From assembly GCF_040518285.1 (NCBI RefSeq), contig NZ_CP155449.1, positions 1,302,001-1,366,000 on the forward strand: a DNA stretch of 64,000 nucleotides, in the 5' to 3' direction. The position numbers were made by a program, and so were the translations under genes. How positions within the stretch are numbered: position 1 is the stretch's first letter; each line of letters starts with the position of its first letter. The stretch comes from Knoellia sp. S7-12 (GTDB lineage: Bacteria; Actinomycetota; Actinomycetes; Actinomycetales; Dermatophilaceae). Below are positions 1-64,000 of this stretch, piece after piece. The notes under the pieces are model-generated. The model was given only the letters and a program-made list of their open reading frames with translations. It searched no databases and had not been told where the DNA came from.

Positions 1-122
1 TCCTCCTCAGGGTCGGAACGGATCGTGGACCTTCACCTACCGTAGTTGGTGAGGCCTGATCCGTGTCTGCGAGGGTCAGAGAGGGTGCCGATGCTGTCTG
101 TGCCGTTGTCATTGCCAGTGCG

Positions 123-128
123 TAGATT
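123..128 (+). promoter_or_regulatory. -10 box of a leaderless promoter
   Basis: TAGATT followed by 7 nt and then the ATG at 136. This TANNNT-N7-start layout implies transcription begins at or next to the start codon. It supports the Met-Cys start of the SRAP protein. No good -35 hexamer is seen. Confidence 0.55.
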
Positions 129-135
129 TGGTCAC

Positions 136-978
136 ATGTGCGGGCGCTACGCGGCAACGGCCAACCCTGACGAGTTGACTCTTGAGTTCGAGGTCGACGA
201 CGACCGCTTGACCGAGCCCACTCGCAGTGTCCTCGTCAACCCTCAGTCGCCTCCACCGGGCAGCCCTGACCACAACATGGCCCCGACCAAGCAAGCACCG
301 GTCATCCTCACCCGATCTCCACGAGGCGACGCCGACGGGGCGCCGGCGCGCCAGCTCCGACTGCTCACCTGGGGGCTCGTCCCGAGCTGGTCCAAGGACC
401 CGAAGTCCGGTGTGCGGATGATCAATGCTCGCGCCGAGTCGGTGCTGGTGAAGCCGGCCTACGCCAAGGCCGCAGCACGGCGGCGGTGTCTCGTCCCGGC
501 GCGGGGTTGGTACGAGTGGCAGGTCTCGCCGACCGCCACCGATGCCAAGGGCAAGGCGCTCAAGCAGCCGTTCTTCACCTCGCGTGACAACGGTGCAAGT
601 TGCGCGTTCGCCGGGCTCTACGAGTTCTGGCGCGATCCTGCCGTGGCCGGCAACGACGATCCCGCCGCATGGCTCACGACGTTCACGATCATCACGACCG
701 AGGCCGAGCCGGGGCTTGACCGCATCCACGACCGCCAGCCCCTTGTCCTCGACCAGGACGACTGGCAGGCGTGGCTCGACCCCGAGCTCACCGACGTCGG
801 CCACGTGGCCGCGCTGCTGCGGCCACGCGAGCCGGGACGCTTCACGGCATACCCCGTCTCTCGGGCCGTGAGCAGCAACCGGTCGAACGGGCCCCAGCTG
901 CTTGACCCGCTCCCAGCATCCGAGCTCCACGGTGTCGTCGACCCCATGACCGGCGAAATCATCGGATCCCCGTTATGA
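136..978 (+). CDS. SRAP (HMCES/YedK-type) abasic-site DNA-protein crosslink protein
   Basis: Predicted 280-residue SRAP protein. The family shields abasic sites in single-stranded DNA by forming a stable thiazolidine bond through the alpha-amine and thiol of Cys2. The chosen start gives Met-Cys-Gly-Arg-Tyr, so Cys2 becomes N-terminal once Met is removed; a longer reading from 46 would bury this cysteine and is rejected. Other active-site residues are visible: Asn97 in MINARAES, Glu127 in GWYEW and His198 in DRIHDRQP. A leaderless -10 box lies 7 nt upstream. The gene ends in an ATGA overlap with the following hydrolase, so the two are probably translationally coupled. Family assignment is firm. 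Confidence 0.93.
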   Translation: MCGRYAATANPDELTLEFEVDDDRLTEPTRSVLVNPQSPPPGSPDHNMAPTKQAPVILTRSPRGDADGAPARQLRLLTWGLVPSWSKDPKSGVRMINARAESVLVKPAYAKAAARRRCLVPARGWYEWQVSPTATDAKGKALKQPFFTSRDNGASCAFAGLYEFWRDPAVAGNDDPAAWLTTFTIITTEAEPGLDRIHDRQPLVLDQDDWQAWLDPELTDVGHVAALLRPREPGRFTAYPVSRAVSSNRSNGPQLLDPLPASELHGVVDPMTGEIIGSPL

Positions 979-1607
979 CCACGCGGCGGCTCGTCGAGGT
1001 CGACACTCCTCTGGGACCGGCGCACGCCCACGTGATGCGGCCGCCGCGCGCTCGCGGCACCGTGATCCTCACGCACGGCGCGAGTGGCCGCCTCGGCGGC
1101 GTCGACCTCACTGCTGTGCGCGATGGCCTCGTCGAGAGTGGCTGGGCAGTGGCCTTCGTGCAGCAGGCGTGGGGCGTTGCCGGACGGCGTATGCCGCCGC
1201 GTCCCGTCCCGCAGGACGAGGCCTGGCTCCCCGTGGTGCTGGCGTTGCGCAGCGGTCGTGGGCGGCTGCCCGGACCCTTGGTCCTGTCGGGCAAGAGCAA
1301 CGGTGCCCGCGTCAGCTGCCGCACGGCCGCCGAGCTCGGGGCAGACGCCGTGCTCTGTCTGTCGTTCCCGTTGCATCCGCCGGGCAAACCAGAGGTGTCG
1401 CGCGCCGACGAGCTGCGACTTCCCGTGGCCGCAGGTATCCCTCTCCACGTCATCCAAGGGGAGCGGGACCCGTTCGGAACCCCGGGTGAGGTGCGAGCAG
1501 AACTCGCGGACCCGGCATACGTCACCGCCGTCAAGGGTGAGCACACGATCAAGGTGACCGTTCCGCTCGTCGAGGCGGCGCGCGCCTTCCTCGAGACGGT
1601 CAGCTAG
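975..1607 (+). CDS. alpha/beta hydrolase of the KANL3/Tex30 (dienelactone-hydrolase-like) type
   Basis: Predicted 210-residue cytoplasmic alpha/beta hydrolase. An HGASG oxyanion-type turn lies near residue 34, the nucleophile elbow is GKSNG with Ser108, the acid is Asp165 in GERDPFG, and the base is His190 in KGEHTIK, so the catalytic triad is intact and in the usual order. The substrate is unknown. It overlaps the SRAP gene by ATGA, and this pairing suggests co-expression, possibly in DNA-damage conditions, but that link is inference only. Confidence 0.8.
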   Translation: MTTRRLVEVDTPLGPAHAHVMRPPRARGTVILTHGASGRLGGVDLTAVRDGLVESGWAVAFVQQAWGVAGRRMPPRPVPQDEAWLPVVLALRSGRGRLPGPLVLSGKSNGARVSCRTAAELGADAVLCLSFPLHPPGKPEVSRADELRLPVAAGIPLHVIQGERDPFGTPGEVRAELADPAYVTAVKGEHTIKVTVPLVEAARAFLETVS

Positions 1608-1640
1608 GTGTACTGACCCGGCAGGTTAGCTAGGGGAGGC

Positions 1641-2180
1641 TCAGAGCGCGCCGCCCGCGGCTTCGGGGGCGGAGTTGTCCGTGGGCTCGGCCTGGGGCTC
1701 GCGGGCCAGGTGCTCCTCGATCTGGAACCAGTCCGCACCTGCGCGCTCGGTGATCGTGAGCAGGGTGTTCATCGATGAGACCTCCTCGACCTGCTCCTTG
1801 AGGAACCACAGCATGAACTGCTCACTGAGGACATCACCCTCGGCGCGGGCGGCGCGGAAGAGCGCCTCGCACTGCTCGGTGACGGCCTTCTCTTGCTGGA
1901 GCGCGAGAGCGATGGGCTCAGCCGGCCGCTCGAAGGCGTTGCGCACCGCGTCGACGCCGGGGATCTCGACTTCCCAGTCACGGTCCAGCATGTAGCGCAC
2001 CATCATCATGGCGTGGTTGCGCTCCTCGACGCTCTGCGCGTAGAAGCGCTCGGCGAGCCGGGGGAGGTCCAGGTCGTCGAACCAGATCGCGATGGCGATG
2101 TATTGCTGACTCGCGGTGAACTCGTGGCGAACCTGCTCCCCGAGCAGGGTGACGAAGGAGGACGTGGTCGGCGTGGTCAT
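1641..2180 (-). CDS. ferritin (BfrB-like, non-heme)
   Basis: 179-residue ferritin: a four-helix iron-storage subunit that oxidises Fe(II) at a ferroxidase centre and forms a 24-mer cage. Helix signatures include HEFTASQQYIA, SVEERNHAMMMV (the ExxH of the di-iron site), EQCEALF and EQFMLWFLKEQVEEV. The ATG at 2180 is preferred over the TTG two codons upstream because a TANNNT box sits 6 nt before it. The last ~15 residues are a charged, Ala-rich tail. It is divergent from sigR; the 157-bp gap holds both promoters, so oxidative stress control of iron storage is plausible but not shown. Confidence 0.9.
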   Translation of the reverse strand: MTTPTTSSFVTLLGEQVRHEFTASQQYIAIAIWFDDLDLPRLAERFYAQSVEERNHAMMMVRYMLDRDWEVEIPGVDAVRNAFERPAEPIALALQQEKAVTEQCEALFRAARAEGDVLSEQFMLWFLKEQVEEVSSMNTLLTITERAGADWFQIEEHLAREPQAEPTDNSAPEAAGGAL

Positions 2181-2186
2181 GCGCAA

Positions 2187-2192
2187 ACGCTA
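2187..2192 (-). promoter_or_regulatory. -10 box of the ferritin leaderless promoter
   Basis: On the minus strand TAGCGT is followed by 6 nt (TTGCGC) and the ATG at 2180. No Shine-Dalgarno sequence is present, as expected for a leaderless message. Confidence 0.55.
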
Positions 2193-2198
2193 CACGCG

Positions 2199-2225
2199 GG
2201 GAATGGTGCATCTCTGCCGCCTGTT
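2199..2225 (+). promoter_or_regulatory. SigR (SigH-type) promoter of sigR-rsrA
   Basis: GGGAAT at 2199-2204, an 18-nt spacer, then GTT at 2223-2225. This matches the SigR consensus GGGAAT-N18-GTT known from Streptomyces exactly, and implies autoregulation of sigR. The expected transcript start is near 2233, about 105 nt before the ATG. Confidence 0.85.
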
Positions 2226-2337
2226 GACACCAAGGTCCCGCACCCGTCCAACGGTTGCATCGCGTCACCGAAAGGTCTGATCCGTGCTCGTCCTGAACAC
2301 GACGTCACCCGCAGAGACGGGTCTAGGGTGGAGTGCG

Positions 2338-2964
2338 ATGAGCACACCACAGACGACCAGCGACGAGCCCACGGTGGATGTCGCGACCGAGACACTGGCG
2401 GAGCGTCAGGCACGCTTCGAAGCGGAGGCCCTGCCGCTGATCGACCAGCTCTACGCCGCCGCCATGCGGACGACCCGCAACCCGGCCGATGCCGAGGACC
2501 TCCTGCAGGAGACCTACGCGAAGGCTTTCGCCGCGTTCCACCAATACAAGCCCGGGACCAACCTCCGGGCCTGGATGTATCGCATCCTCACGAACACCTA
2601 CATCAACACCTATCGCAAGAAGCAGCGCGAGCCGTTGCAGTCCGATGCGGCCGAGGTCGAGGACTACCAACTCGCTCGAGCCGAGTCGCACACGAGTTCC
2701 GGCCTGAAGTCGGCCGAGGCACAAGCCCTCGACCACCTGCCCGACTCCGAGGTGAAGCGGGCCCTTCAGGATCTCCCCGAGGACTTCCGGATGGCGGTCT
2801 ACCTCGCCGACGTCGAGGGCTTCGCCTACAAGGAGATCGCCGAGATCATGGGAACGCCCATTGGCACCGTGATGTCACGACTCCACCGCGGACGACGTCA
2901 GCTCCGCGAAATGCTGACTGAGTATGCCGCCGAGCGCGGCTTCGGCAAGGAGGTCTCGTCGTGA
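2338..2964 (+). CDS. sigR: ECF RNA polymerase sigma factor SigR
   Basis: 208-residue group 4 sigma factor controlling the disulphide (thiol) stress regulon. Region 2 is seen in [18 protein letters not shown] and [16 protein letters not shown]; region 4 in [22 protein letters not shown] and the helix-turn-helix [13 protein letters not shown]. The ATG at 2338 is preceded by GGAG at 2330-2333. An in-frame GTG at 2284 would add 18 residues and lies downstream of the predicted transcript start; in Streptomyces a longer, unstable SigR' isoform is made from an upstream start, so the extension could be real. The next gene, its zinc anti-sigma factor, overlaps by GTGA. Confidence 0.94.
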
Positions 2965-3278
2965 ACGAGAACGTCAACGGCAACCAGACTGACTCTGGTG
3001 TCGAGTCCCACGCTGGATCTCATTCGGAGTCCCACGCCGAGTGCTCGGAGGTTCTGCACCGGATCTATGAGTACCTCGACGGCGAGATGCAACCGGCCGA
3101 CGTCGCCAGGGTGGCTCAGCACCTCGAGGCCTGCGGGCCGTGCCTCCACGAGCACGACCTCGACCGCGCGGTCAAGGCCGCGGTGCGACGCATAGGCGCC
3201 TCCGAGGCGTGCCCAGATCAGCTCCGGGTGCAGATCCTGCAAAGGATCACCATGGTGCGGATCGAACTCGACGGCTGA
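2961..3278 (+). CDS. rsrA: zinc-containing redox anti-sigma factor RsrA
   Basis: 105-residue ZAS-family anti-sigma factor that binds SigR when reduced and releases it on disulphide formation. The signature H54-x3-C58-x2-C61 (HLEACGPC) and the upstream Cys28 ([16 protein letters not shown]) are all present, matching the residues that bind zinc and form the trigger disulphide in the Streptomyces protein. The N-terminal ~25 residues are Ser/His/Glu-rich and probably unstructured. Translationally coupled to sigR through GTGA, which keeps the two proteins balanced. Confidence 0.94.
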
Positions 3279-3313
3279 GAACAGCAGCTACCGGGCGCCC
3301 CGGCCCCGGACGC

Positions 3314-3353
3314 GACGAAGGGGCGACCACCATGCGGCGGTTGCCCCTTCGTC
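3314..3353. terminator. bidirectional hairpin terminator between rsrA and the bL37 gene
   Basis: GACGAAGGGGC at 3314-3324 pairs perfectly with GCCCCTTCGTC at 3343-3353 (11 bp); three more pairs including one G-T wobble extend the stem inward. It lies between two convergent genes. No long T-run. Confidence 0.7.
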
Positions 3354-3369
3354 ATCTACTGCGCAGTGC

Positions 3370-3444
3370 TCAGGCGTTGGGCTTGCGGCCGTGGTTGGCC
3401 TTGTTGCCCTTGCGCGAGCGGCGCTTGCGGGCGCGCTTGCTCAT
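3370..3444 (-). CDS. 50S ribosomal protein bL37
   Basis: A 24-residue, extremely basic protein: MSKRARKRRSRKGNKA followed by NHGRKPNA. The pattern of a Lys/Arg-rich start and the ending KANHG-[KR]-[RK]-PN matches bL37, the small subunit found in actinobacterial (mycobacterial) large ribosomal subunits. A strong AGGAG (3451-3455 on the minus strand) lies 6 nt before the ATG. It is convergent with sigR-rsrA. Too short for most gene callers, so easily missed. Identity rests on my memory of the family, not on an alignment. Confidence 0.85.
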   Translation of the reverse strand: MSKRARKRRSRKGNKANHGRKPNA

Positions 3445-3555
3445 GGGGTCTCCTCGAGTATCGGGTGTGAACGGGCGACCATGAGCCCTGACGGTGCCAA
3501 GGGCCCCACAGGTCACTCGTGCGTCACTGACATTGTCGCACACCTGAGATGCATG

Positions 3556-3575
3556 GGACGATGTACAAATCGTCC
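3556..3575. promoter_or_regulatory. operator-like dyad upstream of the secreted-peptide gene
   Basis: GGACGAT (3556-3562) and ATCGTCC (3569-3575) are perfect inverted repeats with a 6-nt centre (GTACAA). A TACAAA hexamer that could serve as a -10 box sits inside. A second short dyad, CTGGTC-GG-GACCAG at 3584-3597, directly precedes the AAAGG ribosome binding site. Confidence 0.4.
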
Positions 3576-3611
3576 TGACCTCCCTGGTCGGGACCAGCGA
3601 AAGGTCTCATC

Positions 3612-3752
3612 ATGCGCGCTATCCGTCTCGCCGCTGTTGCCCTCCTCTTCTCCCTCGTCGGAATCTTCGGCGCCTCGGCTGCTCAGGCCGACGGCAAGGC
3701 TGGTCTGAAGACAGCCACAACGATCCAGTACGGTTGGGCCTGGAACGGCTGA
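3612..3752 (+). CDS. small secreted peptide (46-residue precursor), unknown function
   Basis: 46 codons starting at ATG 3612, with AAAGG 7 nt upstream. Residues 1-26 form a classic Sec signal peptide: basic start (MRAIR), hydrophobic core (LAAVALLFSLVGIFG) and an Ala-x-Ala site (AQA) before Asp27. The mature peptide would be 20 residues, ending KTATTIQYGWAWNG, with three aromatic residues (two Trp, one Tyr) near the C-terminus and no cysteine. I do not recognise a family. The stop is 25 bp before two coupled membrane HD-domain genes on the same strand, so it looks like the first gene of an operon and could be a signal or toxin sensed by them. That role is a guess; the coding call rests on signal-peptide quality and spacing. 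Confidence 0.65.
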   Translation: MRAIRLAAVALLFSLVGIFGASAAQADGKAGLKTATTIQYGWAWNG

Positions 3753-3777
3753 GCCAAAAGGAAGCCGCTGCCGACTC

Positions 3778-4986
3778 GTGATCGCAACCTCGGGTCCACA
3801 CGTCCGCGTGTGGATCTATATCGTCGCGACTTCCGTGGTTGCGATCGCGCTGGCGTTCCTGTGCATCCGCGAGTCGCCCCCGTTGAACGATGCCAGCGAT
3901 CTGGCTGTCCTCGTGATCCTCGGTGCGGCCGGTTGGTGGTTGCCCGCAGCCGATGTCGGAGGTCGGGCCTCCGCAGCGGCATCTGACGTCGTCACGTTGG
4001 CCGCTGTCGCGATTCTTGGTCCCTTCGGAGCAGGATTGGTGGGGCTCACGACTGGTGTGTTCCGCCGAGGGCAGTGGCGTGTTCGGTGGTTCAACGCCGT
4101 CATGGGGGCGTGCTCTGCGATGTCGGCGGGTTTGGTCTACACCGCACTTGGTGGTTTCTTCGACTCGTCCAACCTTCGTGGCCTGGACGAATTGAGTCTC
4201 AGGGTTGGCGGTCCCCTTGTCGTGGCGGGGGCCGTGTTCTTGGTGATCAACGCCCTGCTTCTCTCTGGAATCGTCCGGCTCAGCAATGGCATTCCGGTGC
4301 GCCTCCAACTGATCAGCCTCATGTCCGGTACGGGACTCACCCAGCTCGGGTATGCAGTCATCGCCTTCATCGTGGTGATTCTCTGGATGCCGGCCGGGAT
4401 GGAAGAGGTTTCGGTACTCGTGGTTCTGGCGCCGCTCATGGGTGCGCGATGGGCGCTCCTCCTCTACGGGGAGGAACGCCATGCGCGGGAGCGTGCGTTG
4501 GGCGCACTGGTGGCCGCCATCGAGACTCGGGACCCGAGTTTGGAGGGCCACAGCGGTCGGGTGTCGACTCTGGCAGCGGGGATGGCTCAGGATCTTGGTC
4601 TGGGTCCGCAGGCGGTCGCTGACGTTCGTACCGCGGGCCTTCTGCACGATCTCGGTCGTGTGGTTGTGGCTCCGGGTACCGAAGGGCCCGGAGCGGAAGC
4701 GGCTGCCCAGCGCGGCTTGGCGATGTTGCGCGACCTTCCTTTCCTTGAGGGTGCCTCCGCAGTGATGAGTGAGGTCGCACTGCCGGGCTCAAAGTCACTC
4801 GGTGCTGAGATCGTTCACGCAGCTGACGACTTCGATCTGATGCGTATGGGGCCTGATGCCGTGCCGGCTCAGGTGGCCATCTCGCGCCTCAGGGATGCCT
4901 CAGGTCCAGGGCACGAAGCGGTACTTGATGCCCTCATCCGGGTCGCGACCCTGCGTGAGTCACAGGTTGATGAGGTGGGCGTGTGA
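3778..4986 (+). CDS. membrane protein with degenerate HD-GYP-like domain (first of pair)
   Basis: 402 residues. The first ~230 contain about six or seven hydrophobic membrane segments (for example IYIVATSVVAIALAFL, LVVAGAVFLVINALLL, VIAFIVVILWM). The C-terminal part resembles HD-GYP phosphohydrolases: ETRDPSLEGHSGRV gives His258, and AGLLHDLGRV gives His290-Asp291. The distal ligands of active HD-GYP proteins (the later His residues and the HHE..GYP block) are not found; the corresponding stretch reads SEVALPGSKSLG. It may bind metal weakly or act as a sensor rather than degrade cyclic di-GMP. GTG start at 3778, 25 bp after the secreted peptide; AAAGGAAG lies 14 nt upstream. Ends in a GTGA overlap with its paralogue. 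Confidence 0.75.
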   Translation: MIATSGPHVRVWIYIVATSVVAIALAFLCIRESPPLNDASDLAVLVILGAAGWWLPAADVGGRASAAASDVVTLAAVAILGPFGAGLVGLTTGVFRRGQWRVRWFNAVMGACSAMSAGLVYTALGGFFDSSNLRGLDELSLRVGGPLVVAGAVFLVINALLLSGIVRLSNGIPVRLQLISLMSGTGLTQLGYAVIAFIVVILWMPAGMEEVSVLVVLAPLMGARWALLLYGEERHARERALGALVAAIETRDPSLEGHSGRVSTLAAGMAQDLGLGPQAVADVRTAGLLHDLGRVVVAPGTEGPGAEAAAQRGLAMLRDLPFLEGASAVMSEVALPGSKSLGAEIVHAADDFDLMRMGPDAVPAQVAISRLRDASGPGHEAVLDALIRVATLRESQVDEVGV

Positions 4987-6272
4987 GGCGCCCGCAGCTC
5001 AGGGCCGAACCGGTGGTGCTCTTTCTCGCAGCTGTCACAGTCGTCTGGTCCCTGGCGACCGAACACGCCACGATCATCGACTCCATCAAAGAACATCGGT
5101 CGGTCTTCGTTGCCTTTCCAGTGGCCATCGTTGTGGGTGAGTTCTTCAGGGTGCGTATGCCGTCCGGTCGGGTGGTGGCTCCGGTGGCGACAGCGTCCGC
5201 GATCGCGTTGGCGGTTCTTGGACCGGTTTACGGACAACCAACGTTCGACGTTTCCGCGGGAGTCATCAGCCTCGTTGTCTCTGCGGCTTTGAGTGTTGGG
5301 CTGCTTCTGCGACGAATCACGGGTCGCGCTTCCGAGTGGTACATCGTTGCTGCCCGCACCATCGCAGTAGGCGTCACTGCCGCAGTCCTGCGCGCCCCGT
5401 CGTTCGGGGGTGGCGGCGCTTGGGCGTGGCTGTTGGATCCAGGCCGCCCGGAGTGGCTTGTCGCTCTCGTGATGATGGGTGCAGCAGCCGCGGGACTCTA
5501 TGTCGACTTGGTTCTCACCGGCCTGGTGCGGGCCAAGCGACGAGCGCTGCCGGTGGCGAGCACTCTCCGTGAGGAGCTGGGGGAGGCGCAGGCGCTCACC
5601 CTGGGTGTACTGGCGGCCGGACCTCTGGTGGCGTTCCTGGCTCCGGTCGTGGGCCTGGCATCGCTGCCCTTGGGCCTGCTGCCGATGGTGCTGACGTACT
5701 TCGCGGTGCGCCGCTACACGACGAACCGCGAGACCTACCGGCAGACGATTGCCACTCTGTCCCGCCTCACCGAGGTCGCTGGATATACCCCGACAGGGCA
5801 TGCCTCTCGAGTGGCTGCTCGCTCGGTGAGCATCGCGCGCTCCATGGGAATGCACGCTGAGGACGTCCAAGAGCTTGAGTACGCCGCCTTGCTCCATGAC
5901 CTCGGTCAGGTCGGGCTGAGGTCCCCGATCCCTGACGGGGCAACGGTTCTCGCGGCACCTGCTGACCAGCGAAGGATCGCGTCCGAGGGGGCCCGCATCG
6001 TGCGTCGCACCGAGGTCCTCGACCGGGTCGCCGACCTCATGGAGGGACAGACAACACCCTTTCGCCACGTGCGCGAATGGGGCGAGAAGGTGCCGTTGGA
6101 GAGTCGCATCATCAAGGTCTCCAACGCCTTTGACGATTTCTCGCACGGTCGGGCCGACGCTACGTCCATCGACGCGGCCTTGGAGCGGATCCACTTGGGG
6201 CTGGGATACGAGTACGACCCAGAAGTCGTCGAGGCGCTCATCCGCTCAGTGAAGATGACGCCACCCACCTGA
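4983..6272 (+). CDS. membrane protein with degenerate HD-GYP-like domain (second of pair)
   Basis: 429 residues, same design as its upstream neighbour. Hydrophobic segments span roughly residues 10-250. The soluble domain carries TPTGHASRVAARS (His273) and ALLHDLGQVGL (His305-Asp306), then diverges: the region where HHExxDGxGYP should lie reads VADLMEGQTTPFRHV, without the His pair or GYP. SRIIKVSNAFDDF is typical of the last HD-GYP helix. The GTG start overlaps the stop of the previous gene (GTGA), so both are made together and may form a hetero-oligomer. A strong terminator follows directly. Function unknown; the family call is good, the loss of catalytic residues is read directly from the sequence. 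Confidence 0.77.
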   Translation: MRRPQLRAEPVVLFLAAVTVVWSLATEHATIIDSIKEHRSVFVAFPVAIVVGEFFRVRMPSGRVVAPVATASAIALAVLGPVYGQPTFDVSAGVISLVVSAALSVGLLLRRITGRASEWYIVAARTIAVGVTAAVLRAPSFGGGGAWAWLLDPGRPEWLVALVMMGAAAAGLYVDLVLTGLVRAKRRALPVASTLREELGEAQALTLGVLAAGPLVAFLAPVVGLASLPLGLLPMVLTYFAVRRYTTNRETYRQTIATLSRLTEVAGYTPTGHASRVAARSVSIARSMGMHAEDVQELEYAALLHDLGQVGLRSPIPDGATVLAAPADQRRIASEGARIVRRTEVLDRVADLMEGQTTPFRHVREWGEKVPLESRIIKVSNAFDDFSHGRADATSIDAALERIHLGLGYEYDPEVVEALIRSVKMTPPT

Positions 6273-6289
6273 CAGGTGGCAGCACGTCG

Positions 6290-6322
6290 AAGGCCCCGGC
6301 ACACACCGTGTGCCGGGGCCTT
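6290..6322. terminator. strong terminator hairpin, bidirectional
   Basis: A perfect 15-bp stem (AAGGCCCCGGCACAC at 6290-6304 with GTGTGCCGGGGCCTT at 6308-6322) and a 3-nt loop. It ends the HD-domain operon and, on the other strand, sodN. Confidence 0.85.
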
Positions 6323-6344
6323 GGATCATGAGTCGCTGTCGCGG

Positions 6345-6746
6345 TCAGGCCTTCTTGGTCTCCTTGAAGATCCTGTCGATCTCGTCGATCTTTGCGAGCA
6401 GCTCGTCGGCCTTGGCGGCGTCGAACTCACCCTTGGTGCCCGAGGCGCCGGCCAACTTGGTGGCCTCGTTGATGAGGGTGTGCAGGTCGGGGTACTTCTC
6501 GAAGTGCGGCGGCTTGAAGTAGTCGGTCCACAGCACCCAGAGGTGCTCCTTGACGAGCTGCGAGCGCTGCTCCTTGATGAGCACGGCGCGGGTACGGAAG
6601 TCGGGATCGTCGTTGTCGGCGACCTTGGCAATGATCCCCTTGATCGACTCCGCCTCGATGCGGGCCTGAGCGGGGTCATAGACGCCACAGGGCAGGTCGC
6701 AGTGGGCGCTGACATCGGTGATGCTGAACAGACTGGGGAGGCGCAT
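6345..6746 (-). CDS. sodN: nickel superoxide dismutase
   Basis: 133-residue precursor of the Ni-dependent enzyme that dismutates superoxide in the cytoplasm. The nickel hook HCDLPCGVYDP begins at residue 15; His15 becomes the N-terminus and Cys16 and Cys20 are the thiolate ligands after removal of the 14-residue leader MRLPSLFSITDVSA. The rest is the usual four-helix bundle with no cysteines. AAAGGGA is a good ribosome binding site before the ATG at 6746. The maturation protease gene sodX lies 66 bp upstream on the same strand. Confidence 0.96.
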   Translation of the reverse strand: MRLPSLFSITDVSAHCDLPCGVYDPAQARIEAESIKGIIAKVADNDDPDFRTRAVLIKEQRSQLVKEHLWVLWTDYFKPPHFEKYPDLHTLINEATKLAGASGTKGEFDAAKADELLAKIDEIDRIFKETKKA

Positions 6747-6812
6747 GAACGTCCCTTTCGTTGGGCTGAGTTGTGGCCACTTCCCAACCTACAACGACGC
6801 GACCAGCCAGGG

Positions 6813-7172
6813 TCAGGGCGTATGCCGTGTGGTCACCCTGCCGGGTCGGGGATAAACCCGTGCCACGACTACCGCGACGACGTCGGATTGGTCGAGGGAC
6901 CCCACCTCGAAGGACGTCACGCCCTCACGGGGATTGTCGGAGTCGAGCCACCACCTGTCGGGGGCGTCCGGGTCGACACCGCTGACTCGCTTGATCGAGA
7001 GCGGCCGCGAGGCACCTGTGGCGTCGGGCGGAAGGCGAACGACGGCCACGACGCCGGGACGGACACGGGAACCCCACAGGGCGAGCAGGAGGTCACCCTC
7101 AAGCAGGGTCGGCTCCATGGACCGGCCACGCACCCGCACGACACGGGGACGGGGAATCGACCGGAGGCGCAC
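6813..7172 (-). CDS. sodX: nickel-type superoxide dismutase maturation protease SodX
   Basis: About 119 residues of the signal-peptidase (S24/S26) fold that cleaves the SodN leader to expose the nickel hook. RGRSMEPTLLEGD contains the nucleophile Ser18 and LSIKRV the general base Lys61; WWLDSDNPREG is the conserved substrate-side segment. No membrane anchor, as in other SodX. The start is uncertain: GTG at 7172 gives VRLRSIPRPRVV, the usual beginning; no better start is seen nearby and no clear ribosome binding site precedes it. Co-oriented with sodN. Confidence 0.85.
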   Translation of the reverse strand: MRLRSIPRPRVVRVRGRSMEPTLLEGDLLLALWGSRVRPGVVAVVRLPPDATGASRPLSIKRVSGVDPDAPDRWWLDSDNPREGVTSFEVGSLDQSDVVAVVVARVYPRPGRVTTRHTP

Positions 7173-7343
7173 GCGCTGATTGTGGCATTGCGCACGCGCC
7201 GAGAGCGGGACGGACTGTCTCGGAGCGTGCGAGGATGGCCGAGCGCGGCACACCTCCCGCCTCTCGACGTCCCCCACCCGGGACTCGGCCCGTCGCACCG
7301 ACCTTCTCGGTAGCGCATGTTCTTTCTGTTGGGAGCCACCGTC

Positions 7344-8501
7344 ATGTCTGCGTCCCCGTTGCACTCGAGCTTCGACTTCGAAGGTCCCGTCTTCCGGGCC
7401 CACGAAGGCGGGAAGCTCGGCGTACACGCGACGCAGCCGCTGCGGGATCGTGACGACCTGTCCTTGCTCTACACACCCGGTGTGGCCGACGTCTGCCGCG
7501 CGATCGCCGAGGACCCCAGCCTCTCGGCCCGCTACACAGCGCGTCGCAACACCGTCGCGGTGATCACGGATGGCACGGCAGTCCTTGGGCTCGGCGACAT
7601 CGGTCCTCTGGCCGCCATGCCGGTGATGGAGGGCAAGGCGATCCTCTTCAAGCACTTCGGCGAGATCGACGCTGTGCCCGTGTGCATGGAGACCGGAACC
7701 GTCGAGGAGCTCGTTGACGCGATCGCCCGCATCGCACCGTCCTACGGCGGCATCAACCTCGAGGACATCTCGGCTCCGCGCTGCTTCGAGATCGAGGCGC
7801 AGCTCAAGGAGCGCCTCGACATCCCCGTCTTCCACGACGACCAGCACGGCACGGCGATCGTCGTGCTCGCCGGGCTCATCAACGCAGCCAAAGTCGTCGG
7901 TCGCTCCCTGCCCGAGCTCCGGGTCGTCGTCGCGGGTGCCGGAGCGGCCGGCGTTGCCGTGACCGGGCTCCTCCAACGGGCTGGAGTGCGTGACGTCGTC
8001 GTGTGCGACTCGAGAGGCATCATCTCGCCGACCCGCACCGACCTCACTGGGCACAAGCACCGCATCGCGGCCTCCACGAACCCTCGCGGCTTGTCGGGCC
8101 AGATCGCGACCGCACTCGTCGACGCCGATGTCTATGTCGGTGTCTCCGGTGGCACGGTGCCCGAGGCCGAGATCGCGAAGATGGCGCCGAGCTCGATCAT
8201 CTTCGCGCTCGCGAACCCGGACCCCGAGGTGCACCCCGATGTCGCACACCGGCATGCCGCCGTGGTTGCCACGGGCCGGTCGGACTTCCCGAACCAGATC
8301 AACAACGTCCTGGCGTTCCCGGGCATCTTCCGGGGAGCACTCGACTCGGGCGCGAGCCAGATCACCGAAGCAATGAAGCTTGCTGCGGCCGAGGCCATTG
8401 CAGCGATGGTGCCCGAACCCACGGCCGACGAGATCGTGCCGAGCGTCTTCGCGCCAGGTGTCGCTGACACCGTCGCGGCCGCAGTGGCTCAGCTCGCCTG
8501 A
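7344..8501 (+). CDS. NAD(P)-dependent malic enzyme
   Basis: 385 residues. Oxidatively decarboxylates malate to pyruvate, linking the TCA cycle to gluconeogenesis or NADPH supply. The short bacterial MaeB-type catalytic part is complete: LLYTPGVADVCRAI, GLGDIGPLAAMPVMEGKA, the metal-site HDDQHGTAIV, the Rossmann GAGAAGVAV and FALANPDPEV. It lacks the phosphotransacetylase-like C-terminal domain of E. coli MaeB. The ATG at 7344 has GGGAG 8 nt upstream; a TTG-type start at 7317 is less likely. Convergent with mmuM, only 10 bp apart. Confidence 0.93.
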   Translation: MSASPLHSSFDFEGPVFRAHEGGKLGVHATQPLRDRDDLSLLYTPGVADVCRAIAEDPSLSARYTARRNTVAVITDGTAVLGLGDIGPLAAMPVMEGKAILFKHFGEIDAVPVCMETGTVEELVDAIARIAPSYGGINLEDISAPRCFEIEAQLKERLDIPVFHDDQHGTAIVVLAGLINAAKVVGRSLPELRVVVAGAGAAGVAVTGLLQRAGVRDVVVCDSRGIISPTRTDLTGHKHRIAASTNPRGLSGQIATALVDADVYVGVSGGTVPEAEIAKMAPSSIIFALANPDPEVHPDVAHRHAAVVATGRSDFPNQINNVLAFPGIFRGALDSGASQITEAMKLAAAEAIAAMVPEPTADEIVPSVFAPGVADTVAAAVAQLA

Positions 8502-8511
8502 CCCGCACCGC

Positions 8512-9396
8512 TCACACGCGGACGGCGTCCGCGATCCCGTGGATGCCGTCCGCATCGATGCCGCAGCAGCCACCGATGAAGCGTGCTCCGAGGTCGCTCC
8601 AACGCTGCACCGTTGCTGGTGCGAACTGCGCGGATCCGTCCTCCGTCCAGGTCTTCGTGCCGGGGTCGTACGTCGCACCCGCGTTGGGGTAGATGACGTA
8701 CGGCACGCTGGGGTCCGCTGTCTCGAGGAGCTCGTCAATGTGCTGTGGCGCAGTGCAGTTCACTCCGACGGCGACGGCCGCGCTGCCCGCGACGGCAACG
8801 GCCTCGGCGAACGGTGCGCCTCCGGTGAGCCGCGCACCGCTGGCTCCGGAGAAGGACACCCAGTAGGGCAGGTCTGGAGCGATGTCGGTGAGCAGGTCGA
8901 CCACCACCTCGGCTTCGAGGACCTCGGGGATGGTCTCGATCGCCACGAGATCTGGCTCGGCCGCGACGAGCCGCTCCAGTCGGCGTGCGTGGAACTCTCG
9001 CAACGTGGCCCGGCTCACGGCCGGGTAGCCGGTGTACTCGGAGCCGTCGGCCAGATGGGCCCCATAGGGACCGACGGATGCAGCGACGAGGGCCCGGCTG
9101 TCGGCACCTTGACGCGCCAGGCGAATCGAGGCGTCGAGGTCGGCGTCGCACTCCTCCTCGGTCAACCCGGCGGCGACATACCCCGCGTAGCTCGCCTGGT
9201 ACGACGCGCTGATGACGATCTCGGCCCCAGCGTCGACGAAGGACCGGTGCACGGCGACCACCTCCAAGGGGGCCACCCGCAGGAGCCGGGCAGACCAGAG
9301 GCGCCCCGACAGGTCGTGGCCGCGCGCCTCCAGTGCGGTCGCGAAGCCGCCGTCGAGGACGACCGGACTGGCTCGGTGCAATGCGTCGATGGTCAT
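8512..9396 (-). CDS. mmuM: homocysteine S-methyltransferase
   Basis: 294 residues. Transfers a methyl group from S-methylmethionine (or S-adenosylmethionine) to homocysteine to give methionine. The zinc ligands are visible: the Cys in VGVNCTAP and the Cys277-Cys278 pair in GGCCG close to the C-terminus. LDGGFATALEARG at the start is typical. The ATG at 9396 places the family start correctly; in-frame ATGs at 9429 and 9447 would add 11 or 17 residues and the last would overlap the divergent MDR gene, so they are less likely. Confidence 0.9.
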   Translation of the reverse strand: MTIDALHRASPVVLDGGFATALEARGHDLSGRLWSARLLRVAPLEVVAVHRSFVDAGAEIVISASYQASYAGYVAAGLTEEECDADLDASIRLARQGADSRALVAASVGPYGAHLADGSEYTGYPAVSRATLREFHARRLERLVAAEPDLVAIETIPEVLEAEVVVDLLTDIAPDLPYWVSFSGASGARLTGGAPFAEAVAVAGSAAVAVGVNCTAPQHIDELLETADPSVPYVIYPNAGATYDPGTKTWTEDGSAQFAPATVQRWSDLGARFIGGCCGIDADGIHGIADAVRV

Positions 9397-9432
9397 GGCC
9401 ACATCGTCGCACTGCCCGACAAGGGCCATGGG

Positions 9433-9438
9433 TAGGGT
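9433..9438 (+). promoter_or_regulatory. -10 box of a leaderless promoter
   Basis: TAGGGT, then 7 nt (CACACTC), then the ATG at 9446. Confidence 0.6.
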
Positions 9439-9445
9439 CACACTC

Positions 9446-10414
9446 ATGCTCGCCGCCTACGCCGTCTCCCAGTCCGCCGCAGACCCGCTCTCAGGCCTCG
9501 AGGTGGGGGAGCGGCCCGATCCCGAGGCGCGCGACGGCTGGGTCGTCGTCGATCTCAAGACGAGTGCTCTCAATCACCACGACGTCTGGTCGTTGCGTGG
9601 CGTCGGACTGGCTGCCGACCGGTTGCCCATGGTCCTGGGGTGTGACGCTGCGGGCATCGACCCGGACGGCAACGAGGTCCTCATCCACGCAGTCATCCCC
9701 TCTGACGGCTGGCATGGAGACGAGACCCTCGACCCCCGCCGAACCCTGCTCTCAGAACTGCACGACGGCACTCTGGCAACCAAGGTCGCCGTCCCCCGTT
9801 CCAACCTCGTGCCCAAGCCGGCGGAGCTCAGTTGGGAGCAGGCCGCCTGCCTACCGACCGCCTGGCTCACGGCATACCGGATGCTTTTCACGAACTCGCA
9901 GGTGCAGCCCGGAGGCACGGTCCTCGTCCAGGGGGCGGCCGGCGGCGTCGCCACGGCGCTCGTCCAGCTCGGCGCCGCAGCCGGCATCCGTGTGTGGGTG
10001 ACCAGCCGTGATGAGGCCAAGGGCCAGCAGGCGGTCACGCTCGGTGCCGACCGCGCCTTCGCCTCGGGTGAGCGCCTTCCCGAACGCGTCGATGCCGTCA
10101 TGGAGACAGTCGGCGCCGCGACGTGGTCGCACTCGGTCAACGCTCTTCGCCCGGGTGGGACGATCGTCATCTCGGGCGCGACCTCGGGCGATGCTCCGGC
10201 CAAGGCCGAACTCACCAAGATCTTCTTCAAGCAGTTGCGCGTCGTCGGATCGACCATGGGCACACGCGACGAGCTCCAGAAGCTGGCGAAGTTCGTTGTG
10301 GCGCAGGACATCGAGCCCCTCATCGACTCCGTCATCCCGCTCGCTGACGCGCGCGAGGGCTTCGCCAAGATGGTCGACGGTCAGGTCACGGGCAAGGTGG
10401 TGTTCACCGCGTGA
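9446..10414 (+). CDS. zinc-less MDR family alcohol dehydrogenase / quinone oxidoreductase
   Basis: 322 residues of the medium-chain dehydrogenase/reductase fold. An N-terminal GroES-like domain (ALNHHDVWSLRG, LGCDAAG) is followed by a Rossmann domain with VQGAAGGVATALVQLG and TSRDEAKGQQAVTLGAD. The structural four-cysteine zinc lobe is absent. Substrate unknown; quinone or enal reduction with NADPH is the usual activity of this group. The start is fixed by a leaderless promoter box 7 nt upstream. Confidence 0.85.
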   Translation: MLAAYAVSQSAADPLSGLEVGERPDPEARDGWVVVDLKTSALNHHDVWSLRGVGLAADRLPMVLGCDAAGIDPDGNEVLIHAVIPSDGWHGDETLDPRRTLLSELHDGTLATKVAVPRSNLVPKPAELSWEQAACLPTAWLTAYRMLFTNSQVQPGGTVLVQGAAGGVATALVQLGAAAGIRVWVTSRDEAKGQQAVTLGADRAFASGERLPERVDAVMETVGAATWSHSVNALRPGGTIVISGATSGDAPAKAELTKIFFKQLRVVGSTMGTRDELQKLAKFVVAQDIEPLIDSVIPLADAREGFAKMVDGQVTGKVVFTA

Positions 10415-10427
10415 ACGGGCCTCGGGT

Positions 10428-11114
10428 TCAGATCTGGAGCCACTCGTTCCAGCCGTTGTGCAGGACGAGCCACGCGATGAGGCCGTAGCCCGCCTGGCCG
10501 GGGTGGTGGCCGTCGCGGCTCGCCGCGAGTTCGGAACGCCACTGGTCGTGCCCGAGCAGCGGTCGGAAGCAGTCGACGAACGGGACTGAGCGCCGTGCGC
10601 ACACGTCGGCCTGCGCCTCGACGAGGACGGCCAGCTTCTCGTTGAACGCGTCGTCACTGGTTGGGGGGCTGCTCACGACGAATGCCGAGACGCCGTTGCT
10701 GGCAGCCTCGTCGAGGACGTTGGCGAGATTGAGACGGTGGCGCGCCAGGGTCACTCCGGCGGCGATGTCGTTGGCGCCGAACGAGATCACGAGCCGTCGC
10801 TCGCTACGTGACTTCCAGCGCGGCGGGCACTCACGGTGCCACTGTGCGAGGACGTCACCGCTCGTCTGGCCGCGGATGCCGAGGTTGTATGCCGTGAACT
10901 CCACCTCTGGGTGCGAGGTGCGCCCGACGACGCGAGTCACCCATCCCTGTCCCTTGGGGTCGCCGACACCGGCCACCATGGAGTCGCCCATGAAGACGAT
11001 GGCGACGTCACGGGGGCCTTCTCCGGGCACGCTGAACTCCGCGCTCGGTCGGAACTCGATGTCGCTGGGGGAGTCCTCTGGGGAGGAGTCCGGTCGGGGG
11101 ATCTGGTCGGTCAT
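10428..11114 (-). CDS. SGNH/GDSL-family hydrolase
   Basis: 228 residues. Block I FMGDSMVAGVGD carries the nucleophilic Ser, block III GANDI the oxyanion Asn, and block V SRDGHHPGQAGY the Asp and His of the triad. No signal peptide is seen, so it is probably an intracellular esterase, lipase or acyl-thioesterase-like enzyme. The N-terminal 35 residues are acidic and Ser/Pro-rich. The stop of DUF6104 is 3 nt before this ATG, so the two form an operon. Confidence 0.87.
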   Translation of the reverse strand: MTDQIPRPDSSPEDSPSDIEFRPSAEFSVPGEGPRDVAIVFMGDSMVAGVGDPKGQGWVTRVVGRTSHPEVEFTAYNLGIRGQTSGDVLAQWHRECPPRWKSRSERRLVISFGANDIAAGVTLARHRLNLANVLDEAASNGVSAFVVSSPPTSDDAFNEKLAVLVEAQADVCARRSVPFVDCFRPLLGHDQWRSELAASRDGHHPGQAGYGLIAWLVLHNGWNEWLQI

Positions 11115-11117
11115 GGT

Positions 11118-11294
11118 TCAGTCGTCCTCATCATCGAGCCGAGCCAGCCAGGTGGCGAGCCGCTCGACGGGTGTCTCGAAATCGGGGTTCAGGTCCACGA
11201 AGGTGCGCAACTGTTCGGCGAGCCAGGCCAAGGTGACCTCTTCGTCGCCTCTGCGCGTCTCGAGTTCCTCGATCCCTCTGTCGGTGAAGTACAC
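11118..11294 (-). CDS. DUF6104 family protein
   Basis: 58 residues, beginning VYFTDRGIEELETRRG and containing VTLAWLAEQLRTFVDLNPDFE. This small acidic protein is conserved in actinobacteria, and I recall it beside kgd in other genomes; its function is unknown. The start codon is GTG, supported by a leaderless promoter box 6 nt upstream. Confidence 0.82.
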   Translation of the reverse strand: MYFTDRGIEELETRRGDEEVTLAWLAEQLRTFVDLNPDFETPVERLATWLARLDDEDD

Positions 11295-11300
11295 CAAGGC

Positions 11301-11306
11301 ACCCTA
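11301..11306 (-). promoter_or_regulatory. -10 box of the DUF6104 leaderless promoter
   Basis: Minus-strand TAGGGT, 6 nt (GCCTTG), then GTG at 11294. Confidence 0.55.
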
Positions 11307-11315
11307 ACGCGCGGA

Positions 11316-11345
11316 CGCGGCCCCATCCGTGAGGACCGGGCCGCG
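11316..11345 (-). terminator. possible kgd terminator
   Basis: CGCGGCCC at 11316-11323 pairs with GGGCCGCG at 11338-11345 across a 14-nt loop, 20 bp after the kgd stop. No T-run. Confidence 0.4.
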
Positions 11346-11365
11346 CCGTGCTGTGCGTGTGACGG

Positions 11366-14300
11366 TCAGCGGTTGAAGGCCTGCGCCACGAGGTCGGCCT
11401 GCTCTTCCTGGTGCTTTTTGTTGGACCCGGTGGCAGGGGAGGCCGACGCCTTGCGTGACAGGACCCGCAGCGAGCGTTGGACGCCGTGCTCGGCCAGAGC
11501 GTCCGGCAGGTTGAGAGCGAGGAACGGCCACGCGCCCTGGTTCTTGGGCTCGTCCTGAACGACGACGAGCTCGGCCTCGGGGTACTTGGCCAACTCGTCG
11601 GCGAGCTCCTTGCCGGGCAGCGGGTAGTACTGCTCCATGTGCAGGATCGCGGTGCTCGTGTCGCCTCGCTTGGCCCGCTCGGCCTCGAGCTCGTGCACGG
11701 CCTTGCCGGCCGCGAGGAGCACCCGGTCAACGGTGCCGCTCGTCGCGCCCTCGCGGTCCGGGAGGATCGGACGGAACGTGCCGGTCGTGAAGTCCTCGGG
11801 CATGCTCGAAGCTGCCTTGAGGCGGAGCATCGACTTCGGGGTGAAGACGATGAGCGGTCGACGCGGACGGGCGTAGGCCTGACGACGCAGCAGGTGGAAA
11901 TACGACGCTGGTGTCGTCGGGTAGGCGACCGTCATGTTGTTCTCGGCGCACATCTGCAGGAACCGCTCGATCCGTGCGGAGGAGTGGTCCGGTCCCTGGC
12001 CTTCGTAGCCGTGGGGGAGCAGGAGCACGACGGAGGAACGCTGGCCCCACTTCTGCTCCGAGCTGCTGATGAACTCGTCGATGATCGTCTGCGCGCCGTT
12101 GAGGAAGTCACCGAACTGGGCCTCCCAGAGGACGAGAGCATCGGGCCGCTCGACGGAGTAGCCGTACTCGAAGCCCAGGGCTGCGAACTCGGAGAGGAGG
12201 GAGTCGTAGATCCAGAACCGGCCCTGGCCCTCGCCCAGGTAGAGCAGCGGAGTCCACTCGAGCGCCGTCTCCTTGTCGATGAGGACGGCGTGGCGCTGCA
12301 CGAAGGTGCCGCGACGGCTGTCCTGGCCCGCGAGGCGCACAGGGGTGCCGTCCTTGAGAAGTGAGCCGAAGGCGAGGAGTTCGCCCGTGGCCCAGTCGAT
12401 ACCACCCTGACTGATGCTGCCGACGCGCTTGTCGAGCATCTGCTGCAGCTTCGGGTGGACCGTGAAGCCGTGCGGCGGGTTGGCGAAGACCTCACCGATC
12501 GCCTTGAGCTCCTCGGGCGAGATCGCCGTCTCCGTCGCGGACCGGGTCGTGGCATCGGCCGTCTGGGCCGTGGGCGGCTCAAGGCCGGTGTGACCCTCGA
12601 CGTCGGTGCCCGTGTAGTTGTCGTCGGCGGCCTTGGCAGCCTTGGCGGCGTCGGCTTCGTTCTGCTTGAGAGCTTCCTTGGTCTCGACGAAGACCCGCTC
12701 GAGCTGCTGCTGGTAGTCGCGCAGGGCGGCCTCGGCGTCTTCGACTGTGATGTCACCGCGGCCGATGAGGGACTCGGTGTAGAGCTTGCGGACGCTGCGC
12801 TTGGCCTCGATGAGGCTATACATCAGCGGCTGGGTCATCGACGGGTCGTCGCCCTCGTTGTGGCCGCGGCGGCGGTAGCAGACCATGTCGATGACGACGT
12901 CCTTGGCGTACTCCTTGCGGAACTCGTAGGCGAGTTCGGCGACGCGCACGCACGCCTCCGGGTCGTCACCGTTGACGTGGAAGATCGGCGCCTGGATCAT
13001 CCGCGCTACATCGGTGGAATAGGTGGAGGACCGCGAGGAGCTCGGTGACGTCGTGAAACCGACCTGGTTGTTGATGACGACGTGGACCGTGCCGCCGGTG
13101 CGGTAGCCGCGCAGCTGCGACAGGTTGAGCGTCTCGGCGACGACTCCCTGACCCGCGAAGGCCGCGTCACCGTGCAGGAGGACGGGCAGAACGGTGAAGT
13201 CCTCACCGGCGAGGTTGAGGCGGTCCTGCTTGGCGCGCACGATGCCCTCGAGCACCGGGTTGACGGCCTCGAGGTGAGACGGGTTGGCGGCGAGGTAGAC
13301 CTTGGTCGTCGCGCCACTCTCGGCGGTGAAGGTGCCCTCGGTGCCGAGGTGGTACTTGACGTCACCCGAGCCCTGCACGGACTTGGGGTCCTGCTTGCCC
13401 TCGAACTCGCGGAAGATCTGGCTGTAGGACTTGCCGGCGATGTTGGCGAGCACGTTGAGGCGGCCGCGGTGCGGCATGCCGATGCAGACCTCGTCGAGGT
13501 CGTCCTGCGCCGCGAGCGACAGGACTCGGTCGAGGAGGGCGATGACAGACTCGCCGCCCTCGAGCGAGAAGCGCTTCTGGCCGACGAACTTGGTCTGCAG
13601 GAACGTCTCGAACGCCTCGGCGGCGTTGAGCCGACGCAGGATCTGCAGCTGCTCCTCGCGGGTCGTCTTCGCGTAGCCGACCTCGATCTTGGACTGGATC
13701 CACTCGCGCTGCTCGGGGTCCTGGATGTGCATGTACTCGACGCCGATGCTGCGGCAGTAGCTGTCCCGCAGGATGCCGAGGATCTTGCGCAGCTTGAGGA
13801 ACGGCTGGCCACCGAAGCCACCCGTGGCAAAGAACCGGTCGAGGTCCCACAGGGTCAGGCCGTGGCTCGTGACATCGAGGTCCTGGTGGCGACGCTGCTT
13901 GTATTCGAGCGGGTCGGTGTCAGCCATGAGGTGACCGCGCACGCGATACGCATGGATGAGCTCCTGGACGCGCGAAACCTTGTTGATGTCGTCGTCGTGG
14001 GACGCCGAGATGTCCTGGACCCAACGCACCGGCTCGTAGGGGATGCGCAGGCTCTCGAAGATCTCGTCGTAGAAGCCGTTCTCGCCGAGGAGGAGCTGGT
14101 GGATGACACGCAGGAACTCACCGGACTGGGCGCCCTGGATGATCCGGTGGTCGTAGGTGCTCGTCAGCGTGAGGATCTTGGAGACGGCGTTGCGGTTGAG
14201 CGTCTCGTCGCTCGCACCCTGCCACTCGGCGGGGTAGTCCATCGCACCGACGCCGACGATCGCGCCCTGACCGGACATGAGGCGGGGGACGGAGTGGACC

Positions 14301-15298
14301 GTGCCGATGCCACCCGGGTTGGTGAGCGAGATCGACGTGCCCTGGAAGTCCTCGACGGTGAGCTTGGCGCCGCGGGCCTTCTTGACCATCTCCTCGTAGG
14401 CCGTCCAGAAGTGGGCGAAGTCCATCGTCTCGGCTGCCTTGATCGAGGGCACGAGCAGCTGGCGCGTGCCATCGGGCTTCTCGAGGTCGATCGCCAGACC
14501 GAAGTTCACGTGGGCCGGCGTCACCAGGACCGGCTTGCCCTTCTCGTCGGTGCCGTAGCCCGCGTTCATGGCGGGCATGGCGCCGAGCGCCTTGACCACG
14601 GCGAAGCCGATGAGGTGGGTGAAGCTGACCTTGCCGCCGCGCGAGCGGGCGAGGTGGTTGTTGATGACGATCCGGTTGTCGACGAGCAGCTTGGCCGGGA
14701 CGGCGCGCACGCTCGTCGCGGTCGGGACCGTCAGCGAGGCCTCCATGTTGGTGACGACCCGGGCGCTGGCTCCACGGATCGGCGAGGTCTCGGGTGCGTT
14801 GACGGCACCTTCGCCCTTGGTCGCGCCGGCCTCACGAGGCTTGGGGGCCTCGGACTTGGTGTCGCTGTTGGCTTCGCCCGACCTGGGCGCATTTGTCTTG
14901 GCGGCGCTTGTTGTGGGGGCGGCAGCCTTGGGCGCGGCAGCCTCAGCCTTGGGCGCGGGAGTCGCAGCCTTGGGGGCAGCAGGGGCAGCGGGAGCCTTGG
15001 TTGTCGGCGCGGGCGCCTTGGTTGTCGGCGCGGGCGCCTTGGTTGTCGGCGCGGGCGCCGCGGTCTTGGGTGCTGCAGCCGGGGGCGTTGCTGCGGGCGT
15101 CGCGTCGGTGCTCCTCGTGGTCACGCCGTTGCCAGATCCTGGGCGGGCCTTCGTGGGGTCGTAGTCAGCGAAGAAGTCCCACCACGCCTTGTCGACCGAG
15201 TTCTTGTCCTTCTGGTACTGCTCGAAGAGCTCGTCCACCAGCCACTCGTTGGGTCCGAAGGCTGTCAGGGGGTCGTTCGATGCGGGCTGGTCAGGCAC
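11366..15298 (-). CDS. kgd: multifunctional 2-oxoglutarate metabolism enzyme (E2-like/E1), Kgd/OdhA type
   Basis: 1310 residues. In actinobacteria this fusion supplies the E1 activity and E2-like succinyltransferase core of the 2-oxoglutarate dehydrogenase complex, and can also act as a decarboxylase or carboligase. Order: N-terminal helix ([15 protein letters not shown]), an Ala/Pro/Thr/Lys linker (~residues 55-175) with no lipoyl domain, the E2-type domain with [13 protein letters not shown] (catalytic His), then E1 with the thiamine-diphosphate motif GDAAFAGQG to VVINNQVGF and [12 protein letters not shown]. The GTG start is preceded by AGAGG. The linker carries a tandem repeat. A terminator upstream isolates it from the ABC exporter genes. 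Confidence 0.96.
14999..15059. repeat. 21-bp tandem repeat in the kgd linker
   Basis: Nearly three identical copies of a 21-bp unit (GGTTGTCGGCGCGGGCGCCTT on the plus strand), encoding repeated Ala-Pro-Ala-Pro-Thr-Thr-Lys. In frame, so copy-number change would only alter linker length. Confidence 0.9.
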
Positions 15299-15416
15299 GG
15301 CGATTACGCCTCTTTCTGCGTGTTGAATTCAGAGTTCACGTGTTCAGCCAGCCTATCGCTCCGACCCCCGCCGCTCAGCGTCGGTCCAGCACGCCTGAGC
15401 GAGCGTGTCACGACAC

Positions 15417-15468
15417 GAAAACGAGCCGGTATGCCGTGTGGCCCGCACACGGCATACCAGCTCGTTTT
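15417..15468. terminator. bidirectional terminator built from an inverted pair of CGGCATAC octamers
   Basis: A long stem (about 22 bp with one C-A mismatch) and a 5-nt loop, flanked by T-runs on both strands. The arms contain GTATGCCG at 15429 and CGGCATAC at 15450. It separates the ABC permease stop from kgd. Confidence 0.88.
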
Positions 15469-15535
15469 TTCCTGACCCCACCGTGGGGGGCGCCGGCCCC
15501 TGAATTCCGGCGCCCGCACCCACGGCGGGGAGGTT

Positions 15536-16345
15536 CTAGGAGATGTCCTGACGGACGGTGCGCCAGGTGCCGATGGCGCTGAGGACGGCGGCGTAGGCAG
15601 CGAGTACCAGAGCGGCCGCCCACCAGGTGAGGGGCTGCACCGCGTTGTCCCCGCCCTGCGTGACTCCGCTGACCATCGCGCTCGTTGCCTGGCTCGGCAT
15701 GAACTTGGCCACGTGCTCCTGACCGAAGTCCCAGAACGTCAGCGCGAAGCCAGCGAGTGGCTCGATGATCTGCGCTGTCCCGACCGCGATCAGCAGGGCA
15801 GCGACCTGGTTGGGGATCAGGATGCCGACCCCCAAGCCGATGAGAGCCCAGAGGCCGAGCACGAGCAGACTCAGGGCCAGTGCTCGCAGGATCTCCGCGC
15901 TGGGGAAGGGATCAAACCCGCGTGACTGCAGGACGATGGCCCCTGCGACGACCGAACCGAGGAGCGAGATCAGGCCGTAGACGGCGCCGATCCCGAGCAG
16001 CGCCACGACCTTCGCCAGCATGACCCGGATGCGTCGGGGCGTGCTGAGGAAGGTGCTTGTCACGGTCTTGTGGCGGTACTCCGAGCCGATCTGCATGATG
16101 CCGATGACCAGGGTGAGTGTGTAGCCGATGGTCAGACCGGAGGTGTAGACGCTGTTGGCGATCTGAAGCGGGCTGCCCGTGGGCTGGCCCGATGCGATCG
16201 ACTCCGGAGTCGGTGGAATGGTGAGCAGGAAGCCAAAGAGCACAGCGAACAGGGCGGCCGCGACGAACATGGCGATCGCCAGGCCCCACCACAGGCGGGT
16301 GGTGAAGAACTTGAGGAACTCGGACTTGATGACGGCGCCCATCAT
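15536..16345 (-). CDS. ABC-2 type transporter permease
   Basis: 269 residues with about six membrane helices, starting MMGAVIKSEFLKFFTTRLWW, typical of ABC-2 exporters whose first helix follows the segment that contacts the ATPase. Further segments are TLTLVIGIMQIGSEY, ALLGIGAVYGLISLLGS and VLGLWALIGLGVGIL. It follows its ATPase with an ATGA-type overlap. Substrate unknown. Confidence 0.85.
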   Translation of the reverse strand: MMGAVIKSEFLKFFTTRLWWGLAIAMFVAAALFAVLFGFLLTIPPTPESIASGQPTGSPLQIANSVYTSGLTIGYTLTLVIGIMQIGSEYRHKTVTSTFLSTPRRIRVMLAKVVALLGIGAVYGLISLLGSVVAGAIVLQSRGFDPFPSAEILRALALSLLVLGLWALIGLGVGILIPNQVAALLIAVGTAQIIEPLAGFALTFWDFGQEHVAKFMPSQATSAMVSGVTQGGDNAVQPLTWWAAALVLAAYAAVLSAIGTWRTVRQDIS

Positions 16346-17322
16346 GCGTTCACCCCTTCCTGGCCGGCGACGGCATCGGACTCGCTCGGGGCAGCGATGC
16401 CACCCCCGAGGTTGCGGTTGGTGCCCTCGGTGAGCTCGAAGAAGAGCGCCTCGAGATCGGCCTTGCGGTCACGCAGCTCCCAGATGGGAAGCCCCGCACG
16501 CAGAGCCACGTCACCGACGAGACGCTTGTCGGTGGTCTCGACGATGAGCTCGCCGTCGGTGCCGGGGGAGGACAGGACATCGGCCACCCGCAACGCGCCG
16601 GCGAGCTGCTCGGGATCCGACGTGCGCACGATCGTGGATGGAGCGCCGCGCAGCTCGGACATGGCGCCGGAGCGGACCATGCGTCCATTGGCGATGATGA
16701 CGACGTCGTCGACCGTGGCCTCGACCTCCTGGAGGAGGTGGCTCGAGACGAGGATCGTCTTGCCCTCACTGCTGAGATGGCGCAGGAAACCCCGCAACCA
16801 GCGGATGCCCTCGGGGTCGAGACCGTTGGAGGGCTCGTCGAGGATGAGGACCCGGGGGTCTCCCAGCAGGGCAGCGGCGAGACCGAGGCGCTGGCGCATC
16901 CCCATCGAGTACTCACCAGCGCGCTTGCGCGAAGCAGCAGGTATGCCGGTCAGCTCGAGGAGCTCGTCGACGCGGCTGTCGGGCAGGCCGCCTGCGGCGG
17001 CGAGGACCCGCAGGTGGTCGCGACCGGTGCGACCCGGGTGGAAGTTGGTGGCCTCGAGGGCCGAGCCGACGATGGACTGCGGCTGATCGAGGTCGTGGTA
17101 CTTCTGACCGTCGATCGTCGCCGTGCCCGAGGTCGGGTGGATGAGCCCGAGGAGCATCCGCAGGCTGGTCGTCTTGCCGGCGCCGTTGGGGCCGAGGAAG
17201 CCGGTGATCCGGCCGGGTTCGACCTGAAAGCTCAACTGGTCAACGGCGGTGAAGGACCCGAAGGTCTTGGTGAGGTCACGCACTTCGATGCGTGCCCCGG
17301 TGGTCGTCGTCGCGGCGGTCAT
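16342..17322 (-). CDS. ABC transporter ATP-binding protein (DrrA/CcmA-like)
   Basis: 326 residues. Walker A GPNGAGKTT, Q-loop after the first domain, the signature YSMGMRQRLG, Walker B VLILDEPSNGLDPEG and the switch His in LVSSHLL are all present. A C-terminal extension of about 100 residues is usual for DrrA/CcmA exporters. The ATG at 17322 starts just before the first beta strand; an upstream start at 17379 would add 19 unlikely residues. Forms an exporter with the permease it overlaps. Confidence 0.9.
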   Translation of the reverse strand: MTAATTTTGARIEVRDLTKTFGSFTAVDQLSFQVEPGRITGFLGPNGAGKTTSLRMLLGLIHPTSGTATIDGQKYHDLDQPQSIVGSALEATNFHPGRTGRDHLRVLAAAGGLPDSRVDELLELTGIPAASRKRAGEYSMGMRQRLGLAAALLGDPRVLILDEPSNGLDPEGIRWLRGFLRHLSSEGKTILVSSHLLQEVEATVDDVVIIANGRMVRSGAMSELRGAPSTIVRTSDPEQLAGALRVADVLSSPGTDGELIVETTDKRLVGDVALRAGLPIWELRDRKADLEALFFELTEGTNRNLGGGIAAPSESDAVAGQEGVNA

Positions 17323-17509
17323 CGAGCGCCGCCCCCCTGGTGCTGAAGTCTGGCCATGCGCCAAGTCTGGCAGGCTCACGCCGCGTGAGGGTCAACCGTG
17401 CGGTGGAGTCGAGGTCCACCCCGAGGATGACGTTGTCGCAATGACATTCTCGGGTCGCCAAGGTGCCGCGTCCCGGACGGCGCGTGGTCATCCCTAGGAT
17501 GGGAGCACT

Positions 17510-18859
17510 ATGACCGAGTGGTTACTCGTCCTCGCCGGCATTGCGCTGACGCTGGGGACCGCCCTGTTCGTTGCTGCCGAGTTCGCGCTGGTCGCACTCG
17601 ACCGGCCCAGTGTCGAGAAGGCTATCGAGCGCGGCGACGTGCGCGCGCGCTCCGTGCTCACGTCCCTGCGGGCCCTGTCGACCCAGCTCTCCGCATCACA
17701 GGTCGGGATCACCCTGACGACGCTGGTGCTCGGCTTCCTGGCCAATCCCTCGATCGGCAAGTTGCTCCTCGGCCCGCTCCAGTCGCTCGGACTGGACGAG
17801 GCCCTCGCTGAGCGCGTGTCCTCGGTCCTCGCCCTGTTCCTGGCCACGATCTTCTCGATGATCATCGGGGAGATGGTGCCCAAGACCCTCGCGATCTCGA
17901 CACCCCTGGCCACGGCCAAATGGGTCGCGGGACCGGTCCGGTGGTTCGCGCTCGCGTTCAAGCCGTTCATCCACGTCCTCAACGGCACGGCAAACTCTGC
18001 CCTGCGCGCCATGGGTGTCGAGCCGCAGGAGGAGCTGTCCGCCGCCCGTAGTCCCGCGGAGCTTGCGTCGCTCGTGCGGACCTCCGCCGAGGCCGGAACT
18101 CTCGACCTCGGGACAGCGCGCCTGGTCACCGCCTCACTCACGTTCGGTGTCCAGACCGCTGCCGACGTCATGACGCCGCGCTCACGGGCCACCGCCATCG
18201 ACCGCTCCGCCTCGGCGCGCGAATGCGTGGAGCTCGCGAGGCAGACCGGCCACTCGCGCTTCCCGGTCATCGACGACGACTGGGACGACGTCGACGGAGT
18301 GGTCCATGTCAAGAAGGCCATCGCGGTTCCTCACGAACGCCGTGACGACGTCCCAGTGTCTGCGCTCATGACACCGCCGCTGGTCGTTCCAGAGAGCATT
18401 CGCCTCGATCCACTTCTGATCCATCTGCGCGACAGCGGTCAGCAGTTCGCGATCGTCGTGGACGAGTACGGCGGCACCTCTGGTGTCGTCACTCTCGAGG
18501 ACCTTGTCGAGGAGATCGTCGGAGAGGTGTCCGACGAACACGACCGCAGCCAGACCACTGGCCGGCAGATGACCGACGGTTCCTGGACCGTTCCGGGACT
18601 GTGGCGACCCGACGAGGTCAAGCGACGCACGGGAATCGAGATCCCCGAGGGACCGGCATACGAGACCGTCGCTGGCTTCCTCATGTCCGAGCTCGGGCGC
18701 GTGCCCGAGGTCGGGGACGTGGTCGAGCTCCCGGGGTGGCGCATCACGGTTGTCGACATGGAGTCGCGTCGGGTCGATCGCCTGCGCTTCACCTCCGTCC
18801 CCGTTGAGGGCGATGCCCCGACGTACTCGCCTGACGAGGAAGAGGGGGCGCCAGCATGA
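17510..18859 (+). CDS. CNNM/CorC-HlyC family membrane protein (first of pair)
   Basis: 449 residues. A DUF21/CNNM membrane domain (three to four helices in residues ~1-200, with FLATIFSMIIGEMVPKTLAIST) is followed by a CBS pair (TPRSRATAID to RLDPLLIHLRDSG) and a C-terminal CorC_HlyC domain (QMTDGSWTVPG). Such proteins are linked to magnesium or cobalt efflux; older databases call them hemolysins. A TAGGAT box is 9 nt before the ATG. The next gene, a shorter paralogue, overlaps by ATGA. Confidence 0.87.
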   Translation: MTEWLLVLAGIALTLGTALFVAAEFALVALDRPSVEKAIERGDVRARSVLTSLRALSTQLSASQVGITLTTLVLGFLANPSIGKLLLGPLQSLGLDEALAERVSSVLALFLATIFSMIIGEMVPKTLAISTPLATAKWVAGPVRWFALAFKPFIHVLNGTANSALRAMGVEPQEELSAARSPAELASLVRTSAEAGTLDLGTARLVTASLTFGVQTAADVMTPRSRATAIDRSASARECVELARQTGHSRFPVIDDDWDDVDGVVHVKKAIAVPHERRDDVPVSALMTPPLVVPESIRLDPLLIHLRDSGQQFAIVVDEYGGTSGVVTLEDLVEEIVGEVSDEHDRSQTTGRQMTDGSWTVPGLWRPDEVKRRTGIEIPEGPAYETVAGFLMSELGRVPEVGDVVELPGWRITVVDMESRRVDRLRFTSVPVEGDAPTYSPDEEEGAPA

Positions 18860-19914
18860 GCCTTGGAACCATCCTCATCACCATCGTCCTGCTGCTCGCC
18901 AACGCATTCTTCGTCGGCGCCGAGTTCGCCGCGATGTCGGCCCGGCGCAGTCAGCTCGAACCTCTCGCAGAGGAGGGCAGCCGTCGCGCCCGTACCGCGC
19001 TTGATGCCATGTCCCGCACCGGGATCCTGCTCGCGACGGCGCAACTCGGGATCACGGTCTGCTCCGTGCTCCTGGGTGCTGTCTCGGAGTCGGCGCTCCA
19101 CCACGCCCTGGTCGGCCCGGTCGAAGCGCTCGGCGCCCCCGCGGCTGTTGCCGACATCCTGGCGCTCGTGCTGGCTCTGCTGATCGTCGTGTTCCTCCAC
19201 GTCGTCGTGGGCGAGATGATCCCCAAGAACCTCTCGATCGCGACGCCCGAGCGGGCAGCCATCGCCCTCGTGCCGGCCCTGGTCATGGTGTCCAAGGTCG
19301 TCAAGCCGATCATCAGCGTCATGGACTGGTTCTCCAAAGTGCTCGTGCGCGCGCTGGGCGTCGACCCGAAGGACGAGCTTGCGTCGGCGTTCACCGCGGA
19401 GGAGGTCGCCCAAATCCTCTCCGAGTCACACAAGGAAGGGCTCGTTGAGGCAGATCAGTACGGCCTCCTCGGCGCCGCCCTCGAATTCAGTGACAAGGAC
19501 GCCCGGGATGTCGGTGTCCCGCTCGACAAGCTCGTGACGGTGGGCATTGATGCCACCCCCGACGGCATCGAGCGTCTCGTGGCGCGTCACGGCTTCTCGC
19601 GGTTCCCCGTCGTGGACGCGGGAGGAACGCTCTCGGGCTACCTCCACCTCAAGGACGTCCTGTTCGCCGACGAGGAGGAGCGGCACCAACCGGTGCCCTC
19701 GAAGCGCATCCGCAAGATGGCAAATGTGCGCCCGGGCGACGAAGTCGAGTCGGTGCTCGCCACGATGCAGCGGACGGGGTCACACCTGGCGCGAGTCATC
19801 GCCGACGACGGCGGGGTCATCGGGGTCGTCTTCCTGGAGGACGTGATCGAGGAACTGGTCGGAGAGGTCACCGACTCGTCCCACGGCAGTCGTGGGCCCC
19901 GCCAGCGCGGCTGA
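18856..19914 (+). CDS. CNNM/CorC-HlyC family membrane protein (second of pair)
   Basis: 352 residues, with the same membrane domain (LLIVVFLHVVVGEMIPKNLSIAT) and a CBS pair (EFSDKDARDVGVPLDKL to HLARVIADDGGVIGVVFLEDVIEELVGEV). It ends after the CBS domains and lacks the CorC_HlyC domain present in its upstream partner, a common arrangement when the two genes are paired. Translationally coupled by ATGA, so a heteromer is likely. The transported ion is unproven. Confidence 0.87.
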   Translation: MSLGTILITIVLLLANAFFVGAEFAAMSARRSQLEPLAEEGSRRARTALDAMSRTGILLATAQLGITVCSVLLGAVSESALHHALVGPVEALGAPAAVADILALVLALLIVVFLHVVVGEMIPKNLSIATPERAAIALVPALVMVSKVVKPIISVMDWFSKVLVRALGVDPKDELASAFTAEEVAQILSESHKEGLVEADQYGLLGAALEFSDKDARDVGVPLDKLVTVGIDATPDGIERLVARHGFSRFPVVDAGGTLSGYLHLKDVLFADEEERHQPVPSKRIRKMANVRPGDEVESVLATMQRTGSHLARVIADDGGVIGVVFLEDVIEELVGEVTDSSHGSRGPRQRG

Positions 19915-19935
19915 GTCGAGGTCAGGGCTCGGCCC

Positions 19936-20007
19936 GTGTGGTTCAGCACTGCACGGACCTCCGGCCCGGACCCGGTGTGGTCCAGCACAGCACGGACCTT
20001 CGGTCCT
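19936..20007. repeat. imperfect tandem duplication, 39-bp period
   Basis: A segment starting GTGTGGTTCAGCACTGCACG at 19936 recurs with a few changes from 19975. Noncoding. It opens the 306-bp gene-free stretch between the CNNM gene and tRNA-Arg, which otherwise holds the tRNA-like repeats and the terminator hairpin listed next. Confidence 0.75.
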
Positions 20008-20043
20008 GAACCTGCCCTCGACTGCGTCCGGGCTGCTCTGTGA

Positions 20044-20173
20044 TGCCCCCGCCGGCGCTCTCACTTCGTTCGAGCGCCTGTTGCTTCTGCCGGGGGCACC
20101 AAACGAGGGGTGCCCCCGTCGGCGCTCTCACTTCGTTCGAGCGCCTGTTGCTTCTGCCGTGGGCGCCAAACGA
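20044..20173 (+). repeat. two direct copies of a 63-bp structured element with tRNA-like ends
   Basis: Copies at 20044-20106 and 20111-20173 differ at only about five positions. In the first, GCCCCCG (20045-20051) can pair with CGGGGGC (20091-20097), followed by A and CCA, which reproduces the acceptor stem, discriminator and CCA of the nearby tRNA-Arg; an inner GGCGCTC/GAGCGCC stem lies between. The second copy has a mismatch in the outer stem. There is no T-arm or anticodon arm, so it is not a normal tRNA. Confidence 0.7.
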
Positions 20174-20217
20174 CGAAAGACTTGAACAACGCTTCGCGAA
20201 GTTCAAGTCTTTCGTCG
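20171..20217 (-). terminator. tRNA-Arg terminator hairpin
   Basis: A perfect 17-bp stem (CGACGAAAGACTTGAAC with its complement) and a 13-nt loop, directly downstream of the tRNA on the minus strand. Confidence 0.75.
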
Positions 20218-20220
20218 TGA

Positions 20221-20295
20221 TGGTGCCCCCGGCAGGATTCGAACCTGCGCTTCCGCCTCCGGAGGGCGGCGCTCTATCCCCTGAGCTACGGGGGC
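20221..20295 (-). tRNA. tRNA-Arg (anticodon CCG)
   Basis: Complete cloverleaf on the minus strand: acceptor GCCCCCG/CGGGGGC, D-arm GCTC/GAGC, anticodon stem CCGCC/GGCGG with loop CTCCGGA (anticodon CCG, reads CGG), T-arm GCAGG-TTCGAAT-CCTGC, discriminator A and an encoded CCA (20221-20223). It is transcribed away from argS, the gene of its own synthetase, 0.5 kb off. Confidence 0.97.
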
Positions 20296-20356
20296 TCAAA
20301 CGGTCCGAATGCTGGCGATTCGCGCCGTTTTGGGATGCCCACGGAGGGTAGCAGCC

Positions 20357-20362
20357 TAGAGT
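20357..20362 (+). promoter_or_regulatory. -10 box of a leaderless promoter
   Basis: TAGAGT, 7 nt (TCTGACC), ATG at 20370. Confidence 0.55.
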
Positions 20363-20369
20363 TCTGACC

Positions 20370-20804
20370 ATGGAATCCGGTGCGGCAGTCGTGGCAGTCA
20401 CGCCCCGACCGCTGGTCCTGGTGTGCGACGACATCGACTCCATCCGGATGATCATCCGGATCAACCTCGAGCTCGAAGGTTTCGATGTTCTTGAGGCCGT
20501 GGACGGGCACGAGGCGATGAGTCACCTCATCGATCCGTCGGCTCGAGTGCCCGACGTCATCGTGCTCGATGCCCAGACACCCCGCCGTGACGGATGGTGG
20601 GCCATCGCCGCAATTCGCGCGCACCCACGCCTCGCCGGGGTCCCCACAGTTCTGGTCACTGCCTCGACGACGGAGCACGACCGCAGCGCAGCGGCGCTCG
20701 CCGGGTTCGACGCCTTCATCGGCAAACCCTTCGACCCGGCGGCGCTCGTCGATGTCATCTCACGCCTCGCGGCCCACGGACGGCCGGAGATTCCGGGCCA
20801 ATAG
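20370..20804 (+). CDS. single-domain response regulator (receiver only)
   Basis: 144 residues. The receiver fold is intact: acidic pair Asp20-Asp21 (LVCDDIDS), phospho-acceptor Asp67 (VIVLDAQT), the Thr/Ser switch (VLVTAS) and Lys119 (IGKPF). No output domain and no kinase gene nearby, so it may relay a phosphate or act by binding a partner. Only 9 nt separate it from argS, yet argS has its own leaderless promoter box inside this gene's end. A hypothetical link to arginine-tRNA metabolism has no further support. Confidence 0.87.
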   Translation: MESGAAVVAVTPRPLVLVCDDIDSIRMIIRINLELEGFDVLEAVDGHEAMSHLIDPSARVPDVIVLDAQTPRRDGWWAIAAIRAHPRLAGVPTVLVTASTTEHDRSAAALAGFDAFIGKPFDPAALVDVISRLAAHGRPEIPGQ

Positions 20805-20807
20805 ACT
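20802..20807 (+). promoter_or_regulatory. -10 box of the argS leaderless promoter
   Basis: TAGACT, overlapping the stop codon of the receiver gene, 6 nt (TCGGGG), then GTG at 20814. Confidence 0.55.
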
Positions 20808-20813
20808 TCGGGG

Positions 20814-22460
20814 GTGACTCCCGAAGAACTCTCGTCCGCGATCCGGGCTGCCCTGCACGAGGCCACTGCAGCCGGTGACTTCACCGCAGCCGTTCCCGAT
20901 GAGGTGCGCGTGGAGCGACCCAAGAATCGCGACCACGGAGACTGGTCCACCAACATCGCCCTGCAGCTTGCCAAGTTGGCCGGTATGCCGCCACGAGACC
21001 TTGCGACCCGACTCGCCGCCCGTTTGACCGCCATCGAAGGCATCTCGCAGGTCGATGTTGCCGGTCCGGGCTTCCTCAACATCAGCCTCGACGCAGCGAG
21101 CGCTGGAGAACTCGCGCGCAACATCGTCGAGAGCGGCACGGCATACGGAAAGAACGACTCCGAAGCCGGCCACACGATCAATCTCGAGTTCATCTCTGCC
21201 AACCCCACGGGGCCACTGCACATCGGTCACACCCGCTGGGCTGCGCTCGGTGACTCAATGCGGCGGTTGCTGACCGCGTCCGGAGCGGAAGTGACGGCTG
21301 AGTACTACATCAACGACGCCGGCGCCCAGATGGACAAGTTCGCGCTCAGCGTCCTGGCCAGTGCCAAGGGAGAGCCCACGCCGGAGGGTGGCTATCCCGG
21401 CGCCTACATCGGTGACCTGGCCGAGGCCGTCGTCGAGCAGCGCCCCGACGTCCTCGAGCTGCCGGAGGACGAGGCCATCGCCGTCGCGAGGCCGCTCGCC
21501 TACAGGGCACAGCTCGCCGAGATCCAGCAGACCCTCGAGCGTTTCGGGGTGTTCTTCGACGTCTGGTTCTCCGAGCAGGAACTCCATGACGGTGGCGCCG
21601 TCGAGAAGGCCGTCGAGCGGCTGCGCGAGCAGGGCCACGTCGATGACCGGGACGGTGCGGTCTGGCTGCGCACGACCGACTTCACCGACGACAAGGACCG
21701 GGTCCTCATCCGTGCTGACGGCGTGCCGACCTACTTCGCTGCCGACGCTGCCTACTACCTGAGCAAGAAGGACCGCGGCTTCACCGAGAAGATCTATCTC
21801 CTTGGCGCCGACCATCACGGCTACATCGGCCGACTCAAGGCGATCGCCGCGTGCGCCGGTGACGACGCCGACGTCAACATCGACGTGCGCATCGGTCAGC
21901 TGGTCAACCTCAATGGCGCCAAGCTGTCGAAGCGGGCCGGCAACATCATCGAACTCAATGACCTGCTCGACTGGATCGGCAAGGACGCTGTCCGCTACAA
22001 CCTGGCTCGCTACCCCGCAGACAGTCCGCTGTCGCTCGACGGCGAGGAACTGCGCAAGCAGACCAACGACAACCCGGTCTTCTACGTTCAATACGCCCAC
22101 GCCCGCACCGCCAACGTGTCCCGGTTGGCGGGGGAGGACGGGGTGCATCGCGTCGACGGATTCGACCCGTCGTTGCTCGAGGACCCCACCGAGGCAACCC
22201 TGCTCGCCACCCTCAGCGACTTCTCGCGGGTCGTCGCCCAGGCCGCACACCTGCGCGAACCCCACCGCGTCGCGCGCTACCTCGAGGACCTCGCAGGTCG
22301 CTATCACAAGTGGTATGACACCTGCCGAGTGCGGCCGATGAATGCCGAAGAAGAGGTCACCGACCTCCACCGCACTCGACTGTGGCTCAACGACGCCACC
22401 CGACAGGTGCTCGCCAACGGACTCGACCTGCTCGGCGTCAGTGCGCCCGAGCGCATGTGA
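20814..22460 (+). CDS. argS: arginyl-tRNA synthetase
   Basis: 548 residues, class Ia. Charges tRNA-Arg with arginine in an ATP-dependent reaction that needs the tRNA for activation. The N-terminal additional domain precedes the HIGH motif in ANPTGPLHIGHTRW; the KMSKS counterpart is GAKLSKRAGN; the C-terminal anticodon-binding helices include FYVQYAHARTANV and ends in LGVSAPERM. GTG start supported by the promoter box. First gene of the conserved actinobacterial run argS-lysA-hom-thrC-thrB-rho. Confidence 0.97.
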   Translation: MTPEELSSAIRAALHEATAAGDFTAAVPDEVRVERPKNRDHGDWSTNIALQLAKLAGMPPRDLATRLAARLTAIEGISQVDVAGPGFLNISLDAASAGELARNIVESGTAYGKNDSEAGHTINLEFISANPTGPLHIGHTRWAALGDSMRRLLTASGAEVTAEYYINDAGAQMDKFALSVLASAKGEPTPEGGYPGAYIGDLAEAVVEQRPDVLELPEDEAIAVARPLAYRAQLAEIQQTLERFGVFFDVWFSEQELHDGGAVEKAVERLREQGHVDDRDGAVWLRTTDFTDDKDRVLIRADGVPTYFAADAAYYLSKKDRGFTEKIYLLGADHHGYIGRLKAIAACAGDDADVNIDVRIGQLVNLNGAKLSKRAGNIIELNDLLDWIGKDAVRYNLARYPADSPLSLDGEELRKQTNDNPVFYVQYAHARTANVSRLAGEDGVHRVDGFDPSLLEDPTEATLLATLSDFSRVVAQAAHLREPHRVARYLEDLAGRYHKWYDTCRVRPMNAEEEVTDLHRTRLWLNDATRQVLANGLDLLGVSAPERM

Positions 22461-22471
22461 GGAACTGACCG

Positions 22472-23920
22472 ATGCGTTCGCACGAGGCCGGAGCTCTCCA
22501 CGCCGATGGCTATGGCGGGCCGCCGCTCTATCTGCCGTTCCCGACCGACGTCAATGCGCTGCTCCCGCAGCTCTGGCCGGATTCTGTGTGCCGGGATGCC
22601 GAGGGCCGCTTGACGGTCGCGGGTCTCGACGTGGTGAGCATCGCCCGCGAACACGGCACGGCGGCATACGTCGTCGACGAAGGGGACTTCCGCGCTCGGG
22701 CGCGAAGCTTCCGCGACGGGTTCGCGGCGCCGTTCGAGGCCGTGTGCGGTGGTGCTGACATCTATTATGCCGGCAAGGCCTTCCTCTGCACCTCGGTCGC
22801 GAAATGGGTTGCGGAAGAAGGGCTTTCGCTTGATGTCTGCAGCGGCGGCGAGCTTGCGGTGGCGCGCCGGGCGGGCTTCCCGGCAGAGCGGATCGGCTTC
22901 CACGGCAACAACAAGTCGCTTGCCGAGATCCGCGACGCGCTCGACTACGGCGTCGGACGGATCGTCCTGGACTCGTTCATCGAGATCGAGCGGGTTGCGG
23001 AGATCGCGGCCGACCTCGGTGTCGTGGCGCCGGTGATGATCCGCGTGACCGTCGGGGTCGAGGCCCACACCCACGAGTTCATTGCCACGGGGCACGAGGA
23101 CCAGAAGTTCGGGTTCAGCCTCTCCGAGGGTCAGGCGTTCGACGCGGCCAAGGCAGTCCTCGCCCACGACACCCTCGACCTGCGCGGCCTGCACTCACAC
23201 ATCGGTAGCCAGATCTTCGACACCGGCGGCTTCGAGATGAGCGCCCGACGGCTCATCGGCCTGCACGCGCAGATCGCGAACGAGCTCGGGCACCACAGCC
23301 CTGAGATCGACCTCGGTGGTGGCTTCGGCATGGCCTACACGTCGCAGCACACGCCGCTCGAGCCGGCTGAACTGGGTGCTCAGCTCGCCGACATCGTCGG
23401 GCGCGAGTTCAGGGCCATCAGCGCAAACGCGGCCTCAGGTTCTGTGCCTGTTCCACGTGTCTCGATCGAGCCAGGTCGCGCCATCGTCGGCCCGTCAACC
23501 TTCACCCTCTATGAGGTCGGCACGGTCAAGCCGGTCGAGCTCGGTGACCACCACACACGGGTCTACGTCTCGGTCGACGGGGGCATGAGCGACAACGTGC
23601 GGCCCGCGCTCTACGAGGCCGACTACTCGTGCACCCTGGCGAACCGGAGCTCCGACGCCGAGCCGATGTTGGCCCGGGTCGTGGGCAAGCACTGCGAGAG
23701 CGGCGACATCGTCGTCCAGGACGAGTGGCTGCCCGCAGACACCCAGCCGGGCGATCTCATCGCCGTGCCGGGCACCGGTGCCTACTGCCGCGCCCTGTCG
23801 AGCCAGTACAACCACACCCCGCGCCCGCCGGTGCTCGCGGTCCGAGACGGCGAGGCACGGGTCATCGTGCGCCGTGAGACCATCGACGACCTGCTTGCAC
23901 TCGACGTTGGCAGCAGTTGA
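22472..23920 (+). CDS. lysA: diaminopimelate decarboxylase
   Basis: 482 residues. Converts meso-diaminopimelate to lysine, the last step of the pathway, with pyridoxal phosphate. Fold III alanine-racemase-like barrel: Lys102 in IYYAGKAFLC binds the cofactor; GLHSHIGSQI, DLGGGFGM, EPGRAIVG and the Cys/Asp-containing second-subunit motif CESGDI are present. Starts 12 bp after argS and its stop overlaps the start of hom (TGATG), so lysine and threonine synthesis are coupled here. Confidence 0.97.
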   Translation: MRSHEAGALHADGYGGPPLYLPFPTDVNALLPQLWPDSVCRDAEGRLTVAGLDVVSIAREHGTAAYVVDEGDFRARARSFRDGFAAPFEAVCGGADIYYAGKAFLCTSVAKWVAEEGLSLDVCSGGELAVARRAGFPAERIGFHGNNKSLAEIRDALDYGVGRIVLDSFIEIERVAEIAADLGVVAPVMIRVTVGVEAHTHEFIATGHEDQKFGFSLSEGQAFDAAKAVLAHDTLDLRGLHSHIGSQIFDTGGFEMSARRLIGLHAQIANELGHHSPEIDLGGGFGMAYTSQHTPLEPAELGAQLADIVGREFRAISANAASGSVPVPRVSIEPGRAIVGPSTFTLYEVGTVKPVELGDHHTRVYVSVDGGMSDNVRPALYEADYSCTLANRSSDAEPMLARVVGKHCESGDIVVQDEWLPADTQPGDLIAVPGTGAYCRALSSQYNHTPRPPVLAVRDGEARVIVRRETIDDLLALDVGSS

Positions 23921-25299
23921 TGTCGCGCCGTGACGGCGAGCCCGTGACCGAGGAGATCCCCGCCGAAATGGCATCCACCACTGCCGCTGATCTGCCCACC
24001 CTCAAGGTCGCTCTGCTCGGATGCGGAGTCGTGGGGTCCTCTGTCGCGCGGATGCTCGTCGAGAACGCCGACGACCTGGCGGCACGCGTCGGTGCCCGAC
24101 TCGATCTCATCGGCATCGCTGTTCGTCGGCCGGACCGGGCCCGCCCCGATGTGCCCGTCGACCCATCGCTCTTCACGGCGGATGCAGACACCTTGGTGCG
24201 CAGCGCCGACATCGTCATCGAGGTCATCGGTGGCATCGACCCGGCGCGCGAACTGATCCTGACGGCCATGAAGCACGGCGCCTCCGTGGTGAGTGCCAAC
24301 AAGGCTCTCCTCGCAGAGGACGGGCCGACGTTGTATGCCGCTGCAGGAGAGCACGGCGTCGACCTCTACTACGAGGCGGCTGTCGCCGGTGCCATCCCGA
24401 TCGTCCGCCCGATGCGTGAATCCCTCGTCGGGGATGACGTCCAGCGCGTTCTCGGCATCGTCAACGGCACGACCAACTTCGTCCTCGACAAGATGGACAC
24501 GACCGGCGCCGGCTTCGCTGAGACCGTCGAGCAGGCGCAGGCCCTGGGCTATGCCGAGGCCGACCCCACGGCCGACGTCGAGGGCTTCGACGCGGCCGCC
24601 AAGGCAGCGATTCTCGCGTCCTTGGCCTTCCACACCAGAGTTTCGATCGATGACGTGCACCGCGAGGGCATCACCGAGGTGACCGCCGCCGACATCCAGG
24701 CCGCCCGTGACATGGACGCCGTCGTCAAGCTGCTCGCGATCTGCGAGCTCGTCCGTGACGAGTCCGGCGCTCCGAGCGGGGTGAGTGTGCGGGTGTACCC
24801 GGCGATGATCGCGCGGAGCCATCCGTTGGCCTCCGTGCGGGACGCCTACAACGCGGTGTTCGTCGAGGCTTCGGCCGCTGGCGAGCTCATGTTCTATGGC
24901 AAGGGGGCTGGTGGTGATCCGACGTCCTCGGCGGTCCTTGGTGATGTCGTGGCAGTAGCCCGACACCGCCTGGCAGGAGGACACGGCCCGACCGAGTCCG
25001 CCTATGCCGACCTGCCCGTCGTCGACATGGGTCAGGCGACCACGAGATATCACATCAGCCTTGCCGTGGCCGATCGTCCGGGTGTCCTCGCCCAGGTGGC
25101 GTCGGCATTCGCCGAGCACGGCGTGTCGATCGAGACCGTCCGACAGCGGGTCCTGGGTGAGGGTGAGGAGTCGCGAGCCTCGCTCGTCATCGTCACTCAC
25201 TGTGCGCCCGACTCGGCGTTGGCCGCGACGGTTGAAGCACTGACCGGCCTCGACACTGTCGACGCCGTTGTCTCCTGGATGCGAGTGGAAGGGGCCTGA
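23920..25299 (+). CDS. hom: homoserine dehydrogenase with C-terminal ACT domain
   Basis: 459 residues. Reduces aspartate semialdehyde to homoserine with NAD(P)H. Rossmann motif [28 protein letters not shown], the substrate loop [19 protein letters not shown] and an ACT domain from ~residue 375 ([21 protein letters not shown]) that normally mediates threonine feedback inhibition. The ATG at 23920 overlaps the lysA stop; a TTG three bases upstream is less likely. The N-terminus is about 25 residues longer than the minimal family start, with an internal Met at [11 protein letters not shown] possible. Confidence 0.96.
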
Positions 25300-25300
25300 C

Positions 25301-26389
25301 GTGGCACACCAATGGCGCGGAGTCATCCGTGAGTATGCCGACCGCCTGCCGATGCTGGCCGGCTCACCTGTCGTGACCCTCCACGAGGGTGGAACCCCGC
25401 TCATCCAGGCCGAGCACCTGTCCGAGCTCGTCGGAGCCAACGTCCTCGTCAAGTACGAAGGCCTCAATCCGACCGGGTCGTTCAAGGACCGTGGGATGAC
25501 GACTGCGATCTCGTATGCCAAGGGCCGGGGCGCCAAGGCAGTCATCTGCGCGAGCACGGGCAACACGAGCGCCTCGGCTGCGGCCTACGCGACGAAGGCA
25601 GGCATGACCTGCGCCGTCCTCGTCCCCGAGGGAAAGATCGCGATGGGCAAGCTGAGCCAGGCCATTGCCCACGGCGCCACCCTCATCCAGGTCGACGGCA
25701 ACTTCGACAACTGCCTCACCGTGGCACGCAAGTTGGCCGAGGTGCACCCGGTGGAGCTCGTCAACTCGGTCAACCCGGCGCGGATCGAGGGGCAGAAGAC
25801 CGCTGCCTTTGAGATCGTCGATGCCTTGGGTGACGCCCCCGACATCCACATCCTCCCGGTCGGCAACGCCGGCAACATCACGGCCTACTGGCGCGGTTAT
25901 ACCGAGTACGCCTCGGAGTTCGAGGGTCTGCCGGCCGTCGCGAGCCGCACCCCGCAGATGTGGGGATTCCAGGCCGCCGGTGCCGCGCCCATCGTCCTTG
26001 GCCATCCCGTTGAGGACCCAGAGACGATCGCCACCGCCATCCGGATCGGCAACCCTGCCTCATGGCGTCAGGCCGAAGAGGCCCGCGATCAGTCCGGCGG
26101 TCGCATCGAGTCCGTCACCGACGAGCAGATCCTCGCCGCGCACCGCCTCCTGTCCTCGACCGAAGGCATCTTCGTCGAGCCCGGCTCGGCCGCGAGCATC
26201 GCCGGTCTGGTTCAGGCCAGCGAGCGCGGCCAGATCCCACCCGATGCGACGATCGTCTGCACCGTGACGGGCCACGGCCTCAAGGACCCGCAGTGGGCGC
26301 TGCGCACCGCCGACGGTTCCGACATCGAGCCGGTCAAGGTCCACGCGGAGGCGCAGGCTGTCGCCGAGGTCCTCGGCTTCGAGAGCTGA
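25301..26389 (+). CDS. thrC: threonine synthase
   Basis: 362 residues, short actinobacterial/plant-like class. Converts O-phosphohomoserine to threonine with pyridoxal phosphate: Lys62 in [12 protein letters not shown] binds the cofactor, [13 protein letters not shown] holds the phosphate, and [16 protein letters not shown] is the glycine loop. The start is GTG one base after the hom stop. Operon member; product feeds back on hom. Confidence 0.97.
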
Positions 26390-26391
26390 TC

Positions 26392-27324
26392 ATGGCGAAG
26401 TGGCAGCCGGGCCTCTCAACGGCCGTGCGTGTGCCCGCCAGCAGCGCCAACCTCGGGCCGGGATTTGACTCGGTCGGCGTCGCGCTCGGTGTCTGGGACC
26501 GCTGTCGCGCAACCGTTCTCGATCACTCCGGTCTTGAGATCACGGTCGCAGGAGAGGGCGCTGGCGCCGTCCCGACGGATGCCTCCCACTTGGTCTTCCG
26601 CAGTCTTGCCCACGCTTTTGACTCCTTCGGTGAGAAGGCGCCCATGGGCCTGCGACTCGAGTGCGACAACGCTGTGCCCCACGGTCGGGGCATGGGTTCG
26701 TCGGCGACCGCCATCGTCACCGGCATCGTTCTCGCGCACGCCCTTCGCGCGGAACGTGACGGTCGGTCCTTCGGGGAAGCCGACCTCAGTGAGGTCAACG
26801 ACCTCGCCGCGCGCCTGGAGGGGCACCCGGACAACTCTTCCGCGAGCGTCTTTGGTGGGGTGACCCTGTCGTGGTCCGACGATCCAGAGCGGGGGACGAC
26901 GACGCTTCGGCTCGCCGCGCACCCCGCCGTCGTCCCGGTCGTCTTCACGCCAGAGGCACAGCTGTCCACCGCCACGGCTCGGGCGGTGCTGCCGGCGCAG
27001 GTTCGACTCGCTGATGCCGCGGCGAACTCCGCTCGGGCAGCGTTGCTGATCCACGCCATCACCAATGCCCCTGAGCACCTCCTCGATGCGACCCGAGAGT
27101 GGTTGCACCAGGAGCCACGTCGACCGTCCTATCCGGCCTCCATGGCCCTCGTCGACCTCCTGCGAGCCTCCGGACATGCCGCAGTGATCTCCGGTGCCGG
27201 CCCGTCGGTCCTCGTGCTCGCCACGTCAGCCACGGCGACAGCCGTGAGTGAAGCGGGAGGTGAGGGGTGGCGTGTGCTGCTCCCCGGCATACCTGACCGA
27301 GGTGCAGAGGTCATCGAGAGCTGA
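26392..27324 (+). CDS. thrB: homoserine kinase
   Basis: 310 residues, GHMP kinase family. Phosphorylates homoserine for ThrC. The start VRVPASSANLGPGFDSVGVAL and the ATP loop PHGRGMGSSATAIVTG are diagnostic; the third motif is ISGAGPSVLVLA. Start ATG 26392, 2 bp after the thrC stop, chosen because it gives the family N-terminus MAKWQPGLSTAVRVP. Last gene of the lysA-hom-thrC-thrB operon. Confidence 0.97.
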   Translation: MAKWQPGLSTAVRVPASSANLGPGFDSVGVALGVWDRCRATVLDHSGLEITVAGEGAGAVPTDASHLVFRSLAHAFDSFGEKAPMGLRLECDNAVPHGRGMGSSATAIVTGIVLAHALRAERDGRSFGEADLSEVNDLAARLEGHPDNSSASVFGGVTLSWSDDPERGTTTLRLAAHPAVVPVVFTPEAQLSTATARAVLPAQVRLADAAANSARAALLIHAITNAPEHLLDATREWLHQEPRRPSYPASMALVDLLRASGHAAVISGAGPSVLVLATSATATAVSEAGGEGWRVLLPGIPDRGAEVIES

Positions 27325-27369
27325 GCGTCCGAAACGCGAGTCCCGGGGCTGTGGCGTGGTTCCAGGTGT

Positions 27370-27375
27370 TAGTGT
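27370..27375 (+). promoter_or_regulatory. possible -10 box for rho
   Basis: TAGTGT in the 258-bp gap before rho. It would give a leader of about 200 nt, consistent with the long, often autoregulated rho leaders known in other bacteria. No convincing -35. Confidence 0.35.
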
Positions 27376-27531
27376 GAAGGTGCGCTCGCAGTCGATGCCG
27401 GGGAAGCGTTCTGCTCACCCGATGCCTGCCGCGATACGCACCCTCCACTGTTGGGCTGGTCGTGCTGAGTCACGCGCCGGAAATCGGCAGGCCCCGTGGA
27501 TCAATCCGCCAGATTTCTGGCACCCACTTTC

Positions 27532-27558
27532 GGCCCCGCCCAGTGCGGGCTTGGGGCC
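27532..27558 (+). promoter_or_regulatory. hairpin in the rho leader, just before the ribosome binding site
   Basis: GGCCCC-GCCC pairs with GGGC-tt-GGGGCC (10 bp with a 2-nt bulge). It ends 13 nt before AAGGA, so it could limit rho translation. Confidence 0.45.
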
Positions 27559-27582
27559 CCCTGACGAGGGGAAGGATCCTTC

Positions 27583-29601
27583 GTGACAGACACCACCACC
27601 CTTGAGGCATCTGCGGCATCCGGGCAGAGCCCGCGCCGATCGGGCTCACTGACGGCCATGCGCCTCGCCGAACTCCAGGGTCTTGCCTCGAGCATGGGCA
27701 TCTCCGGCACCGCCAAGATGCGCAAGGGCGACCTCGTCGCCGCCATCAAGTCTCGGCAGAACGGCGACAGCGGTCCCGCCGCGACGTCCGACGCCGCGTC
27801 CTCTGCCGCGTCCTCTGCTCCGTCCTCCGCCCCCTCGCAGAGGCGTTCGCGTCGTGCCTCCTCGTCGGGCCAGGGGGCCCCGAAGTCAGAGGCCGCGACG
27901 TCAGAAGCCCTGACTTCAGAGGCCCCGGAGGTGGCGGCCGAGTCGTCCACGCCTCGCGAGGAGCGCGCCGACCGCGAGGAGCGCGCCGACCGCGAGGAGC
28001 GCGCCGACCGCGCCGAGCGTCCGGACCGCGCCGAGCGTCCGGAGCGCACGGACCGCGCGGAGGGCCACGAGGCCCCTGTTGAGGCCCGCAACGGCCAAGG
28101 CCGCGAGGCACGCGAGCAGCGCGGTTCCAACCGGGAGCAGCGCGAGCGCAACAACGAGCGCTCCGACCGCAACCAGGATCAGGCCGGCGAGCGCAACAAC
28201 GAGCGCTCCGACCGCAACCAGGGCCAGGGCAACAGGCAGCAGGGCCAGACTCAAGCCGCCCAGGACCAGGACCAGAACAGTGATGACGACGAGGGCGGCC
28301 GCAGTGGTCGTCGTCGCCGCAACCGCAACCGCAGCCGTGACCGCGACAAGCGTCGTACCCCCACGCAGGGTGGCGAGACGCAGGCCGAGAACGAGCAGCA
28401 GATCGGCGACGACGACGTGTTGGTCCCCGTCGCCGGCATCCTCGACATCCTCGACAACTACGCGTTCGTCCGGACCTCGGGCTACCTCCCTGGCGACAAC
28501 GACGTCTACGTTCCGCTCGGGATGGTCAAGCGCCACAACCTGCGCAAGGGCGACGCCGTCGTCGGCGCGACGAAGGCACCCCACGACGGCGAGGAGCCGC
28601 AGCAGCAGACCGTCGGCACCCGCAACAACAGGGCGAAGTACACGCCGCTCGCGCGTCTCGACACAGTCAACGGCCAGAACCCCGACGACGCTCGGGCTCG
28701 TGTCGAGTTCGGCAAGCTGACCCCGCTCTACCCGCAGGACCGCCTGCGCCTCGAGACCGATCCGGGCATCCTCACGACGCGGATCATCGACCTCGTTGCC
28801 CCCATCGGCAAGGGCCAGCGTGGCCTCATCGTTGCTCCGGCCAAGGCCGGCAAGACCATGGTCATGCAGGCGATTGCCAACGCGATCACGACGAACAACC
28901 CTGAGGTTCACCTCATGGTCGTCCTCGTCGATGAGCGCCCTGAGGAAGTCACCGACATGCAGCGTGCGGTCAAGGGTGAGGTCATTGCCTCCACCTTCGA
29001 CCGTCCCGCCGAGGACCACACCACGGTCGCCGAGCTGGCCATTGAGCGCGCCAAGCGCCTCGTCGAGATGGGTCATGACGTCGTCGTGCTCCTCGACTCG
29101 ATCACCAAGCTGGGACGGGCCTACAACCTCGCTGCCCCGGCGAGCGGTCGCATCCTCTCCGGTGGTGTCGACTCCGCTGCGCTCTACCCGCCAAAGAAGT
29201 TCTTCGGTGCGGCGCGCAACATCGAGGACGGTGGCTCGCTCACCATCCTCGCGACGGCATTGGTCGAGACTGGCTCGCGCATGGACGAGGTGATCTTCGA
29301 GGAGTTCAAGGGCACCGGCAACATGGAGCTCAAGCTCGACCGTGGCCTGTCCAACCGACGCATCTTCCCGGCGGTCGACATCAACAACTCTGGCACGCGC
29401 CGCGAAGAGATCCTGCTCGCGCCGGAGGAGCTCAAGATCATGTGGAAGCTGCGTCGTGTCCTTGCGGCGCTCGACAGCCAGCAGGCCATCGAGCTCCTGC
29501 TCGACCGGCTCCGCAAGAGCAAGACGAACTACGAGTTCCTCAAGCAGGTCCAGCAGAACAGCTCGATCAGGCTCGAGGACGAGGACGACGACAAGGCCTG
29601 A
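27583..29601 (+). CDS. rho: transcription termination factor Rho with long N-terminal disordered insert
   Basis: 672 residues against ~420 in E. coli. Hexameric RNA helicase that ends transcription. Order: Rho-N SAP-like helix region (MRLAELQGLASSMGIS, ~26-60), a ~200-residue insert rich in Arg, Glu, Asp, Asn and Gln with repeats (~65-270), the cold-shock-like primary RNA site (GILDILDNYAFVRTSGYLPG), and the ATPase with Walker A APAKAGKTMVMQ, Walker B VVVLLDSITKLGRAYN and Q/R loops. GTG start with AAGGA 7 nt upstream. Such inserts are known in actinobacterial Rho and add RNA binding and condensate formation. Confidence 0.97.
   Translation: MTDTTTLEASAASGQSPRRSGSLTAMRLAELQGLASSMGISGTAKMRKGDLVAAIKSRQNGDSGPAATSDAASSAASSAPSSAPSQRRSRRASSSGQGAPKSEAATSEALTSEAPEVAAESSTPREERADREERADREERADRAERPDRAERPERTDRAEGHEAPVEARNGQGREAREQRGSNREQRERNNERSDRNQDQAGERNNERSDRNQGQGNRQQGQTQAAQDQDQNSDDDEGGRSGRRRRNRNRSRDRDKRRTPTQGGETQAENEQQIGDDDVLVPVAGILDILDNYAFVRTSGYLPGDNDVYVPLGMVKRHNLRKGDAVVGATKAPHDGEEPQQQTVGTRNNRAKYTPLARLDTVNGQNPDDARARVEFGKLTPLYPQDRLRLETDPGILTTRIIDLVAPIGKGQRGLIVAPAKAGKTMVMQAIANAITTNNPEVHLMVVLVDERPEEVTDMQRAVKGEVIASTFDRPAEDHTTVAELAIERAKRLVEMGHDVVVLLDSITKLGRAYNLAAPASGRILSGGVDSAALYPPKKFFGAARNIEDGGSLTILATALVETGSRMDEVIFEEFKGTGNMELKLDRGLSNRRIFPAVDINNSGTRREEILLAPEELKIMWKLRRVLAALDSQQAIELLLDRLRKSKTNYEFLKQVQQNSSIRLEDEDDDKA
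27957..28010 (+). repeat. 18-bp tandem repeat inside rho
   Basis: Three adjacent in-frame copies of GAGGAGCGCGCCGACCGC (Glu-Glu-Arg-Ala-Asp-Arg), continued by diverged units (GCCGAGCGTCCGGACCGC). A second duplication, Asn-Asn-Glu-Arg-Ser-Asp-Arg-Asn-Gln, lies at about 28150-28221. Confidence 0.85.
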
Positions 29602-29619
29602 GCCTTCCGTTGCCCACTA

Positions 29620-29651
29620 CGAAGCGGTCTCCCTGGTGGGAGGCCGCTTCG
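29620..29651. terminator. hairpin terminator between rho and the GNAT gene
   Basis: CGAAGCGG-t-CTCCC pairs with GGGAG-g-CCGCTTCG (13 bp plus one T-G wobble) around TGGT. Lies between convergent genes; no T-run. Confidence 0.75.
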
Positions 29652-29677
29652 CGGCATGCGTGGGGTATGCCGTCGGC

Positions 29678-30154
29678 TCATCTCTCGCGCGGTGGTGACC
29701 GTCGCTGCATGGCCGGGAAGGTGACCTCGCTGAAGCCGAGGTCCCGATAGATGCGGGCGCCGTCAGCGGTGGCGAACAGGTCGATGCGCCTGACGTCGGT
29801 CTCCGCGTCGAACCAGTCGACCAGGGCCTCGGTGATGCGCCGGCCCCAGCCTTGCCCGCGCACCTCTGTGACCGTGGCGATGTTGTTGATGACTCCGGTG
29901 AGGCCGTTGGGGCAACCCGGGCTCGGTCCGATGCGCTTGACCTCGGCGACGCCGCACGACACCACCCGACCGCCGACCTGGGCGACGAGGATGCGGGCGT
30001 CGTCGCGAGTGAGGACGCTGTCGAACCAGTCGCGGGTGGCGGCGAGCCACTCGGGTGCGGCGAGGTCGGCCGTTGCCTTTCCCATGGCCTCGAACATGAG
30101 GACCCGCAACTGGACGAGGTCGCTCACGTCAGTCGGGGCGGCTCGGCGGATCAC
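29678..30154 (-). CDS. GNAT family N-acetyltransferase
   Basis: 158 residues. Acetyl-CoA binding motif A is seen as NNIATVTEVRGQGWGRRITEAL, with the R/Q-x-x-G-x-G/A core; IYRDLGF is the usual last motif. Substrate unknown. The gene overlaps the Lrp/AsnC regulator upstream by ATGA, so the regulator may control it. Confidence 0.87.
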   Translation of the reverse strand: MIRRAAPTDVSDLVQLRVLMFEAMGKATADLAAPEWLAATRDWFDSVLTRDDARILVAQVGGRVVSCGVAEVKRIGPSPGCPNGLTGVINNIATVTEVRGQGWGRRITEALVDWFDAETDVRRIDLFATADGARIYRDLGFSEVTFPAMQRRSPPRER

Positions 30155-30654
30155 AGGCTCTGCCGACCGGTGTGGGCGCGGAAGATCAGCGAGGTCTGGA
30201 CGTGAGAGACGCCTGGTCGGCTCGAGACGTTGTCGAGGACGAAGTCGCGCAACTGGTCGGGGGACTCGGCGCTGACGTGGACGAGGAAGTCGTCGGCTCC
30301 ACTGATGTTGAACGCCGACAGCACGCCGGGGAGCGCCGCCATCTCATCGCCGAACGCCTCGACCTGAGCCCGGTCGTGGCCCGAGAGTCCGATCGCGATC
30401 ACGGCTTGAAGGGGACGCCCCATCTTGGTGGGGTCGAGGGCGGCGTGGACGCCGGTGATGACGCCGCGCTCGCGCAGTGCCCGCACCCGCCCGACACAGG
30501 TCGACTCCGCGATGCCGACCTCGCGGGCGAGAGCAGCGTTGGAGATGCGTCCGTCCGCGACGAGGGCCACGACGAGTGACCGGTCGATCTCATCGAGCAG
30601 GGGAGGGGCGGTCGGCGCCGGGCCGGGGGTGAGGGGATGCGGATTCTTCGGCAC
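30151..30654 (-). CDS. Lrp/AsnC family transcriptional regulator
   Basis: 167 residues. N-terminal winged helix (LDEIDRSLVVALVADGRISNAALAREVGIAESTCVGRVRALRERGVI) and a C-terminal RAM ligand domain (AVIAIGLSGHDRAQVEAFGDEMAALPGVLSAFNISGADDF). These regulators sense amino acids and usually act on a neighbouring gene; the divergent PLP enzyme is the obvious target. GTG start supported by a leaderless box. A dyad lies in the shared gap. Confidence 0.92.
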   Translation of the reverse strand: MPKNPHPLTPGPAPTAPPLLDEIDRSLVVALVADGRISNAALAREVGIAESTCVGRVRALRERGVITGVHAALDPTKMGRPLQAVIAIGLSGHDRAQVEAFGDEMAALPGVLSAFNISGADDFLVHVSAESPDQLRDFVLDNVSSRPGVSHVQTSLIFRAHTGRQSL

Positions 30655-30660
30655 GCAGCC

Positions 30661-30666
30661 ACGCTA
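30661..30666 (-). promoter_or_regulatory. -10 box of the Lrp/AsnC leaderless promoter
   Basis: Minus-strand TAGCGT, 6 nt (GGCTGC), GTG at 30654. Confidence 0.55.
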
Positions 30667-30682
30667 CTGCGGCGTACCCGCG

Positions 30683-30705
30683 GATCACAGCACCACGTCG
30701 TGATC
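30683..30705. promoter_or_regulatory. candidate Lrp/AsnC operator
   Basis: GATCAC at 30683-30688 and GTGATC at 30700-30705 form a 23-bp dyad in the 111-bp gap between the regulator and the PLP enzyme, just upstream of the regulator's -10 box. Confidence 0.45.
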
Positions 30706-30765
30706 TGTTGCATGTTTCCACGGGACTGTTTACCGGTGCCGCGGATTCTTCGGAGAATGGTCGTC

Positions 30766-31956
30766 ATGAGAGCTGATTCCATGATGCAGTGTCCCGATCT
30801 GGCGACGACAGCGGTCCATGCCGGCCGTGAGGATCTCACCGCGCTCGGGCTGCATGTCCCGATGATCGACCTGGCCACGACATATCCGATGCCGACGATC
30901 GAAGACGGCGGCACGGCATACGACGTGCTTGCTGCTGGGGAGCGGCCGGATGGTCAGGCCACACTCGTCTACCAGCGCCTCTGGAACCCCGGCGTGGATC
31001 GCTTCGAGCGGGCTGTCGCCGCGCTCGAAGGAGCCGACGCTTCGGTCGCGTTCGCCACCGGGATGGCTGCGCTCACCGCCACCCTGCTCGCAGCCGTGGC
31101 TGCCGGCACGCCCCACATCGTCGCGGTGCGACCGCTGTATGGCGGCTCCGACCACCTGCTCGCGTCGGGGCTGCTCGGGACGACGGTCTCCTGGGCCACG
31201 CCCGAGACGGTCGGCAGCGCCATCCGGCACGACACGGGTCTGGTGATTCTCGAGACACCCGCAAACCCATCCCTCGAGCTCGTCGACATCGCGGCCGTCG
31301 TGGCGCAGGCGGGTGATGTGCCAGTGGCCGTCGACAACACCTTTGCGACGCCGGTGCTCCAGCAGCCGATGCGCCACGGCGCGACTCTGGTCCTCCACTC
31401 GGCCACCAAGTTCATGGGTGGGCACGGCGACGTGATGGGTGGCGTGGTGGCGGCCAACCACGAGTGGACGGCGAGGCTGCGCCAGGTCCGGGCCATCACG
31501 GGTGCGGTGCTGCATCCCCTCGCTGCCTATGAACTGCATCGCGGTCTGCAGACCATCCACGTTCGGGTGCGAGCGCAGCAGGCGTCGGCCGCGGTGGTGG
31601 CAGCCTGGCTGGCCGAGCGGGTCGAGGTGTCACGCGTGCTCTATCCGGGATTGCCCGGTGGTGACCCACTCGGGCTCGTGGGCACCCAGCTGTCGGGACC
31701 CGGGGCGCTGGTCGCCTTCCGCCTTGCGGGTGGGTATGCCGCGGCCTCGGCTCTGCTCGGGGGCCTCGAGCTCGTGACCCATGCGGTGTCGCTCGGCGGT
31801 GTCGACAGCCTGATCCAGCATCCGGCGAGCCTCACCCACCGCATCGTGTCCGCAGACGCCCGACCTGATGCCGACCTGCTCCGCCTCTCTGTCGGGCTCG
31901 AATGCGTCGACGACGTCATCGCCGACCTCGACAAGGCCTTCGCCAACCTCCCCTGA
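30766..31956 (+). CDS. PLP-dependent Cys/Met metabolism enzyme (cystathionine/methionine gamma-lyase group)
   Basis: 396 residues, fold type I. Lys215 in HSATKFMGGHGDVMGG holds the cofactor; YQRLWNPGVDRFERAVAALEG and FATGMAALTATLLA are family hallmarks and ETPANPSLELVDI the substrate-side motif. The exact reaction (gamma-lyase, gamma-synthase or sulfhydrylase) cannot be read from the sequence. ATG 30766 is chosen because GGAG at 30752-30755 is 10 nt upstream. Divergent from an Lrp/AsnC regulator, which suggests induction by an amino acid such as methionine. Confidence 0.87.
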   Translation: MRADSMMQCPDLATTAVHAGREDLTALGLHVPMIDLATTYPMPTIEDGGTAYDVLAAGERPDGQATLVYQRLWNPGVDRFERAVAALEGADASVAFATGMAALTATLLAAVAAGTPHIVAVRPLYGGSDHLLASGLLGTTVSWATPETVGSAIRHDTGLVILETPANPSLELVDIAAVVAQAGDVPVAVDNTFATPVLQQPMRHGATLVLHSATKFMGGHGDVMGGVVAANHEWTARLRQVRAITGAVLHPLAAYELHRGLQTIHVRVRAQQASAAVVAAWLAERVEVSRVLYPGLPGGDPLGLVGTQLSGPGALVAFRLAGGYAAASALLGGLELVTHAVSLGGVDSLIQHPASLTHRIVSADARPDADLLRLSVGLECVDDVIADLDKAFANLP

Positions 31957-31977
31957 CCCTCTCAGCCTGCTGGCGTC

Positions 31978-32011
31978 CTGCAGGGCGCGCGATATGGCGC
32001 GCGCCCGGCAG
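31978..32011. repeat. GC-rich palindrome, left of the DUF559 gene
   Basis: GGGCGCGCG (31983-31991) pairs with CGCGCGCCC (31998-32006), loop ATATGG, with further CTG/CAG pairing outside. Its CTGCAGGGCGCGCG arm is shared with the palindrome on the other side of the gene. It may also terminate the PLP enzyme gene. Confidence 0.7.
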
Positions 32012-32029
32012 CACACGCCGGCGGGGGCA

Positions 32030-32968
32030 TCAGGCGGCCCGCTCAGTGAGCAGGGCATGGCCTCTCGCGACCTGGTCCATGAACGCATCAGGTGTGAGCC
32101 GCAACCCCAGGACAGGGACTCGCAATACGACCTTGTCCGAGAGCGTGACCTCGTTCTGTCGCAGCGCGTCGTCCACGGGCGCGAGAGCCAAGGCATGGTG
32201 GCCACCGTCGATCTCGACGACAAGGCCGATGTCCTCCCACAGAACATCGAGGTAGATCCGACCTGCTCGTCCCCTGCACACCTTCTGGCGGGTGGGGGCG
32301 GGTAGCCCGCGAGCTCGGCACAGAGCGGAGAAGTCGAACTCGCCCAGAGAGTGCGCGCCGTCGCACACGTCTCGCACTGCCGCGTCGAGCAGTTGGTGCC
32401 TGGGACCCCCGCGGGTCGCGAGCCACGCTGAGAGCAGTTGCTCCGGACGGACGAATCGCTGCTGCACGACGAGACAGATGATGAGGACGGCCGTGCGATC
32501 GGTTCGTGCCCACTGTGCCGCACGGATGGTGGCTCGCTCGGTGGTGGTCCGAGGAAGTCCGGCACCGCGGATGGGGCCCAAAGTCCGTCGCCGGTGAACG
32601 TGAACCCCCTCGAGGCGCCTGGCGCGATGGTTCCCCGGGATCGCCACATCGATCTTCTCGAGGGTGAATCCAGACAGGCCACTTGCGACCAGCGCGCTCA
32701 CTCCGTCGAGTACGGCTCCGGAGCCGCTCTCCCACACCGCTTGCCACAGCCGTGCCACACCGTCCATCTCGGATGCTCCGATGACGACGGTGTGCAGCCC
32801 AGCGATGGACCAGCGCCCGGCGAGAACCTCACTGCGAATATCTGCCCTGGTGACACCGGCTCTGCGGAGGTCGGCCCGGTGGGCCACGCCCCCGTGAAGG
32901 GCGGCCACCTCGACAGCTCGGCGAGCTCGCTCAGCCCGAGGCAGCCTTCGGCGCGGTCCCTTCTCCAT
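32030..32968 (-). CDS. AbiEi-like antitoxin-domain protein with C-terminal DUF559 (PD-(D/E)XK-like) domain
   Basis: 312 residues. The N-terminal ~60 residues form a winged-helix of the type IV antitoxin (AbiEi) kind (AALHGGVAHRADLRRAGVTRADIRSEVLAGRW), followed by a middle region and a DUF559 endonuclease-like fold with IYLDVLWEDIGLVVEIDGGHHA, which contains the Asp and Glu-x-Asp typical of this nuclease group. No AbiEii toxin gene is adjacent, so it is not a TA pair. Such orphan genes are common and multicopy in actinobacteria; function unknown. Flanked by related palindromes and situated where rho and rpmE normally adjoin, suggesting insertion. Confidence 0.75.
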   Translation of the reverse strand: MEKGPRRRLPRAERARRAVEVAALHGGVAHRADLRRAGVTRADIRSEVLAGRWSIAGLHTVVIGASEMDGVARLWQAVWESGSGAVLDGVSALVASGLSGFTLEKIDVAIPGNHRARRLEGVHVHRRRTLGPIRGAGLPRTTTERATIRAAQWARTDRTAVLIICLVVQQRFVRPEQLLSAWLATRGGPRHQLLDAAVRDVCDGAHSLGEFDFSALCRARGLPAPTRQKVCRGRAGRIYLDVLWEDIGLVVEIDGGHHALALAPVDDALRQNEVTLSDKVVLRVPVLGLRLTPDAFMDQVARGHALLTERAA

Positions 32969-33030
32969 GTCAACAGAGTGCAGTCTCCACGCGGGAGGCT
33001 CCGTGCGTCATCCACAGGTGCTTCGGGGTT

Positions 33031-33082
33031 GTGCTGCAGGGCGCGCGCTAGGTCGCGCGCTAGGTCGCGCGCCCTGCAGCAC
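33031..33082. repeat. 17-bp perfect palindrome, right of the DUF559 gene
   Basis: GTGCTGCAGGGCGCGCG (33031-33047) pairs perfectly with 33066-33082. The loop holds two copies of CTAGGTCGCGCG. Outer CACAGG/CCTGTG can extend pairing. It lies in the 338-bp gene-free stretch 32969-33306, which otherwise holds the rpmE promoter and a 7-bp hairpin at 33144-33163. Confidence 0.85.
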
Positions 33083-33107
33083 GCCTGTGAGGTTTGCGCA
33101 GATGGGC

Positions 33108-33134
33108 GGGAATGCGGGGGCGGAGGCGGTCGTT
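33108..33134 (+). promoter_or_regulatory. SigR promoter of rpmE
   Basis: GGGAAT at 33108-33113, exactly 18 nt, GTT at 33132-33134: a perfect match to the SigR consensus, identical in form to the sigR promoter in this window. The expected start is near 33143, where a small hairpin (GTGTGCC/GGCACAC, 33144-33163) would form the 5' end of the transcript. In Streptomyces rpmE is a known SigR target. Confidence 0.8.
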
Positions 33135-33306
33135 TAGGTCACTGTGTGCCTGCTCTGGCACACTTGATCGCTGGACCGGTTCACGGCACGAACGCGTTTC
33201 CTGAGCATCACCCTCACGAGTGGATGCAGGCGGGGCGCTACCGGGTTTGCATCTACCTGATGGACCCGCCGACCCGGAGACAACCAGGACTCTCAAGGAG
33301 AACATC

Positions 33307-33522
33307 GTGAAGAAGGACATTCACCCGAACTACGCCGAGACCACGGTCACCTGCACCTGTGGCGCGTCGTTCACCACGCGCAGCACCGCCGAGAGCGGCG
33401 CGATCCACGCTGAGGTCTGCAGCCAGTGCCACCCGTTCTACACGGGCAAGCAGAAGATTCTCGACACCGGTGGCCGCGTTGCACGCTTCCAGGCTCGCTA
33501 CGGCAAGAAGGCCGACGCGTAG
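33307..33522 (+). CDS. rpmE: 50S ribosomal protein L31 (zinc-binding, C+ form)
   Basis: 71 residues. Large-subunit protein bridging the subunits. Four cysteines (VTCTCGASF and EVCSQCHPF) mark the zinc-binding form. GTG start with AAGGAG upstream at 33296-33301. The leader of about 165 nt from the SigR promoter is long. A zinc-independent paralogue and its Zur control, common in actinobacteria, would lie elsewhere. Followed by a strong terminator, so prfA is expressed separately. Confidence 0.97.
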
Positions 33523-33529
33523 CACTCTC

Positions 33530-33575
33530 AATGCGCCGACCCGTTGATCCCGCAAGGGATCCGGGTCGGCGCATT
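33530..33575 (+). terminator. rpmE terminator
   Basis: AATGCGCCGACCCG (33530-33543) pairs perfectly with CGGGTCGGCGCATT (33562-33575); an inner GATCCC/GGGATC stem sits in the loop. Followed by a partly T-rich stretch. Confidence 0.88.
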
Positions 33576-33653
33576 CGTGTTTCCACCGAGCCCAGCACCC
33601 GCCCCTCGACCCAGCTGCCCACCCACCGCTGACCGTCCCTGAGAGGACACCCG

Positions 33654-34736
33654 ATGTTCGAGTCCGCCGAAGCTCTCGCCCAGGAGCACGCCACGCTCGA
33701 GCGCGAGATGGGTGACCCGGCGATCGCCTCCGATCCAGACCAGCTCCGCGAGATCAACAAGAGGTATGCCGCGCTGGGACCGACGGTGGCGGCATACGCC
33801 GTCTGGCAGTTGGCCACCGACGACCTCGAAACGGCTCGCGAGTTGGCCACCGAGGACGCTGGGTTCGCGGCCGAGGTCCCGGGGCTGGAGGCGACCGCCA
33901 CCGATGCCGCGGACCGGCTCCGCCGCCTGCTCATTCCGCGCGATCCCGACGACGACCGCGACGTCATTGTCGAGGTCAAGGCAGGAGAGGGCGGCGAGGA
34001 GTCCGCGCTCTTCGCCGGCGACCTGCTGCGCATGTATCTCCGCTACGCCGACCAGCGCGGCTGGCGCACCGAGGTCCTCGGCTCGACCGAGACCGACCTC
34101 GGCGGATTCAAGGACGTGCAGGTCAGCGTCAAGTCCAAGAAGGTTCCCCAGCCGGGTGAGGGACCGTGGGCCCGGCTCAAGTACGAAGGCGGCGTGCACC
34201 GCGTCCAGCGCGTCCCCGTGACGGAGACCCAGGGCCGCATCCACACGAGCGCTGCCGGCGTCTGGGTCATGCCGGAGGCTGAGGAGGTCGAGGTCGAGAT
34301 CCACGCCAACGACCTGCGCGTCGACGTCTTTCGCTCCTCCGGCCCGGGTGGGCAGAGCGTCAACACCACCGACTCTGCGGTGCGGCTCACCCACCTCCCG
34401 ACCGGCACTGTCGTCATCTGCCAGAACGAGAAGTCCCAGCTGCAGAACCGCGAGGCCGCGATGCGCGTCCTGCGAGCACGGTTGCATCAGATGGCGATGG
34501 ACGAGGCGAACGCAGCGAGTGCCGACATTCGCGCGAGCCAGGTGCGCACGGTTGACCGCAGCGAGCGCATCCGCACCTACAACTTCGCCGAGAACCGGAT
34601 CAGCGATCACCGCACCGGCTTCAAGGCCTACAACCTCGACACCGTCCTCGGCGGTGAGCTCGACCCCGTCGTCGAATCGGCGATGGCGGCGGATGAGGCG
34701 GCCCGTCTCGCGGCCCTGGGCGAGGGGACCGCGTGA
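33654..34736 (+). CDS. prfA: peptide chain release factor 1
   Basis: 360 residues. Recognises UAA and UAG and triggers peptidyl-tRNA hydrolysis. GGQ at residues 232-234 ([11 protein letters not shown]) is the catalytic loop, methylated by PrmC, whose gene follows with a GTGA overlap. [18 protein letters not shown] and RVQRVPVTE are typical. ATG start with GAGAGG upstream. Confidence 0.97.
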
Positions 34737-35590
34737 GCGACCTGCGTGACGCCGTCCGTGATGCCACCCGTCGCCTCACCGAAGCAGGCGTCGGCTCGCC
34801 GGAGCATGACGCCGTTGCACTCGCCGCGCACGCCCTTGGCGTCGACTCGAGCGAGGTGCGGCGGCTCATGATCCTCGGTGGTTCCGTCCCTGAGGGGTAT
34901 GCCGCACTCGTCGCCGAGCGGGCCAGTCGCGTTCCGCTCCAACACCTCACCGGCCGGGCGTGGTTCCGTGGGCTCGAGCTGGAGGTCGGCCCGGGGGTGT
35001 TCGTGCCGCGCCCCGAGACTGAGGTGGTGGCGGGATGGGCGATCGACGCGGCGCAGGCCTGTCTCGACGACGGGGTCCCCGCTCCCGTGGTGGTGGACCT
35101 CTGCACCGGTTCCGGTGCCATCGCGCTGTCGATCAAATCCGAAGTACCGCAGGCGCAGGTGCACGCCGTCGAGGTCAGTGACCTTGCCGTGGCCTGGGCG
35201 CAACGCAATTGCGAGCGGCTTGCTCTCGACGTCGAGATCGTGCACGGTGACGCGGTGACGGCATTCGAGGACCTCTCCGAGGTCGATGTCGTCGTGTCGA
35301 ACCCGCCCTACATCCCGACGACAGCCGAGCCGATCGACCCGGAGGTTCGGGATCACGACCCCCACGTCGCTCTCTATGGCGGGAGCGAGGACGGTCTGGC
35401 GATCCCGAGGCTCGTTGCGGCCCGGGCGGTCGCGCTTCTGCGCAGCGGGGGAGTGCTCGTCATGGAGCATGCCGACAGTCAGGGTGAGTCGCTCCCCGCG
35501 GCGCTGCAGGCGACCGGCTCCTGGTCGCACGTCGAGGATCGCGAGGACCTCACCGGACGACCCCGTGCGACAGTGGCGATCCGCGCCTGA
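34733..35590 (+). CDS. prmC: release factor glutamine methyltransferase
   Basis: 285 residues. Methylates the Gln of the GGQ motif in release factors using S-adenosylmethionine. N-terminal five-helix domain, then the methyltransferase core: [15 protein letters not shown] (SAM site) and VVSNPPYIP (NPPY catalytic motif). GTG start coupled to prfA. A terminator follows. Confidence 0.96.
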
Positions 35591-35613
35591 CCCGTCCGGG
35601 CCCGGATACGGCC

Positions 35614-35642
35614 GCGGCCCCCAGCCGAGGGCTGGGGGCCGC
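35614..35642. terminator. terminator after prmC, bidirectional
   Basis: A perfect 13-bp stem (GCGGCCCCCAGCC with its complement) and a 3-nt loop, between prmC and the convergent membrane-peptide gene. Confidence 0.85.
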
Positions 35643-35661
35643 AGACGTTCTCGTCAGTCGG

Positions 35662-35736
35662 TCAAAGGATGTAGATCAGCAGAACGATGATCAGAAGAAC
35701 ACCGACGATTGTCCAGATGAGTCCGGAACCACGCAT
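35662..35736 (-). CDS. 24-residue single-helix membrane peptide
   Basis: Reads MRGSGLIWTIVGVLLIIV then LLIYIL: a short start and one uninterrupted hydrophobic helix reaching the C-terminus. AAAGAGG lies 8 nt before the ATG, a better binding site than most genes here. It faces the prmC terminator. I do not know the family; similar tiny hydrophobic proteins occur in many bacteria and often modulate larger membrane proteins. Its sequence has more AT than its neighbours because of Ile codons. Confidence 0.6.
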   Translation of the reverse strand: MRGSGLIWTIVGVLLIIVLLIYIL

Positions 35737-35872
35737 GGGTTGCACCTCTTTCGCTAGACGGGGACGCGAGACCGACATTACGCAGGCCAGGGCCCGTTTT
35801 GGGCGATGCGGGCCCACCGAATTCGCACGTCGGTCAGGGGGGCCGACGCTCTGTGTGCGCGGACGCCGGTCC

Positions 35873-35878
35873 TAGGCT
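35873..35878 (+). promoter_or_regulatory. -10 box of the tsaC leaderless promoter
   Basis: TAGGCT, 6 nt (GGCCCC), ATG at 35885. Confidence 0.55.
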
Positions 35879-35884
35879 GGCCCC

Positions 35885-36586
35885 ATGAGCCCCGTCTTCG
35901 ACTGCACGACGCCCGAAGGGCGCCAGGACGGCATCGCCAAGGCGACCGCCGGAGTGCGCCAAGGGGATCTCGTCGTCCTCCCCACCGACACCCTGTACGG
36001 CATCGGTGCCGATGCCTTCTCGCCCGACGCGGTCCAGCGCCTCCTTGACGCCAAGGGCCGCGGACGTGAGATGCCGCCCCCGGTCCTCGTCCCGGAGGTC
36101 CGCACCGTCGACGGACTCGCGACGGACGTGCCCGCCTACGCGCGCGCCCTGATCGAGCGCTACTGGCCCGGTCCGCTGACGCTCGTCTTCAAGGCGCAGC
36201 CCTCCCTCATGTGGGACCTGGGCGACACCGGCGGCACGGTGGCGGTGCGCATGCCCGACAACGACGTCGCCCTCGAGCTCCTCAAGGAGGTCGGACCGAT
36301 GGCCGTGAGCAGCGCGAACCGGACCGGACAGCCGGCCTCGCGCACCATCATCGATGCGGCGACCCAGCTCGGGTCGTCGGTGGAGTTCTACCTCGATGGC
36401 GGTCCCGTGACCGGTGGTCTGGCATCGACCATCGTCGACTGCACCCACTCCGAACCGACGATCCTGCGCCGAGGCGCGATCGACGCGGACGAGATCCTGG
36501 CCCTCGCGGCCGAGCACCTAGAGTTGCCGTCAGACGAGGCAGCTGAGCCGACACCAGTCACCGAGGAGAGCAGCAGCGATGAGTGA
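35885..36586 (+). CDS. L-threonylcarbamoyladenylate synthase (Sua5/YrdC family)
   Basis: 233 residues. Makes threonylcarbamoyl-AMP from threonine, bicarbonate and ATP for the t6A37 modification of tRNAs reading ANN codons. LPTDTLYGIGADAF, KGRGREMPPPVLV and SSANRTGQPAS are the conserved ATP and threonine sites. YrdC domain only, without the Sua5 linker domain, plus an acidic tail. The end overlaps glyA by 8 nt. Confidence 0.93.
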   Translation: MSPVFDCTTPEGRQDGIAKATAGVRQGDLVVLPTDTLYGIGADAFSPDAVQRLLDAKGRGREMPPPVLVPEVRTVDGLATDVPAYARALIERYWPGPLTLVFKAQPSLMWDLGDTGGTVAVRMPDNDVALELLKEVGPMAVSSANRTGQPASRTIIDAATQLGSSVEFYLDGGPVTGGLASTIVDCTHSEPTILRRGAIDADEILALAAEHLELPSDEAAEPTPVTEESSSDE

Positions 36587-37853
36587 GACGTTCTACGGTT
36601 CGGACTTCGGGGCCCTGGAGGCCTACGACCCCGAGATTGCGGGAGTGCTGGTGTCGGAGCTCGATCGCCTGCGCGGCGGTCTGCAGCTCATCGCGAGTGA
36701 GAACATGTCCTCGCCCGCCGTCCTCACCTCGCTCGGCTCGACGCTGTCCAACAAGTACGCCGAGGGCTACCCCGGGCGCCGTTACTACGGCGGGTGCTCC
36801 GAGGTCGACAAGGCCGAGGTCCTGGCCATCGAGCGGGCCAAGGCGCTCTTCGAGGCCGACCACGCCAATGTTCAGCCACACTCGGGCGCCAGCGCCAACC
36901 AGGCGGTCTACGGCGCCTTCATGAAGCCCGGCGAGACCATCCTCGCGATGAGCCTGCCGCACGGTGGCCACCTCACCCACGGCACCAAGATGTCGTTCTC
37001 GGGCAAGTGGTTCAACGCTCTCCACTACGGCGTCGACAAGGACACCGAGGACATCGACTACGCAGAGGTCGAGCGACTGGCCAAGGAGCACAAGCCCAAG
37101 GTCATCCTCGCCGGAGGGTCGGCGATCCCGCGGCTCATCGACTTCGAGTTCTTCCGCCGGGTGGCCGACGAGGTCGGGGCGATCTTCTGGGTCGACGCCG
37201 CGCACTTCATCGGTCTCGTCGCCGGCAAGGCCATCCCCAGCCCGGTGCCCTACGCCGACGTCGTCAGCTTCACGACGCACAAGGTGCTCCGTGGTCCGCG
37301 CAGTGGCGCGATCGTCTGCAAGGAGGAGCACAAGGCAGCGATCGACAAGGCGGTCTTCCCGATGATGCAGGGCGGTCCGCAGATGCACACCATCGCGGCC
37401 AAGGCCACGAACTTCAAGGAGTGCGCCTCTCCCGAGTACCAGACCTACGCGAAGCAGGTCATCGCCAACGCCAAGGTCCTGGCGCAGACGTTGAGCGAGA
37501 AGGGGATTCGCCCGACCACGGGTGGCACGGACACCCACCTCTCGCTCCACGACCTCCAGCCTGTGGCTGTCACCGGGGTCGACGCCGAGGCGCGTTGCGA
37601 CGCAGCCGGAATCACCCTCAACAAGAACGCCATCCCGTTCGACCCGCAGAAGCCCAACGTGGCAAGTGGCATTCGAGTGGGGACGCCCTGCGTCACGACG
37701 CAGGGCATGGGTGAGGACGAGATGCGCACCATCGCTGACCTCATCGCCCGCGCTGTCGTGGGCGGCGACGCTGACCCGGAGCACAAGGTCTCCAAGGAGG
37801 TGCGCGCCGAGGTGACCGATCTCGTGACGCGCTTCCCGGCATACCCCCGCTGA
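36579..37853 (+). CDS. glyA: serine hydroxymethyltransferase
   Basis: 424 residues. Interconverts serine and glycine, loading methylene-tetrahydrofolate. Lys235 in SFTTHKVLRGPRSG binds pyridoxal phosphate; ASENMSSPAV, NKYAEGYPGRRYYGG and VQPHSGASANQAVY are classic. Start ATG 36579, GAGGAG upstream, overlapping tsaC. A hairpin terminator follows. Confidence 0.97.
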   Translation: MSETFYGSDFGALEAYDPEIAGVLVSELDRLRGGLQLIASENMSSPAVLTSLGSTLSNKYAEGYPGRRYYGGCSEVDKAEVLAIERAKALFEADHANVQPHSGASANQAVYGAFMKPGETILAMSLPHGGHLTHGTKMSFSGKWFNALHYGVDKDTEDIDYAEVERLAKEHKPKVILAGGSAIPRLIDFEFFRRVADEVGAIFWVDAAHFIGLVAGKAIPSPVPYADVVSFTTHKVLRGPRSGAIVCKEEHKAAIDKAVFPMMQGGPQMHTIAAKATNFKECASPEYQTYAKQVIANAKVLAQTLSEKGIRPTTGGTDTHLSLHDLQPVAVTGVDAEARCDAAGITLNKNAIPFDPQKPNVASGIRVGTPCVTTQGMGEDEMRTIADLIARAVVGGDADPEHKVSKEVRAEVTDLVTRFPAYPR

Positions 37854-37862
37854 GCCTCGACC

Positions 37863-37929
37863 TATTGCCCGTTCGCGCACTTGGTCCCGCACCGTTCAGC
37901 GGTGCTGGGACCCGTGTGGACGGGCAATA
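37863..37929. terminator. long hairpin between glyA and the sugar transferase gene
   Basis: Outer stem TATTGCCCGT (37863-37872) with ACGGGCAATA (37920-37929), inner GGTCCC/GGGACC and CACCG/CGGTG. Serves both convergent genes. Confidence 0.8.
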
Positions 37930-37945
37930 AGTCGTTTGGGGCAGG

Positions 37946-39373
37946 TCAGCTGTCGCGGTCCTGCCGGTCGCGCTCGACCTGCTCGCGCTCGGCCTGGAGC
38001 TCGACCTGCTCGCGCTCGGCCTGCTCGCGCGCCTCGACCTCGAGCGCGGCGGCTTCTTCGCTGGAGGGGCGAGCCGGTTTGGGTTTGGTGCCGGAGGCCG
38101 ATGCCACCGTCCAGACACTGCGGGCGAGGACCTCGAGGTCGAGCAGCGGCGACATGTGCTTGAGGTAGTAGAAGTCGTAGGAGAGCTTCTCGATCGTCTC
38201 CTCCTCCGACGCCGCGTAGCCGTGGCGCACCTGGGCCCAACCCGTGATGCCGGGTCGCACGAGGTGCCGCTGGTCATAGAAGGGGATGGCCTCGCGGTAC
38301 TTCTCGACGAAGCTCACCTGCTCGGGCCGGGGCCCGATCAGGGAGAGTTCGCCGCGCAGGATGTTGAAGAACTGGGGCAGCTCGTCGAGCCGCACGCTTC
38401 GCAGGAAGGCACCGAGTCGGGTGATCCGCGGGTCGTCGCCGGTGGCCTGACGGGCACCTTGGGCCTCGGCATCGGCGCGCATCGTGCGGAACTTGAAGAG
38501 TTCGACGAGTTCGCCGCGCCGGCCGACGCGCACCTGACGGAAGATCACGGGGCCTCCGTCGACGACGCGGACGAGCAGGGCAACGACCGCGACGACAGGT
38601 AGCCACAAGGGGAGGGTCAGCACGACGAGGACGAGGTCGACGGCGTGCTTGAAGGGGAGGAAGGGGAGCTTGCGCAGCAAGGAGGTCTCGATCTCCCACC
38701 CCTCAGAGAGGTGGTCAAGGGGGACGCGCCCGGTGTGCTCTTCGTAGACCTCGTTGAGCGGGCGCACCTCGCGGCCCGCGACGGACGTGGCGGAGACGTA
38801 GCGGGTGATCTCTCGCGACCAGGGGGCGCTGAGGTCAACGGTGAGGATGGTGTCGACCGGGGGGGCGGGCAGGGGCCCGGTGGCTGCGGGATCGATGACG
38901 CCGACGACCTTGACGTGGGGCGTGGCGTCAAGGGCTCGCACGATGGCGTCCGAGCTCGTCACGACGACCAGATGCTCGGTCCACGCCCGAAGCCGCATGG
39001 CGAGACGGAGCATGAGCACCAGGCCCAGCCAGATGGCCAAGGAGATAAAGAGGTGGTTTCGCGAGTAGTAGGGCCGCCCCAACACGATTTGGGCAGAGAT
39101 CACGAAGAACGCGAACAGGGCGGCAAGCGCCCCGCGGCTGTAGGTCGGTCGGGGCGGGCCCTGGGGCATCACGGCACCCACGAGCGCACTGCCGATGAGC
39201 GAGCTGATGATCGCGATGGCGATGATGCTGAGCAACCCTCGACCCCGCGTCTGGGCCAGGACGGCGTCGCTGAAGGGCTGGGCCTGGAAGACGATGAAGG
39301 ACGCGACGAAGAGCGCAACGATGAGGAGTGCGGCGTCCGCGAAGGCCAAGCCGACGAGGAGTCGCTGTCTCAT
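37946..39373 (-). CDS. polyprenyl-phosphate sugar-1-phosphate transferase (WbaP/WecA-analogue, PHPT family)
   Basis: 475 residues. Starts cell-surface polysaccharide synthesis by moving a hexose-1-phosphate onto undecaprenyl phosphate. About four N-terminal helices (~10-120), a degenerate nucleotide-binding-like middle (LVVVTSSDAIVRALDATPHVKVVGVID), then the catalytic domain: membrane hairpin LVLVVLTLPLWLPVVAVVALL, FKFRTM, LDELPQFFNILRGELSLIGPRPE and RPGITGWAQV. The last ~50 residues form a charged coiled coil with repeated Glu-Arg-Glu-Gln-Val. It occupies the place where mycobacteria have wecA (rfe), but on the opposite strand. A leaderless box precedes the ATG. Confidence 0.92.
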   Translation of the reverse strand: MRQRLLVGLAFADAALLIVALFVASFIVFQAQPFSDAVLAQTRGRGLLSIIAIAIISSLIGSALVGAVMPQGPPRPTYSRGALAALFAFFVISAQIVLGRPYYSRNHLFISLAIWLGLVLMLRLAMRLRAWTEHLVVVTSSDAIVRALDATPHVKVVGVIDPAATGPLPAPPVDTILTVDLSAPWSREITRYVSATSVAGREVRPLNEVYEEHTGRVPLDHLSEGWEIETSLLRKLPFLPFKHAVDLVLVVLTLPLWLPVVAVVALLVRVVDGGPVIFRQVRVGRRGELVELFKFRTMRADAEAQGARQATGDDPRITRLGAFLRSVRLDELPQFFNILRGELSLIGPRPEQVSFVEKYREAIPFYDQRHLVRPGITGWAQVRHGYAASEEETIEKLSYDFYYLKHMSPLLDLEVLARSVWTVASASGTKPKPARPSSEEAAALEVEAREQAEREQVELQAEREQVERDRQDRDS

Positions 39374-39380
39374 GGCGGTG

Positions 39381-39386
39381 AGTGTA
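39381..39386 (-). promoter_or_regulatory. -10 box of the sugar transferase leaderless promoter
   Basis: Minus-strand TACACT, 7 nt (CACCGCC), ATG at 39373. Confidence 0.55.
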
Positions 39387-39448
39387 TTCGCCGCCAGAAC
39401 CGGCGGCGGGGACGCCCTGAATCATCGGCCAGTTGGCCTCGCGGGAGG

Positions 39449-39470
39449 GCTTGTGATAGTTTTCACAAGC
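39449..39470. promoter_or_regulatory. CRP/GlxR-type binding site upstream of the ATP synthase operon
   Basis: GCTTGTGA-TAGTTT-TCACAAGC is a perfect dyad whose core TGTGA-N6-TCACA equals the CRP-family consensus (GlxR in corynebacteria). It lies 33 bp before the first gene of the operon and 76 bp before the divergent sugar transferase. Confidence 0.75.
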
Positions 39471-39502
39471 ACCCGGAACCCCCTCAACGACAGAGACGGC
39501 CA

Positions 39503-39937
39503 GTGACTTCACACCCCGCGCCACGGACCCCGGTCCGGATGATGCTGCGGGGTGCTCTCGTTCCTGGGATGGTCGCCCTCCCCCTCCTGACAGGCGCCTT
39601 TTGGGCGTATGCCGGTGAGCAGGGCGCGCTTTCTGCTCTCGCGGGTGCCGCAACCGTCTTCATCGTTCTCGTCGTCGGGCTCCTGGGCATCACCGCCGTG
39701 GTCATGGGCCCGGCAGCCACGTCCATGGCTGGCGCCGGTGTCGTCTACCTCGGTCAGCTCGTCGTCATCATGGCCATCGTCGCCGTGCTGACCAGCGTGG
39801 ATTGGCTCGACGGACGCTCCTTCGCCCTGTCGGCCGTGGCCCAGACGATCGTCATGCAGGTCGGGCAGATCACCGGCTACGTCCGCGCGCGCCACGAGAT
39901 CCACCCGGGGTCGCTCGATGGGGGAGCGACGTCATGA
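39503..39937 (+). CDS. AtpI-like small membrane protein
   Basis: 144 residues with four hydrophobic helices (LVPGMVALPLLTGAFWAYAG, ALAGAATVFIVLVVGLLG, VVYLGQLVVIMAIVAVL, SAVAQTIVMQVGQITGYV). Its location at the head of the atp operon fits the poorly conserved ATP synthase protein I, thought to help assemble the c-ring or move ions. The GTG at 39503 is the best start; the binding site is weak. Ends in ATGA with the next gene. Confidence 0.7.
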   Translation: MTSHPAPRTPVRMMLRGALVPGMVALPLLTGAFWAYAGEQGALSALAGAATVFIVLVVGLLGITAVVMGPAATSMAGAGVVYLGQLVVIMAIVAVLTSVDWLDGRSFALSAVAQTIVMQVGQITGYVRARHEIHPGSLDGGATS

Positions 39938-40206
39938 ATGACGACCGCAAGTTTCCCAAGGGCGTTGAGGGCCACGAGCCCTTTGCCAAGTGGCACGACG
40001 ACCCCGAGCTGCCGAGCGCCAATGCCCGCGCTGACGCCCTGGGCGCCACCGTCATCGCCTACCTCCTGACCGGCCCCGCCGTCTTCGGCGCGATCGGTTT
40101 CGGACTCGACCAACTACTGGGCACGGGGTTCATCGTCGTGCTCGGGATCCTGGCCGGGATGGCACTGTCGCTCTACGTCATCTGGCTCCGGTACGGTACG
40201 TCGTGA
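39934..40206 (+). CDS. AtpZ/AtpI-family protein
   Basis: 90 residues. A soluble start of ~35 residues, then two membrane helices (IAYLLTGPAVFGAIGFGLDQLL and FIVVLGILAGMALSLYVIWL), the layout of AtpZ/AtpI family proteins (putative F0F1-ATPase accessory subunit, linked to magnesium supply and rotor assembly in other bacteria). ATGA overlap with the preceding gene. Confidence 0.8.
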   Translation: MNDDRKFPKGVEGHEPFAKWHDDPELPSANARADALGATVIAYLLTGPAVFGAIGFGLDQLLGTGFIVVLGILAGMALSLYVIWLRYGTS

Positions 40207-40291
40207 CGCCCCTGACCATCGTCTGCAAGCGACTCGCGCACGAGCCGCGATTGCAGGGTGCCGCCATCACCATGAACGAGGAGAACCACCT

Positions 40292-41107
40292 GTGATCCTG
40301 ACTGCGCTTGCTGCAGGGACCACGACCGCCGTCGTCGCCGCAGAGGGCGGTGAGGGTTTCGAGACCCCCACGCCTGACATCTTCTGGCTCCCGCTGATCG
40401 GCGAGGGCGACTGGGCCATCACCGAGCAGATGGTCTGGGGCGGCGTCTCCGTCGTCATCCTCAGTGTCGTCATGGTGGCCCTGTCCAAGAACGCCGCGAT
40501 CGTCCCCTCCAAGGGCCAGTTCTACATGGAGGGCTTCTACAACTTCGCGCGCAACGGCATCGCCCGCGACATGATCGGGACCAAGCACTTCCTCAAGTAC
40601 GTCCCGCTCCTGTTCAGCCTCTTCTCGCTGATCCTCATCAACAACTGGTTCGGGATCATCCCGCCGGTGATGAACCCGACGATGGGTCGGATCGGCTTCC
40701 CGATCGCGCTCGTCCTCGTCGTCTATGTGGTCTACCACTGGATCGGCATCCAAAAGATGGGCCTCAAGGGCTACTTCGCCCACTTGGTCCCCCCGGGCCT
40801 GCCGGGCTGGATCACGCCCGCGATCTTCGTGCTGGAGTTCATCACCTACTTCATCACCCGCCCGCTCACGCTCGCGCTGCGACTCTTCGGCAACATGTTT
40901 GCCGGGCACATGCTCATCGTGCTCTTCGTGAGTGCAGGTGCGTTCTTCTTGTCCCAGGGTGTCGTCTTCAAGTTGCTCTCGGTCCCGACCTTCATCATGG
41001 CCGCGGCCATGGTCGTCTTCGAGGCGCTGGTCCAGTTCCTCCAGGCCTACGTCTTCACCCTGCTCGCGGCCAGCTACATCGCCGGAGCCCTCGCCGACGA
41101 CCACTAA
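40292..41107 (+). CDS. atpB: ATP synthase subunit a
   Basis: 271 residues, Fo stator part forming the proton half-channels. The conserved arginine lies in RPLTLALRLFGNMFAGHML. GTG start with GAGGAG upstream. It begins with a longer periplasmic N-terminus (GGEGFETPTPDIFW). Confidence 0.96.
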   Translation: MILTALAAGTTTAVVAAEGGEGFETPTPDIFWLPLIGEGDWAITEQMVWGGVSVVILSVVMVALSKNAAIVPSKGQFYMEGFYNFARNGIARDMIGTKHFLKYVPLLFSLFSLILINNWFGIIPPVMNPTMGRIGFPIALVLVVYVVYHWIGIQKMGLKGYFAHLVPPGLPGWITPAIFVLEFITYFITRPLTLALRLFGNMFAGHMLIVLFVSAGAFFLSQGVVFKLLSVPTFIMAAAMVVFEALVQFLQAYVFTLLAASYIAGALADDH

Positions 41108-41224
41108 GACCCCGCGTCGTCGGCTCGTCAGACTGTTCAACCACAACTTCATATCCCTCAAGCACAACCCAAGTTCTTCGTCGCGACACACGGTCGCGTC
41201 GGACACACACGAAAAGGAATCATC

Positions 41225-41434
41225 GTGGACGGAAACCTCTCGCTCGTTGGCTACGGACTCGCGACCATCGGCCCGGCCATTGCCGTCGGCCTGATCTTCG
41301 CCGCCTACATCAACGGTGTGGCCCGCCAGCCCGAGGCCCGCAACCTCCTCCAGCCGATCGCCATTCTTGGCTTCGCGCTTGCTGAGGCGCTTGCGATCTT
41401 CGCGCTGGTGCTCTACTTCGTTCCCGGCGCCTGA
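41225..41434 (+). CDS. atpE: ATP synthase subunit c
   Basis: 69 residues, two helices. Helix 1 carries the Gly/Ala packing pattern, the loop ARQPEAR contacts gamma and epsilon, and the ion-binding Glu lies in [16 protein letters not shown]. No sodium-site Gln/Ser signature, so proton use is expected. GTG start, AAAGGAA upstream. The 117-bp gap before it shows nothing else. Confidence 0.96.
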
Positions 41435-41461
41435 GCCACATCCCAGCGGCACACCCTCTAG

Positions 41462-42165
<704 letters not shown>

Positions 42166-42166
<1 letters not shown>

Positions 42167-42975
42167 TGCGTGGCTCGTCTCGTGGTGCTGGGTTGGCGGC
42201 CGAGGAGGCCCTCAACTCGGCTCTCGACGGCGTCGACCGCAACGCGCTGGCCGAGGAGCTCTTCTCGATCGCCGCGACGATCGAGGGCGACGCCGGACTG
42301 CGACGCGCCTTCGCCGATCCGGCTCGTGACGGCGAGGCCAAGCGAGGCCTGGCCGATCGCATCTTCGGCGGCAAGGTCAGCGAGGCAGCCACATCCGTCA
42401 CGGGTGAGGTCGTCGCGCAGCGTTGGGCCAGCGAGGGCGACCTCAGTGACACCTTCGAGGCACTCGCCGTCCGTGCGCTGCTTGCCAGCGCCGAGAAGGC
42501 AGGTCGCATCGACGCCGTCGAGGACGAGCTGTTCCGCTTCGAGCGGATCGTCGCCGGCGACACCGAGCTGCGCGACACCCTCTCGAGCCGCAACACCGAT
42601 GTGACCGGCAAGGCCGGCATCGTGCGGGGTCTGCTCGAGGGCAAGGCATCGCCCGAAACCGTGCGCCTCGCCGAGCAGGCAGTGCTCGTCGCACGCGGTC
42701 GACGCCTCGACCGGGTGCTCGAGACCTACCTCAAGCTCGCGGCGACGCGTCGTGACGAGCTCACAGCTGTCGTCTCGGTCGCCATCCCGCTCGACGAGCA
42801 GCAGCGGTCCCGCCTCGCCTCGGCGCTGCGTGACATCTACGGCAAGAAGGTCACCCTGCAGACGGTGCTGGACACCAGGGTCGTCGGTGGGATTCGGGTC
42901 CAGATCGGCGACGAGGTCGTCGACGGGACCGTCCTGCGGCGCCTGGAAACGGTGCGGCACGACCTCGCCGGCTAG
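42166..42975 (+). CDS. atpH: ATP synthase subunit delta
   Basis: 269 residues, longer than the ~175 of E. coli because of an N-terminal extension typical of actinobacteria. The C-terminal part LRDIYGKKVTLQTVLDTRVVGGIRVQIGDEVVDGTVLRRL is the conserved OSCP end that binds the b subunit. Coupled to atpF. Confidence 0.94.
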
Positions 42976-43099
42976 TCCCGAAGACATGCGGAACGGCATA
43001 CAGAACGTGTCTGTCCGCCAGTTCGACCACATCTGAAGAGCACGACACCCCACACACTTCGGCCCCACAGGGGGCTGGTTACCGAGGAGAAGAGATCAC

Positions 43100-44734
<1,635 letters not shown>

Positions 44735-44741
44735 TCGATCC

Positions 44742-44816
44742 GGTATGCCGGGCGGTCACCTCCGTGACCACCCGGCACCGGTAGCCCGGTCGCTCAAGGC
44801 GACCACACGGCATACC
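44742..44816 (+). terminator. large nested hairpin between atpA and atpG
   Basis: Outer arms are an inverted octamer pair, GGTATGCCG (44742-44750) and CGGCATACC (44808-44816); inside, GCCGGGCGGTCAC pairs with GTGACCACCCGGC apart from one mismatch. No T-run, so more likely an attenuator or RNA-processing stem than a full stop. Confidence 0.55.
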
Positions 44817-44870
44817 CCACAAGTTCGACAGCACACACCGAAACGTGAGACACAGGAAGGGCGGAAAACT

Positions 44871-47248
<2,378 letters not shown>

Positions 47249-47271
47249 GCCTTCCTGTCCTGCTCCTCAAC

Positions 47272-47318
47272 GGGAGTGCGTGGCCCGCTCCTTCGTCGCG
47301 AGCCTGCCACGCACTCCC
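47272..47318 (+). terminator. terminator-like hairpin between atpD and atpC
   Basis: GGGAGTGCGTGGC (47272-47284) pairs perfectly with GCCACGCACTCCC (47306-47318), followed by TTGATC only. A TAGACT -10-like box at 47353-47358 comes next. Confidence 0.6.
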
Positions 47319-47352
47319 TTGATCGTCGCCGGACGTCGAATCCGGCGGCGGT

Positions 47353-47358
47353 AGACTC
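47353..47358 (+). promoter_or_regulatory. possible internal promoter for atpC
   Basis: TAGACT 29 nt before the GTG of atpC, after the hairpin. No clear -35. Confidence 0.35.
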
Positions 47359-47387
47359 TCTTCACACACCACTTCCCGGAGGAATAC

Positions 47388-47657
47388 GTGAGCCAGCTTC
47401 AGGTCGAACTCGTTGCCGCGGACCGCAAGGTCTGGGAGGGCGAGGCGAGCCAGGTGAGTGCCCGCTCCATCGCAGGCGAGCTCGGCATCCTGCCCGGTCA
47501 CACCCCGCTGCTCGGCGTTCTCGTCGAGGGCGAGGTCAAGATCCACGGTGAAGGCGGAGTCCGCACCGCCACGATCAACAGTGGCTTCCTCTCGGTCGAC
47601 CACGACCGAGTGACGATTCTCGCCGAGGCCGTTGACGCCTCGGGACTGACCAACTGA
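47388..47657 (+). CDS. atpC: ATP synthase subunit epsilon, short form
   Basis: 89 residues, against ~120-140 usually. The N-terminal beta sandwich is complete (LQVELVAADRKVWEGEASQVSARSIAGELGILPGHTPLLGVL, TINSGFLSV, VTILAEAV) but the chain ends at DASGLTN, with no C-terminal helical hairpin. That hairpin inhibits ATP hydrolysis in other bacteria. GTG start with GGAGGA upstream. The stop codon is clean and the next gene begins 20 bp later, so a frameshift is unlikely. Confidence 0.95.
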   Translation: MSQLQVELVAADRKVWEGEASQVSARSIAGELGILPGHTPLLGVLVEGEVKIHGEGGVRTATINSGFLSVDHDRVTILAEAVDASGLTN

Positions 47658-47676
47658 GTTCAGGGCGGGGAATGCC

Positions 47677-48105
47677 ATGACGCCGATCGCCACCATCGAG
47701 CTCGTGCTCGTGGTGGCGCTCGCCCTGCTTGTGGCCGCCGTCCTCTTTGTCTGGCTGCGCCGCCGCTACATCTCGGGTGGCAAGCCGCTCATGCTCTGTG
47801 CGATCAACACCGGAGACCGCCGCTGGCGTCTTGGCCTGGCACGCATCGCGGGGGATCACCTCGACTGGTTCTCAGTCGTCGGTCCCTCTTTGCGTCCTGA
47901 CCACTCGTGGGTGCGTCACGACCTTGACCTCGGTGCCCCGCACCGGCTCGGCGAGGCTGTCCCAGGGCTCCCGTCGGACGCCGTGTGTGTGACCGGGCAC
48001 GCTCCTTCGAATGACTACGAACTTGCCCTCAGCCCAGCGGCATACACGTCGTTGCGTGCCTGGCTCGAGAGTTCGCCCCCCGGATTCAACGTCAACGTCG
48101 CCTGA
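47677..48105 (+). CDS. DUF2550 family membrane-anchored protein
   Basis: 142 residues: one N-terminal helix (ELVLVVALALLVAAVLFVWL), then a soluble PH-like beta domain (MLCAINTGDRRWRLGLARIAGDHLDWFSVVG). This family follows atpC in many actinobacteria (Rv1312 position in M. tuberculosis); its role is unknown. Confidence 0.9.
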   Translation: MTPIATIELVLVVALALLVAAVLFVWLRRRYISGGKPLMLCAINTGDRRWRLGLARIAGDHLDWFSVVGPSLRPDHSWVRHDLDLGAPHRLGEAVPGLPSDAVCVTGHAPSNDYELALSPAAYTSLRAWLESSPPGFNVNVA

Positions 48106-48118
48106 CGACGCCAGGCGT

Positions 48119-48784
48119 TCAGTCGTCGTCGGTGGTGGGGTCGTCGGTGTCAGGGACCTTGGGCCCCTTGGTAGGTGCCTCTGCCCGGCCGCCACCGGGC
48201 TGCCACAGGACGTCGCCGCCGGCGTCGAGGTTGGCCACGCGGGCAAGGATGAACAGCAGGTCTGAAAGCCGGTTGAGGTATGCCGCGGTCGTCGGGTTGA
48301 CCCCGCCCTCACCTTTGGCGGTGCCCAGGTCGGTGCCGTGGGTCTCGATGGCCGCCCAGGTCGTGCGCTCGGCTCGGCGGACCACCGTGGTCGCCTGATG
48401 CAGGTGGGCTGCCCCGACCGTGCCGCCGGGCAGGATGAACGAGCGGAGCTTCTCGAGCTTGTCGTTCTGGGTGTCGCAGTCGGCCTCGAGCTCGTCGATC
48501 CATGCGCTCTGGACTCGCAGTGGTGGGTACTCGGGGTTCTCGCGCAGGGGAGTGCACAGGTCGGCCCCCACGTCGAAGAGGTCGTTCTGGACACGGGTGA
48601 GGATGGCGCGCACGTCGTCGGGCAGGTCTCCGGTCGTGAGGACGACTCCGATCACGGCGTTGGCCTCGTTGACGTCGGCGTAGGCGGCAAGCCTCGGATC
48701 GGTCTTGGCGGTGCGGCTGAAATCCCCCAGCCCGGTGGTGCCGTCATCGCCGGTGCGGGTGTAGATGCGGGTGAGGTTGACCAT
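48119..48784 (-). CDS. cob(I)yrinic acid a,c-diamide adenosyltransferase, PduO type
   Basis: 221 residues. Transfers adenosyl from ATP to cob(I)alamin to make coenzyme B12. The PduO ATP motif TRTGDDGTTGLGDFSRTAKTD is at the N-terminus, with DVNEANAVIGV, FILPGG and the CARRAER-like VVRRAERTTWA helix. Two kilobases away is a B12-dependent mutase that would use its product. Acidic tail. Confidence 0.93.
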   Translation of the reverse strand: MVNLTRIYTRTGDDGTTGLGDFSRTAKTDPRLAAYADVNEANAVIGVVLTTGDLPDDVRAILTRVQNDLFDVGADLCTPLRENPEYPPLRVQSAWIDELEADCDTQNDKLEKLRSFILPGGTVGAAHLHQATTVVRRAERTTWAAIETHGTDLGTAKGEGGVNPTTAAYLNRLSDLLFILARVANLDAGGDVLWQPGGGRAEAPTKGPKVPDTDDPTTDDD

Positions 48785-48884
48785 GGCCTGAGCCTGCCAG
48801 ACACCTTTGCCGATTCTTTACCCGGCGCATCCCCGGTCCGTGGGAAGTGTCGCGTTCAATGGGTGCCAGCCTAAGGAGGCGACC

Positions 48885-49238
48885 GTGGATCAACGTCGAC
48901 ACACGATCGTGACGCTCACCGAGCATCGCGACGAGTCTGGTCACCATGTCTGCCTGCGCGGACGCCTCGACTTCCACACCGTGCCAGACCTGCGGATGGT
49001 GCTCCACCGCATCGTCGACGATGGTCACGACGACCTCCTCCTGGACCTCTCCGAGTGCGAGATCGGTGACGCGACCGGCTTCGGCGTCATCGTCGAGTGC
49101 CTGCGTCGCGCGCGTCGCGGATCGCGGACCTTCTGCATCGTCGACGCCGATGAGCGCACGCGTCGCCTCCTGCGCCGCGCTCGGTTGAACCACCTCATCG
49201 CCACCGCCCCGTCGACGCTCACCGCCGCGGTCAGCTGA
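48885..49238 (+). CDS. STAS-domain protein (anti-sigma factor antagonist-like)
   Basis: 117 residues. STAS fold; the phospho-acceptor loop reads LLLDLSECEIGDATGFGVIVECLRRAR, with Thr in place of the Ser of SpoIIAA/RsbV (Asp-Ala-Thr-Gly). No partner kinase or sigma factor is adjacent. GTG 48885 has a near-perfect AAGGAGG 5 nt upstream. Confidence 0.83.
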   Translation: MDQRRHTIVTLTEHRDESGHHVCLRGRLDFHTVPDLRMVLHRIVDDGHDDLLLDLSECEIGDATGFGVIVECLRRARRGSRTFCIVDADERTRRLLRRARLNHLIATAPSTLTAAVS

Positions 49239-49292
49239 CCTCTGTCATCCTGTCCGGGTGACGAACCGCGTGACAGATCGTGCGGAGAGCCG

Positions 49293-50330
49293 GTGAGTGT
49301 CACCCCGGCGGCCCCGCCTCGTGCCCTTGGGCTGGATGCCGCGCGCGGGCTGGCCGTCGTCGCAATGGTCATCGCCCACGGCGTCCCGTTCATCAGCGGG
49401 GGCGTATCCGAGTCGGGTGCCTTTCTGCTGCAACAGGTCAACGACCTGGCCTCTCCACTCTTTGCGCTGGTCATGGGCGTGGCGGCCGGGCTCGTCTTCA
49501 CCCGTGGGACGGCCTCCCGAGGGATGGCGCGTGCCGTGGTCAGGGGGGTGGCGTTGATCCTGCTCGGCGTGGGGCTCGAACAGCTCGACCACTGGGTCGC
49601 CGTGATCCTGCACATCCTGGGTCTCCTGCTCATCGTCGGGACCCCGTTGCTGGTGCTGGGTTCGCGGTGGTTGCTGGCGATCGCTGCTGCTCTCTTCGCC
49701 GGTGGGCCGTGGGTGATCGAGGCGGTCACACGCGCTGCCGGTGGGGTCGCAGGCGGCGCGGCCACCACGGCTGGCTGGGCGGAGAACCCGCTCGCGCAAT
49801 GGCTCGTCACCAACACGCACTACCGCGTGCTCACCCTGCTACCTCTCTTCCTCGTCGGTGCCGTGCTGGCGCGTCGCGGGCTCGACGACGAACGCACGTC
49901 GTGGTGGTGCCTCCTGGGCGGACTGGCGATGGTGTGGGCAAGCTTCGCCGCCGAGCTGTTGGGGCACCCGGTCGTCTTTTCCGGTGACTACCCCGACCAG
50001 TTGCAGGAGGGCGGACTGGCGCTTGCGGCATACGGGTTGGTCATGGCGACCGACATCGCTGGTGCGAGGCAACCTTCGGTGTATGCCGTGTTGCGACCGC
50101 TCGCGCTCATCGGTCAGGTGGCGCTGTCGCTCTACGTCTTCCACGTGGCGCTTCTCGTGCCGCTCATTCCGGCGTTCCCCGACGGCGGCTGGCTGCCGTT
50201 CATCCTTCTGCTCGGGGTTGCACTCATCACGGCCTGGGCATGGGCGCGGTTCATCGGGCGTGGACCGCTGGAGTGGCTCATCGACCGGCTTTCACCCGCC
50301 CGAACCCCTCCCGCCGTCGCGGGGGCGTGA
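49293..50330 (+). CDS. DUF418/DUF1624-like multi-spanning membrane protein
   Basis: 345 residues with eight to ten helices. The start RALGLDAARGLAVVAMVIAHG is the hallmark of the DUF1624/DUF418 (heparan-glucosaminide acetyltransferase-like) group, and RPLALIGQVALSLYVFHVALL plus GPLEWLIDRLS are typical of DUF418. Probably a membrane acyltransferase or transporter; substrate unknown. GTG start. Confidence 0.8.
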   Translation: MSVTPAAPPRALGLDAARGLAVVAMVIAHGVPFISGGVSESGAFLLQQVNDLASPLFALVMGVAAGLVFTRGTASRGMARAVVRGVALILLGVGLEQLDHWVAVILHILGLLLIVGTPLLVLGSRWLLAIAAALFAGGPWVIEAVTRAAGGVAGGAATTAGWAENPLAQWLVTNTHYRVLTLLPLFLVGAVLARRGLDDERTSWWCLLGGLAMVWASFAAELLGHPVVFSGDYPDQLQEGGLALAAYGLVMATDIAGARQPSVYAVLRPLALIGQVALSLYVFHVALLVPLIPAFPDGGWLPFILLLGVALITAWAWARFIGRGPLEWLIDRLSPARTPPAVAGA

Positions 50331-50375
50331 GGACTCTCACCGCCTGAGACCCTGTCTCGACGGGTGGGCCACAGG

Positions 50376-50381
50376 TAGCGT
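50376..50381 (+). promoter_or_regulatory. -10 box of a leaderless promoter
   Basis: TAGCGT, 7 nt (CGACCGC), ATG at 50389. Confidence 0.6.
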
Positions 50382-50388
50382 CGACCGC

Positions 50389-52476
50389 ATGCCCGAAGAC
50401 CCTTCTGCCGCGCTGCCGCCCGCCGCCGCTCCTGCCCGACCCGAGCGCGACCGTCCGTGGGTCATGCGCACGTATGCCGGCCACTCGAGCGCCGCTGCCT
50501 CGAACGCGCTCTACCGCCGCAACCTCGAGAAGGGGCAGACGGGTCTGTCGGTTGCCTTCGACCTCCCGACCCAGACCGGCTACGACCCCGACCACGTGCT
50601 CGCGCGCGGCGAGGTCGGCAAGGTCGGCGTCCCCATCTCGCACATTGGTGACATGCGGGCGCTCTTCGACCAGATCCCGCTTGGTCAGATGAACACGTCG
50701 ATGACGATCAACGCGACGGCGATGTGGCTGCTCGCGATGTACCAGGTGGCGGCCGAGGACCAGGCCAACGCTGCGGGTGAGGATGCCGCTGAGGTCGTCA
50801 AGGCCCTAGGTGGAACGACGCAGAACGACATCATCAAGGAGTACCTGTCACGCGGGACCTATGTGTTCGCGCCGGCTCCGTCACTGCGACTCATCACGGA
50901 CATGGTGTCCTACACGGTCTCCGACATCCCCAAGTGGAACCCGATCAACATCTGCAGCTATCACCTGCAGGAGGCCGGCGCGACGCCCGTGCAGGAGATC
51001 GCCTACGCGATGTCGACGGCCATCGCGGTGCTCGATGCGGTGCGCGACGCGGGTCAGGTGCCCGAAGAACGCTTCGGTGAGGTCGTCGCCCGCATCTCCT
51101 TCTTCGTCAACGCCGGTGTCCGGTTCGTCGAGGAGATGTGCAAGATGCGCGCCTTCGTCGAGCTGTGGGACGAGCTGACCCGCGAGCGTTATGGCGTGAC
51201 CGACGCCAAGCAGCGGCGCTTTCGCTACGGCGTCCAGGTCAACTCGCTCGGGCTCACCGAGGCTCAGCCAGAGAACAACATTCAGCGCATCGTGCTCGAG
51301 ATGCTCGCAGTCACGCTCTCTAAGGGTGCTCGCGCTCGGGCCGTCCAGTTGCCGGCGTGGAACGAAGCATTGGGACTGCCGCGTCCGTGGGACCAGCAGT
51401 GGTCGCTGCGCATGCAACAGGTGCTGGCCTACGAGTCCGACCTCCTCGAGTACGAAGACCTCTTCGAGGGCTCGAAGGTCGTCGAGACCAAGGTGGCCGA
51501 ACTCGTTGCCGGAGCGAAGGCCGAGATCGCTCGAGTCGCTGAACTGGGTGGGGCCGTGGCGGCCGTCGAGAGCGGCTACATGAAGTCGGCGCTCGTCGCA
51601 TCGCACGCCCTGCGTCGCCAGCGCATCGAGGCCGGCGAGGACATCATCGTCGGCGTCAACAAGTTCGAGACGACCGAGCCCAATCCGCTCACGGCTGACC
51701 TCGACACCGCCATCCAGACGGTCGACGCCGGCGTCGAGGCAGCGGCCTCGAAGGCGGTGCGCGAGTGGCGCGAGAGGCGCGACGCGGACCCTGCCAAGCG
51801 CGATCGGGCAGCCGCTGCGCTGGCCCGGCTGAGGGCCGCCGCCACCACGGACGAGAACCTCATGGAGGCCTCGATCGAGTGCGCCCGCGCCGAGGTGACG
51901 ACGGGGGAGTGGGCCCAGGCCCTGCGCGACGTGTTTGGCGAGTTCCGCGCCCCCACAGGCGTCACGGGTTCGGTAGGTCTCACGGGTGGGGCCGCCGGCG
52001 CCGAGCTCTCTGCCGTGCGCGAGCGAGTCGGGGCATTGCGCGACGAGCTGGGCGAGACCCTGCGCGTCCTCGTCGGCAAGCCGGGGCTCGACGGACACTC
52101 CAACGGGGCCGAGCAGATCGCCGTGCGTGCGCGCGACGCCGGCTTCGAGGTCATCTATCAGGGCATCCGGCTCACGCCCGAGCAGATCGTTGCTGCGGCT
52201 GTGTCCGAGGACGTCCACCTCGTCGGCATCTCGATCCTGTCCGGGTCGCACATGGAACTCGTGCCCGAGATTCTCGATGGGCTGCGCGAGGCCGGTGCCG
52301 GCGACATCCCGGTCATCGTCGGCGGGATCATCCCCGAGTCCGACGCGGCAAAACTGAAGGCGCTGGGTGTGGCCGAGGTGTTCACCCCCAAGGACTTCGG
52401 CCTGAACGACATCATGTCCAGGTTCGTCGACGTCATCCGCGACTCCCGCATGGCAACGGCAGTCCCCTCCGCCTGA
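50389..52476 (+). CDS. B12-dependent acyl-CoA mutase, ethylmalonyl-CoA mutase (Ecm/MeaA) type
   Basis: 695 residues in one chain: TIM-barrel acyl-CoA domain (RTYAGHSSAAASNALYRRNLEKGQTGLSVAFDLPTQTGYD) and, from ~residue 555, a B12-binding domain with the base-off motif LDGHSNGAEQIA (Asp568, His570), SILSGSH and VGGIIPE. The GHSNGAEQIA form and single-chain length around 680 are what I associate with MeaA/Ecm rather than the two-subunit methylmalonyl-CoA mutase; isobutyryl-CoA or methylmalonyl-CoA activity is the alternative. Ecm belongs to the ethylmalonyl-CoA route for acetate assimilation. No ccr or partner genes are in the window. The start is supported by a leaderless box. Confidence 0.85.
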   Translation: MPEDPSAALPPAAAPARPERDRPWVMRTYAGHSSAAASNALYRRNLEKGQTGLSVAFDLPTQTGYDPDHVLARGEVGKVGVPISHIGDMRALFDQIPLGQMNTSMTINATAMWLLAMYQVAAEDQANAAGEDAAEVVKALGGTTQNDIIKEYLSRGTYVFAPAPSLRLITDMVSYTVSDIPKWNPINICSYHLQEAGATPVQEIAYAMSTAIAVLDAVRDAGQVPEERFGEVVARISFFVNAGVRFVEEMCKMRAFVELWDELTRERYGVTDAKQRRFRYGVQVNSLGLTEAQPENNIQRIVLEMLAVTLSKGARARAVQLPAWNEALGLPRPWDQQWSLRMQQVLAYESDLLEYEDLFEGSKVVETKVAELVAGAKAEIARVAELGGAVAAVESGYMKSALVASHALRRQRIEAGEDIIVGVNKFETTEPNPLTADLDTAIQTVDAGVEAAASKAVREWRERRDADPAKRDRAAAALARLRAAATTDENLMEASIECARAEVTTGEWAQALRDVFGEFRAPTGVTGSVGLTGGAAGAELSAVRERVGALRDELGETLRVLVGKPGLDGHSNGAEQIAVRARDAGFEVIYQGIRLTPEQIVAAAVSEDVHLVGISILSGSHMELVPEILDGLREAGAGDIPVIVGGIIPESDAAKLKALGVAEVFTPKDFGLNDIMSRFVDVIRDSRMATAVPSA

Positions 52477-52523
52477 TCGGCGCCCGACCCATGGCATGGC
52501 TCCCGGTCGGTCTCGGTCGGGGT

Positions 52524-53789
52524 CTAGAAGTGGGTGTTGCAGTGGGGTGAGGGGCTGCCGTCGGTCATCGCGCCGAAGCGGCGGATGGCGTCCTCGGTGC
52601 CGGTGATGCGCCCAGCCCGGGCCAGTGGATCGACGGCGACGTCGCCGAGATAGAGCGTGCCGAGCGTCTCGACGTCGAGCGTGACATCGGGCTCATCAGC
52701 TGTCGGCGTGACCGACGCTCGGCCGCCGGCGGCCTCGATCGAGAACGTGCCGTCGGCGTGGCCGAGATCATCGACCACGCGGACATTGAGGCGGTCGTCG
52801 CCGAACCACGGTCTGGCTGCAAGGGCCACAGGCACGTCGAGGATGCGTACCCAGAGGTGGTCGGGCATCGCCGTGACGCCTCGAACACGGTGATCAACCA
52901 ACGCGTGCGCGAGTGGCTCAACGACCGCGGCCGGGCCGGTGACGACCTCGGCGAGGTCGATGTCGGCGAGGAACTGCCAGAGAGCGAGGTGCGCCGCGGG
53001 GGTCGCCGTGACCATGTCGCGCACCTTCACCTCGACGGCGTCCCCCTCCTTGATCGCGTACGAGACGAAGCCGTCCGGCTCACCGTCGGGTCCGAAGCGC
53101 ACCGCTAGACGCTGCTTGCGGTCCTCGCTTTGCTCTTCCCAGTCGTAGCCCTGGAGCCACGACTCGTAGTAGTTGGGGCGGCCCACGCTGCCGCGGGTCA
53201 CCTCGTGATGGCGGGCAAAAACGGTCGACAACGAGGTCCACGCTGCCGTCGGATCGACCATGACGACCCGGCCGCCGTCGACCGGCCGCTCGCGAAGTCG
53301 GAACCGGGCCGACGTGTCGACCCGCACCCGGGCCTCGCGGGTCGCCGGACCGAAACCGAAGCGCTGATAGATCGCGCCCTCTGACGCGGTCAGCACCGCC
53401 ACGGGTGCTCCCTCGGCGACGGCGCTCGCGAGATTCTCGGTCATGAGGCGACGCATGAGTCCACGTCGACGGTGGGTGGGTGCCACCGTCACGTCGGTGA
53501 TCATCCAGGCTGGGATCGTCTCGGCGCCGGTGTTGATCGTCTTGACGAAGTGACCGAACGTGGCGACCGGCACGTCGTCCGACAAGGGCAGGTCCGAGGA
53601 CTCCCACACGCCACGGTTCGTCGCGCCGTCGACCCGCACGGCGGCAAGCCACCTGTCACGGAGCTCGTCAGTCGCGCGCCCCTGGTGGAAGCCCCGCATG
53701 ATCGCCTCAAGCCACCCATGGATGCGAGCGGTGTTGTCAGCGCTCTCGTCGTCGAGATCGAGCGTCGCGAAGATGAAGTCGTCGGTCAC
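52524..53789 (-). CDS. Eis-like GNAT family N-acetyltransferase
   Basis: 421 residues, tripartite Eis architecture: N-terminal GNAT with acetyl-CoA motif ITDVTVAPTHRRRGLMRRLM and the catalytic Tyr in GAIYQRFGFG, a second degenerate GNAT, and a C-terminal SCP2-like domain. The chain ends in Phe, whose carboxylate serves as catalytic base in Eis. In mycobacteria Eis acetylates aminoglycosides and proteins; the substrate here is unknown. GTG start. Confidence 0.9.
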   Translation of the reverse strand: MTDDFIFATLDLDDESADNTARIHGWLEAIMRGFHQGRATDELRDRWLAAVRVDGATNRGVWESSDLPLSDDVPVATFGHFVKTINTGAETIPAWMITDVTVAPTHRRRGLMRRLMTENLASAVAEGAPVAVLTASEGAIYQRFGFGPATREARVRVDTSARFRLRERPVDGGRVVMVDPTAAWTSLSTVFARHHEVTRGSVGRPNYYESWLQGYDWEEQSEDRKQRLAVRFGPDGEPDGFVSYAIKEGDAVEVKVRDMVTATPAAHLALWQFLADIDLAEVVTGPAAVVEPLAHALVDHRVRGVTAMPDHLWVRILDVPVALAARPWFGDDRLNVRVVDDLGHADGTFSIEAAGGRASVTPTADEPDVTLDVETLGTLYLGDVAVDPLARAGRITGTEDAIRRFGAMTDGSPSPHCNTHF

Positions 53790-53863
53790 GCCCTCAGTGG
53801 ATCAGCCGAGAAGGTGCGGTGTCGAACTGATTCGGGACCGAACGGCATACCCAAAGGATTGTC

Positions 53864-54511
53864 GTGACCACGTGGGAGGGTGAGGGAGTGAGCGATCTGC
53901 ACTGTCCCGCAACCCTGCTCGTAGCGCGCCACGGCGATGCGGAGTACCCGCACGCCAAGGTGCTCTCCGATGATGGTGGGTGGCTGACCGACAAGGGCAA
54001 GGTTCAGGTGCGTGAGCTGGCCGAGTCCCTCCGGTCGCGCAACATCGCGGGGGTCTGGACCAGTCGGTTGCAGCGCGCTGTCGAGTCCGGGGTGATTGCG
54101 GCGGAGGTTCTCGGTGTCGAGTCCCGCGCGGTGGATGGGCTTGAGGAGTTCTCGGTCGGCGCGCTGGCTGGCCGCGCCCATGACGATCCGGAGCTGGCAG
54201 GTGTCTTCGAGGCGTGGAAGGCCGGTCACCTCGGCACCTTCATCCCCGGGGGCGAGAGCGGCGAGGAGGTCCTTGAGCGTTATCGCGGCGCCCTTGAGGA
54301 GATCGCGGACCAGCACCGCGGCGAGTCAGTGCTGGTGTTCACGCATGGGGGAGTGATGTCGTTCTGCCTGCCGAGGATGGGACGCAATGTGCGCAACGAC
54401 CTCGCGGCCAAGCGGTACCTACCCAACTGTGCCGTGGCCGAGATCTCGATCGATGGGGACGACGTGCTGGTCAACTCGTGGCCCGGAAGTGCCGACCGAT
54501 CCGTCGTGTGA
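53864..54511 (+). CDS. histidine phosphatase family protein
   Basis: 215 residues. LLVARHGDAEYP gives the RHG motif with phospho-acceptor His23; the second catalytic His is in VLVFTHGGVMSF, and TSRLQRAVES the conserved Arg. Substrate (sugar phosphate, nucleotide or other) unknown. GTG 53864 has AAAGGA 5 nt upstream; a later GTG at 53888 is possible. Divergent from the Eis gene. Confidence 0.88.
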   Translation: MTTWEGEGVSDLHCPATLLVARHGDAEYPHAKVLSDDGGWLTDKGKVQVRELAESLRSRNIAGVWTSRLQRAVESGVIAAEVLGVESRAVDGLEEFSVGALAGRAHDDPELAGVFEAWKAGHLGTFIPGGESGEEVLERYRGALEEIADQHRGESVLVFTHGGVMSFCLPRMGRNVRNDLAAKRYLPNCAVAEISIDGDDVLVNSWPGSADRSVV

Positions 54512-54559
54512 CGGTGTCGTGGCCCAGGTTGACGAAACCGGCTCGCGAGGCCGACTAGG

Positions 54560-54591
54560 TAGTCAGTCTCTCTAGATAGACAGACTGACTA
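54560..54591. promoter_or_regulatory. PadR operator candidate overlapping its promoter
   Basis: TAGTCAGTCT (54560-54569) and AGACTGACTA (54582-54591) are perfect 10-bp inverted arms around a 12-nt centre. The right half overlaps a -35-like TAGACA (54577-54582), so binding would block the promoter. Confidence 0.7.
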
Positions 54592-54600
54592 ATGTTTGTC

Positions 54601-54606
54601 TATCCT
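54601..54606 (+). promoter_or_regulatory. -10 box of the padR leaderless promoter
   Basis: TATCCT, 18 nt after TAGACA, then 7 nt and the ATG at 54614. Confidence 0.65.
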
Positions 54607-54613
54607 CACGAGC

Positions 54614-54970
54614 ATGACCGATGCGCCGTGGCCCAGCGACTGGCTCCGGGGCGCGCTTGCCCTCCTCGTGCTCACCCTCCTGGCGCCCGGTCGCACCTAC
54701 GGCTACGCGATCGCGACAGAGTTGGAGACCCGCGGTTTCGGAGCCATCAAAGGTGGCACCCTCTATCCGCTCCTGGGGCGTTTGGAGGCCGAGGGCCTCA
54801 TTGCCTCGCAGTGGGAGCCGGGCGAGGGCGGGCCCGGTCGCAAGTACTTCGAGCTCACCGAGAGCGGAACGGCCCATCTCGCTGCAGAGGTCGCTCGATG
54901 GAGCGCCTTCAGCGACTGCGTCACCGCGGTGCTCACCGGATCGCCAGTCCCCAGCGCAAGGAGATCATGA
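54614..54970 (+). CDS. PadR family transcriptional regulator
   Basis: 118 residues. Winged helix LALLVLTLLAPGRTYGYAIATELETRGFGAIKGGTLYPLLGRLEAEGLI and the wing GPGRKYFELTESG are typical of PadR repressors. The start is fixed by a leaderless box; an upstream ATG at 54596 lies before it. Coupled by ATGA to a membrane protein gene, a frequent PadR arrangement. Probably autorepressed through the dyad upstream. Confidence 0.92.
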   Translation: MTDAPWPSDWLRGALALLVLTLLAPGRTYGYAIATELETRGFGAIKGGTLYPLLGRLEAEGLIASQWEPGEGGPGRKYFELTESGTAHLAAEVARWSAFSDCVTAVLTGSPVPSARRS

Positions 54971-55575
54971 TGATGAACCAGCAGACCACCCTCGATGCCG
55001 GATGGCGCCGCGACTTCGTGGTGGCTCTTCGCCTGCGGAACGTCCCGGCCGCGTCGATCGCCGATCACCTCAAACTGGTCGAGACCCACTGCGCCGAGTC
55101 GGGGGAGCCGGCGCAGGACGCCTTCGGTGACCCAGCGGCATACGCCCAGAGTCTGGCTGGCAGTCCCGCCGACAGCGTGGCGGACCTGGCGCCGTTGCTT
55201 CCCAGCGCCGTCCTCGGCTTCCTTGCCGGAGCCCTCACCCTCGAGGGCATCAAGGGCATGCTCGGCGACGAGGACGTGACGGTCCGGGTGGGCGACCTCG
55301 GGGGTGCTGTCGTCCTCGTCGGCGCGGCCCTCGGGGTGCTGGTTCTCCTGGGCCGCTTGAAGCGGCCCCTCCTGGCGGTGTTCGTGCTGGTGGTCGCAGC
55401 GGTTGCGCTTGCCGTGGTGCTCGACGTCGCCGACACCGCTGTGCTGTTCGCGTGCCCTGCATGGCTCGCCCTGGCCATCGGCGCCTCGTCGTTTGCGGTT
55501 CTCGCAGTGTTTGGGGTGCGCCGGGCGCGCAGCGAGCGCGTGTCAGACCCTCTGAGTGGGGAGTCGATGCTCTGA
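54967..55575 (+). CDS. HAAS-like membrane protein, partner of PadR
   Basis: 202 residues. Residues ~10-75 form a soluble helical domain resembling HAAS/DUF1700 (WRRDFVVALRLRNVPAASIADHLKLVETHCAESGEPAQDAFGDPAAYAQSL), followed by about four membrane helices. Such proteins are regularly paired with PadR regulators and are thought to sense envelope state; function unproven. Three tandem ATGs (54967, 54970, 54973) follow AAGGAG; the second or third has better spacing. Confidence 0.8.
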   Translation: MMMNQQTTLDAGWRRDFVVALRLRNVPAASIADHLKLVETHCAESGEPAQDAFGDPAAYAQSLAGSPADSVADLAPLLPSAVLGFLAGALTLEGIKGMLGDEDVTVRVGDLGGAVVLVGAALGVLVLLGRLKRPLLAVFVLVVAAVALAVVLDVADTAVLFACPAWLALAIGASSFAVLAVFGVRRARSERVSDPLSGESML

Positions 55576-55591
55576 ACGAGGGCTCAGACTG

Positions 55592-56287
55592 TCAGAACAG
55601 TCGGTGTTCGCTGTTGTCGATGCCCTTGAGGTCGTCGTAGTCGAGAACGACACAGCGTATGCCGCGGTCCTCGGCGAGCGTGCGTGCCTGCGGCTTGATC
55701 TGTTGCGCGGCAAAGACACCGGCCACGGGTCGCAGGTGCGGATCGCGGTTCATCAGCTCGAGGTAGCGGGTGAGCTGCTCGACTCCATCGATGTCACCCC
55801 GACGCTTGATCTCGACTGCCACCGTCGCCCCAGCCGCGTCCTTGCAGAGGATGTCCACGGGACCGATCGGCGTCATGTACTCGCGCCGCGTCAGGGTGTA
55901 GCCATCGCCGAGGGTCGTGATGTGCTCGGCGAGGAGCTTCTGGAGGTGGGCCTCGACCCCGTCCTTCACCAGACCCGGGTCGACGCCGAGGTCGTGACTG
56001 GTGTCGCTGTGGATCTCGTGCATCTTGACCCGCAGGCGGTCCTCCGACTTGGCATGCTGCACGACCCACACCGCTGTGACCCCGTCTGCGACCTCTGTCT
56101 CGTCCGGGTCGACTTCGGCCATGGCGCACGGCGGGGACATCCAGTTGAGGGGCTTGTAGGAACCGCCATCGGAGTGGATGAGGACCGAGCCGTCAGCCTT
56201 GACCATGAGCAACCGGGTCGCGAGCGGGAGATGGGCCGTCAGCCGACCGTCGTAGTCAACGCTGCATTTCGCAATCACCACTCGCAC
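55592..56287 (-). CDS. nucS: mismatch-specific endonuclease NucS (EndoMS)
   Basis: 231 residues. Cuts both strands at mismatches and replaces MutS/MutL in most actinobacteria. N-terminal dimer/DNA-binding part [36 protein letters not shown]-terminal RecB-like nuclease with GPVDILCKD and VAVEIKRRG (Asp, Glu-x-Lys). The end DNSEHRLF fits a sliding-clamp binding motif. The GTG at 56287 is chosen over the one at 56293 because a leaderless box lies 6 nt before it and it gives the usual start. Confidence 0.95.
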
Positions 56288-56293
56288 CGCCAC

Positions 56294-56299
56294 ACCCTA
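56294..56299 (-). promoter_or_regulatory. -10 box of the nucS leaderless promoter
   Basis: Minus-strand TAGGGT, 6 nt (GTGGCG), GTG at 56287. Confidence 0.55.
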
Positions 56300-56370
56300 G
56301 TCGCCAGCGGATCGCAGGACCGCCCCGGCCGATCCGCAGACCCGGAACGCGAAACGGGAATGCACCGGCT

Positions 56371-56392
56371 CACCCATGCCTTGGCATGGGTG
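56371..56392 (+). promoter_or_regulatory. hairpin in the leader of the Bcr/CflA exporter gene
   Basis: CACCCATGCC and GGCATGGGTG form a perfect 10-bp stem with a 2-nt loop, about 60 nt before the start codon. Confidence 0.4.
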
Positions 56393-56453
56393 ATGCGGGC
56401 TCACTGGTGCGTGCCGCGATTCAGTCCGACCACCCATTTCAGGAGTCAGTAGC

Positions 56454-57791
56454 GTGCGTGCGCGCCCCGCCCCCCAAGAAACCGACATTCTCGCCGAGCC
56501 ACTCAGCGGCGGCGTCGTGACCGACCAGCGGCCAGCAGCGCCCCAGACGCAGTCAACGGCCCTCGCCGGGCGTGCCTATCTCAAGATGGTCCTCGTCCTT
56601 GGCGCTCTGGTCGCCCTGGGTCCCCTGACGATCGACACCTACCTGCCCGCGCTGCCAACGCTCGCGGACGACCTCGGTGCCACCGAGCCACAGGTGCAGT
56701 TCACCCTCACCGGCATCATGCTCGGCCTCGGTCTCGGGCAGTTGGTGCTCGGGCCGATCTCGGATGCCGTCGGGCGTCGCCGCGTCATGCTCGGCGGCAT
56801 CGTCGCCCACGCCGTGATGTCCGTGCTGGCCGCGCTCGCTCCGTCCATCGAGGTGCTCACTGCTGTCCGCATCGGTCAGGGCGTCTCGGGTGCGGCGGTC
56901 GCGGTCACGGCGATGGCCGTCGTGCGTGACCTGTTCACCGGGCGGCGGGCGGCAGGTCTGCTGAGCCACCTCACGCTGGTCATCGGCGTGGCTCCCATCC
57001 TCGCTCCGTCACTCGGCAGCCTCCTGCTCCAGCTCACGGGTTGGCGCGGGATCTTCGTGGCGCTGGCCCTCGTCGCGGTCGTGCTCTTCGTGGTCGCGCT
57101 GCTCGGCATGAACGAGACCCTGCCGGTCGAGCGGCGGCGGCCCGCGAGGATCGGTGCCACCCTCCGCACGTATGCCGTGCTGCTGCGCGACCGCGCCTTC
57201 GTCGGTCTGGTGCTGCTCGCGGGCCTGATGTTCAGTGCCCTCTTCGCCTACGTCGCGGGTTCGTCGTTCGTCCTGCAGGAGTACTACGGCCTGGACCAAC
57301 AGCAGTTCGGCATCCTGTTCGGCGTCAACGCCGCTGGCCTGATCGTGGCGACCCAGGTCAACCCATTCCTCCTGCGCAGGTGGGAACCTCAGCACATCCT
57401 GACGGGCGGGGTGGGTCTGGGCATGCTCGCGACAACCGCCCTGCTCGTGGCCGCACTGATCGATGCGCCGCTGGTGCTGGTGCTCGTGCCGCTGTGGTTC
57501 GTCATGTTTGCGGTGGGCCTGTCGTTCCCCAACACTCCGGCGCTCGCATTGTCGCGTCACGGTGAGGCCGCGGGCTCTGCGGCAGCGCTGCTCGGTGCCA
57601 TCCAGTTCGGGATGGCGAGCATCATCACCCCCCTGACCGGCCTGATCAGCACCGGGAGTGCGGTCGGCATGGCCGTGGTGATGTTCGGAGCGGTGTGGCT
57701 GGGTGCCCTCGTCCTGCTGGTCCTCGTGCAGCCCTCACGGCTCGTTGTCGAGCAGGACGAGGTCGCGGACGTCGCTCTCGCGGCGGTTTGA
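56454..57791 (+). CDS. Bcr/CflA family multidrug efflux MFS transporter
   Basis: 445 residues, twelve helices. TIDTYLPALPTLADDLG in helix 1, GQLVLGPISDAVGRRRVML as the loop 2-3 motif, and RIGQGVSGAAVAVTAMAVVRDL in helix 4 are classic Bcr/CflA (bicyclomycin/chloramphenicol-type export). GTG 56454 with AGGAG upstream; the first ~40 residues are a polar extension and a later start is possible. Confidence 0.92.
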   Translation: MRARPAPQETDILAEPLSGGVVTDQRPAAPQTQSTALAGRAYLKMVLVLGALVALGPLTIDTYLPALPTLADDLGATEPQVQFTLTGIMLGLGLGQLVLGPISDAVGRRRVMLGGIVAHAVMSVLAALAPSIEVLTAVRIGQGVSGAAVAVTAMAVVRDLFTGRRAAGLLSHLTLVIGVAPILAPSLGSLLLQLTGWRGIFVALALVAVVLFVVALLGMNETLPVERRRPARIGATLRTYAVLLRDRAFVGLVLLAGLMFSALFAYVAGSSFVLQEYYGLDQQQFGILFGVNAAGLIVATQVNPFLLRRWEPQHILTGGVGLGMLATTALLVAALIDAPLVLVLVPLWFVMFAVGLSFPNTPALALSRHGEAAGSAAALLGAIQFGMASIITPLTGLISTGSAVGMAVVMFGAVWLGALVLLVLVQPSRLVVEQDEVADVALAAV

Positions 57792-57872
57792 CCGACGCCG
57801 GATCATCCGGGGTGGGCAGGCTCACGTCGGTTCGGTGACGACACTGCAGTCCCACTCTGGGAGACTCCGACC

Positions 57873-59651
57873 ATGTCACGTGAGTTCACCAAGGTAGGCG
57901 TCATCGGGCTGGGCACCATGGGTGCCGGAATCGTGGAGGTGTTCGCGCGCAACGGGATCGACGTCGTCGCGGTCGATGTCACGGATGAGGCGGTCGAGCG
58001 AGGTCGCTCCTTCCTCAGCAAGTCCACGGGTCGCGCGCTCGACCGCGGCAAGATCGACCAGGCCGCCCATGACACCCTGCACGGGCACGTCAGCTATGCG
58101 ACCGACTTCGAGTCGCTCGCGAATTGCCAGCTCGTCGTCGAGGCCGTGCCCGAGCACTTGGATCTCAAGAAGGAGATCTTCGCCAAGCTCGATGCGATCG
58201 TCGCACCGGACGCCATCCTCGCGACCAACACGTCGTCGCTGCCCGTCACCGAGATCGCTGCCTCGACCAGCACCCCCATGCGAGTCGTCGGCATGCACTT
58301 CTTCAACCCGGCGCCCGTCCAGCAGTTCGTCGAGGTCATCCGCACGGTCATCACCGCTGACGACGTCTTCGAGGACGTCAAGGCACTCGCCGAGCGGATC
58401 GACAAGAAGCCGGTCATCGTCGGCGACAAGGCCGGCTTCATCGCCAATGCCCTGCTCTTCGGCTACTTGAACCACGCGGTGTCGATGTTCGAGAGCCGCT
58501 ACGCGACGCGTGAAGACATCGACGCATCGATGAAGCTCGGCTGCGGCTACCCGATGGGACCGCTCGCGCTGCTCGACCTCATCGGTCTCGACACGGCATA
58601 CGAGATTCTCGACACGATGTACAAGCAGGGACGCGACCGCCTCCACGCACCCAGCCCGATCATCAAGCAGATGGTGTCCGCCGGTCTCAAGGGTCGCAAG
58701 ACCGGGCGGGGTTTCTACACGTATGCCGCGGCCGGTTCGCCCGAGGTCGTCACCGATGTGCACACGCCCGTCGACGGTGTCACCGAGGGCGTGCAGCTGC
58801 GCGAGATCTCGTCGGTCGGCGTCGTCGGCTCCGGCACGATGGCGACGGGCATCATCGAGGTCTTCGCCAAGGCCGGCAAGAGCGTCACCTTTGTGGCCCG
58901 CAGCCAGGACAAGCTTGACGGTGTCCGTGCCGCGATCGAGAAATCGCAGGCCCGCGCCGTCGAGAAGGGTCGCGCCACCCAGCAGGAGGCCGACGAGCTG
59001 CTCGCGCGCCTGCACCCGACGACGGAACGCGCCGACCTCGCCGAGGTCGACCTCGTCGTCGAGGCCATCGCCGAGGACCTCGAGATCAAGCAGGAGCTCT
59101 TTCGCGAGCTCGACAAGATCTGCAAGCCCGGCGCAATCCTCGCCACGACGACCTCGTCCCTGCCGATCATCGACTGCGCGAGGGTGACCTCGCGGCCGGA
59201 GGACGTCGTCGGCATGCACTTCTTCAACCCGGCGCAGATCATGAAGCTCGTGGAGGTCGTGCACACCGTGTCGACCGGCGACGACGTCGTCGCGACCGTG
59301 CAGGAGTTGTGTCGCGAGATCGGCAAACACCCGGTGACCTGTGGTGACCGCTCGGGCTTCATCGTCAATGCACTGCTCTTTCCCTACCTCAACGACGCGA
59401 TCAAGATGCTCGACGCCAACTACGCCTCTGCTGATGACATCGACACTGCGATGAAGACCGGCTGTGGTCTGCCGATGGGGCCGTTCGAGCTCCTCGACGT
59501 CGTCGGTCTGGACGTGTCGCTGGCGATCGAGCGCGAGCTCTACATCGAGTTCCGCGAGCCGGGATATGCACCCGCGCCCCTGCTCGAGCACCTCGTGACG
59601 GCGGGCTACCTCGGTCGCAAGACGGGGCGCGGCTTCCGCACCTACGCCTGA
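57873..59651 (+). CDS. duplicated 3-hydroxyacyl-CoA dehydrogenase
   Basis: 592 residues made of two complete 3-hydroxybutyryl-CoA dehydrogenase units in tandem (~1-285 and ~305-592). Each has a Rossmann start (VGVIGLGTMGAGI and VGVVGSGTMATGI), the Ser/Thr site (ATNTSSLPV and ATTTSSLPI), the catalytic His in GMHFFNPA, the Glu in VVEAVPE and VVEAIAE, and the C-terminal Gly-Arg-Lys-Thr-Gly-Arg-Gly-Phe ending. Both halves look active. It oxidises 3-hydroxyacyl-CoA with NAD in beta-oxidation or acetoacetyl-CoA metabolism. ATG with GGGAG upstream. Confidence 0.93.
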   Translation: MSREFTKVGVIGLGTMGAGIVEVFARNGIDVVAVDVTDEAVERGRSFLSKSTGRALDRGKIDQAAHDTLHGHVSYATDFESLANCQLVVEAVPEHLDLKKEIFAKLDAIVAPDAILATNTSSLPVTEIAASTSTPMRVVGMHFFNPAPVQQFVEVIRTVITADDVFEDVKALAERIDKKPVIVGDKAGFIANALLFGYLNHAVSMFESRYATREDIDASMKLGCGYPMGPLALLDLIGLDTAYEILDTMYKQGRDRLHAPSPIIKQMVSAGLKGRKTGRGFYTYAAAGSPEVVTDVHTPVDGVTEGVQLREISSVGVVGSGTMATGIIEVFAKAGKSVTFVARSQDKLDGVRAAIEKSQARAVEKGRATQQEADELLARLHPTTERADLAEVDLVVEAIAEDLEIKQELFRELDKICKPGAILATTTSSLPIIDCARVTSRPEDVVGMHFFNPAQIMKLVEVVHTVSTGDDVVATVQELCREIGKHPVTCGDRSGFIVNALLFPYLNDAIKMLDANYASADDIDTAMKTGCGLPMGPFELLDVVGLDVSLAIERELYIEFREPGYAPAPLLEHLVTAGYLGRKTGRGFRTYA

Positions 59652-59667
59652 CCCGCGCTGGGGTGGG

Positions 59668-59673
59668 TAACCT
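59668..59673 (+). promoter_or_regulatory. -10 box of a leaderless promoter
   Basis: TAACCT, 6 nt (CCGCGT), GTG at 59680. Confidence 0.55.
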
Positions 59674-59679
59674 CCGCGT

Positions 59680-62139
59680 GTGAGTGCCGCAACGAAGCTC
59701 CCCGCCCGCGCCCAGGTCGTCATCATCGGCGGCGGGGTGATCGGCGCCTCCATCGCCTACCACCTCGCCCACGAGGGGGTCACCGACGTCGTCCTCATCG
59801 AGCGCGACCGTCTGACCAGTGGCACCACATGGCACGCGGCCGGACTGATGACGTGCTTCGGGACGACGAGCGAAACCCTCACCGGGATCCGCCTGAATTC
59901 GCGTGACCTCTTTGCGCGGCTCGAGGCCGAGACCGGACTGTCGACGGGGTTCCGGCCGGTGGGCCTCATCGAGGCAGTGGGCGACACCGACCGGCTCGAG
60001 GAGTACCGCCGGGTCGCGACCTTCCAACGCCGTCTCGGGCTCGAGGTCAACGAGATCAGCCCGCGCGAGATGGCCGAGCTCTTCCCGCTTGCCGACATGG
60101 ACGGTCTCATCTCCGGCTTCCACGTGCCCGGCGACGGTCGCGTCAACCCGGTCGACCTCACCATGTCGCTGGCCCGCGGGGCCAAGAACCTCGGGGTGCG
60201 CATCGTCGAGGGCGTCACCGCTGGCGACGTCATCACCCGCACCGACGGCGCCCTGCCTCGTGTCACCGGCGTCCGCACCAGCGCGGGTGACATCGAGTGC
60301 GAGACCGTCGTCAACTGCACCGGCATGTGGGCGCGCCAGCTGGGGGAGCGGCACGGCGTCGTCATCCCCAACCAGGCCGCCGAGCACTACTACCTCATCA
60401 CGGACACCATCCCCGGGCTCGACCCCAACGGTCCGGTGTTCGAGGACCCGGCACGCTACGGCTACTACCGCGAAGAGGGCGGCGGCATGATGGTCGGGCT
60501 GTTCGAGCCGGTCGCGGCCGCCTGGAACCTCGATGGCATCCCCGAGGACTTCTCCTTCGGCACGCTGCCGCCCGACTGGGACCGCATGGCGCCGGCCCTG
60601 GAGGCGGCGATGTCGCGGGTGCCGGTGACCCTGGAGGCAGGCGTGCGGACCTTCTTCTGCGGACCCGAGTCGTTCACTCCCGACCGGTTGCCTGCCGTGG
60701 GAGAGGCGCCCGGCCTGCAGGGCTATTTCGTTGCGGCAGGCCTCAATTCGGTCGGCATCCTCAGCAGTGGTGGGCTGGGACGCGTGGTCGCGCAATGGAT
60801 CGCGAGCGGTCGCCCCGACGTCGACGTCACGGCGATCGACGTCGCCCGCTTCATGCCGCACCAGCTCCAGCGCGACTACCGACGCGACCGTGTCACCGAG
60901 GTCCTCGGCAAGACGTATGCCGCGCACACGCCCGGCATCGAGCTCCTCACCGGACGCGGCACCTTCGTCTCGCCCGTCCATGAGGACATGGTCGCCGCGG
61001 GGGCACGGCTCAAGGACGTCTCGGGCTGGGAGAGCGCGGACTGGTATGCCGGTGACGGACAGGATGCGCACGTCACCCCCTCGTGGAGTCGGCAGCCGTG
61101 GTTCGACGCGTGGGAGGCCGAGCACCGGGCCGTTCGGGAGGCCGTGGGTCTCATCGACATGTCGTTCATGGCGACGTTCGTGGTCGGAGGGAGGGACGCC
61201 GGCGTCGTCCTCGAGCGGGTGAGCGCTGGTCACGTCGACGGGGACGTCGACCGGATCACCTACACGCAGTGGCTCGGGCCCGACGGCGGGCTCGAGGCCG
61301 ACCTCACCGTGACCAAACGCGGCGAGAACGACTTCCTCGTCGTCGCATCCGACACCGCCCACGGGCACACGCTCGCGTGGCTGCGACGACAGGTCGGCGA
61401 CGCCGACCTCACGATCGAGGACGTCACCGTGGCGACCGGTCAACTCAACGTCCAGGGCCCGCGCTCGCGCGCGCTGCTCGACGCCCTGACCGACGCCGAC
61501 CTGTCGCACGAGGCGTTCCCCTTCCGCACCGCGCGCATGATCATCCTCGCCGAAATCGAGGTGCTGTGCGTGCGCATCACCTATGTGGGAGAGCTCGGCT
61601 ATGAGCTCTACCTCCCGCGCGACCGGACCGCAGAGCTCTGGAGCGTGCTGCGCTCGGAGGGCACGGCATACGGAATCCGTCCCGTCGGGCTCCGAGCGCT
61701 CGGTTCGCTCCGTCTCGAGAAGGCGTACCGCGACTACGGCCACGACATCGACAACACCGACACCGTCGGGATGGCCGGTCTCGGCTTCGCCGTCGACCTC
61801 GAGCACGACTTCATCGGGCGCGAGGCGGTAATCGCCGAGCGCGAGCAGCCGCGTCACGAGAAGCTCGTCCAGGTGCTGCTCACCGATCCGGAACCATTGA
61901 TGTTCGGTGCCGAGGTGCTGCTGCGTGACGGTGTGCCGGTCGGTGACGTGCGATCCGCGTCGTACGGCTGGACGCTCGGTGGTGCGGTCGGCATCGCCGC
62001 GGTGACGTCCGACGGCCCGGTGACCAAGGCGTGGCTCGAGGACGGCACGTGGGAGGTCGACATCGCCGGCAGGCGCATCCCGGCGAGGGTCTCGCTCCGA
62101 CCGCTCTACGACCCGACGAGCGCCCGCGTCCGCACCTGA
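59680..62139 (+). CDS. dimethylglycine/sarcosine dehydrogenase-like flavoprotein with GcvT domain
   Basis: 819 residues. N-terminal DAO-type FAD domain (VVIIGGGVIGASIAYHLAHEG, covalent-FAD His in TTWHAAGLM), FAO-type middle region, and C-terminal GcvT-like tetrahydrofolate domain from ~residue 425 (RTARMIILAEIEVLCVRITYVGELGYELYLP). Oxidatively demethylates N-methylglycines, passing the C1 unit to folate. The electron acceptor (ETF or oxygen) cannot be told. GTG start supported by a leaderless box. Confidence 0.92.
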   Translation: MSAATKLPARAQVVIIGGGVIGASIAYHLAHEGVTDVVLIERDRLTSGTTWHAAGLMTCFGTTSETLTGIRLNSRDLFARLEAETGLSTGFRPVGLIEAVGDTDRLEEYRRVATFQRRLGLEVNEISPREMAELFPLADMDGLISGFHVPGDGRVNPVDLTMSLARGAKNLGVRIVEGVTAGDVITRTDGALPRVTGVRTSAGDIECETVVNCTGMWARQLGERHGVVIPNQAAEHYYLITDTIPGLDPNGPVFEDPARYGYYREEGGGMMVGLFEPVAAAWNLDGIPEDFSFGTLPPDWDRMAPALEAAMSRVPVTLEAGVRTFFCGPESFTPDRLPAVGEAPGLQGYFVAAGLNSVGILSSGGLGRVVAQWIASGRPDVDVTAIDVARFMPHQLQRDYRRDRVTEVLGKTYAAHTPGIELLTGRGTFVSPVHEDMVAAGARLKDVSGWESADWYAGDGQDAHVTPSWSRQPWFDAWEAEHRAVREAVGLIDMSFMATFVVGGRDAGVVLERVSAGHVDGDVDRITYTQWLGPDGGLEADLTVTKRGENDFLVVASDTAHGHTLAWLRRQVGDADLTIEDVTVATGQLNVQGPRSRALLDALTDADLSHEAFPFRTARMIILAEIEVLCVRITYVGELGYELYLPRDRTAELWSVLRSEGTAYGIRPVGLRALGSLRLEKAYRDYGHDIDNTDTVGMAGLGFAVDLEHDFIGREAVIAEREQPRHEKLVQVLLTDPEPLMFGAEVLLRDGVPVGDVRSASYGWTLGGAVGIAAVTSDGPVTKAWLEDGTWEVDIAGRRIPARVSLRPLYDPTSARVRT

Positions 62140-62192
62140 GCGCAGCAGACCTGAGAGCCTCCCGATCGGCGGGTCGGTGGATCTGCTCGGCG

Positions 62193-62807
62193 TCAGGTCA
62201 GGGCGGGCACTCCGGGTCCCCCCACGTCGGCCAGTGCCTCACGGCGACCCGAGACGACGAGCAGGAGCGACAGGACGGTGCCGCTGACCTCGGGCCCGTC
62301 GCCGATGACCACGTCGGCATCCGTGGCGCGCAGGGTCACGCCGGCGACGCGCTGTTTGCCGCCACCCATGCCGACCGATGTCCGGGCCTGATAGCGCAGC
62401 GACCGCTCGACGGCCTCGGGCGAGTAGGCCCGAGGGAGGCCGAGGGGTCGCCGGATGTCTTCGCCGTGGACGACCTCCTCGACGAGACGGCTGTCGAGCG
62501 GTGCAGGTGGTCCGGACCGGCGGTCGGCCACCGCGCGTAGCCCCTCGAGGGTGTCGGCGGACGAGGCGCCCAGCTCGCTGGCCACACCCATCGCATTCTG
62601 CCGGTCGAAGTCGAAGCGGGCTCGGGCCATGGCGACAACGAACCCGAGCCTGGTCGTGCGGGCGTTGTGGACCAGATGGGCCGCCACCTCCCTCACGGTC
62701 CAGTCGCCGCACAGCGACTGCTGACGCCACTGGGCCTCGTCGAGACCCGAGAGGTCCCGGATGAGGGCCACCCGCTCCGCGTGCACCATGTCCCACGTGT
62801 CACTCAT
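62193..62807 (-). CDS. mycothiol-dependent maleylpyruvate isomerase-like protein (DinB fold)
   Basis: 204 residues. The N-terminal MDMPI domain has CGDWTVREVAAHLVHNAR, with the first metal His, and RLVEEVVHGEDIRR with the Glu/His pair of the other ligands. Members use mycothiol as cofactor; maleylpyruvate isomerase is the namesake but most are uncharacterised. No aromatic catabolism genes nearby. Confidence 0.83.
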   Translation of the reverse strand: MSDTWDMVHAERVALIRDLSGLDEAQWRQQSLCGDWTVREVAAHLVHNARTTRLGFVVAMARARFDFDRQNAMGVASELGASSADTLEGLRAVADRRSGPPAPLDSRLVEEVVHGEDIRRPLGLPRAYSPEAVERSLRYQARTSVGMGGGKQRVAGVTLRATDADVVIGDGPEVSGTVLSLLLVVSGRREALADVGGPGVPALT

Positions 62808-62868
62808 GTCAGCACCCTCTCAGGCGCCGGTGACAGTGGCTCCGGGACGAATCTGCGACGCTTGACCC

Positions 62869-63168
62869 ATGCCTCGCGCCAACCGACGACGTCCCGACGA
62901 CGTGCCCCTCGCGATGGGGCGCCTCGGTCGCGGTGGCACGACCACCGAGTCGTATGCCGGTCAGCGCTGGACGGTGCGGCGTCTCACCGGTGAGTCCTCG
63001 GAACGCGCCTACATGTGCCCCGGCTGCGAGCAGGACGTTGTGCCGGGAACGCCTCACGTCGTCGCCTGGCCCGAGGAAGGGGTCGGCGGGGTCGGGGACC
63101 GTCGGCACTGGCACACTCCGTGCTGGGCCGCGCGCGAGCGTCGACACCCGCGGGGCGCAATCCGCTGA
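62869..63168 (+). CDS. small zinc-ribbon-like protein of unknown function
   Basis: 99 residues. MCPGCEQDV and, after ~25 residues, HWHTPCWAARER give two Cys, His and Cys positions that could bind one zinc; the layout resembles a stripped HNH or zinc-ribbon module. The N-terminus is Arg-rich. I recall homologues in many actinobacteria labelled ATP/GTP-binding protein without basis. ATG 62869. Confidence 0.7.
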   Translation: MPRANRRRPDDVPLAMGRLGRGGTTTESYAGQRWTVRRLTGESSERAYMCPGCEQDVVPGTPHVVAWPEEGVGGVGDRRHWHTPCWAARERRHPRGAIR

Positions 63169-63209
63169 CCTGCGGTGATCCCCGATAGGTTAGCGATCGA
63201 GGAGGCCAC

Positions 63210-64000
63210 GTGAACCTGAGCTGGGGCAAGAACTCGGTGCGCGGCTGGCGTGAGTATCGCCAGCGTCAGCGCGCCGCTCTGCGTGAGAGCAACCGCATCC
63301 GCTACGAGGACGAGCACCTCGAGCGGAGCCTCATGAACGACGTCCTCGGCGATGAGAGCGACGCACCAGCGGGAGCCGAGGAGTCCGGCGCAGCCGGGGC
63401 CACCGGAGCAGACGCTGCGGACGCGACCGCCGGGCGTCGTGCCCCCGACAGTTCCGGGATGACCCAGTTCGGCGAGATGGGCCGTCCCATGAACCGACAC
63501 TCACCCTTCTATCTCGGCTTCGTCGGCGCGCTCGGTGCCCTCCTCGCCATTGGTCTCTGGCATTCGCTCGGACGGCTTGCGACGACCCTCACCATCCTCG
63601 TCGTCGCGCTGTTCCTCACGCTCGCGCTCAACCCGCTGGTCGAGTGGCTGGGCCGCCGCGGCCTCAAGCGTTCACTGTCGGTGGGCATCGTCTTCCTCGG
63701 CGTGGTCGTCGTCTTCATCCTTCTCGGTCTGCTCGTCTTCCCCCCTGTGGTCAGCCAGGGCAGTGAGCTCGTCCAGCAGGCTCCCACCTATCTGGACCGG
63801 ATTCTCAACACGTCCTGGGTCCAGGAGCTCGACAAGAACTACGACGTGGTCGACAAGATCAACGAGGAGTTCAACAAGCGCCTCACCGACGAGACCTTCA
63901 TCAGCTCGGTACTCGGCGGAGTCCTCGGAGCCGGCCGAGCGGTCCTCAACGGGGTCTTCCAGACCTTCACGATCCTCATCCTCACGCTCTACTTCCTCGC
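63210..64000 (+). CDS. AI-2E family transporter (PerM/YdiK), partial
   Basis: First 263 codons; the gene runs off the window. A soluble N-terminus of ~95 residues, basic then Ala/Glu-rich, precedes the membrane part: FYLGFVGALGALLAIGLWHS, TILVVALFLTLALNPLVEWLGRRGLKRSLSV, VGIVFLGVVVVFILLGLLVFPPVV, then the soluble PTYLDRILNTSWVQELDKNYDV and TFTILILTLYFL. The ALNPLVEWL and PPVV segments are typical. GTG 63210 has GGAGG 4 nt upstream. Substrate unknown. Confidence 0.85.
   Translation, partial: MNLSWGKNSVRGWREYRQRQRAALRESNRIRYEDEHLERSLMNDVLGDESDAPAGAEESGAAGATGADAADATAGRRAPDSSGMTQFGEMGRPMNRHSPFYLGFVGALGALLAIGLWHSLGRLATTLTILVVALFLTLALNPLVEWLGRRGLKRSLSVGIVFLGVVVVFILLGLLVFPPVVSQGSELVQQAPTYLDRILNTSWVQELDKNYDVVDKINEEFNKRLTDETFISSVLGGVLGAGRAVLNGVFQTFTILILTLYFL

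Follow-up and report, generated by a model that had tools for sequence, protein, structure and literature searches.

The window, a 64-kb stretch from the genome of a member of the Knoellia group (Actinomycetota), contains 44 exact copies of an octamer, GTATGCCG/CGGCATAC, the first at 845 and the last at 62952-62959. The word is not a palindrome. On the plus strand, 25 copies are found, at 1189..1196, 2922..2929, 5155..5162, 6820..6827, 10887..10894, 15429..15436, 16941..16948, 20983..20990, 24333..24340, 25333..25340, 29665..29672, 31734..31741, 33764..33771, 34897..34904, 39607..39614, 44743..44750, 48278..48285, 50081..50088, 50472..50479, 55657..55664, 57170..57177, 58721..58728, 60915..60922, 61044..61051 and 62952..62959. 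The other 19 are found on the minus strand, at 845..852, 1513..1520, 9870..9877, 15450..15457, 18654..18661, 21139..21146, 22662..22669, 27285..27292, 30914..30921, 33790..33797, 37837..37844, 42994..43001, 44808..44815, 48038..48045, 50026..50033, 53843..53850, 55136..55143, 58594..58601 and 61664..61671. The copies at 33764 (+) and 33790 (-) lie within the release factor 1 gene. Those at 15429 (+) and 15450 (-) are the left and right arms of an inverted pair: The two head-to-head sites form a hairpin (15421..15465, no strand assigned) which is terminator-like on both strands. Its minus-strand RNA has a predicted fold of -43.2 kcal/mol (z -8.55), and it is flanked by two minus-strand open reading frames, 11366-15298 and 15536-16345, unproven as genes.

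The sequence-only reading had claimed a strong over-representation of this octamer, which we have confirmed: 100 dinucleotide shuffles of the window give a mean of 0.77 copies, with a maximum of 4. Its count of 46 copies for the heptamer GTATGCC/GGCATAC is correct, and 44 of them extend to the exact octamer. The chance expectation it gave for the octamer (2-3 copies) was too high, an order-2 Markov model predicts 1.16. The abundance extends to the whole 4.16-Mb genome, with 2805 copies (674/Mb), 1406 forward and 1399 reverse. As a control, the same word read backwards has 33 + 46 copies.

We have also analyzed a 464-kb sample, formed by the window and 20 spread stretches of 20 kb each. It contains 341 copies, and each of the 20 stretches has 10-21. 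When the motif is masked, Markov models of orders 1 to 5 predict 5.3, 6.8, 4.1, 4.4 and 7.9 copies, and GTATGCCG ranks first among octamers by likelihood ratio at orders 3 and 4. Without masking, the expectation climbs with the order (14.5, 58.7, 209 and 324 for orders 3, 4, 5 and 6), because pieces of GTATGCCG itself feed the model. Counts close to a Markov expectation of order 3 or higher had been proposed as a refutation: A clear excess is found at orders 3 and 4, and at orders 5 and 6 the comparison carries no information. One-base neighbours of the word are only mildly enriched (338 observed vs 235 expected at order 3).

A crude gene finder, which inflates the noncoding share, gives in this sample a density of 1.39/kb outside genes vs 0.57/kb inside. 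It had been stated that most copies are in genes. This holds as a count (215 of 341 are coding), but per kb the word is denser between genes. The two Tyr-Ala / Ala-Tyr frames hold 165 of the 215 coding copies, and all six gene frames are used. The earlier suggestion that selection acts on DNA rather than protein was right. There are 25 close pairs (<60 bp) among the 341 copies, 17 of them head-to-head, vs 4, 2 and 2 in the remaining three arrangements, and 15 of these 17 are called noncoding. Some of the copies form hairpins which, from their predicted folding, are terminator-like and may act as terminators.

A conjugative element of 161 kb, close to the genome in GC, holds the word at a 4-fold lower density: 25 copies are found vs 108.7 at the genome rate, still above the 2.4-3.4 expected from the composition of the element itself. 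The phage TJE1 has 2 copies in 49.2 kb, vs 20 in 21.1 kb of its host. Viral contigs were scanned for an 18-base extended word, and none was found. Other genome-wide marks would likewise be rare in foreign DNA. These data bear on another explanation, that the word merely reflects codon-pair or composition bias, or that its copies are terminators of one family. The prevalence of two frames and the terminator-like hairpins would agree with it. The data contradict it as a complete account: Masked models predict 4-8 of the 341 copies, codon-pair bias cannot account for a word which is denser outside genes, most copies are unpaired, and a foreign element of similar GC holds far fewer. We give this explanation practically no credit.

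The abundance of GTATGCCG marks one actinobacterial family. The comparison with relatives, which had been suggested from the window, shows that the over-representation is common to 110 of the 186 genomes of the family, with 300 copies or more, and in a sample of 144 genomes from the rest of the class the density reaches about 51/Mb at most. Other genomes use related words. In samples of 100-140 kb from each of four other genomes, one of two one-base dialects, GGATGCCG or GTACGCCG, ranks first among octamers at order 3, and it is found in all six frames. At least two genomes contain two dialects: G084 has 1217 copies of GTATGCCG and 2195 of GGATGCCG, and G085 has 1189 and 2099. Dialects may also differ within one genus group, as found for G118 vs G032 and G119. 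In small samples the dialect is not always the top octamer (26 GTACGCCG copies in 40 kb of G120, 3 in 20 kb of G118), and intergenic enrichment is absent in two dialect genomes, G059 (0.79 vs 0.82/kb) and G082 (1.07 vs 1.25/kb).

Janibacter and its kin (groups g63 and g67) have a different word, CGAAGGGG, which is strand-balanced genome-wide. Judging by its sequence, it appears to be unrelated to GTATGCCG. Head-to-head hairpins of CGAAGGGG are present in the named Janibacter and g67 samples. The g63 sample has neither intergenic enrichment nor close pairs of this word. Two further candidates have been rejected: In g2, GTACGCCG seems to reflect codon use, since a single frame holds 11 of its 14 coding copies, and in Agilicoccus, CGGTTGTC, a candidate word of the Mobilicoccus set, comes mostly from a local tandem repeat. 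We should also note that CCTGTCCG has 9 copies in 21 kb of Intrasporangium flavum.

The dialects cluster by phylogeny: Four label states, with GTACGCCG left out as a label, need 10 changes on the tree vs a shuffled mean of 30.6. With cut-offs of 300, 1800, 1100 and 1100 for the four words, set after viewing the count tables and tallied by eye from these, 43 of the 186 genomes have none of them. Individual sites are also conserved. When GTATGCCG sites are aligned with seven Knoellia loci, the word is unchanged in 63 of 76 comparisons, vs a background of 0.34-0.43 for other octamers with 5 GC. In the comparison of G082 with G084, 4/15 and 4/9 of the GGATGCCG sites are preserved (background 0.27-0.29), and an in-place change from GTATGCCG to GGATGCCG is found at 0 of 7 sites.

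The even spread over the 20 stretches and the conserved sites might correspond to binding sites of a nucleoid or chromosome-organising protein, placed evenly over the chromosome. This is very unlikely: There is no polarity between strands, intervals between sites are spread near random (CV 0.96), dialects differ within a single genus group, and no word was found in almost a quarter of the family. A short genome-wide word could also favour repair with self DNA if AdnAB or RecBCD used it as a recombination hotspot, in the manner of Chi. Both Chi and KOPS show a strand bias linked to replication. The orientation of the octamer is balanced in the window (25 vs 19), as had been noted for the heptamer, and even more so genome-wide, which speaks against both kinds of polarity. 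Strand bias in the 20 stretches is not consistent, the widest split is 9 vs 3 (the flank control accompanying this analysis has an unmatched reading frame). Head-to-head hairpins and dialects would also be unexpected in a hotspot of this kind, which we consider highly improbable.

A match to ComEC is found in 180 of the 186 genomes, a TadA-like ATPase in 184, with paralogues not told apart, and a ComEA-like gene in all 46 loci tried. ComEC is present in all 43 wordless genomes, and the 6 genomes without a ComEC match (completeness 58-95%) all carry the word; therefore, presence of the machinery is no guide to presence of the word. A search for the receptor by presence or absence was thus rejected, ComEC and the TadA-like ATPase are near-universal and do not track the word. 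Twenty pilin loci were fetched and 18 compared by eye, two short ones being left out; neither these nor ComEA have a plain dialect mark, and no receptor was singled out among the tad loci and comEA/comEC. Not counting the conjugative element, the Knoellia genome has two tad loci, plus comEA/comEC, which resembles Micrococcus luteus, whose Tad/Flp transformation requires two tad loci. A difference is that the Micrococcus luteus transformation reports we have searched do not mention an uptake sequence. The flp pilin gene of the Knoellia genome is split by the conjugative element, so this strain may not be transformable now. A literature search under one family name found no uptake or transformation data.

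The sequence-only reading had named uptake sequences and the cyanobacterial HIP1 together as possible models, along with a nucleoid, methylation or repair mark, and the evidence tells these apart, so that its interpretation is partly supported. HIP1 carries methylation at its site. A HIP1-like intracellular mark, kept by a methyltransferase, repair or gene conversion, would have no role in uptake. GTATGCCG and HIP1 are both single octamers with hundreds of copies per Mb (hundreds to over a thousand for HIP1), sparse in some clades. Thousands of copies, mostly in genes and rare in the conjugative element and the phage, would fit such a mark, as would the presence of ComEC in every wordless genome, which gives no link between the word and competence. 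On the other hand, HIP1 is a palindrome, GCGATCGC, and GTATGCCG is a non-palindromic word with dialects. Dialects, mixed genomes and the Janibacter word would need a recogniser which shifts together with thousands of sites, and head-to-head terminator pairs are a published trait of the uptake sequences DUS and USS. HIP1 fits poorly, and a mark of this type seems unlikely.

An uptake sequence fits best, because the word is non-palindromic, has one-base dialects and whole-word replacement, forms inverted-pair hairpins and is rare in the conjugative element. The published record places uptake sequences in two Gram-negative families only, the Neisseriaceae and the Pasteurellaceae. The DUS of Neisseriaceae is a non-palindromic word of about 10 bases with 943 to 5918 copies, unbiased orientation, about 10% inverted repeats, some of them terminators, and a drop in genomic islands; its dialects, about a base apart, follow phylogeny, one genome has two of them and some genomes have none. 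GTATGCCG agrees with the published traits of uptake sequences in these respects: strand balance, copy number, higher density between genes, a minority of inverted pairs, dialects about one base apart tracking phylogeny, two-dialect genomes, wordless relatives and rarity in islands. Unlike DUS, its sequence is unrelated, the host is a monoderm high-GC actinobacterium, Tad/Flp takes the place of type IVa pili, no ComP-like receptor was found, and uptake is a prediction. The USS of Pasteurellaceae, a 9-base word with 200-800 copies/Mb, two types in the family and terminator pairs, is comparable in density, in the presence of more than one word type in a family and in its terminator-like pairs. 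Its sequence is also unrelated, and its two types have a core in common, whereas no core common to CGAAGGGG and GTATGCCG is evident. A host outside these two families limits homology, not the mode of working. Against an uptake sequence speak the wordless genomes with ComEC, the receptor search that found none, the split flp gene, the mild enrichment of one-base neighbours, the missing intergenic enrichment in G059, G082 and the g63 sample, and the outcome of the site comparison between G082 and G084.

In summary, we think it likely that this actinobacterial family uses GTATGCCG as a DNA uptake (self-recognition) sequence, spread by biased transformation. Uptake, receptor and drive are the parts of this reading that we infer. 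A putative surface receptor would bind GTATGCCG on free DNA, which would probably enter through the Tad/Flp pilus, required for transformation in Micrococcus luteus, and ComEA/ComEC. Word-bearing DNA would be preferentially taken up and then recombined, and this molecular drive would spread the word through the genome, to be retained where coding constraint allows. With somewhat less confidence, we favour the view that uptake sequences arose here independently for a third time, and for the first time in Gram-positives, with a Tad/Flp competence pilus, single-base shifts in several lineages and outright replacement by an unrelated word in Janibacter. The natural dialect pairs are material for a receptor hunt, and the word might be built as a tag into genetic tools for environmental actinobacteria. 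If true, a third origin, in monoderms with a different pilus, would suggest that biased transformation leads to uptake sequences recurrently, and much of the family of Knoellia would be, or would have been, transformable.

The octamer GTATGCCG occurs 44 times in the 64-kb window, against a shuffle mean of 0.77, and the heptamer count stated in the sequence-only reading (46) was reproduced. Its over-representation holds in a Markov check: the window plus 20 stretches, each of 20 kb (464 kb in total), contain 341 copies, while masked sequence predicts 4.1–7.9 at orders 1 to 5. Each of the 20 stretches contains 10–21 copies. The unmasked expectation for these 464 kb rises with order, to 14.5, 58.7, 209 and 324 at orders 3, 4, 5 and 6, because pieces of the word itself feed the higher-order models. 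The whole genome, a single contig of 4,163,720 bases, has 1406 copies on the forward strand and 1399 on the reverse; the word read backwards has only 33 and 46.

In the 464 kb, according to a crude gene finder, word density is 1.39/kb in noncoding DNA (122 sites) and 0.57/kb in coding DNA (215 sites), with 4 sites straddling. Coding sites read Tyr-Ala in 93 cases and Ala-Tyr in 72, the other four frames account for 50. Close neighbours (less than 60 bases apart, 25 pairs) are head-to-head in 17 cases, tail-to-tail in 4 and direct in 2 + 2. The pair at 15429 and 15450 of the window, between two minus-strand ORFs, gives a predicted hairpin (-43.2 kcal/mol, z -8.55), terminator-like on either strand. 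Outside the octamer a softer preference is found: at base +8, T reaches 42% (17% in control words) and A is avoided (3%, against 34% in control words), and at +18, ten bases further, T reaches 36% (control 12%). Among seven Knoellia loci the word is intact at 63 of 76 aligned sites, comparisons which are not independent, since the same window sites were compared up to seven times; for other 5-GC octamers the fraction is 0.34–0.43.

Janibacter sp. HTCC2649 has the nearest match to the window's release factor 1 gene (95% identity), followed by Knoellia species, a genus placed by NCBI in Intrasporangiaceae, Micrococcales. Over the aligned part, identity between the window and HTCC2649 is 85.8%, so our genome probably represents a different species within the Knoellia group. 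All nine genomes available for the genus contain the word (1971–3277 copies). Our comparison family, f1, has named members in NCBI's Intrasporangiaceae, Ornithinimicrobiaceae and Dermatophilaceae; with a cut-off of 300 copies, read off the count table, 110 of its 186 genomes contain the word. An order-level search of 58 genomes, 36 of them inside the family, gave at most 167 copies in the 22 outside. In a class-level draw of 148 genomes, the 144 outside the family have at most 386, the maximum being a 7.5-Mb genome where a control word has 176. Among named loci, most of them 12–21 kb long, the word is found in Knoellia, Pedococcus, Intrasporangium, Terracoccus, Ornithinimicrobium, Serinicoccus, Arsenicicoccus and Nostocoides jenkinsii; Janibacter has at most one copy per locus and the Phycicoccus jejuensis clade none. 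Two genomes, G141 (genus group g68) and G065 (g52), have just 50 and 37 copies, while counts in their congeners range from hundreds to almost two thousand.

Three other words were looked for in the 76 genomes of the family that fall below 300 copies. At least 1800 copies of the one-base dialect GGATGCCG are found in 4, at least 1100 of the dialect GTACGCCG in 10, and at least 1100 of the unrelated word CGAAGGGG in 19; 43 have none of the four words at cut-offs of 300, 1800, 1100 and 1100. Both GTATGCCG and GGATGCCG are numerous in G084 and G085. Within genus group g25, G119 has 3681 copies of GTATGCCG; G118 has 19, but 1463 of GTACGCCG. A dialect word is the top octamer in samples (100–140 kb each) of G121, G059, G033 and G082, with 132, 98, 133 and 123 copies against 16.7, 10.7, 7.4 and 7.0 expected (order 3, masked sequence). 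Its sites occupy all six frames in these four genomes, which together with the top rank speaks against GTACGCCG being merely Tyr-Ala codon use; the background of group g2 may be just that. Dialect density is higher between genes in G121 and G033, with no intergenic excess in the samples of G059 and G082, and head-to-head pairs number 2, 2, 4 and 3 in G121, G059, G033 and G082. In small aligned samples, GTATGCCG sites appear as GTACGCCG in G118 at 3/3 from G032 and 3/10 from G119, and none of 7 sites of G084 reads as GGATGCCG in G082. Between these last two, GGATGCCG sites are intact at 4/15 and 4/9, also small samples, close to background.

In group g2, GGATGCCG reaches 1336 copies in G009 and 1210 in G181, with 614–949 in the other ten genomes; this may be codon use, or a dialect that is weak or being lost. 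Longer words are locally strong at L117 (G030), L123 and L175 (G065), and L114 and L165 (g11). For example, AGTTCGACG has 27 copies in 20 kb of G030. These are perhaps tandem or dispersed repeats, not dialects.

CGAAGGGG was first noticed in named Janibacter loci and in g67. As CGAAGGGG(G) it is over-represented in Janibacter and its kin (g63, g67; L048, L054, L055, L057, L060, L073, L084), with 1198–3180 copies per genome in 19 genomes. It is strand-balanced genome-wide; named Janibacter loci, all from one region, have 63 and 32. Close pairs are head-to-head in 4/5 cases in named Janibacter and 6/6 in g67; the g63 sample has no close pairs. In a release factor 1 tree (74 rows, labelled by the word density of each locus, with 7 loci shorter than 11 kb left out), Janibacter forms a single clade. 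Labels change 2 times for GGATGCCG, 9 for GTATGCCG and 10 for all four states, against a shuffled mean of 30.6.

Two cases of foreign DNA were available. In one tad (Tad/Flp pilus) locus of our genome the flp pilin gene is split, its start at 680,862–680,966 and its end at 842,327–842,464, by an insert of about 161 kb (C1, 680970–842326; L183, L276–L283). The 533-aa ORF at the right end of the insert looks, on inspection by eye, like a large serine recombinase. The insert also encodes a TrwC relaxase along with a coupling protein of the TraG/TraD type, which identifies it as an integrative conjugative element. It contains 25 copies of GTATGCCG against 108.7 at the genome rate, with a GC of 0.673 (window 0.674). 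It is not empty of the word, since its own composition predicts 2.4–3.4; its first 62 kb contain 2. In phage TJE1 of Tetrasphaera jenkinsii, with a GC of 0.577, 2 copies occur in 49.2 kb, close to the 0.6–0.9 expected from the phage itself, and its host, now called Nostocoides, has 20 in 21.1 kb. The word thus marks resident DNA, as judged from a single element and a single phage. The broken flp is likely a competence gene; mobile elements disrupting competence genes are a known theme. Three more genes, one TetR-like and two SMR-like as judged by eye, are situated between tadC and flp.

Uptake sequences would account jointly for the abundance, the dialects, the site anatomy and the rarity in foreign DNA. 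Published work describes similar features for the uptake words of Neisseriaceae (DUS) and Pasteurellaceae (USS), stated to be the only families known for word-based DNA discrimination (PMC12616744). DUS have eight dialects with 943 to 5918 copies, two dialects in one genome and none in five genomes of the family (PMC3630211). Further published DUS/USS traits are a lack of orientation bias with about 10% inverted repeats (PMC1939737), sharp drops in islands (PMC7371117) and terminators (PMC12616744).

Against this reading, a ComEC match is found in all 43 family genomes with none of the four words, and the 6 genomes without a ComEC match (completeness 58–95%) all have GTATGCCG; the presence of the word thus does not simply follow that of the machinery. 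Genomes with none of the words may be unselective in DNA uptake, have words missed by 20–80-kb samples, or be non-transformable. One-base neighbours of GTATGCCG show only mild enrichment. A search on Intrasporangiaceae and natural transformation, with most subscription papers outside its reach, found no uptake experiment; judged by title or the start of the abstract, none of the publications returned by related searches dealt with an actinobacterial uptake sequence, and none retrieved with the octamer string concerned such a word.

Upstream of comEC our genome has a ComEA-like gene. Two tad loci lie outside the 161-kb element, and one of these is the locus with the split flp; a third T2SSE match lies within the element. 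According to PMC4322843, M. luteus requires two tad loci for transformation. In the proposed mechanism GTATGCCG would be recognized by a receptor, which would let the DNA enter. G141 and G065, the sole genomes poor in GTATGCCG among their congeners, are useful in the hunt for this receptor.
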